Source of the DNA: a virus
Strand: one strand, 5' to 3'
IMG/VR virus record: IMGVR_UViG_3300027152_000017
Coordinates: 1-24,390 of that record
Length of the DNA stretch: 24,390 nt
Positions 1 through 24,390 of the stretch are shown one piece after another. The notes beneath the pieces are model-generated. The model was given only the letters and a program-made list of their open reading frames with translations, was not told where the DNA came from and did not search any database. How positions within the stretch are numbered: position 1 is the first letter of the stretch; each line of letters starts with the position of its first letter. A program made the position numbers and the translations under genes.

Positions 1-37
1 AAATAATGTAGAATGTTATGAACAAAAGAGGATAAAA
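1..37. other. 5' edge, no assignable gene
   Basis: This is a short leader before the methylase. Two of the + strand frames meet stops here (TAA at 4-6, TAG at 9-11), either of which could end an upstream gene. The third frame is open into the methylase. It contains the AGAGG ribosome site at 27-31. I see nothing else. Confidence 0.5.
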
Positions 38-1153
38 ATGCAAGACTTAAAAATACAATACAAAAAAATTGAAGATTTAATTCCGTATGTAAATAACTCA
101 AGAACGCACTCGGAAGAACAGGTCACGCAAATTGCATCAAGCATTAAAGAATTTGGTTGGACTAACCCAATCTTGGTTGATGGCGAAAACGGAGTTATTG
201 CAGGTCATGGCAGAATTTTGGCAGGCAAAAAACTTGGTCATCAAGAAGTGCCAACGATTGAATTGTCAGGTTTAAGCGATGCACAGAAAAAAGCCTATGT
301 TATTGCTGATAACAAATTGGCGTTAAACGCAGGTTGGGATGCGGAAGTATTAAAAGTTGAATTTGAAGAATTACAAAATCTTGGATACGATTTAAGCCTT
401 ACAGGTTTTAGCGATAAAGAATTAAAAGAATTTACAACGGAAGTTGTTGAGGGTTTAACGGAAGAAGATGCCGTACCCGAATTGCCTGAAGAACCAAAAA
501 CAAAGGTTGGGGATATTTATATTCTTGGAAATCATAGGCTTATGTGTGGTGACAGCACAATGTTGCATGATGTTGAAAAGCTAATGAATGGCACAAAACC
601 TGATTTGATTCATACAGACCCACCATACGGCATGAACGCTGTAAGTAAATCATCCGTATTAAAAGCAAATTACGGCACAGACATATTGGGTGACGATAAC
701 CCTGATGTGGCTAAAGATGCGTTTAATTTAATTTATGGTTTATACCCTGATGCCAAACAAATATGGTGGGGTGCAAATTATTATTGTTCAGTATTGCCCG
801 ACAGCGAATGTTGGTTAGTGTGGGATAAAAACAATGGGCAATCAGACCAAACTGATTGTGAGTTAGCATGGGCTAACTTTAGAAGTGTTGTAAGACAATT
901 TACACAAGCATCAGAAAAAACAAACAGAGTTCACCCAACTCAAAAACCTGTTTCTTTGGTTGAATGGATTATTAAACGATTTAATGTATCTGCAAAAACA
1001 ATTGCTGATTTTTTTGGTGGTTCAGGTTCAACTCTAATATCTGCTGAAAAACACGGCATACAATCATTTACTATGGAGTTTGACCCTAAATTTTGTGATG
1101 TAATTGTTAAGCGTTGGGAAGATTACACGGGTAAAAAGGCTGAATTATTATGA
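38..1153 (+). CDS. ParB-like domain / beta-class DNA methyltransferase fusion
   Basis: A 371-residue protein expected to methylate adenine N6 or cytosine N4 in phage or host DNA. Residues about 5-100 look like a ParB/Srx-type nuclease-like fold (VIAGHGR around residues 53-59, where GxxR is usual). A linker follows, then the methylase: catalytic motif DPPY at 194-197 and the SAM-binding motif FFGGSGST at 325-332. Motif IV before motif I is the beta-class order. ATG 38 has a good ribosome site (AGAGG, 6 bases away). The frame is also open upstream to the window edge, so a longer N terminus cannot be excluded. The stop overlaps the next start (ATGA), placing it in the packaging operon. Such ParB-methylase fusions commonly sit beside terminase genes in phages. 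Its recognition site cannot be read from the sequence. Confidence 0.9.
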   Translation: MQDLKIQYKKIEDLIPYVNNSRTHSEEQVTQIASSIKEFGWTNPILVDGENGVIAGHGRILAGKKLGHQEVPTIELSGLSDAQKKAYVIADNKLALNAGWDAEVLKVEFEELQNLGYDLSLTGFSDKELKEFTTEVVEGLTEEDAVPELPEEPKTKVGDIYILGNHRLMCGDSTMLHDVEKLMNGTKPDLIHTDPPYGMNAVSKSSVLKANYGTDILGDDNPDVAKDAFNLIYGLYPDAKQIWWGANYYCSVLPDSECWLVWDKNNGQSDQTDCELAWANFRSVVRQFTQASEKTNRVHPTQKPVSLVEWIIKRFNVSAKTIADFFGGSGSTLISAEKHGIQSFTMEFDPKFCDVIVKRWEDYTGKKAELL

Positions 1154-1614
1154 ACAAATTGCCAATAGAATTGCACCTTATTAAAGGTACAAAGCCTGAA
1201 CACAATCCAATAGAAGTGCCTGTTGAAATAAAAAACAGAATTCCACAGGCGGAATGGATGGATAATCCAAACGATTGGGATAAGCAAAGGTTTATTAAAG
1301 AAACATCAGATTTTTTGTTTGATGTATATGGTATAGGTACAGACCAAGACAAACACACATTGGCGATGTTGGCAGACCAAATAGATTTATATATTGAATG
1401 TAACAAAGGTGTTAAAGCTAATGGCGTTGTTTCAAAATTTAATGGCGGTAAAACAATTGGCACAAATCCTTTTATTACCGTAAGAAATAGCACTTTAAAG
1501 TTAATTATTCAACTAATGAATGAATTAGGATTAACACCAAGGGGGCGTTTAGAAAAATCAAAGTTAAGCACCAACAATGTGGCTAACAGATTAATGAGGG
1601 GGGCTAAAGGATGA
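1150..1614 (+). CDS. terS: Phage terminase small subunit, P27 family
   Basis: A 154-residue protein that should recognise the packaging site and load the large terminase subunit. Family features seen by eye: an early LIKGTKP segment (P27 proteins usually open with a GNPG/KR-like stretch), a mixed helical middle (TLAMLADQIDLYIEC), and the C-terminal LGLTPRGRLEK helix start typical of P27 proteins, where LGLTPSxR is usual. Length matches the family. ATG 1150 overlaps the methylase stop (ATGA), implying translational coupling. Its own TGA overlaps the start of a 38-codon ORF. Arginine is coded mainly by AGA/AGG, as in the methylase, whereas the head and tail genes favour CGT. Confidence 0.85.
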   Translation: MNKLPIELHLIKGTKPEHNPIEVPVEIKNRIPQAEWMDNPNDWDKQRFIKETSDFLFDVYGIGTDQDKHTLAMLADQIDLYIECNKGVKANGVVSKFNGGKTIGTNPFITVRNSTLKLIIQLMNELGLTPRGRLEKSKLSTNNVANRLMRGAKG

Positions 1615-1727
1615 AATGGGAATTATTAGATAACCCTGAAGTTATTGCATTTGGCATTTCATACACAACTTCAAACAAACAGTTAATTTTTGTTTTTTAC
1701 AAATACGCATTGGTGATTGAATTTTGA
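1611..1727 (+). CDS. 38-residue coupled micro-ORF between terminase subunits
   Basis: A very short ORF that exactly fills the gap between the two terminase genes. It starts with ATGA overlapping the small-subunit stop and ends with TGATG, so its TGA (1725-1727) shares one base with the large-subunit ATG (1727). The product begins MKWELLDNPEV and has an aromatic/hydrophobic second half (LIFVFYKYALVIEF). I do not recognise it. The large-subunit start has no clear Shine-Dalgarno sequence, so translation through this ORF may deliver ribosomes to terL. It could therefore be a coupling leader, a small packaging accessory, or both. Confidence 0.55.
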   Translation: MKWELLDNPEVIAFGISYTTSNKQLIFVFYKYALVIEF

Positions 1728-3391
1728 TGGATTGGCAAGATGGTGTTTTATATGCCGTGCAGGTTGCCAAAGGTGATGTACAAGTTTGTAGAAATGTACG
1801 CCTTGCCTGCCAACGGTTTTTAAATCAAATTGAAAATAAAGAATGGGGTTACTATTTTGACCCTGATTACCCACAGCATTTTTTAGATTTTATTGGTGAG
1901 TTAAAACACACAAAAGGTAAAGATGCAGGGGCAAATGTTGTTTTGCAACCTTGGCAAATTTTCTTAATATGTGCCATTTACGGATTTAGGTCAAAAAAAG
2001 ACCATACCAAAAAATTGGTTACTGATGTTATTGTATTCATTCCACGCAAGGCAGGCAAGTCAACATTAACATCCGCAATTGGTTTGTACGAGTTGCAGTT
2101 TGGCGAAGCAGGGGCTGAAGTTTATACATTGGCAACAAACCGTGAACAGGCAACTATTGTGTTTGATTCTGCAAAAGGTTTTGTTGAAACAGCCCCACAA
2201 GATATTGCTGAATGGTTTAATTTAAGCAAATACGAAATAAAAAAATCAGGTGACACACAATCAATGTTTAAGGCGTTAAGCCGTGATACTAAAAAGACGG
2301 GTGACGGTAAAAACCCATCATGTGTGATTATTGACGAATCAGCCCAAATTATTGACCGCAACAGTATTGAAGTTTTACATTCAGGTATGGTTGCCCGTCA
2401 GAATCCATTGCGTATATACATTACAACTGCATCATTTACTAAAGACACCAAGTTTTATGAAGATATGCAAATGTTTGAAACTATGCTTAATGGCGAAGCA
2501 ACCGACCAACCAAATTGGTTTGGTTTGCTTTACAGCTTAGACCCGCATGACGATTGGCGTGAACCAAGTAATTGGGCAAAAGCTAACCCAATGCACGGCA
2601 TAACAGTATTTGAAGATGCAATTATGAAACGGGCTGAAGAAGCAAAACACAAGCCTGCAACGCTAAATGAATTCCTATGTAAAACCCTAAATATATTTGT
2701 TTCCGCAAATACAGCTTGGGTTGACCGTGATTTGTGGGATGCACCTGAATGTGTGATTAAAGAAGCCCGTGAACCTGAAGCGGTGTTTTTGGCGTTTGAC
2801 TTAGCAAGCACCCGTGACTTGAACGCAGTATGTACGCTAAAGCGATTTGCCGAAGATGATTATGAAGCCCATTGGAAATTCTTTTTACCTGAAGAAAGTT
2901 TGGAGTTGATTCCCAAGCATTACCAAGACATATTCCGTAATGCCATTAATTCAGGGGTATTAAAATTAACTATGGGTAATGTAATGGATGACAAAGAAAT
3001 CTATGACCACATTATTTCTGAACATCAAAAGTACGATTTAAAAGAAGTTGGGTATGATGCCTATAACGCAGGCAATTTAGTATCACGCCTTTATGAAGCA
3101 GGTTTGCCCGTCAAGAAAGTTGGGCAGGGCATGGCGGTATTAAGCAACCCAAGTAAGTATGTGGAAAAAATGATTCTGCAAAAAGCAATCAAACATGACG
3201 GCAACCCGTTTGTTGGTTGGCAATTAAGCAATTGCGAAGTGTACACAGATGTAAACGGAAACATTAAAATCCGTAAGAATGAAGCAGATAAATCAGCAAA
3301 AGTTGATGGTATTATTGCTATGATTACAGCGTTTCATTGTGCATTAGATAATCCGTATGTATCAAATAGTTTTGGTTTTAGGGCATTTTGA
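1727..3391 (+). CDS. terL: Phage terminase large subunit (ATPase/nuclease)
   Basis: A 554-residue packaging motor. The N-terminal ATPase has Walker A at 106-113 (PRKAGKST) and Walker B at about 199-204 (CVIIDE, D203/E204), with a DESAQ continuation. The C-terminal RNase H-like nuclease shows acidic candidates D358 (FDLAS), D444 (YDAYN) and D527 (KVDGI), in the expected spacing. Length and motif order fit the HK97/P27-partnered Terminase_1 group. The start is ATG 1727: an in-frame stop at 1718-1720 leaves only TTG 1724 as an alternative. No strong ribosome site precedes it, so coupling to the micro-ORF upstream is likely. It acts with TerS and the portal to fill proheads with DNA. Confidence 0.95.
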   Translation: MDWQDGVLYAVQVAKGDVQVCRNVRLACQRFLNQIENKEWGYYFDPDYPQHFLDFIGELKHTKGKDAGANVVLQPWQIFLICAIYGFRSKKDHTKKLVTDVIVFIPRKAGKSTLTSAIGLYELQFGEAGAEVYTLATNREQATIVFDSAKGFVETAPQDIAEWFNLSKYEIKKSGDTQSMFKALSRDTKKTGDGKNPSCVIIDESAQIIDRNSIEVLHSGMVARQNPLRIYITTASFTKDTKFYEDMQMFETMLNGEATDQPNWFGLLYSLDPHDDWREPSNWAKANPMHGITVFEDAIMKRAEEAKHKPATLNEFLCKTLNIFVSANTAWVDRDLWDAPECVIKEAREPEAVFLAFDLASTRDLNAVCTLKRFAEDDYEAHWKFFLPEESLELIPKHYQDIFRNAINSGVLKLTMGNVMDDKEIYDHIISEHQKYDLKEVGYDAYNAGNLVSRLYEAGLPVKKVGQGMAVLSNPSKYVEKMILQKAIKHDGNPFVGWQLSNCEVYTDVNGNIKIRKNEADKSAKVDGIIAMITAFHCALDNPYVSNSFGFRAF

Positions 3392-3420
3392 TATAGAATA
3401 AGGAAAACTTGGGGGAAAAC

Positions 3421-4824
3421 ATGGGTATTTTAGATATTTTCAGTAAGAAACAAAGCGTTAATAACGAATCTAATACCCTGTTTGGTCAGACCCAATTAGG
3501 TAACAATGTTGTTTATCAAGGTGACGGTGGCAGACAAACAGTAAGCCAACAGTTGCTTTATGTAACAACAAGTAGTGTTACATCCGCAGGGCGTACCGTT
3601 GATATGTCAACGCTATCACGCAATTCAACAGTTATGGCGTGTGTGGGAGTTAAAGCCCGTGCATTAGCACAGTTGCCAATCAAGGTTATGTACCAATTAG
3701 ATGATGGCACTTATGTTGATGCAATCAAATCTGACATTGTTGGTGCAAGAGATAAGGCAAAAGCAAAGCAGGCATTAAACCTGTTGACCAACCCTAACAA
3801 TTTTCAAAGCCAATACGAATTTTGGTATCAATGGTGTATGTGGCAAGATTTGGCAGGTGAAACATTTACCCTTTGGTGGCGTAAAGACCAAAAAGATGCC
3901 AACACAACACCGATTGAAATGTACAACCTTGATTCAACGCTGATTACAGTACAGTTGACACCAAGCCGTTATCCATCATACCGTTTGACAACACCATCAT
4001 ACGGTTTTAGCAAAGATGAACCGTTGGCAAATTACCAAGTTATGCACATTAAAGAAATGGCGTGGCAAGGTTCAGCAGGTTTTAACAAAGGTATCTTGGC
4101 AACTGAATTAGTTGCGTTAGACCAAGACATTGACCTGTATGCAAACTTTGTTATGCAGAATGGTGCAAAGCCAAGCGGTATTTTTAGCACAACCCAAGTA
4201 ATCCCTGATGCTAAATACAAAGAAGTTGCCCAACGCCTAAAAGAAACATGGAACGCTATGACAGGTGGCCGTACAACTGACCAATCTAAAGCAGGCCAAG
4301 GTATGTTGCTTGACCAAGGTATGAGTTATACCCCTGTTGATATGCTTACCCTGCAAGATGCCCAAACATCAGAGTTAAAGACACAAACCATGAAGCGTTT
4401 ATGCGGATTGTTTGGTGTGCCACCTGCAATGTTGGGTATTTCTGACCAAAAGTACAACAATACACAGACTATGCTTGATGAATTCTACAAATCAACCATG
4501 TCACCAATGATTAAAAACATTACGCAAAAGCTGAAACAGCATTTGTTTAAAGGTTACCCATCCCTACACATTCAGTTTGATACAACTGAATTCTTGGAAG
4601 GTTCACCGTTAGACCAAATGAATTTTGCCGTTGCAGGCGTGAACGCAGGCGTAATGACACCTAACGAAGCCCGTGAATTCTTAGGAATGGCACAGCTTGA
4701 AGGTGCAAACGAATTAGTATCAAAGTCACAATCTAGCCAACAAGGTGCTATACAAGGCACAAGCCCACAAGATACAGGCGGTGGTGGTGGCAATCAAACA
4801 CGCAAGATGAATATTGGTAAATAA
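3421..4824 (+). CDS. Portal protein, HK97 family
   Basis: A 467-residue protein forming the dodecameric DNA entry/exit ring at one capsid vertex. Recognisable stretches are SRNSTVMACVGVKARALAQL (about residues 64-83), the central VMHIKEM segment, the LFGVPPAMLGI motif around 335-345, and the following NNTQTMLDEFYKSTM helix before the long stem helix. The glycine-rich tail (GGGGG) near the C terminus is probably disordered. An upstream in-frame TTG at 3409 is less likely than ATG 3421, which follows GGGGGA at 4-5 bases. The TAA overlaps the next ORF start (TAATG). It follows the terminase gene in the usual order. Confidence 0.93.
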   Translation: MGILDIFSKKQSVNNESNTLFGQTQLGNNVVYQGDGGRQTVSQQLLYVTTSSVTSAGRTVDMSTLSRNSTVMACVGVKARALAQLPIKVMYQLDDGTYVDAIKSDIVGARDKAKAKQALNLLTNPNNFQSQYEFWYQWCMWQDLAGETFTLWWRKDQKDANTTPIEMYNLDSTLITVQLTPSRYPSYRLTTPSYGFSKDEPLANYQVMHIKEMAWQGSAGFNKGILATELVALDQDIDLYANFVMQNGAKPSGIFSTTQVIPDAKYKEVAQRLKETWNAMTGGRTTDQSKAGQGMLLDQGMSYTPVDMLTLQDAQTSELKTQTMKRLCGLFGVPPAMLGISDQKYNNTQTMLDEFYKSTMSPMIKNITQKLKQHLFKGYPSLHIQFDTTEFLEGSPLDQMNFAVAGVNAGVMTPNEAREFLGMAQLEGANELVSKSQSSQQGAIQGTSPQDTGGGGGNQTRKMNIGK

Positions 4825-5015
4825 TGTCATTTATAGATAAAATATTTAACATTATGGGTTCACAAATAAAGAAACCTAGTGGTAAACTACCAAAAAAGCG
4901 TTTTACGCCCCACAAGATAACAGACGATAATCAAGCCATTTCTATTGGGGTAATCAATGAAGAATCTGACATTAGTTTGCGAAGCACAAGTACAGTTGGG
5001 AAGAACAGCAGATGA
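4824..5015 (+). CDS. Small basic ORF overlapping the protease start
   Basis: A 63-residue lysine/arginine-rich ORF (MSFIDKIFNIMGSQIKK, then PKKRFTPHK) starting in a TAATG overlap with the portal stop. Its last 59 bases overlap the protease gene in another frame. I recognise no family. It fills the otherwise empty 4825-4956 gap, and the tight coupling argues for translation. The possibilities are a small head-assembly factor or a coupling ORF that carries ribosomes to the protease start. Lack of a recognised family keeps confidence moderate. Confidence 0.5.
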   Translation: MSFIDKIFNIMGSQIKKPSGKLPKKRFTPHKITDDNQAISIGVINEESDISLRSTSTVGKNSR

Positions 5016-5751
5016 ATCTGCTACACCAACAGGAATAATTGAAGCCCGTGCTACAACATGGGGTGCAAGAGAGGGTGCAGACGGTAGAAAATTTTTCTAC
5101 ACACCTGAAGGTTTCATGGATTGGGCTGATGAATTCAGCAATTCAGGTAAACCAATGCCTATGTTCTTAAATCACAATGATATGGGTATGCCCGTTGGTC
5201 AATGGGATGAAGTCATGTTTGATGAACAAGGCATGACTGCAAAAGGCAAGCTGTACATGAATACAGTAGGCGGTTCAGACCTTTACGAAGTTTTAAAAGA
5301 ATCACCAATGATGTTTGGTGGTGTTTCTGTTGGTGCATACGCTGATGAATATTGTTATGTTGATGAAACAGGTATGCCATTGACAGCAGGTAAAGAAGAT
5401 GACGGATATTTCCAAATTAGCAAAGGTGGATTCCGTGAAATTTCAGTTGTTATGTATCCTAACAATCCACAAGCTGAAGTAATGAAATTAGAATCATGCT
5501 TTGAAGAAGATGGTTCACTAAATCCAAGAGTTTTAGAAAAACAATTGCGTGAAGCAGGCGTTACTAAAAAAGATGCGACCACCGCATCAAGTATTTTCAA
5601 GAAAGTATTAGAAGTGCGTGATGCACCTAAGAAACTTGAAGAAACACCAATTCAGGGTGACCCTGTTGCGGTGGTAACCGAAGCTGATGAGTTACTTCAG
5701 GCGTTGCAGTTGCGTGAATTGACCAAAGCACTTAATAAACGCATTAAATAA
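4957..5751 (+). CDS. Prohead maturation protease, HK97 gp4 / S78-like
   Basis: A 264-residue serine protease expected to cleave scaffold/delta domains inside the prohead. Candidate catalytic residues are H73 in FLNHND, S124 in FGGVSVG, and the acidic E161 in FREISVV, followed by the family-typical YPNNPQA. Residues 1-180 are the protease core. The C-terminal 80 residues (LEKQLREAGVTKKDA and charged helices) resemble the LRDAGLSxxxA segment often attached to these proteases, and may act as scaffold or be self-cleaved. ATG 4957 has GGGG six bases upstream and lies inside the preceding small ORF. The portal, protease, capsid order matches HK97-type head modules. Confidence 0.88.
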   Translation: MKNLTLVCEAQVQLGRTADESATPTGIIEARATTWGAREGADGRKFFYTPEGFMDWADEFSNSGKPMPMFLNHNDMGMPVGQWDEVMFDEQGMTAKGKLYMNTVGGSDLYEVLKESPMMFGGVSVGAYADEYCYVDETGMPLTAGKEDDGYFQISKGGFREISVVMYPNNPQAEVMKLESCFEEDGSLNPRVLEKQLREAGVTKKDATTASSIFKKVLEVRDAPKKLEETPIQGDPVAVVTEADELLQALQLRELTKALNKRIK

Positions 5752-5761
5752 GGAATTCAAA

Positions 5762-7090
5762 ATGAAAGAAGTTATTGAAAAACTAGATTCAATTGAAGCA
5801 CAACAAGTTGCTAAGATTGAAGAAGCTAAAGCAGAAGCATTTGCAAAAACTGATGCTGTTGAAGTATCTTTGACAGAAAAGCTAAACGCTATTGAAGCAA
5901 AACTATCAGAAGTAAACGCACCATCAATCATCAAGATTGAAAAGACAATTCGTGGTGATGTAAACAAGATGGTTCGTGAACAGTTGCGTGATTTTGCTAA
6001 GTCAGATTCTAAAGTTCAGAAAGAATTGAAAGTTTTTGCTGACGAATCACAGTACGAAGCGTACATGACTGAAGCATCAGCACTAACAGGCGGTGGTGCA
6101 GGTATCGGTGGTCGTACAGCGTATGACCCTGTATTCCATGCGTTGCGTTTGGCTAACCCTATGCGTGGTTTAAGCCGTGCCGTTGCAACTGATGGTGCTA
6201 CTTATCAATTCCGTGCAAAAGTTGGTAACGCAGGTGCATCATGGGGCTATGCAATCCAAAACAACGGTTCAGCAACAACAGTAAACACAAACATTTGGCA
6301 ATTAACTTTGCAAGACCTAAACTGTGCTTTCCCAATCCGTACAGCATCATTGGATGACATTGACGGTTTAGAAGCCAATGTGGTTGATGACATGATGGTT
6401 GAGTTCTCACAAGCTGAAGCATTGTCAATGATTCAAAACAATGACCAAACAGATTCACCTAATACATACGGTGGTACAAACGGTTTGCGTGGTTTAAATC
6501 AATACGGTGGTGCTAATAGCACATACACAGGCGGTACAGTAAGTGAATCTGCATTTGGTTCATCAGGTACAGGTTCTTCATCAGGTTTACATAGCGTTGC
6601 AACTTATGACCAAATTACTACAAACGGTTTTGGTTCAGCAAACAATGTTCAATACAAAGATGTGGTTAACTTTATTTACAGCTTGCCACAGCAATATTGG
6701 ACAGCAACAGCTAAGTTTATGGTTAGCCCGTTGATGTTACAAGCAATCCGTGGTTTGGTTGATGAACAAGGCAGACCAATCTATGTTGACGGTTTAGCCC
6801 GTACTGATGGTATTGTTGGCACATTGCTAGGCTTTGATGTTGTTGTTAACAAGTATTTGGAAAACCCAACATCCGCAGGCGGTTCAGCAGGTACAAACAG
6901 CCAATACCCAATGTACTTTGGTGATTGGTCACGCTGTCACGCAATCGTTGACCGTTTGAACATGGTTCTTCGCAGATATGACCAAACACAAGTTGGTTTC
7001 ATCACATTCTTTGGTGAAAAGCGTTTGGCAACATCAGTTGTTGACCCATTTGCATTAGTTCGTTACCGTTCTACTGCAACAGGTGCTTAA
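5762..7090 (+). CDS. Major capsid protein 1, HK97 fold, with delta domain
   Basis: A 442-residue shell protein. Residues 1 to about 100 are charged and heptad-like (IEKLDSIEAQQVAKIEEAKAE and similar), matching the coiled-coil delta domain that scaffolds HK97 proheads and is removed by the protease. The mature part probably begins near E104 (EASALTGGGAGIGG). Capsid signatures include NPMRGLSR, FPIRTASLDDI, the glycine-rich GLRGLNQYGG loop, LPQQYW and the C-terminal VGFITFFGEKR. A Gly/Ser-rich insertion around 245-275 may be a surface loop. It has a strong ribosome site (AAGGA) and is followed directly by an intrinsic terminator, which fits high expression. The next gene is a clear paralogue. 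Confidence 0.93.
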   Translation: MKEVIEKLDSIEAQQVAKIEEAKAEAFAKTDAVEVSLTEKLNAIEAKLSEVNAPSIIKIEKTIRGDVNKMVREQLRDFAKSDSKVQKELKVFADESQYEAYMTEASALTGGGAGIGGRTAYDPVFHALRLANPMRGLSRAVATDGATYQFRAKVGNAGASWGYAIQNNGSATTVNTNIWQLTLQDLNCAFPIRTASLDDIDGLEANVVDDMMVEFSQAEALSMIQNNDQTDSPNTYGGTNGLRGLNQYGGANSTYTGGTVSESAFGSSGTGSSSGLHSVATYDQITTNGFGSANNVQYKDVVNFIYSLPQQYWTATAKFMVSPLMLQAIRGLVDEQGRPIYVDGLARTDGIVGTLLGFDVVVNKYLENPTSAGGSAGTNSQYPMYFGDWSRCHAIVDRLNMVLRRYDQTQVGFITFFGEKRLATSVVDPFALVRYRSTATGA

Positions 7091-7092
7091 TT

Positions 7093-7123
7093 AAGGATGG
7101 GGGTGAAAGCCCCCACCTTTTTT
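7093..7123 (+). terminator. Intrinsic terminator between the two capsid genes
   Basis: AAGG-A-TGGGGG (7093-7103) pairs with CCCCCACCTT (7110-7119) around the loop TGAAAG, giving a 10-bp stem with one bulged A. It is followed by a run of six T at 7118-7123. It lies three bases after the first capsid stop and ends before the second capsid ribosome site. It should make the second gene depend on read-through or on an unseen promoter. Confidence 0.85.
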
Positions 7124-7145
7124 ACAACTTATTATGGAAATAAAC

Positions 7146-8189
7146 ATGAAAACCAAACCAATTCTTGAAGCCATCAAAACAGCCTTAAAAGAAGGCGAAG
7201 CAACAGTAAACTTAAATGAAGCATCAGCACTAACAGGTTCAGGTAGCGGTGTTGGTGGTCGTGTTATTTATGATGATGCTTTTGCATCAAAGCGTGAACA
7301 TAACCCATTGCGTGATGTTTCACGAAAGATTATTACAAGCGGTTCAGACGAAGCGTTTGTTGTTAAAACAGGTAACGCCACATTAATTCAAAGTGGTACA
7401 GATAACCCGTGGGGCTATCCAATCAATAACAATACAGGTTCACCAAACATTGCAACATCATTTTGGCAATTGCCTGTACGCTGTATCAATGCAAGCGTAC
7501 CCGTAAGAACGGCTGTATTGTCAGACATTAATTATCTTGAAGAAACTATTGCTGAAGATTTGTGGATGGAATTTTCGCAACAAGAGAGTTTGGGAATGAT
7601 GTTCAATAATGACCAAGCAGGTTCAACAACTGTTAACTATGGTGCGACAAGCGGTTTGCGTGGTTTAAATAGTTATGCAGGTTCAACTTCATCAGCATCA
7701 TTTGGTACAAGCGGTTCAGCCATTACTAACGGTTTGCACACAGTTTTGCAAGTTCAGCAAGCATCAGCAACAGCAGTTTCTTATGATGACTTGGCTAATT
7801 TGCAAGGTGCTTTGCCATCACAGTATTTATACAAAGATACAACTGCATGGATGATGCACCCAAGCACAATTCAGGCATTGCGTAAGCTAAAGGCATCAAC
7901 AACTGCCAATAATTTCTTAGAAATTGGTAGTGAAGATGGCGGTGCTGTTATTTATATCTTTGGTCATAAAGTTATTCCAAACCCGTACATGGATGTTGCA
8001 GGTGACGGTAAGTATCCTGTTTATCTTGGCGAGTGGGATAGATTCTTTACTATTGCAGACAACGAAGAAATGTCAATTAAATTGACTGAACAAACATCAG
8101 TTGGTTTCATTACTTTCTATGCTGAAAAGCGTGTGTGTTCAACAATTCGTGATGTATTCGCAGGTGTGCGTTTAGTTGGTGTTGCTTAA
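7146..8189 (+). CDS. Major capsid protein 2, HK97-fold paralogue lacking delta domain
   Basis: A 347-residue second capsid-type protein. It aligns along its length with the mature part of the upstream capsid protein: EASALTG (residue 25), GGR.IYDDAF, NPLRDVSR, VPVRTAVLSDI, MMFNNDQ, SGLRGLNSY, LPSQYLY, YPVYLGEWDR and VGFITFYAEKR. It has only about 24 residues before EASALTG, against about 103 in the first, so the scaffold-like domain is missing. ATG 7146 is chosen because GGAAA lies six bases upstream; the in-frame ATG 7134 has no ribosome site. It may form a subset of capsomers (for example vertices), be an alternative shell subunit, or be a decoration-like protein. The terminator just upstream suggests lower expression than the first copy. 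Confidence 0.85.
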   Translation: MKTKPILEAIKTALKEGEATVNLNEASALTGSGSGVGGRVIYDDAFASKREHNPLRDVSRKIITSGSDEAFVVKTGNATLIQSGTDNPWGYPINNNTGSPNIATSFWQLPVRCINASVPVRTAVLSDINYLEETIAEDLWMEFSQQESLGMMFNNDQAGSTTVNYGATSGLRGLNSYAGSTSSASFGTSGSAITNGLHTVLQVQQASATAVSYDDLANLQGALPSQYLYKDTTAWMMHPSTIQALRKLKASTTANNFLEIGSEDGGAVIYIFGHKVIPNPYMDVAGDGKYPVYLGEWDRFFTIADNEEMSIKLTEQTSVGFITFYAEKRVCSTIRDVFAGVRLVGVA

Positions 8190-8203
8190 TTAAAGGTTAA
8201 ATC

Positions 8204-8869
8204 ATGGCAAGCGATTATTTAGGTATTGCCCCAAACCTTACACAAAACCGCAATCCGTTCAACTATGAAAAGGTTGAACAGATTGGCAGGGATTTTGTAA
8301 CGGCATGGTTGACACTTGACCAAATCACCAATCAGTTAAACCTGTTTGAAGATGAAAGCCAAGATGCTTACCTGCAAGGGTTAGAAATTGCAACACGCAT
8401 GGCGATTGAAGATTATTTGGGAATGGCAATATTCCCAACTCAATACCGTGTGTTCTATGGCAACCCTGCTGTTGCAGGTACAGCCCTAAGTTTGGATTTG
8501 CCTGAAACAACGCAGAATCAACAAGGTCAAGTTGGTGTAACAATCAATTCTGTTAAGTTTTGGAATGGTGACATACCATCAGTATTGCAAACTTTATCAC
8601 CATCAAGTTATCAGTATGATTCAACAGGCAACAAGGTTATTTTGAATTCAATGCCGTCAACAATTAGTACACAGGTTACTAATCCAATGGTAGTTGAATA
8701 CACAACAGCCCGTTCACCTTTGGCAAACTACCCTGTAATTCAACAGGCAGGTTTGTTGTTGTTAACACATTTATATAACAATCGTGCAAACAGTAATGAA
8801 CGCATCATGCACGAAATACCGTTTGGCGTTGCCCAATTGCTTAGACCATACAAACCATTGGTGATGTAA
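8204..8869 (+). CDS. Head-tail connector, gp6-like adaptor
   Basis: A 221-residue protein likely to form the adaptor ring under the portal. The N-terminal half is helical and ends in an IATRMAIEDYLGMAIFPTQYR segment, the usual helix leading into the beta part of gp6-like connectors. The C terminus (QAGLLLLTHLYNNRAN, then IPFGVAQLLRPYK) matches the family pattern of a helix with an N-R pair followed by IPxGVxxLLxPY. The ribosome site AAGG precedes ATG 8204. It overlaps the next gene by one base (TAATG), fitting the connector, closure, terminator order. Confidence 0.82.
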   Translation: MASDYLGIAPNLTQNRNPFNYEKVEQIGRDFVTAWLTLDQITNQLNLFEDESQDAYLQGLEIATRMAIEDYLGMAIFPTQYRVFYGNPAVAGTALSLDLPETTQNQQGQVGVTINSVKFWNGDIPSVLQTLSPSSYQYDSTGNKVILNSMPSTISTQVTNPMVVEYTTARSPLANYPVIQQAGLLLLTHLYNNRANSNERIMHEIPFGVAQLLRPYKPLVM

Positions 8870-9213
8870 TGGGCATTGTTAGATACGAAAATACAACAAT
8901 TAATGAAGTAACCAACGGGGTTGATACTTTTGGCGAGTACACAACGACTATCACCCCTTTGTTTACATCACGGGCATTGGTAAATGATGTATCAAATGCC
9001 GTAAGAATTTCTGAAAGATACCGTGTGTATCAAGATTTGGTTAATTTGACATTTAACTATACGCCTAACATTAAGCGTATTGTTGATGACCAAGACCAAT
9101 ACAGCATTACATGGCGTGGCAATGATTGGCGTGTGACTGATGTGCGTGAAAGCAATGACCGCATGAAAATCACATTAATGTGTTACAGAAACGACCCTGA
9201 AACGACAGTATGA
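8869..9213 (+). CDS. Head-tail joining / head closure protein
   Basis: A 114-residue, mostly beta protein. The segment QYSITWRGNDWRVTDVRESNDRM resembles the conserved core of phage head-tail joining proteins (SPP1 gp16 / lambda FII-like), where a W-x-G-x-x-[WY]-x-V strand pair is followed by a basic strand and a cysteine-containing end (LMCYRN). The length is typical. It is coupled on both sides: TAATG with the connector and a four-base overlap (ATGA) with the tail terminator. The assignment relies on position as much as on sequence. Confidence 0.68.
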   Translation: MGIVRYENTTINEVTNGVDTFGEYTTTITPLFTSRALVNDVSNAVRISERYRVYQDLVNLTFNYTPNIKRIVDDQDQYSITWRGNDWRVTDVRESNDRMKITLMCYRNDPETTV

Positions 9214-9629
9214 GTACACAACAGAATCCGTCAGTATATGCACAATGTATTCAATATCAGCTTTCTGACATTGTTTCAGTACCCGTGTACGCCAACTTCA
9301 ACAGAAATTTTGCGACTGAACCGCAATTTTTGACATGGAATTTGCGGAATGTGCATCAGCCTGTTTATACAGGGCAAGACCAAAATAACAAAGGTATTGA
9401 CAGACCTGTATTCCAAATCAATGTTTTTTCAAAAGATATGGACACGGCTTTTAATTTAAGCAATACCATATTACAATCATTACACGGCTATTCAGGAATG
9501 TTTGGCAATCCTGCCACAAATGGTTTTTGGTTAGCTAAAGCAGATGTTTTTTGGTTATACAATACTTATGACAATGAAATTAAGTTGCATCAAATCGTAC
9601 TTGATTGCCAACTTGATGTTCTAACTTAA
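9210..9629 (+). CDS. Tail terminator / tail completion protein, DUF3168-like
   Basis: A 139-residue protein predicted to cap the tail tube and join it to the head. The central RPVFQINVFSKDMDTAFNLS stretch followed by ILQSLHGYSG fits the pattern of tail terminators (beta strand PxxQIxVF, then a helix AxxLxxxIxxxL, then HG). It starts in an ATGA overlap with the closure gene and sits directly before the major tail protein gene, as expected. An HK97 gp10-like gene usually lies just before it; here that gene is found further downstream. Confidence 0.7.
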   Translation: MSTQQNPSVYAQCIQYQLSDIVSVPVYANFNRNFATEPQFLTWNLRNVHQPVYTGQDQNNKGIDRPVFQINVFSKDMDTAFNLSNTILQSLHGYSGMFGNPATNGFWLAKADVFWLYNTYDNEIKLHQIVLDCQLDVLT

Positions 9630-9670
9630 CAAGACAGAATCTTTTAAATCTTTTTATAGGAATATTCAAA

Positions 9671-10195
9671 ATGGCACTTATTGATAAAGTATTAGCAGGG
9701 TACACAGCAACCCTTTGGATGCAAGATGATGTAACCCCAACACCTTTAACTGATGCACAGTTGTCAACATGGACAGCCCAAGTTGCTAACATTGTTGGCA
9801 CAACCGCAGGCGGTACAGGTACAGCAGGTATGGCAGTACCCGTTGAAGCAATCCCCGCTTTTGGTGCTGATGATGCTGTTGCAAGCTATTCAGTAGCAGG
9901 TGCAAGAACAGGTGCAAAGATTACAACTCAAAACCAAGTAACTTCAATGAACATTACTTGTGCTTGGAATCCTGCCGACCCTGCAATGCTTCAGATTCGT
10001 GATGACGGATACGGTGGCGTTACAGTTCGCACTTATGTTGTAGCTGTTTATGACGGTACAGACACAGTTGCTTATGCGTTCAACGCAATGGTTGGCGGTA
10101 TGCAATGGGATATGTCACCATCAGCAGAAGGCAAATTTATGTTCACATTGCACCCTGTTGGCGGTAACTCATACGGTTGGACAACCAATTCTTAA
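9671..10195 (+). CDS. Major tail (tube) protein
   Basis: A 174-residue protein probably forming the stacked rings of the tail tube. It is beta-rich with low-charge Ala/Gly/Thr stretches (VGTTAGGTGTAGMAVPVEAIP), then SMNITCAWNPADPAMLQIRD and a C-terminal VGGMQWDMSPSAEGKFMFTL pattern ending in a Gly-rich tail, as in lambda V/HK97-type tube proteins. Position between tail terminator and assembly chaperones is diagnostic. It has its own 41-base upstream gap, the ribosome site AGGAA, and a hairpin terminator directly downstream, all consistent with high-level expression. Confidence 0.82.
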   Translation: MALIDKVLAGYTATLWMQDDVTPTPLTDAQLSTWTAQVANIVGTTAGGTGTAGMAVPVEAIPAFGADDAVASYSVAGARTGAKITTQNQVTSMNITCAWNPADPAMLQIRDDGYGGVTVRTYVVAVYDGTDTVAYAFNAMVGGMQWDMSPSAEGKFMFTLHPVGGNSYGWTTNS

Positions 10196-10204
10196 TTAAC
10201 TTAT

Positions 10205-10223
10205 AGCCCCCGAAAGGGGGTTT
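10205..10223 (+). terminator. Short GC hairpin after the major tail gene
   Basis: CCCCC (10207-10211), a GAAA tetraloop and GGGGG (10216-10220), extended by a G-T and an A-T pair, followed by only three T. It is placed ten bases after the major tail stop. The weak T-run suggests partial termination, and the 3' arm AAAGGGGG is also the only Shine-Dalgarno-like sequence before the next ATG. Confidence 0.65.
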
Positions 10224-10230
10224 ACACTAT

Positions 10231-10458
10231 ATGACACAGATAAATAATACAAACGACTTATTACACTTTATTGTTACCCATGCCAATTCAGGCGTTAAGA
10301 ATTGGTTTGGGTTTCATCAACAGCGTATTGCAGGCATACATACAGCGTATGAGATTGCCAAATTACACGCAGACAAAATGACCCCTGAAGAAGTTGCGGA
10401 TTATGCTTATAGGCTAAATAACGCAATTTATAACAAACTTGTTAAAGGGGCTGAATAA
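10231..10458 (+). CDS. Small helical protein of unknown function
   Basis: A 75-residue ORF (MTQINNTNDLLHFIVTHANS, then YEIAKLHADKMTPEEVADYAY) that reads as a compact helical protein. I do not recognise a family. It lies between the major tail protein gene and the tail assembly chaperone gene, and its TAA overlaps the chaperone start (TAATG), so it probably belongs to tail assembly. The ATG is ten bases after the GGGGG arm of the upstream hairpin, a long spacing for a ribosome site. Good codon continuity with its neighbours supports it being real. Confidence 0.65.
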   Translation: MTQINNTNDLLHFIVTHANSGVKNWFGFHQQRIAGIHTAYEIAKLHADKMTPEEVADYAYRLNNAIYNKLVKGAE

Positions 10459-10976
10459 TGAGTTTTGCGAATAAATTAGGCAAGTCGTATGAAATGGTGC
10501 GTGACCAATCCAAACTTAAAAAGATTGAGATTGAGTTAGGCGAGATTAAATTTAATCTAAAAGTACGCATACCACTAAAGCATGAAATGGAAGCAATAAC
10601 AGAAATTATTGCAAATCCTGACCCTGCCAAGGTTGATGCAATATATAACGACCTTACCAAAACCATGAAGCAGTCATTAGAAGATGGTGGCGAAGAATTT
10701 TTAAAGTTACTTAATAGCGAAAAAGAAACTATTAAAGTAACTGATGATGACATTATTATTAATGGCACATCAACACGCCAAGTATCAAGTATGACGGCTA
10801 TTTGGCAAACACAGGTTGAACAATATTTTCATTTGTTGCAGTCAGAAACAGGTGAAGCGATTAATGAAACTTATGAACAGATTGCTTCAGAGTTTCCCGA
10901 ACAAATTATTAGAGAAGTATTGACGGCAATTGAAGGTGCAATAAGACCCGATTACAAGACAGCAAAAAAAAACTAA
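10458..10976 (+). CDS. Tail assembly chaperone, short product (gpG-like)
   Basis: A 172-residue acidic/helical protein in the place of lambda gpG, which coats the tape measure protein during tail assembly. The N terminus (SFANKLGKSYEMVRD, then KIEIELGEIKFNLKVRIPL) precedes a helical body (EQYFHLLQSETGEAINETYEQ). The gene ends in a run of nine A followed by CTAA. In-frame codons are GCA AAA AAA AAC TAA, so a slippery A AAA AAC heptamer ends exactly at the stop. The downstream ORF is in the -1 frame. I recognise the role from this arrangement rather than from strong sequence motifs. Confidence 0.75.
   Translation: MSFANKLGKSYEMVRDQSKLKKIEIELGEIKFNLKVRIPLKHEMEAITEIIANPDPAKVDAIYNDLTKTMKQSLEDGGEEFLKLLNSEKETIKVTDDDIIINGTSTRQVSSMTAIWQTQVEQYFHLLQSETGEAINETYEQIASEFPEQIIREVLTAIEGAIRPDYKTAKKN
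10967..10973 (+). promoter_or_regulatory. Likely -1 ribosomal frameshift site A AAA AAC
   Basis: The heptamer reads A AAA AAC in the frame of the upstream chaperone and is the last sense codon pair before TAA (10974-10976). It lies inside a nine-A tract (10964-10972), so A AAA AAA three bases earlier is also in phase. After a -1 slip the frame runs without stops from 10973 through to 11332. I see no clear downstream stem or upstream SD stimulator. Confidence 0.75.
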
Positions 10977-11335
10977 GAAAATCGTTACGCAGGCAAGTTA
11001 GGGCAACAATGATTTTCAACGGGCATACATCAGAATCGGTGGATGCCTTAGATGAAGAAACATTTGCGGAGATACAAGTTATGTATGCTGACGGCTTATT
11101 GGGTAACAAAGGGGTGTTTGAAGCTATCAAACCTTTGACCATTGCCGTGTTTAACTATATGCGTTCACCTAATGCACCTGCTTATAAGGTTGACCAACTA
11201 TTCCCTTGGGTTGACGAGTACGCAAAAAACCCTGATTTAGACATTGATAGTGAACAGGCTGTTAGCACAGCATTGTTAGGTTTTGTTAGTCAAGCCAAAG
11301 GGTTTAGCATGGAAAGGTTTAAAAATGCCAATTGA
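10973..11335 (+). CDS. Tail assembly chaperone, frameshift extension (T-like part)
   Basis: This is the region read after the -1 frameshift. It adds LRKSLRRQVRATMIFNGHT and onward, 120 residues in all, giving a fused product of about 292 residues by analogy with lambda gpG-T. The extension is acidic and helical (DALDEETFAEIQVMYADG, then WVDEYAKNPDLDIDSEQAV), suited to binding the tape measure protein. An ATG at 11009 with AGGG five bases upstream could also give a free 108-residue protein, so independent translation cannot be excluded. Its end overlaps the gp10-like gene by 11 bases. Confidence 0.7.
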   Translation, partial: LRKSLRRQVRATMIFNGHTSESVDALDEETFAEIQVMYADGLLGNKGVFEAIKPLTIAVFNYMRSPNAPAYKVDQLFPWVDEYAKNPDLDIDSEQAVSTALLGFVSQAKGFSMERFKNAN

Positions 11336-11843
11336 CCTACAAGTTACATCACAGGGTTTCCCCGAGTTATTTCAAGCAATGGATGAATTGGCTGAAGAAA
11401 TTGGCAAAGGTAAAACAGATAAGATTTGGCGTAATGCAATGCAATATGCTATTGAACCCGTTTTACAGGATGCCAAAGCGTTTGCCCCTGAAGATACAGG
11501 TCAGTTGGCTAAACACATATATTCTAAAGTTCACAGACCCCAATCAAGGGATAAGTCAAGCGAATCTTACCAAGGTGAAATGTACATTGCCCGTGTAACC
11601 GCAAGTACATTGCGTGATGATGTAATACACAAAGTCATACTTAATAAAAAAGGTAAGTTTCAGACAGTTGTTACTAACAAAAAACCTGTACCTGTTTCAC
11701 AAGAATTTGGCAATGCAAGGGTATCAGCCAAGCCATTTTTAAGACCTGCCCTAGAATCAAATTATGAAAATGTTATTGCAAGATTAGGTCAATCTATATG
11801 GTCAGAATTGCAATGGGGCAAGTATAATAAGTCAAAATCATAA
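11325..11843 (+). CDS. HK97 gp10-like tail/head-tail protein
   Basis: A 172-residue protein with the gp10-family layout: IWRNAMQYAIEPVLQDAKAF followed by APEDTGQLAKHI (the APxxTGxL motif), a beta section, then QEFGNARVSAKPFLRPALES (the E-x-G ... PFLRPA motif). In HK97-like phages this family acts in head-tail or tail completion and is normally encoded beside the tail terminator. Here it lies after the tail chaperones and just before the tape measure gene. ATG 11325 (AAAGG upstream) is chosen over an in-frame ATG at 11283 that would overlap the chaperone by 53 bases. Confidence 0.8.
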   Translation: MPIDLQVTSQGFPELFQAMDELAEEIGKGKTDKIWRNAMQYAIEPVLQDAKAFAPEDTGQLAKHIYSKVHRPQSRDKSSESYQGEMYIARVTASTLRDDVIHKVILNKKGKFQTVVTNKKPVPVSQEFGNARVSAKPFLRPALESNYENVIARLGQSIWSELQWGKYNKSKS

Positions 11844-11852
11844 GGGCGAATT

Positions 11853-13790
11853 ATGGCAGTCATTGGTTCATTATCAGTAAAACTTGGGTTGGTCACAGTT
11901 GAATGGGATAAGGCAACAGCCAAAGCCAAGCAAGATGCGAAGCAATTGCAGACAGCCTTTAATGATTTAGGTAGCGGTGTTAGGGGTTTAAGTAATGCTT
12001 TTAAGGCATTAGGCGGTGGTTTAGGCGTTGCAAGCCTTGGATTTGGTGGTTTATTAGCATCAACAATGCAATTTGCAAGTGCTGTTAAAGATACGGCACA
12101 AGGTTTTGGCATTTCAATTGCTAAGACATTGCAATTCCGTGAAGCCCTTATGTTGGGTGGCAAATCTGCTGATGATGCCCAAAAGATTATGGGCAAGCTA
12201 TTTTCAACAATTGAAGAAGCCCAACAAGGTAACGAAGCTACCATTGCAAGATTTCAAGAATTAGGCATTTCGTTTGACGAGTTACGCAGAATGTCACCTG
12301 AACAATCTTTAAATAGAGTGTTTCAGGCATTGGCAGGTATTGATAGTGTTTACAAACGAATTAAAGCAACAAAAGATTTATTAGGCAAAAGCGGTATTGG
12401 CGTTGATGCTGAAGATGTGGCAAAAAAATTAGGAATGTCACTTGATGAATTTAAAAAGTATGAAAAAGCATTAGAAGATTTTGAAAAATTATCTGACAAT
12501 GTGCAAGCATCAATGACTAACCTAAAGATTGCATTTGCACAGTTGTTTTCCCCGTTTACAGGTGATTTTGTTATTGGGGTTGAAAAGTTTAAATTGGCAA
12601 TGGTCAGCATTGGTTCTTTTATAGTTGTATCAGGAATTGTTAAGTTGACGGTTGCTGTTATTGCATTAGTCAAGGCGTTACGGGCAGGTGCTATTGCTTC
12701 AGCCATTATGTCAGGTGGATTAACAACCATTATGGGTTTAGTTGGTGCAGGGGCATTGACAGCGTTGTTTGCTTACATGGATAAAGATTTGGGTGACCCA
12801 AATGAACCAAACCCTGATGAACCTATATCACCCCCCGTAACAACATCAGCCAAACGACCTGAATTAGAATCTTTGCAAAAGAAACTTGAATACCTAAAAG
12901 AAATTGGGCGTTTGCAGGTTCAAGAAATTAACATGAAAGGTCAGTTAAATAATTTATCTGCATTTGATAAAGAAATGGCTGACATTCAATTAGACACGGA
13001 AAAGAAGCGTTCAGAAATTCAACAAAAGCGTGTTGAAGAATTAGCTAAAAATGATGGAAAGTCAAAAGAAATTCTTGCAACAATTGGTCAAATATACGAC
13101 CAAGAAATTATTAATATTGATGCTGTTGCTGAAGCCCGTAGGCGTGTTGCTGAACAGAATGAACAAAACCGTCAGTCGTTTACTTATGGATGGAGTGAAG
13201 CATTTAGAAAATTTGCTGATGATGCTAAAGATAACGCCAAGATTGCAGGCGATATGTTTAACAGCATTACATCAAACATGAATTCTGCCATTGATAACTT
13301 TGTACGCAACGGCAAATTATCGTTCAAAGATTTTGCAAGGTCAGTTATTCAAGACCTTATTGCTATACAGTTAAAAGCCCAAGCCATGCAAATGTTTAGC
13401 GGTTTAGGGGCATTATTTAGTGCAGGTACAAATTTTCTTGGTTCACAAGCATTAGGGGCAAATGCAGGTGCTAGTACAGGTTTTGGAATTAATCCTAGTG
13501 CAACAATAGGTTTTAGGGCATTAGGTGGTGATGTATCAAATGGCAACCCATATATTGTTGGTGAACAAGGTGCAGAATTATTTATTCCTAGAAATTCAGG
13601 CACGATTGTGCCAAACAATCAGTTATCAAACGCATTAGGCGGTGGTACAACTATTAATTACAATGCCCCCTACATTGCCAATATGTCAGCTATTGATACA
13701 CAATCAGGCGTTCAATTCTTGGCAAAGAATAAAGAAGCTGTATGGTCAGCTAATCAATCCGCAAGCCGTGGTTTGCCAACAAGTAGGTAA
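11853..13790 (+). CDS. Tail tape measure protein, lambda gpH type
   Basis: A 645-residue protein that sets tail length and is released at DNA entry. The N-terminal coiled section (about 15-60) is followed by a glycine-rich hydrophobic stretch (ALGGGLGVASLGFGGLLAS). Further hydrophobic segments lie at about 250-315 (SIGSFIVVSGIVKLTVAVIA, then SGGLTTIMGLVGAGALTALF). Residues 335-440 are coiled coil. The C terminus has the lambda TMP domain (FVRNGKLSFKDFARSVIQDL) and the common GEQGAELFIPRNSGTIVPN ending. At the commonly used 1.5 angstrom per residue, tail length would be near 95-100 nm (inference). SD AAGGG precedes ATG 11853. Confidence 0.92.
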   Translation: MAVIGSLSVKLGLVTVEWDKATAKAKQDAKQLQTAFNDLGSGVRGLSNAFKALGGGLGVASLGFGGLLASTMQFASAVKDTAQGFGISIAKTLQFREALMLGGKSADDAQKIMGKLFSTIEEAQQGNEATIARFQELGISFDELRRMSPEQSLNRVFQALAGIDSVYKRIKATKDLLGKSGIGVDAEDVAKKLGMSLDEFKKYEKALEDFEKLSDNVQASMTNLKIAFAQLFSPFTGDFVIGVEKFKLAMVSIGSFIVVSGIVKLTVAVIALVKALRAGAIASAIMSGGLTTIMGLVGAGALTALFAYMDKDLGDPNEPNPDEPISPPVTTSAKRPELESLQKKLEYLKEIGRLQVQEINMKGQLNNLSAFDKEMADIQLDTEKKRSEIQQKRVEELAKNDGKSKEILATIGQIYDQEIINIDAVAEARRRVAEQNEQNRQSFTYGWSEAFRKFADDAKDNAKIAGDMFNSITSNMNSAIDNFVRNGKLSFKDFARSVIQDLIAIQLKAQAMQMFSGLGALFSAGTNFLGSQALGANAGASTGFGINPSATIGFRALGGDVSNGNPYIVGEQGAELFIPRNSGTIVPNNQLSNALGGGTTINYNAPYIANMSAIDTQSGVQFLAKNKEAVWSANQSASRGLPTSR

Positions 13791-13793
13791 GAT

Positions 13794-14474
13794 ATGTCAT
13801 TAAATCAAATCTTAGCAATTAGCGAATCAGTAGGCATCAACGACCAAAGGTTTGTTGGTCAAATGGTCAGCCGTAATCAACGCATTAGCACATCAGAAAT
13901 ATTAACTGTTGTGCCTTTTGCGTTTGATATGAAACCAATGCAATATTTGTATTACAGTCAGAATCGTGGGTTGCTTAACTCATTGCGTATCCCTGATAAA
14001 TCCCTTGAACAGTATTTAAACTTTGGTGTAACAGGGTGGAAAAACTACATTGAATATCAGGGTGACATGACGGGGGCTGAAATTGATGCAACTTTATGGC
14101 AAACGGCAAGTGCAAATAAAGTATTGGTTTTGGGTTCATTGCCTACTATGGGGGCAAGCGAATACATTGTTAGAACAGGTGACTTTTGCCAAGTAGGGCG
14201 TTATGCCTACATTGCAACGGCTGATGTTGTGCGTGGTTCAGGTTCAACTGTAAACATTCCTGTACACCGTAACTTAATTGATGCGGTTACAAGCCCTGTT
14301 GGGGCTGTTATTGGTGAGTACGGCACAACCGTTTCATTGGGTGGAGATACATATTTAGGGGTTACATTTCCTGTTATATTGCGTGAATACCCCACATATA
14401 CATTAATGCCAATTACTAAAGATTCATTTATAAATTGGTCAGGTTCATTTAAAGCATTTGAAAGCGTGTTATGA
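13794..14474 (+). CDS. Distal tail / tail-tip protein (Dit-like position)
   Basis: A 226-residue protein following the tape measure gene. The middle reads SRNQRISTSEILTVVPFAFDMKP, and the second half has the GDFCQVGRYAYIATADVVRG pattern plus VNIPVHRNLIDAV, a beta layout common in phage distal tail proteins (a G-[DN]-F-x-Q strand, then Y-x-[AV]-x-x-[DN]-V). It overlaps the next gene by ATGA. It probably links the tail tube end to the tip complex, but the family name is not certain from sequence alone. Assignment to Dit is by position and fold-like pattern. Confidence 0.55.
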   Translation: MSLNQILAISESVGINDQRFVGQMVSRNQRISTSEILTVVPFAFDMKPMQYLYYSQNRGLLNSLRIPDKSLEQYLNFGVTGWKNYIEYQGDMTGAEIDATLWQTASANKVLVLGSLPTMGASEYIVRTGDFCQVGRYAYIATADVVRGSGSTVNIPVHRNLIDAVTSPVGAVIGEYGTTVSLGGDTYLGVTFPVILREYPTYTLMPITKDSFINWSGSFKAFESVL

Positions 14475-15076
14475 ATGTAATTGCACCTGTTGATAATACA
14501 AATAACATCCGTTACGCTGATTTTGTGCGTGTTACAACGCCATCAGCAACATACCGTTTTGCCACAACACCAATGGCAATAACCGTACCTGCTGTTGATG
14601 CACAACCATTTGATGCTTTAGGTCAACTTATTCAAATAGGTGATGCACAAAGGGATATTAAATCCACGGCTAATGAAACATCATTTACTTTAGTTGGTAT
14701 TGACACAGCCATGTTAGGTTGGGTATTAAGCCAAGAAGTTAAAGGTTCACAAATTGAAGCGTGGCACGGTTTCTTTAATACTAATGGTGAGTTAATTACA
14801 ACAGGTGGTACAGGTGGTTTGTATCAGTTCTTTAATGGTTACATTAATTCATTTAGTATTAATGAACAATGGATGGAAGAAGTAAGAGAATTTGTTGGAG
14901 TAATAAATGTTTCAGCATCATCAATTCAACTTATTCTTAAAAACCGTACAGCAGGAAGATACACTAACGATAACAGTTGGCAATTTTATAATCCAAGCGA
15001 TACAAGCATGAACCGTGTTGCGTTTGTATCAACAATAAATTATTTCTTTGGTAAGGGGGCACAGCCCAATAGCTAA
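14471..15076 (+). CDS. Tail-tip / baseplate structural protein
   Basis: A 201-residue beta-rich protein. The segments LGQLIQIGDAQRDIKST, TSFTLVGIDTAMLGWVLSQE and a C-terminal NRTAGRYTNDNSWQFYNPSD with SMNRVAFVSTINYFFGK form a pattern I know from phage tail-tip proteins of unknown exact function (GRxTNxxSW ... DxSM ... FG). It is coupled by ATGA to the gene before and by TAATG to the GNAT-like gene after it. It is probably part of the ring between the Dit-like protein and the J-like tip. Confidence 0.55.
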   Translation: MNVIAPVDNTNNIRYADFVRVTTPSATYRFATTPMAITVPAVDAQPFDALGQLIQIGDAQRDIKSTANETSFTLVGIDTAMLGWVLSQEVKGSQIEAWHGFFNTNGELITTGGTGGLYQFFNGYINSFSINEQWMEEVREFVGVINVSASSIQLILKNRTAGRYTNDNSWQFYNPSDTSMNRVAFVSTINYFFGKGAQPNS

Positions 15077-15510
15077 TGATTAGACAAGCGACAAAATACG
15101 ATAAAACTCAAATAATAGAAATGATGCAGTTGTTCAGGGCTGAAAGCCATATAGAACAATACAAAGATTTAGATAATGTTGATTATTGGAATAGATTGTT
15201 AGATACCATATTGGCAGGTCAAGGCATTATTTATATTGAAGATGGTGTTGGTTTAATTATGGCAATTATTTTGCCAACTATTTGGTGCGATAAGACTTTG
15301 TATATGCAGGAATTAGCATGGTATGTAAAACCTGAACATAGAAACACAACAATAGGTTACAGATTGTTAAAATCTTATATTAAATACGGTAATAAATTAA
15401 AACATGAGGGCAGAATTAAAATGTTTGCAATAGCAAAAATGGTTACAAGCCCTGATGTAAAGTATGAAAAATTTGGCTTTGCAAAACTAGATGAAAATTG
15501 GGTTCAATGA
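15076..15510 (+). CDS. GNAT-fold acetyltransferase-like protein
   Basis: A 144-residue protein with a GNAT layout: N-terminal helix region (IRQATKYDKTQIIEMMQLF), central strands (GVGLIMAIILPTIW), motif A strand ELAWYV at 79-84 followed by PEHRNTTIGYRLLKSY, and a C-terminal YEKFGFAKLDE. The acetyl-CoA pyrophosphate loop is usually [RQ]xxGx[GA]; here it is R89-N-T-T-I-G94, so one expected glycine is threonine and activity is uncertain. All six arginines I count use AGA/AGG, while flanking tail genes favour CGT. It is overlapped by neighbours at both ends (TAATG, ATGATG), so it is embedded in the tail-tip operon. Its substrate is unknown; a structural use of the fold is also possible. Confidence 0.72.
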   Translation: MIRQATKYDKTQIIEMMQLFRAESHIEQYKDLDNVDYWNRLLDTILAGQGIIYIEDGVGLIMAIILPTIWCDKTLYMQELAWYVKPEHRNTTIGYRLLKSYIKYGNKLKHEGRIKMFAIAKMVTSPDVKYEKFGFAKLDENWVQ

Positions 15511-18500
15511 TGCTTAAAAGAAATATTGCAATTGTTGGTATATTAGGCTTATTTTTTGTAACGCCTGTTTATGCCGTTGGCATGACTGTTGCAATGTATA
15601 TTACAGGGGCAACATTGGCAACCGCAGGTATGGGTACATTAGCATTGGCTTTTGCAATCAATATGGTTGCATCAGCAGTTATAAGCAAAGCATTTTTTAA
15701 CCCAAATCAACCGTCAGGCGGTTCAGCCCCACCCGATGTTGGTAACAGACAACAAATACCACCTGCAACGGATAACAAATTGCCTGTTGTGTACGGTGAA
15801 GCATGGGTTGGTGGTACGGTTATTGATTTAAGCATTAGCCAAAATAATCAAGAATTATATTATGTATTAGCCCTTGCTGAAGTTACAGGCAACGGTTCAG
15901 ACACAATTACATTTGGCGATGCCTATTGGGGCGGTAAAAAAGTAACATTTAGGGCTGATGGTTATACAGTTGCATCATTAACAGATGAATCATCAGGCGT
16001 TGTTGATACAACTGTTGATGGTAGGATGCAGTTTTTTTATTATCGCAATGGTTCATTTAATCCTACAAATTCAAGTCAATCTGCTATTAGCGTAATGCAG
16101 ACAGGTGGATTAGTTTATACATGGGATAGTAATAAACTAATGACTAATACGGCATTTGTGATTATTCATTTAACTTATTCACAAACGGCTAATATTCGTG
16201 GATTAGAACAAACAAGATTTCAATTAACAAATAGCCTAACAAACACAGGCGATGTTTTTTATGATTATTTAACTAATGAAGTATATGGCGGTGCTATACC
16301 CGTAAATCAAATTGATACAACAAGTTTGAACGCATTAACAACTTACAGCAATCAAAACTTTTCATACACTAATTCAAGCGGATTCCCCACAAATCAACCA
16401 AGGTTTAAGTTTAATGGCGTAATTGATACTAACCGTACAATCATGGACAATTTACAAGACATGGCAAGTTGTTGTGATTGTTTGCTTAAATACAATGAAA
16501 TTACTGCCAAATGGGGTGTTATTGTTCAAAAGCCAACATATACAGTTGCAATGAATTTGAATGACAGCAACATGGTTTCTGCAATTAGTATTAGCCCAAT
16601 TGATTTAGCAGGTTCATATAATATTGTTGAATGTAAATTCCCCGACAATTCAGTACAGGATACATTTAATACTGCAACATTTGATTTAGCTGAAGTTGCC
16701 CCAAGTTTATTATTTCCTAATGAACCCGTCAACAAAATTTCAATTAGTTTGCCATTGGTAAATAACGATGTTCAAGCACAATACATTGCAACACGAATAC
16801 TTAAATCAGCCCGTGAAGATTTGCAGTTACAAGTAAACATTAATTATGTAGGTATTCAACTTGAAGCAGGTGATATTGTTACAGTAACAAGCCCTAATTA
16901 TGGATGGACAGCAAAGCCATTTAGAGTTAATAAGATTGTTGAACAATTTAGTAGTGATGGTGCTGTAATTGCAAAGCTAACATTGTCAGAATTTAATTCT
17001 GCCGTTTATGATGATGTATCAATTACACAATTTCAACCTGCACCAAACACAGGTATTAGTGACCCAACATTTTTTGGAGTAGTGCCTGCACCCCTTGTAA
17101 CTGCACAATATCCTAATAACGCTAATCCCATATTCTTGGTTCAAGCAACAACATCAAGTTCAGGAATTACACAATACGCTGAAATTTGGTATTCCGCATT
17201 TAGTAACCCAACATCTGACCAACGAATATTTGCAGGCACAACAGAAATTCAATCAAGTGGTAATCCATATAGCATTAATACGGCTATGCCTGCTGTATCA
17301 CTTGCCAACATACCGTCAGGTAATTGGTATTTCTTTAGCCGTATGGTAAACAGCCTTGCATCATCATCGTTTAGCCCTGCAAGTGCAATTTTACAATGGC
17401 GACCAAGCACTTTTCAATTTACCGAAAGATATTTGGCAGTTGCTTATGCTGACAGTATTACAGGTTCAGGTTTTAGTTTAAGCCCAACAAATAAAGAATT
17501 TTACGGTTTAATTAATCAATCAGGCACAGGTGTTAGTTCAACAGCATCAGATTACACTTGGTATCCTGCCGAACCTGATTTTGGCACATCATTTTATTTG
17601 GCGTATGCAAACCGTTCTAACAGGAAGTTTAGTTTTGGTTCAGGCACAGCCGTTATTGCAGGTGGTAATGGTGCATTTGTACCAAGTAACGCATTGTTAT
17701 TTGACCCGTCAGTATGGTCAGCTTTAGCATTAGGGTTAAATATAATTGACCTTGATAAGCGTACAGGTCAGCTAACAGAAACAGGCACAACATCAGTTGG
17801 TGAAGCATCAGGCGAGTTGGCAATTACAAATAACCCTGATGGAAAAATTGTTGCGCAATTAAAGCCATTTTTAGACTTTGGCGGTAGCCCTACATTTACA
17901 AGCCCTGTTGCTAATTTAACTGTTGATATTTATGGTCGTGTTGTAGGATTTGAAGCACCTGACAGCTTTTATCTTACAAAACAATCATTTACTGCAACAT
18001 CAGGTCAAACTGCATTTAGCGTGACAAGGGCATCAGGCTATATTACGGGGCAATGTTTAGTATTTAGCAACGGCTGTTTGTTAGATACAACTGAATATAC
18101 TGATTCTTTATCTACCGTAACATTGTCAACGGGTGCTGTTGTAGGAACAACAATTACTGTTATTTCGTTTAAATCTTCAAATGCAACAACGGGTGTGTAT
18201 CCATCATTTACAAGAAACACAGTTGATTTGACTAATGCCAATAGTTATACCGCATCAGGATTTACATTAACAAGTGGTTATGAATTTATATTTATTAACG
18301 GAACAGTTCTTAACGAATTAGATTACGGTATAAATGACCAAACAATTTCAGATTTTCCAAGCAACATGACAGGTAAAATGACCATAATTCAATGGTCATC
18401 TGACAATTTAAATCAGCCTAACGGATTCCCAAACAATATTGTGGCATTTACAGTTGTTGGACAGACTGTATATAGTTATTCTTATAATGTAAATGCGTTT

Positions 18501-18641
18501 AATTTGTATAGTAATGGTGTGATATTATTACAGGGAACGGACTATACAACGGCATCGGGTACTTATGTATTGGCTAATACGCCTGATACAAATTCAACCG
18601 TAATGGTTCAACAAACTTTTGCTAGAACAGGGGCAGTCTAA
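15507..18641 (+). CDS. Lambda J-like tail tip / host specificity protein
   Basis: A 1044-residue central tip protein. Residues 1-23 resemble a signal peptide (MMLKRN, then a hydrophobic core ending PVYA), and a second hydrophobic stretch covers about 27-64. The J/hub signature LPVVYGEAWVGG lies at 92-103. Hub-like sequence continues to about 508 (DNLQDMASCCDCLLKYNE; ATRILKSAREDLQLQVN; LEAGDIVTVTSPNYGW). A fibronectin-like section follows (about 530-632), then a variable region. The C terminus has three short beta repeats built on a (F/S)NGxxL...(D/E)Y core. Start is ATG 15507 (overlapping the GNAT stop) or the adjacent ATG 15510. It likely closes the tube, contacts the cell surface and anchors the fibres encoded after it. 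Confidence 0.82.
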   Translation: MMLKRNIAIVGILGLFFVTPVYAVGMTVAMYITGATLATAGMGTLALAFAINMVASAVISKAFFNPNQPSGGSAPPDVGNRQQIPPATDNKLPVVYGEAWVGGTVIDLSISQNNQELYYVLALAEVTGNGSDTITFGDAYWGGKKVTFRADGYTVASLTDESSGVVDTTVDGRMQFFYYRNGSFNPTNSSQSAISVMQTGGLVYTWDSNKLMTNTAFVIIHLTYSQTANIRGLEQTRFQLTNSLTNTGDVFYDYLTNEVYGGAIPVNQIDTTSLNALTTYSNQNFSYTNSSGFPTNQPRFKFNGVIDTNRTIMDNLQDMASCCDCLLKYNEITAKWGVIVQKPTYTVAMNLNDSNMVSAISISPIDLAGSYNIVECKFPDNSVQDTFNTATFDLAEVAPSLLFPNEPVNKISISLPLVNNDVQAQYIATRILKSAREDLQLQVNINYVGIQLEAGDIVTVTSPNYGWTAKPFRVNKIVEQFSSDGAVIAKLTLSEFNSAVYDDVSITQFQPAPNTGISDPTFFGVVPAPLVTAQYPNNANPIFLVQATTSSSGITQYAEIWYSAFSNPTSDQRIFAGTTEIQSSGNPYSINTAMPAVSLANIPSGNWYFFSRMVNSLASSSFSPASAILQWRPSTFQFTERYLAVAYADSITGSGFSLSPTNKEFYGLINQSGTGVSSTASDYTWYPAEPDFGTSFYLAYANRSNRKFSFGSGTAVIAGGNGAFVPSNALLFDPSVWSALALGLNIIDLDKRTGQLTETGTTSVGEASGELAITNNPDGKIVAQLKPFLDFGGSPTFTSPVANLTVDIYGRVVGFEAPDSFYLTKQSFTATSGQTAFSVTRASGYITGQCLVFSNGCLLDTTEYTDSLSTVTLSTGAVVGTTITVISFKSSNATTGVYPSFTRNTVDLTNANSYTASGFTLTSGYEFIFINGTVLNELDYGINDQTISDFPSNMTGKMTIIQWSSDNLNQPNGFPNNIVAFTVVGQTVYSYSYNVNAFNLYSNGVILLQGTDYTTASGTYVLANTPDTNSTVMVQQTFARTGAV

Positions 18642-19291
18642 TGACACAAGCATTTAATTTAAGCCAATTGGCTAACAATCTAAACACATCAGGTCAGCTT
18701 GATGCAACAGATGGTTTAACGGGTGCTGTACCTGTTGCCAACGGTGGTACAGGATTAACCGCAGTTGGTACATCAGGTAATGTGCTTACATCAAATGGTA
18801 GCGTTTGGACTTCAACAGCTATTCCTACACCAACTATTGCAGACGGTTCTATTACTGACCCTAAGATTTCTGATGGGATTACAGCAGGTTCTACATACAT
18901 TGGAACTGGCATGACTCGGTTTGGTAGATACACAGGGGGAACAGCGTATGTTCTTTTTGCACAAGCATACATATTAAGAGGTGGAGTATTTAATTTTACA
19001 ATAACTGTAACTAATCAAAACGTTGGTAATGAAAATAGCAGTACCATAGGTGCTAGAATTTATAGAGATGGCGTTGCTATTTCTGCTGAGGCTACCGCTT
19101 CTCTTGCTTTAAACACAAGCACTACATTTACATTTACAAGTGTTTCTTTATCTCGGGGTGGATTTGTTCAACTTTATTGTAAAAACTCAGCAGGCGACGC
19201 CAATAGAGTAGGCGTTGAAAATTGGAACTATGGTATTGCCACGGCTTTAAGGATTAATCCATTTACACCTGTTGTTATTTATGAAGGATAA
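18641..19291 (+). CDS. Tail fibre / receptor-binding protein with divergent C-terminal half
   Basis: A 216-residue fibre-like protein. Residues 1-60 have a common fibre N terminus (FNLSQLANNLNTSGQL, then VPVANGGTGLTAVGTSGNVL and SNGSVW). The C-terminal part (about 75-216) reads as a compact beta jelly-roll or TNF-like head (FTITVTNQNVGNENSSTIGA, ATALRINPF). Codon use changes within the gene: the 5' third uses TCA, GCA and ACA, whereas 18890-19270 uses TCT, GCT, ACT, CTT, CGG and AGA much more, suggesting a domain swap. It starts with ATG overlapping the J-like stop (TAATG). The receptor is not predictable. Confidence 0.7.
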   Translation: MTQAFNLSQLANNLNTSGQLDATDGLTGAVPVANGGTGLTAVGTSGNVLTSNGSVWTSTAIPTPTIADGSITDPKISDGITAGSTYIGTGMTRFGRYTGGTAYVLFAQAYILRGGVFNFTITVTNQNVGNENSSTIGARIYRDGVAISAEATASLALNTSTTFTFTSVSLSRGGFVQLYCKNSAGDANRVGVENWNYGIATALRINPFTPVVIYEG

Positions 19292-19300
19292 GGAATAAAT

Positions 19301-19654
19301 ATGTTTACAGTATCTATTGATAATAATTTAACCATTGCTGATGTTTTTGACACGGATGTTTATATTGACCCAAGTGTAACGACATACCCAATTACAGAAA
19401 ATGAAAAGGATATGATTGAAGTATCAGGTCAAATGGCGTTGTGGCAATACAAAGACGGTCAAGTAGTTGAATCTGAATTTGCACCTCAAATTTACAAAAA
19501 TGAATACAACGCAAAACAAAAACAATTAAGATTGCAAGCCTATGAACAAGAATCAGACCCGATTTTTTTTAAATGGCAAAGGGGTGAAGCAACGGAACAG
19601 CAATGGTTAGATGCTGTTGCACAAGTATCGTTGCAATTCCCTTATCAAGAGTAG
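19301..19654 (+). CDS. Small fibre-associated protein, possible fibre assembly factor
   Basis: A 117-residue protein. The first half (MFTVSIDNNLTIADVFDTD) is beta-like. The second half is a charged helix KNEYNAKQKQLRLQAYEQESDP followed by IFFKWQRGEATEQQWLDAVA and ending in FPYQE. This second part matches a short C-terminal pattern (A-Y-x-x-E-[AS]-D-P-[LI]-x-F-K-[WY]-Q-R-G-E-A-T) that I know from many small proteins beside phage fibre genes, whose function is not established. The ribosome site AAGGAA precedes ATG. A strong promoter candidate begins inside its 3' end, so it closes the upstream transcription unit. Confidence 0.65.
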   Translation: MFTVSIDNNLTIADVFDTDVYIDPSVTTYPITENEKDMIEVSGQMALWQYKDGQVVESEFAPQIYKNEYNAKQKQLRLQAYEQESDPIFFKWQRGEATEQQWLDAVAQVSLQFPYQE

Positions 19655-19660
19655 TATAAT
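19631..19660 (+). promoter_or_regulatory. Sigma70-type promoter candidate for distal fibre genes
   Basis: The -35 box TTGCAA (19631-19636) and -10 box TATAAT (19655-19660) are separated by 18 bases. The -10 is a perfect consensus hexamer, the -35 matches TTGACA at five of six positions, and the -10 begins on the base after the upstream TAG stop. The predicted start near 19667 gives a leader of about 67 bases before ATG 19734. It is the best promoter I find in the window and lies in the longest intergenic gap. Confidence 0.72.
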
Positions 19661-19687
19661 ACTAAAAACAATATAAGACATGATGCG

Positions 19688-19709
19688 TACCCCGTGAGTG
19701 CATGGGGTA
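19688..19709 (+). promoter_or_regulatory. Leader RNA hairpin upstream of 19734 gene
   Basis: TACCCCGTG (19688-19696) pairs with CATGGGGTA (19701-19709) around a four-base AGTG loop. This makes nine pairs including one G-T. No T-run follows, so it is not an intrinsic terminator. It sits about 20 bases into the predicted transcript and about 15 bases before the AGGGG ribosome site at 19724-19728. It could stabilise the 5' end or control access to the start; it matches no riboswitch I can name. Confidence 0.6.
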
Positions 19710-19733
19710 GTTAACCGAGAATTAGGGGCTATC

Positions 19734-20225
19734 ATGGCAGTATTTAGTAAGAACACGCTGACACAGGTTAGCGGATTTGACAATCCAATTATTGCAGGTG
19801 AATTGGTATATGACCAACAAACCTATTGGAATCTTCAACTAACTGCCGAAGATGGTACAACGCCTGTTAATTTGACAGGGGCAACTATCAATGCCCAAAT
19901 TATCCGTAGAACATTAACTAATGTGCAAGATACCCGTTATGGCTTATCTTTTGACATTAGCAATTACACGCCTACACCAACAGCAATACCATTAACAATT
20001 ACAAACCGTGATGATGCAACAGGTTCGTTTACATTGTTAATTGATTCTGATGCTTGGGGATTAGTAACAACTGATGACCAAATGGCTATCAATTCAGTCA
20101 ATGGTGCAGGTTTTTCAGGGCGTATCAAAATTAGCTTTCCATCAACATCAGGCGGTCAGCCTGCTGAAGATAACATCATTTTCTTGCTTTTCTTAGTTCG
20201 TTCAGACGGCATTGTAAAAGTTTAA
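19734..20225 (+). CDS. Beta-rich fibre/baseplate protein (BppU-like N-terminal pattern)
   Basis: A 163-residue protein: VYDQQTYWNLQLTAEDGTTP then VNLTGATINAQIIRR, a DDATGSFTLLID strand and a C-terminal IIFLLFLVRSDGIVKV. The order (extended strand, D-G-x-P-V-x-L-T-G-A, then a turn with D-x-T-G-x-F) resembles the beta-sandwich modules that attach receptor-binding proteins to baseplates, such as BppU N-terminal domains. The family name is tentative. ATG 19734 has AGGGG six bases away; a GTG at 19698 in frame would start inside the leader hairpin and is rejected. It is the first gene after the promoter candidate. Confidence 0.6.
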   Translation: MAVFSKNTLTQVSGFDNPIIAGELVYDQQTYWNLQLTAEDGTTPVNLTGATINAQIIRRTLTNVQDTRYGLSFDISNYTPTPTAIPLTITNRDDATGSFTLLIDSDAWGLVTTDDQMAINSVNGAGFSGRIKISFPSTSGGQPAEDNIIFLLFLVRSDGIVKV

Positions 20226-20235
20226 GGGGGCAGAC

Positions 20236-20529
20236 ATGGCAAGGTTAAATGTCAATGCTGTACCTAGTAACACAACAGTTACAGTACAAGATGCAAACAA
20301 TATTACTGCCAATATACAAGGCGGTAATAATGTTAATGTCACAGTTACACCAACACCAAAACAGGTTATTCAAGTTAATCGTGGTGTAGCAGGCAAAGAT
20401 GGCGGTGACGAAATTGGTGGTTATCCTGTAAATATTACAAGTGCTAACCGATATGATGTTTTAATGTTTGGCGTAGGTGAATGGGTAAATACCCCACAAA
20501 CCGAAATAACTGATGGCGGTAATTTTTAA
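20236..20529 (+). CDS. Short fibre-linked protein with DGGNF end
   Basis: A 97-residue protein with repetitive beta start (RLNVNAVPSNTTVTVQDANN, then ITANIQGGNNVNVTVTP), a short collagen-like GVAGKDGG stretch, and a C-terminal YDVLMFGVGEWVNTPQTEIT ending DGGNF. The last part (V-L-x-[FY]-x-x-x-x-W-V-N-T) is a common end motif in aquatic phage fibre proteins. It is probably a linker or minor fibre subunit. The next fibre protein ends in the closely similar DGGTF. It has the ribosome site AAGGGGG and good spacing. Confidence 0.6.
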   Translation: MARLNVNAVPSNTTVTVQDANNITANIQGGNNVNVTVTPTPKQVIQVNRGVAGKDGGDEIGGYPVNITSANRYDVLMFGVGEWVNTPQTEITDGGNF

Positions 20530-20544
20530 TTAGGGGTATTAAAC

Positions 20545-21747
20545 ATGGCAAATACAATTCGCATTAAAAGACGGGCAAGTAGTGGTGGGGCAGGTGCACC
20601 AACTTCATTAGAAAACGCAGAATTAGCGTTTAATGAAGCAAGTAATATTTTGTACTATGGTACAGGTACGGGTGGTGCAGGCGGTACGGCAACTTCAGTT
20701 ATTGCAATTGGTGGTAACGGTGCTTTCGTTGACACATCAACCACACAAACAATTGGTGGGGTTAAAACATTTAGTTCAACAATTAGCGGTTCAATTGATG
20801 GTAACGCAAATACAGCAACAACACTTGCAACAGGCAGAACAATTGCCATTACAGGTGATTTAAGCTATACAAGCCCATCATTCAACGGTTCAACCAATGT
20901 GACAGCAACAGGTACATTAGCTAATAGCGGTGTAACAGCAGGCACATATACAAAAGTTACAGTTGATGCAAAAGGTCGTACAACAGTAGGTGCAACAGCA
21001 TCATTATCTGAATTGTCAGCCCCAACAGGTTCACTAAGCATCGGCAACCAACTATTAACCAATGTGGCAACACCTGTTAATGATACTGACGGTGCAAACA
21101 AAGCGTATGTTGATTCAGTTGCCCAAGGTTTAGACACCAAGGCATCATGCGTTGTTGCTACAACTGCAAACATTACATTGTCAGGCACACAAACAATTGA
21201 TGGCGTTGCTGTTATTGCAGGTGACCGTGTATTAGTAAAAAATCAAACATTAAGTCAAAACAACGGTATTTATGTTGTTTCAGCAAGTGCATGGGCAAGA
21301 AGTTCAGACATGAATTTATGGGCTGAATTCCCATCGGCTTACACATTCATTGAACAAGGTACTACACAATCTGATACAGGTTGGGTTTGTACGGTTAATG
21401 CAGGTGGCACATTAGGCACAACGCCTGTTACATGGACACAATTTAGCGGTGCAGGTACTTATGTTGCAGGTACAGGATTAACATTAACAGGTAATTCTTT
21501 TGCTATTACTAACACAGCCGTAACAGCAGGTTCATACGGTTCAGCAAGTAATACATTGAGTGCAACCGTAAATGCACAAGGTCAATTAACTGCATTGTCA
21601 GCACAAGCCATTGCAATTGCCAATACACAGGTTAGCGGTTTAGGCACAATGTCAACGCAAAACGCAAACAATGTGGCAATCACAGGGGGTTCAGTTACTA
21701 ACTTGACAACATTTGATGGCATTACAATTGACGGTGGTACATTTTAA
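20545..21747 (+). CDS. Tail fibre protein
   Basis: A 400-residue fibre. The N terminus MANTIRIKRRASSGGAG and SLENAELAFNEASNILYYG is a frequent phage fibre attachment start, present in shortened form in the next gene as well. The shaft is Thr/Ala/Gly/Ser-rich (GSIDGNANTATTLATGRTIA; SGVTAGTYTKVTVDAKGRTT). A globular module lies at about 190-305 (ANKAYVDSVAQGLDTKASCV ... GDRVLVKNQTLSQNNGIYVV ... WTQFSGAGTY), a pattern widespread in fibres. The C terminus ends FDGITIDGGTF. ATG 20545 follows TAGGGG. The high repetitiveness suggests a trimeric, elongated molecule. Confidence 0.8.
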   Translation: MANTIRIKRRASSGGAGAPTSLENAELAFNEASNILYYGTGTGGAGGTATSVIAIGGNGAFVDTSTTQTIGGVKTFSSTISGSIDGNANTATTLATGRTIAITGDLSYTSPSFNGSTNVTATGTLANSGVTAGTYTKVTVDAKGRTTVGATASLSELSAPTGSLSIGNQLLTNVATPVNDTDGANKAYVDSVAQGLDTKASCVVATTANITLSGTQTIDGVAVIAGDRVLVKNQTLSQNNGIYVVSASAWARSSDMNLWAEFPSAYTFIEQGTTQSDTGWVCTVNAGGTLGTTPVTWTQFSGAGTYVAGTGLTLTGNSFAITNTAVTAGSYGSASNTLSATVNAQGQLTALSAQAIAIANTQVSGLGTMSTQNANNVAITGGSVTNLTTFDGITIDGGTF

Positions 21748-21754
21748 TTAACCC

Positions 21755-21766
21755 TGCTATATAGCA
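21755..21766. repeat. 12-bp perfect palindrome before S74 fibre gene
   Basis: TGCTATATAGCA is perfectly self-complementary and lies in the 35-base gap between two fibre genes, just upstream of the ribosome site AAGGAA. As RNA it would be only a weak hairpin; as DNA it could be a small operator-like site. No function is assignable. Confidence 0.45.
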
Positions 21767-21782
21767 AAGAAGGAATAGCCCT

Positions 21783-23867
21783 ATGGCTAACAAAATTATT
21801 CTGAAAAAGACATCAACGGCATCAAAAGTGCCGTTGTCAACTGACCTAGAAGTTGGTGAAATTGCTGTAAATTTGGCTGACCAAAAACTGTATAGTAAAA
21901 ATGCAAGCGGTACAGTTATTTTGGTTGGTCAGGGCGTGGCAGGTTCAGGTGATGTGGTAGGCGGTTCATCATCCACGGATAATGCGTTAGCCCGTTATGA
22001 CGGTACGACAGGTAAGTTAATTCAAAATTCAACAGTTACCCTTGATGACAATGGTAATTTAGCCAATGTCAATTCTGTTGGTTTTGACACAACACCTACA
22101 ACGCCACCTACAACCGCAGGTTCAATGTATTGGGATAGTGGCAACCTAACCCCTACTGTTGTTTTAAATGCAAATACCGATTTGCAATTAGGTCAAGAAA
22201 ATATTGCTTTGGTTTATAACGGCACGGGTTCAACTATTACAGCAGGTTCAGTTGTTGCTGTATCAGGGGCACAAGGTCAAAGACCAAGCGTTTCTTTAGC
22301 TGATGCAGATAGTGAAGCATTATCAGCACCAACATTAGGTATTGCAACTGAAAGTATTGCCAACGGGGCAGAAGGATTTGTTACAACATTTGGTTTTGTT
22401 CGTGGAATAAATACAAGTGCATTTACAGCAGGTGCACCAATTTATTTATCACAAACAGCAGGTCAATTTACAGCAACAAGACCATCAGCACCTGCACATA
22501 CAGTTGCATTAGGTTGGGTAATTAAAGTAAACGCATCAAGTGGCGAAGTTTTTGTAAACATCAACAACGGTTGGGAATTAGACGAATTACATAATGTACT
22601 AATTACATCACCAACTTCAGGTAATACGCTAATTTATGATTCAGTTGCAGGTGTTTGGAAAAATGCAAACATTACAGGCGGTACAGGTTTATCTGTTACT
22701 AACGGTGCAGGTACTATTGCATTGGCTAACACAGGCGTTACATCAGTAAGCGGTACAGCACCAATTTCATCATCAGGCGGTGCGACACCTGCAATTAGTA
22801 TTAGCCAAGCAACAACATCAACAAACGGTTATCTATCATCAACCGATTGGAATACATTTAATAGCAAAGCAACATTACCAAGTCAAACAGGCAATGCGGG
22901 TAAAGTATTAGGCACAGACGGAACAAATACTTCTTGGGTTGAAGGCGGTGGCGGTGGTAGCGCATTTTTTACTAGATACAATTTTACCGCTACTGCAAGC
23001 CAAACAACATTTGCTGTTGGCGTAACGCTTACACTTATTGAGGTTTACAACAACGGTGCAAGACTAATACCAACAACTGATTATTCAATTAGCGGTACAA
23101 ATGTGGTTTTGGCATCAGGGGCAAGCGTTGGTTCAATTATCACCGTTTTGGTATATACAACATTTGATGTTGCTAACACATACACACAATCACAAACAGA
23201 TAGTTTACTTGCTAATAAAGCAAATACCAATGGTTCTAATGCAACAGGTACATGGGGTATTTCAATTAGCGGTAATTCTGCGACATCATCAAATACATCA
23301 TCAATATCTAGTGCAGTAGGTAATGGCTACACATGGACAGGTGTACAGCAATTTCAAAGCAATTTAGGCACAACATCAGGAAGTTTAAGTAATCCATCTT
23401 TGCAAGCATACGCAACGGGTACAAATTCAGCGTTCATGTCATTTCATAGAAGTGGCAGTTATGCAATAAATATGGGTTTAGATTCTGATAATGTGTTAAG
23501 AATTGGTGGTTGGTCAGCAAGTGCTAACAGATTTCAAATGGATATGTCAGGTAATTTAACAATGGCGGGTAATGTCACCGCTTATTCTGATGAAACATTG
23601 AAAAAAGATTGGGATAATTTAACCGATAATTTTGTTACAAAATTAGCATCAGTTAAATATGGTACATACACAAGAATTGATACAAATGAAAGACAGGTTG
23701 GTGTATCAGCGCAATCATTAAAAAATGTTTTGCCTGAATCTGTCAATACTGATAAAGACGGAATATTGTCAGTTGCATACGGTAATGCTTCACTTGTTTC
23801 TTGTATTGAATTGGCAAAAGAAATTCAATTGCTTAAAAAAGAAATTGCACTTTTAAAGGCTAAGTAA
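21783..23867 (+). CDS. Tail fibre with C-terminal S74 self-cleaving chaperone
   Basis: A 694-residue fibre. The N terminus (KIILKKTSTASKVPLSTDLE then VGEIAVNLADQKLYSKNASG) is an attachment-like start. The shaft has fibre modules (ALVYNGTGSTITAGSVVAVS; ALGWVIKVNASSGEVFVNIN) and a beta module FTATASQTTFAVG/VYNNGARLIPTTDYSIS near 403-445 that resembles the J-like C-terminal repeats. The last 93 residues form an intramolecular chaperone: SDETLKK places Ser602 and Lys607 in the catalytic S-x4-K spacing of S74 endosialidase-type domains, followed by QVGVSAQSLKNVLPE and a terminal helix. The family cleaves itself before the serine after trimer folding, so the mature fibre would be about 601 residues. 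ATG 21783 follows AAGGAA. Confidence 0.88.
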   Translation: MANKIILKKTSTASKVPLSTDLEVGEIAVNLADQKLYSKNASGTVILVGQGVAGSGDVVGGSSSTDNALARYDGTTGKLIQNSTVTLDDNGNLANVNSVGFDTTPTTPPTTAGSMYWDSGNLTPTVVLNANTDLQLGQENIALVYNGTGSTITAGSVVAVSGAQGQRPSVSLADADSEALSAPTLGIATESIANGAEGFVTTFGFVRGINTSAFTAGAPIYLSQTAGQFTATRPSAPAHTVALGWVIKVNASSGEVFVNINNGWELDELHNVLITSPTSGNTLIYDSVAGVWKNANITGGTGLSVTNGAGTIALANTGVTSVSGTAPISSSGGATPAISISQATTSTNGYLSSTDWNTFNSKATLPSQTGNAGKVLGTDGTNTSWVEGGGGGSAFFTRYNFTATASQTTFAVGVTLTLIEVYNNGARLIPTTDYSISGTNVVLASGASVGSIITVLVYTTFDVANTYTQSQTDSLLANKANTNGSNATGTWGISISGNSATSSNTSSISSAVGNGYTWTGVQQFQSNLGTTSGSLSNPSLQAYATGTNSAFMSFHRSGSYAINMGLDSDNVLRIGGWSASANRFQMDMSGNLTMAGNVTAYSDETLKKDWDNLTDNFVTKLASVKYGTYTRIDTNERQVGVSAQSLKNVLPESVNTDKDGILSVAYGNASLVSCIELAKEIQLLKKEIALLKAK

Positions 23868-24390
23868 TGCCATTACCAACATCAGGTACGCTAACATTAG
23901 CACAAATTCAAACTGAATTTGGCGGTGCAGACCCTATTAGTTTAAGTGAATATTATGCGGGTGGTGCAAATGTACCCGCAGGTACTTCAGGCACAAACGG
24001 GGCTGTACCATCATCAGGTACTATTAGTATCAGCAATTTCTATGGTACTGCAAAAGTAACCACATTTACTGCAACTATTTCATCAAACCAAGACCGTTTA
24101 AATTTGCGTTCTTGGGCGTTGGCAAACGGATGGAATGGCACAAGCCAAGCAATTATTACTTTGGCATCAGGCGTTTGGATTTATTCAGCGACTACTGCAA
24201 CACCCGCATTAACTATTGATGGTTCATGGGCGGGTGGTATAACATTTATTAACAATGGTTATGTTATTGGCATGGGTGGTGGTGGCGGTCAAGGTGGCGG
24301 TGGTACTTCAACATTATCCGCAGGCGGTGGCGGTGGAACAGCTTTATCTGTTAGCACCAATGTAACTATTCAAAACAATGCTTATATTGG
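23867..24390 (+). CDS. Glycine-rich receptor-binding / adhesin protein, cut by window end
   Basis: The first 174 codons of an ORF that stays open to the window end. It starts in a TAATG overlap with the S74 fibre gene. The N terminus is a common phage adhesin opening: PLPTSGTLTLAQIQTEFGG, then PISLSEYYAGGANVP and SSGTISISNFYGT. A beta domain follows (NLRSWALANGWNGTSQAIIT, SGVWIYSATTATPALTIDGS). The last part becomes glycine-rich (IGMGGGGGQGGGG, then SAGGGGGTA), as in gp38-like and other phage adhesins where polyglycine loops carry receptor-contacting residues. The end of the protein is not seen. Function as the distal receptor-binding protein is inferred. Confidence 0.8.
   Translation, partial: MPLPTSGTLTLAQIQTEFGGADPISLSEYYAGGANVPAGTSGTNGAVPSSGTISISNFYGTAKVTTFTATISSNQDRLNLRSWALANGWNGTSQAIITLASGVWIYSATTATPALTIDGSWAGGITFINNGYVIGMGGGGGQGGGGTSTLSAGGGGGTALSVSTNVTIQNNAYI

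Follow-up and report, generated by a model that had tools for sequence, protein, structure and literature searches.

Missing GATC in a clade of P19250A-like siphophages as a probable facet of escape from many Type II restriction-modification systems

The tetranucleotide GATC is missing from the 24,390 bp of viral DNA analysed here (the window), and we consider it very likely that this is one facet of a cumulative escape, in a host population that changes over time, from many Type II restriction-modification (R-M) systems. Of about 15 words of 4-6 bases and roughly 15-20 longer words, practically no copy is left in the clade to which the window belongs; the losses are at the level of the DNA and have cost the clade whole dipeptides. 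Most of the erased words are palindromic, and the erased set differs between sister clades. Restriction avoidance by phages is already known; the breadth of the losses and the proteome-level ban on dipeptides are the unusual parts.

Results

The window is a piece of a freshwater-type bacterial virus. PHROG matches identify terminase large subunit, portal, head protease, major capsid, tape measure, tail tip J and tail fibres, and gene order as well as homologous terminase, portal, capsid, tape measure and J protein place it among P19250A-like siphophages. The features referred to below are as follows.

1-24,390 (unstranded): structural and packaging half of a P19250A-like siphophage genome (PHROG matches)
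38-1,153, + strand: ParB-like domain fused to a DPPY-type N6-adenine DNA methyltransferase (phrog_498, E 8e-110; PF01555, PF02195)
1,724-3,391, + strand: terL, from which the family tree used to map word erasure was built (PHROG)
4,267-4,297, + strand: the window's only two GGCC sites (56 expected), which lie within the portal gene at a spacing of 27 bp
5,762-7,090, + strand: major capsid protein gene (PHROG), without Ala-Ala, Gly-Pro or Pro-Gly
17,853-23,712, + strand: three residual GCGC sites, at 17,853, 22,960 and 23,709 (exact word positions)
18,703-19,658, + strand: stretch without DNA homology to two sister genomes (sister comparison)

An exact count returned no GATC in positions 1-24,390. 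Base composition alone would give 84.5 copies and a maximal-order Markov model 57 (56.9); 400 shuffles that kept the proteins and the codon usage gave 50.3 +/- 4.7, and none fell below 39. The absence claimed in the preliminary description thus holds against all three expectations, including the Markov expectation that it had proposed as a check. Nine contigs of the clade, 135 kb in total and including a near-complete 35.9-kb sister genome, likewise contain no GATC. The codon-level avoidance described for Asp proved stronger than stated, GAC being used in 61 of 61 Asp codons that precede a codon starting with C, compared with 81 of 357 elsewhere in the window, and Ile after a G-ending codon is never ATC (0/46; 47/432 elsewhere).

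Many other words are affected. Window counts are zero for GAGC/GCTC, CCGG, CGCG, TCGA, GCNGC, CCNGG, GGNCC and GGNNCC and near zero for ACGT (1), CCAG/CTGG (1), GGCC (2) and GCGC (3), and 11 of the 48 testable short palindromes are erased in the window alone (13 of 48 in the clade as a whole). The 35.9-kb sister genome has no copy of GATC, ACGT, CCGG, GGCC, GCGC, CGCG, TCGA, CCNGG, GGNCC, GCNGC, GGNNCC, CGNCG, CGNNCG, CCAG or GAGC. Under a second null, which keeps the known erased words fixed, a degenerate motif search over the free IUPAC alphabet still found CASTG, CTRYAG, RCATGY, GTMKAC, CMGCKG and GCATTC erased, as were the single palindromes AAGCTT, CATATG, ATGCAT, GCTAGC, ACTAGT, GATATC, CCATGG and TCTAGA; the greedy motif list joins words somewhat arbitrarily (its first motif, for example, is WGMSKC), and the three genomes pooled for motif and dipeptide counts are related, so that their counts are not independent. 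Many of the erased words are sites at which known Type II enzymes act; CASTG, CTRYAG, RCATGY, GTMKAC, CMGCKG, AAGCTT, CATATG and ATGCAT are all known restriction-enzyme sites. With codon usage and protein sequence fixed, the words lie far under expectation, and synonymous, protein-preserving shuffles never come near the observed counts.

In a comparison of 84 relatives, almost every erased word was a palindrome, though 120 non-palindromic 4-mers were tested; the avoided words are mostly Type II-like, and their sets differ between lineages. On the TerL tree, word states are near-binary and clade-specific, with 8 changes for GATC, 8 for GGCC, 10 for CCGG, 5 for ACGT and 2 for AGCT, and with TCGA, CCAG, GAGC and GCNGC each lost once, in the window's clade. 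Sister clades erase other sets (AGCT, GTAC, CTNAG), sister clades of equal GC have normal GATC, and GCGC is unpurged in one member of the window's clade (L008). The missing GATC had been attributed to long exposure to restriction at that site; the codon-preserving tests, the near-exclusive palindromes and the lineage-specific erasure uphold long exposure to restriction, but not to GATC-cutting enzymes alone, since most of the erased words are not GATC.

Among named phages, only P19250A (KX815270) gave a DNA match; this Methylophilaceae phage has the same gene order and shares 20 proteins at 59% identity. ACGT and GGCC are absent entirely from P19250A (GGCC 0/67) and CTNAG nearly so (3/124); unlike the window, it has normal GATC (111/102), CCAG, GAGC and GCNGC, and near-normal Ala-Ala (62 of 75). 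T7 (V01146) retains 6 GATC of 153 expected and Anabaena phage A-4L (KF356198) has no GATC, GGCC or GGNCC, but only 1 and 3 of 48 short palindromes, respectively, are erased in these phages, compared with 13 of 48 in the window's clade. In the survey of Rusinov et al. 2018 (PMC6286503), Type II sites were under-represented or eliminated, elimination affecting 7.5% of phage-site pairs; each of the 46 phages in that study whose hosts encode a matching REase had fewer GATC sites than expected, and GCNGC was under expectation in only 22.5% of genomes. The window's clade, in contrast, is at zero for dozens of sites jointly, GCNGC among them, and has had dipeptides removed.

These dipeptides, Ala-Ala, Gly-Pro and Pro-Gly, are absent because they always encode GCNGC, GGNCC and CCNGG, respectively. 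All 27 genes of the window lack them (0 observed against 59, 24 and 24 expected), and three clade genomes together hold Ala-Ala 0 times against 190 expected, Pro-Gly 0 against 84 and Gly-Pro once against 84. Relatives have Ala-Ala at 28-44 sites each, and the clade has it at none of these, compared with about half of the relatives' Ala-Gly or Ala-Thr sites that it retains. Amino acids have been altered to avoid GCNGC, and the word loss is independent of protein coding. We found no prior description of dipeptide loss through restriction avoidance in the open-access literature.

The stretch at 18,703-19,658 holds the window's only CTGG (18,906), only ACGT (19,020) and only CGNCG/GACGC (19,195), the chance of all three landing there being about 6e-5, and we infer that it is a recent import still uncleaned. 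The putatively imported gene (18,641-19,291) had no match in the phages collection.

The ParB-methyltransferase gene, upstream of the gene adjoining terL, is, judged by its sequence, a candidate second anti-restriction layer; an 84% identical copy occurs in L022, from a clade in which GATC is not erased, and a sequence search found no PDB relative. The pattern is not one of protection by the phage's own methylation, as the words are absent rather than kept.

Host candidate

The host is probably a methylotroph of Methylophilaceae, the family to which the host of P19250A, the only cultured relative, belongs. GATC is near expectation in six of seven genomes from this family and stands at 39/71 in the other; if the family is correct, the compositional refutation that the preliminary description had allowed for, i.e. 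a host equally lacking GATC, fails. R-M genes are patchy, with m5C methyltransferases in 62 of 187 Methylophilaceae genomes, and NgoPII-type (GGCC) and Bpu10I-family enzymes are present according to Pfam; NCBIfam gave no restriction-enzyme names for the candidate partners of host methyltransferases that Pfam had named. Two genomes encode a Dam-type methyltransferase adjoining a DUF6997 partner, the one tested being closest in the PDB to DpnM, and one genome carries a DpnI homologue; a weak fragment match to PF04556 (DpnII-family nuclease) proved on inspection to be the DpnI gene neighbourhood. An AGCT motif is methylated in a Ca. Methylopumilus MAG (PMC6329791); together with the erasure of AGCT in sister clades, we counted this toward the restriction explanation. 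No spacer or prophage match to the phage was found in the 187 genomes with window bases 1-20,000, only a weak ParB-region match; tRNA genes, a potential host clue, were absent from the phages tested, and the few MAG contigs with a related terL came from unrelated taxa and are probably mis-binned. The most m5C methyltransferases seen per genome is about five, and about 30 specificities would need many strains or a long history, a point that we counted against the explanation.

Discussion

Part of the erasure, mainly of asymmetric words, may tentatively be ascribed to Type III, Type IIG or BREX-like defences, a possibility compatible with the main explanation. The avoided words CCAG, GAGC, GGASG and GTCYC are asymmetric (as are GAATGC and GAAGAC), and CCAG and GAGC each have the single adenine that N6-adenine systems need. 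To our knowledge no enzyme recognises GAGC or CCAG, asymmetric words of four bases, and this was counted against the Type II explanation. Two points speak against the other defences. Type III pressure can be answered by a bias in a single orientation, but in this clade the words are gone in both; and Rusinov et al. (PMC6286503) report that phages avoid mainly orthodox Type II sites.

It is improbable that the phage has to lack the sites because its own nucleases cut host DNA at them: a sister genome (G002) does encode HNH, YqaJ and VRR-NUC-like nucleases, but these are ordinary recombination or packaging nucleases, dozens of specificities would be needed, and no Type II-like enzyme was found among the nuclease-like proteins scanned. 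Somewhat less credible again is a general avoidance of short palindromes that has nothing to do with restriction and reflects DNA structure or replication. Most erased words are palindromic and 6-base palindromes as a class stand at 0.5-0.6 of expectation, but GAATTC (19/7), CAATTG (39/32), GTTAAC (15/14), TTGCAA (53/46), GTAC (155/106) and AATT (446/431) are kept, the EcoRI, MfeI, HpaI and RsaI sites being at or over expectation, whilst CCAG, GAGC, GAATGC and GAAGAC are avoided and clade sets differ. Erosion by deamination of 5-methylcytosine at host-methylated sites, without selection, is very improbable, for although CCGG, GGCC and GCGC are typical m5C sites, the losses are complete and reach amino acids, deamination of CCGG would give CCAG/CTGG, itself erased, and GATC and the Asp and Ile codon choices go unexplained. 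An origin of the absence in base composition, in codon usage or in a word usage resembling that of the host (38.6% GC, skewed codons, CTC and CGA also rare) is refuted by the codon shuffles, the same-GC sister clades, the roughly normal GATC of the host family and the amino-acid changes.

Under the favoured explanation, i.e. cumulative escape from Type II R-M systems, the clade would circulate in a host population whose strains hold differing systems, each of which would kill phage genomes still bearing a site, so that site-free variants win; the erased set would then be a record of systems encountered over time, and imports would enter carrying sites and be cleaned afterwards. For GATC, hosts may include both strains with DpnII-type R-M and strains with a DpnI-type nuclease, and for a phage meeting both neither methylation state would protect, leaving site loss as the only safe course.

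It is likely that this lineage is restriction-transparent, i.e. that some thirty specificities have been erased together, that restriction dictates protein sequence, and that the erased set predicts further host R-M specificities (e.g. the asymmetric CCAG and GAGC). The usual view of restriction avoidance is of a slight shift in codon choice that affects a site or two, and here it is near total for dozens. In this clade the influence of host immunity on protein evolution can accordingly be put in numbers, three dipeptides being missing whose every codon pair contains a restriction site, and the clade allows a test of the number of R-M systems that a phage lineage can evade by deletion alone. 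The import and subsequent cleaning at 18.7-19.7 kb may serve as a clock, and the erased words offer a route by which unknown host enzymes, such as those for CCAG and GAGC, may be inferred from virus sequence.

Erasure of GATC and other short words

The preliminary description held that GATC seems wholly absent from the window, and the count is indeed 0 in 24,390 bp, against 84.5 sites expected from base composition and 56.9 under the maximal-order Markov model that it had proposed as a check. Permuting synonymous codons with all proteins and codon usage unchanged gave 50.3 ± 4.7 sites (minimum 39 over 400 shuffles). The reported Asp codon choice is equally clear, GAC being used at 61 of 61 positions ahead of a codon starting with C and at 81 of 357 elsewhere; Ile is ATC at 0 of 46 positions behind a codon ending in G, versus 47 of 432 elsewhere. 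No GATC occurs across nine partly overlapping clade contigs totalling 135 kb.

PHROG matches in the window, which spans its entire virus record, comprise terminase, portal, head protease, capsid, tape measure, tail-tip J protein and tail fibres. At least 80 relatives were found by a TerL search of IMG/VR, and the Methylophilaceae phage P19250A (KX815270) is the only named relative matching at DNA level, with identical gene order and 20 shared proteins at 59% identity. Because P19250A is recorded from that family and the GC content is similar, Methylophilaceae are our best guess for the host. A hexulose-phosphate synthase marker led us to the candidate-host genomes, whose assignment to Methylophilaceae we infer; many are 0.9-1.4 Mb, which fits that family. 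Addressing the suggested comparison with host composition, GATC is roughly normal in seven of these presumed Methylophilaceae genomes, one standing at 39/71 (observed/expected, as below).

Whilst depletion is thus upheld, GATC is not the sole avoided word. Depletion equal to that of GATC leaves no copies in the window of GAGC/GCTC, CCGG, CGCG, TCGA, GCNGC, CCNGG, GGNCC, GGNNCC or CGNNCG, one each of ACGT and CCAG/CTGG, two of GGCC and three of GCGC. The 35.9-kb sister contig (G002) has none of this set, and the 29.7-kb sister (G001) retains one CCAG and one GGNCC. The siphophage G002 also carries the following gene, encoded on the opposite strand:
L084:5802-7379 (-), tryptophan-halogenase family (PF04820, E 3e-108)

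The words screened across 84 relatives were all 16 palindromes and 120 non-palindromes of four bases, together with 32 interrupted palindromes; nearly all of those erased are palindromic (GGCC, GATC, AGCT, CCGG, GGNNCC, ACGT, CGCG, CCNGG, GGNCC, GCGC, GCNGC and TCGA). A stricter null, exchanging synonymous codons whilst holding known erased words erased, was applied to the window and both sisters, pooled as three related and hence not independent genomes; it revealed further losses of AAGCTT (0/46), ATGCAT (1/40), CATATG (1/40), GAATGC (0/41), GAAGAC (0/30) and GAANNNNTTC (0/32). A greedy search was then run on the same genomes with free choice of IUPAC letters; it returned the degenerate motifs CASTG, CTRYAG, RCATGY, GTMKAC and CMGCKG, which we take to be the sites of TspRI, SfcI, NspI, AccI and MspA1I, and single palindromes including GCTAGC, ACTAGT, GATATC, CCATGG and TCTAGA, presumably those of NheI, SpeI, EcoRV, NcoI and XbaI. 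That a blind search recovers true degenerate specificities lends strong support, at the level of sequence, to restriction as the cause. About thirty words are erased, the number varying with thresholds and with merging of degenerate motifs. Word avoidance is not general: GAATTC (19/7), CAATTG (39/32), GTTAAC (15/14) and GTAC (155/106) are retained. In P19250A, GTAC is depleted (10 vs 72 expected).

Loss of dipeptides

Ala-Ala, encoded only as GCN GCN, always includes GCNGC; likewise Gly-Pro always includes GGNCC and Pro-Gly CCNGG. The 27 window genes contain no Ala-Ala (59 expected), Gly-Pro (24) or Pro-Gly (24), and pooling with the two sisters, again as related genomes, gives 0/190, 1/84 and 0/84, respectively. 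Ala-Ala is near-normal in relatives, at 62 to 78 per near-complete genome. Of the 28 to 44 Ala-Ala sites aligned per relative, none is kept in the clade, Ser-Ala and Ala-Ser being the commonest substitutes, whereas about half of aligned Ala-Gly and Ala-Thr sites are kept. Selection therefore targets words in the DNA and takes precedence over protein sequence.

History of the erasures

Mapped onto a 63-row TerL tree, word states are nearly all-or-none and clade-specific, requiring 8 changes for GATC, 8 for GGCC, 10 for CCGG, 5 for ACGT and 2 for AGCT; TCGA, CCAG, GAGC and GCNGC were each lost once, in the window's clade. Of the few leftover sites in the window, three cluster in 18703-19658, which has DNA homology to neither sister:
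18906, CTGG
19020, ACGT
19195, CGNCG
These are as expected of a recent import awaiting cleaning. In another clade member (L008), GCGC is back to normal (14/12) and four CCAG/CTGG sites occur, the remaining words being still erased or nearly so, possibly a relaxation once one pressure was lost.

Restriction genes in the presumed hosts

m5C methyltransferases occur in 62 of 187 presumed Methylophilaceae genomes, up to five per genome, some adjoined by an NgoPII-type (GGCC) enzyme or Bpu10I-family enzymes. CTNAG lies within the Bpu10I site; P19250A has GGCC at 0/67 and CTNAG at 3/124. In two genomes, a DUF6997 protein of 408-426 aa accompanies a Dam-family methyltransferase; of these methyltransferases, the one compared with the PDB has DpnM as its closest match (E 4e-75). 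A third genome encodes DpnI, a cutter of methylated GATC. The loci are:
L141:168-1448 and L142:216-1442, DUF6996/DUF6997/DUF7226 proteins adjoining Dam-type methyltransferases, annotated merely as unknown domains and candidate GATC-specific restriction enzymes
L112:2171-2944 (-), complete DpnI gene with C-terminal domain, adjoining an ART-PolyVal protein gene (genome G520, 1.5 Mb, presumed streamlined Methylophilaceae)

An AGCT-containing motif is methylated in a Lake Biwa Ca. Methylopumilus MAG (PMC6329791), and AGCT is erased in sister clades.

Discussion

Phages are well known to avoid restriction sites. In the study of Rusinov et al. (PMC6286503), 7.5% of phage-site pairs showed total elimination, and GCNGC fell below expectation in just 22.5% of genomes. 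By one simple test applied to all phages compared, 13 of 48 short palindromes are erased in the window's clade, against one in T7, none in Helicobacter phage KHP30 and three in Anabaena phage A-4L. In A-4L (KF356198, 1-41000), GATT/AATC is also absent from both strands (GATA 238, GATG 249) and, GATC being gone too, GATY is erased. Our search of the open-access literature found no paper on dipeptide loss via restriction avoidance, although such work may exist elsewhere. We would regard the present case as new, within a known kind, in its breadth, its dipeptide ban and its asymmetric four-base words CCAG and GAGC.

Most likely, the lineage passes among strains with differing Type II systems, each site being lost under selection. 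Where DpnII-type and DpnI-type defences coexist, deletion of GATC would be the sole state safe everywhere. Words that were not erased may be shielded by a ParB-methyltransferase fusion (38-1153), of which a relative in another terL clade with GATC unerased (L022) has an 84% identical copy, probably through horizontal exchange. The erased set would be a kept record of the systems met and, because no genome seen has anything like thirty systems, that record would have to be cumulative or population-wide.

Follow-up and report, generated by a model that had tools for sequence, protein, structure and literature searches.

A conserved pair of paralogous HK97-fold capsid genes whose second member is a candidate vertex subunit

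It is a standing puzzle in quasi-equivalence why most HK97-fold phages build pentamers and hexamers from a single protein whereas T4 uses two for the five- and six-fold sites. An excerpted account of the T4 head describes gp24* as filling 11 vertices as pentamers and as probably derived from gp23 by duplication; gp24 loses 10 residues compared with 65 for gp23, and mutations in gp23 can bypass gp24 (PMC9958956). Part of a second article gives 55 copies of gp24 (PMC5694885). A further precedent is the two-component Family 2B encapsulin of Streptomyces lydicus, in which two HK97-fold proteins are reported to co-assemble with variable composition and irregular tiling (PMC12407261). In the open-access literature on tailed phages with two capsid proteins we found T4 and jumbo phages, and no description of the pair analysed here, M1 and M2. 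The expression 'second major capsid protein' was followed up and set aside, as it denotes neighbouring copies of one protein (PMC11445458).

The window, that is, the whole stretch of DNA analysed, is a 24,390-base virus record carrying a head-tail module of the siphophage type. The order of genes on its + strand is terminase small subunit, portal, S78 protease, M1, M2, connector, tail genes, tape measure and tail fibre J. The portal gene (3409–4824, +) matched TIGR01537 (portal_HK97) over cut-off with 176.9 bits, and the gene for a prohead protease of the S78/HK97 type (4957–5751, +) matched PF04586 over cut-off (E 2e-9) and TIGR01543 under its curated cut-off (E 1.8e-9). M1 (5762–7090, +) encodes a major capsid protein of 442 aa with an HK97 fold and an N-terminal delta-like domain, and M2 (7146–8189, +) a second HK97-fold capsid protein of 347 aa; the next gene after M2 is that for a head-tail connector (8204–8869, +; phrog_442, TIGR01560). 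The first-pass annotation had started M2 at 7134 (351 aa), which is probably 12 bases early, since both the relatives and the spacing of a weak Shine-Dalgarno sequence (GGA, 7136–7138, +) favour the ATG at 7146. Elsewhere in the window, the packaging module has at its left end a gene (38–1153; phrog_498, phrog_620) in which a ParB-like domain and a DNA methyltransferase are joined, and an acetyltransferase-like gene (15076–15510; phrog_1249) lies within the tail gene block. The window contained no Rfam matches and no tandem-repeat arrays, the latter ruling out a repeat artefact.

Both reading frames lie where they had first been drawn, and the homology claimed for their products is borne out by BLASTP and by profiles. 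M1 and M2 are identical at 132 of 359 aligned residues (37%; 212 bits, E 1e-69), and a comparison of the two family profiles gave a probability of 100 and an E of 9.8e-87, with 41% identity over 315 columns. Both proteins matched PF05065 over cut-off (104.8 bits for M1 and 75.9 bits for M2), TIGR01554 over its curated cut-off, and phrog_10, 'major head protein'. As each genome has two PF05065 matches, caution is needed before any such match is taken as 'the' capsid marker. All the motifs that had been listed as shared (EASALTG, NNDQ, GLRGLN, LPxQY and VGFITFxxEKR) were found in both proteins. Also as first described, M2 does not have the long N terminus of M1: 103 residues precede EASALTG in M1 and 24 in M2. 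In relatives, the median number of residues ahead of an EASALTG-like motif is 104 for M1 (motif pattern found in 213 of 248 proteins) and 25 for M2 (211 of 252), and the 248 M1 proteins are 435–477 aa long. The relatives' lengths and a low-confidence model, in which helices span residues 2–49, 63–80 and 95–103, suggest that codons 1–103 of M1 (5762–6070, +) form a helical, delta-like (scaffold) region. M1 has both this region and an upstream protease gene; the region is missing from M2.

Structure prediction, which had been proposed as a check, yielded a full HK97 fold for M2 (pLDDT 74.6) and a weaker AlphaFold model for M1 (mean pLDDT 58.2, which is low). The best PDB match of both was the capsid protein of the Rhodobacter capsulatus gene transfer agent (RcGTA), with a Foldseek E of 6.5e-19 for M2 and an E of 8.7e-17 for M1; in a VIA comparison with this protein the M2 model gave Z 23.2 over 262 residues at an rmsd of 4.7. 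Since the same RcGTA chains came top for M1 and M2, the fold comparison is blind to the distinction between pentamer and hexamer subunits. The E-loop region of M2 is longer by an insert of 7 residues, and in the A-domain region M1 occupies 18 additional columns; M1 also has a GRPIY loop motif that is lost from M2. With domain borders that we assigned from the model and the known HK97 topology, the ratio of between-family to within-family identity was 0.54 for the A-domain, 0.56 for the E-loop, 0.54 for the C-terminal P-domain, 0.69 for the spine helix and 0.77 for the N-arm. L041 and L077 were omitted from the 55 M2 representatives in analysis A1, and L083 as well in A3 and A4. Divergence is not limited to the A-domain at the capsomer centre, and the domain pattern therefore gives no pointer to five-fold packing. 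The N-arm diverged least, and inter-subunit contacts common to M1 and M2 may have been kept there.

A 21-base block coding for EASALTG had been noted in both genes. Its two copies (6070–6090 and 7217–7237, both +) are indeed identical in the window, but the weight placed on this identity did not hold, as it is not conserved at the DNA level in relatives: in the 58 of 181 pairs that have EASALTG in both proteins, the 21 codon bases are never identical (0/58). This rules out a recombination or regulatory element. The copies differ on average by 4.1 bases within a genome versus 4.6 between genomes (permutation p 0.0015), and the identity is best read as conserved protein sequence combined with a shared codon taste.

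Relatives were collected by IMG/VR searches that took the best 80 of 105 with the M2 query, 80 of 471 with the M1 query and 80 of 547 with the M1 family query; the M1 and M2 of phage P19250A as queries gave 59 and 33, and the most distant M2 found gave 23 loci. One contig may count as two loci, and the 225 loci with a complete pair correspond to 181 distinct sequences. The search for the same pair in related phages, suggested at the outset, showed it to be common: the order protease-M1-M2-connector occurs in 266 of 288 relative loci, always with M1 before M2, as well as in an isolated Methylophilaceae phage, P19250A (KX815270.1; M1 at 4600–5988, M2 at 6066–7124). Of the 22 loci without a full pair, 13 have M1 less than 1,500 bases from the end of the available sequence and 7 have M2 near its start; in the last two, M2 is cut at the sequence end (L165) or the sequence stops just inside M1 (L261). 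The first set of 157 loci comprised 151 with both genes, 3 that stop inside the region and 3 that begin in or just before M2, such that both genes are present in 151/151 loci with room for them and M1 is never alone where there is room. Among the 23 loci from the most distant M2, the order was the same wherever both genes fit. M2 was also seen on six metagenome-assembled bacterial contigs, one of them partial. P19250A was the only one of 50,697 public phage records with M2, and in 369 bacterial genomes of one class the pair occurred only in a contig already found. At one locus (L037), M1 is split between two frames.

In a maximum-likelihood tree of capsid proteins, built from the M1 and M2 of 34 of the 63 pairs selected and, as outgroup, from 4 of 21 other records, support was 94/99 for an M1 clade, 99/95 for an M2 clade and 100/100 for the joint clade. 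M1 and M2 are thus sister clades, consistent with one duplication older than the sampled group. A single-copy close relative by which to date it was not found, the next M1 relatives being 21–30% identical over 28–70% of M1; this leaves a distant outgroup, and long branches that meet there were flagged in the tree. With outgroups this far and the bootstrap unsettled, a single-copy relative yet to be discovered could fall inside the joint clade. The median dN/dS was 0.122 for M2 (67 of 76 pairs, maximum 0.318) and 0.086 for M1 (73 of 76 pairs), computed for pairs with dS >0.03 and the gene present in both partners; medians for neighbouring genes were 0.120 (protease), 0.104 (connector) and 0.062 (portal). 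Decay of the M2 frame in relatives, the outcome that the first-pass annotation had set against its own reading, was looked for and not seen, as 250 of 252 complete frames run to the end. The pair is real, conserved and under selection. Duplication followed by specialisation, as originally proposed, is well supported by the sister clades, strict co-occurrence, purifying selection on both genes, and the asymmetry of the N termini and of the expression signals.

The M1-M2 spacer contains the terminator-like element that had been placed ahead of M2 (7098–7123, +), consisting of a GC-rich hairpin (7098–7115) and a T run (TTTTTT, 7118–7123). The folding energy of the spacer is −19.2 kcal/mol (z −3.7), and none of 200 shuffles was as good. 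A search for sigma-70-like promoters listed none on the + strand from 7090 to 7146. Across relatives, a hairpin whose stem has 5 or more uninterrupted pairs, at least 4 of them G-C, was present in 116 of 122 distinct spacers (30–120 bases and free of N, from the 181 pairs) versus 1 of 117 for the last 60 bases of M1 and 6 of 111 for the first 60 bases of M2. In five of the six spacers that lack such a hairpin, a GC-rich stem can be seen by eye that contains a bulge or carries a large loop; in L029, M1 extends into the stem, which is why the spacer begins inside it. The letters of the stem vary freely with pairing retained, there being several pair types per position and 92 distinct stem-loops. 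At least 4 T occur in the 8 bases after the stem in 94 of 122 spacers and fewer than 4 in the other 28; the hairpin may therefore serve RNA stability or processing, and not termination, in some lineages. Spacers such as those of L018, L026 and L034 retain a GC-rich hairpin without a clear T run.

Translation signals are likewise asymmetric. The Shine-Dalgarno match of M1 is longer than that of M2 in 141 of the 181 distinct pairs, equal in 37 and shorter in 3, and preferred codons are more frequent in M1 in 167 (C-ending), 141 (CGT) and 137 (GGT) pairs. Means for these three measures, in the same order, are 0.331, 0.437 and 0.512 for M2; 0.308, 0.390 and 0.417 for the protease; 0.323, 0.301 and 0.325 for the connector; and 0.342, 0.251 and 0.454 for the portal, so that M2 outranks the protease and the connector in every measure and the portal in two. 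Together, the hairpin, the weaker ribosome-binding site and the lower codon bias suggest a reduced production of M2, and these signals would fit an output below that of M1 but above that of most head proteins. Against an argument from ratios, a terminator after the capsid gene lowers every downstream gene and not M2 alone, and terminators behind the capsid gene also occur in phages with one such gene (T7).

By analogy with T4 and from the expression signals, the likeliest role of M2 is that of a minor capsid subunit dedicated to the vertices. We lean towards the specific model in which it fills the pentameric vertices and co-assembles with M1 hexamers scaffolded by the delta domain of M1. M1 and M2 would then be ancient tandem paralogues building one shell. 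M1 would be the abundant subunit that makes the hexamers; its delta domain would scaffold the prohead and is expected to be removed by the upstream S78 protease. M2, having no scaffold of its own, would enter the prohead through contacts with M1 and form the pentamer at each vertex that the portal leaves free. A genome of ∼38 kb suggests T=7, a geometry with 360 hexamer copies and 55 non-portal vertex copies, which would correspond to 360 M1 and 55 M2. The GC-rich hairpin behind M1 would end or trim most M1 messages, and M2 would in that case be made mainly by readthrough, with its weaker ribosome-binding site and codon bias. A search for virion proteomics of a relative found none.

It is doubtful that M2 is instead a minor component of a mixed shell of variable composition, co-assembling at many positions including hexamers and adding stability or surface variety. 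The S. lydicus encapsulin (PMC12407261) is a precedent for two HK97-fold proteins in variable proportions, and M2 retains the whole fold and is most M1-like in its N-arm. However, ∼40% identity, the loss of the GRPIY A-loop motif and the A-domain deletions in M2 put the two proteins far apart for interchangeable subunits, and their strict one-to-one retention suggests a fixed position. A special local site (the hexamers or collar encircling the portal, or else an initiation ring) in place of the full set of vertices would suit a scaffold-less protein that has lower expression signals than M1 and is encoded directly before the connector, but it is improbable: the codon bias of M2 exceeds that of the connector (3/3 measures) and of the portal (2/3), hinting at more copies than a 5–12-mer needs, and we know of no HK97-fold precedent for a capsid paralogue at such a site. 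Very improbable is a role outside the virion, whether in a separate small encapsulin-like compartment or in assembly only, for example in head size control. Encapsulins are not known to have a delta domain, which M2 lacks too, and are among its structural matches, and the head size of P4 is controlled by a second protein; yet the encapsulin matches reach Z 16 versus 23 for the best phage-type capsids, no cargo gene was recognised nearby, and M2 always lies within the head module. The chance that M2 survives by accident, as a superfluous or decaying duplicate, is negligible: no support for it was found, and the intact frames, the dN/dS values and the retention of M2 in every lineage with room rule out pseudogene decay, barring biased sampling.

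Large domain gains among relatives affected M2 only, with an E-loop insert at three loci and an N-terminal fusion at four; nothing comparable was seen in 248 M1 proteins. The E-loop insert, of ∼70 residues, is found in L077 (6001–7239), L078 and L079; that of L077, the one scanned, matched phrog_38233 (tail fiber protein) and phrog_21413. These inserts are a candidate for natural surface display on a minor shell subunit. The fused N-terminal domain, of ∼100 residues, is present in L086 (6576–7154), L096 (5931–7253), L122 (5679–7010) and L128 (2807–4138), and that of L096, again the one scanned, matched phrog_2859. The 'major capsid protein' gene of Roseobacter phage CRP-406 starts with this domain, and the corresponding gene of Synechococcus phage S-CBS1 has it close to its start; a capsid maturation protease shares it too. 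Because L086 is otherwise very near the window (M1 94%), the fused domain appears to be gained or lost quickly. A tolerance of extra domains in M2, as a minor subunit, fits a low-copy position in the shell.

Taken more broadly, we see about an even chance that small tailed phages of fresh water, forming a large and mostly uncultured group, arrived independently at a two-protein shell like that of T4. Only one of its subunits would carry a fused scaffold, and this delta-bearing protein would recruit a vertex paralogue that has none. For some lineages, the minor subunit would then be a platform for added domains, either tail-fibre-like in the E-loop and expected to be exposed, or borrowed from the N terminus of a capsid gene and expected to lie on the inner side of the head. 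As a second and apparently independent example, a ∼38 kb phage whose scaffold is built in would make a direct comparison possible, its genome being small enough for dissection, and a defined head part would replace the 'hypothetical protein' of a freshwater phage group that is common.

Among known systems, P19250A has the same gene order, with M1 64% and M2 53% identical to those of the window; its record labels M1 'gene transfer agent capsid protein' and M2 'hypothetical protein'. The RcGTA capsid (6tb9, 6tsu) is the best PDB match of M1 and M2 in sequence and fold, but at 16–18% identity, and only one capsid protein, Rcc01687, is among the matches. Family 2B encapsulins are not known to have a protease or a delta domain. 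The S. lydicus particle resembles the proposed shell in having two HK97-fold proteins; it differs in being non-viral, and the match is at the fold level only. An M1/M2 operon encoding a two-component encapsulin is ruled out by the place of the pair between phage protease and portal genes and a connector gene.

The likeness to T4 extends to several features. T4 gp23 and gp24 are neighbouring HK97-fold paralogues, and the propeptide of the major protein is long and that of the minor one very short (65 and 10 residues lost); the medians of 104 (M1) and 25 (M2) residues before the motif may correspond to such propeptides in length. The T4 record shows gene 23, a GC-rich stem-loop with six T, segD and gene 24, annotated as 'capsid vertex protein', so that a terminator-type hairpin follows the major gene in both systems. 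An endonuclease gene can stand between the paralogues in both: T4 segD encodes a GIY-YIG endonuclease on the opposite strand, and L041 has a homing-endonuclease ORF (5333–5986; NUMOD3, phrog_314) in the same place, along with an M2 frame shortened at its C terminus. The differences are that T4 has separate scaffold genes whereas M1 carries a scaffold-like delta domain, that identity between the T4 paralogues is ∼20% in the excerpted account compared with ∼40% for M1 and M2, and that M1 and M2 match PF05065 and TIGR01554 and belong to a genome of ∼38 kb. A phmmer search of M2 against PDB sequences, up to E 1, returned 7 sequences, none named T4, though a distant link to gp24 may exist; the absence of gp24 among the 50 structural matches listed for M2 says nothing either way. 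The duplication that gave M1 and M2 looks independent of that in T4, and the anatomy of the two systems is closely parallel without implying descent from T4.
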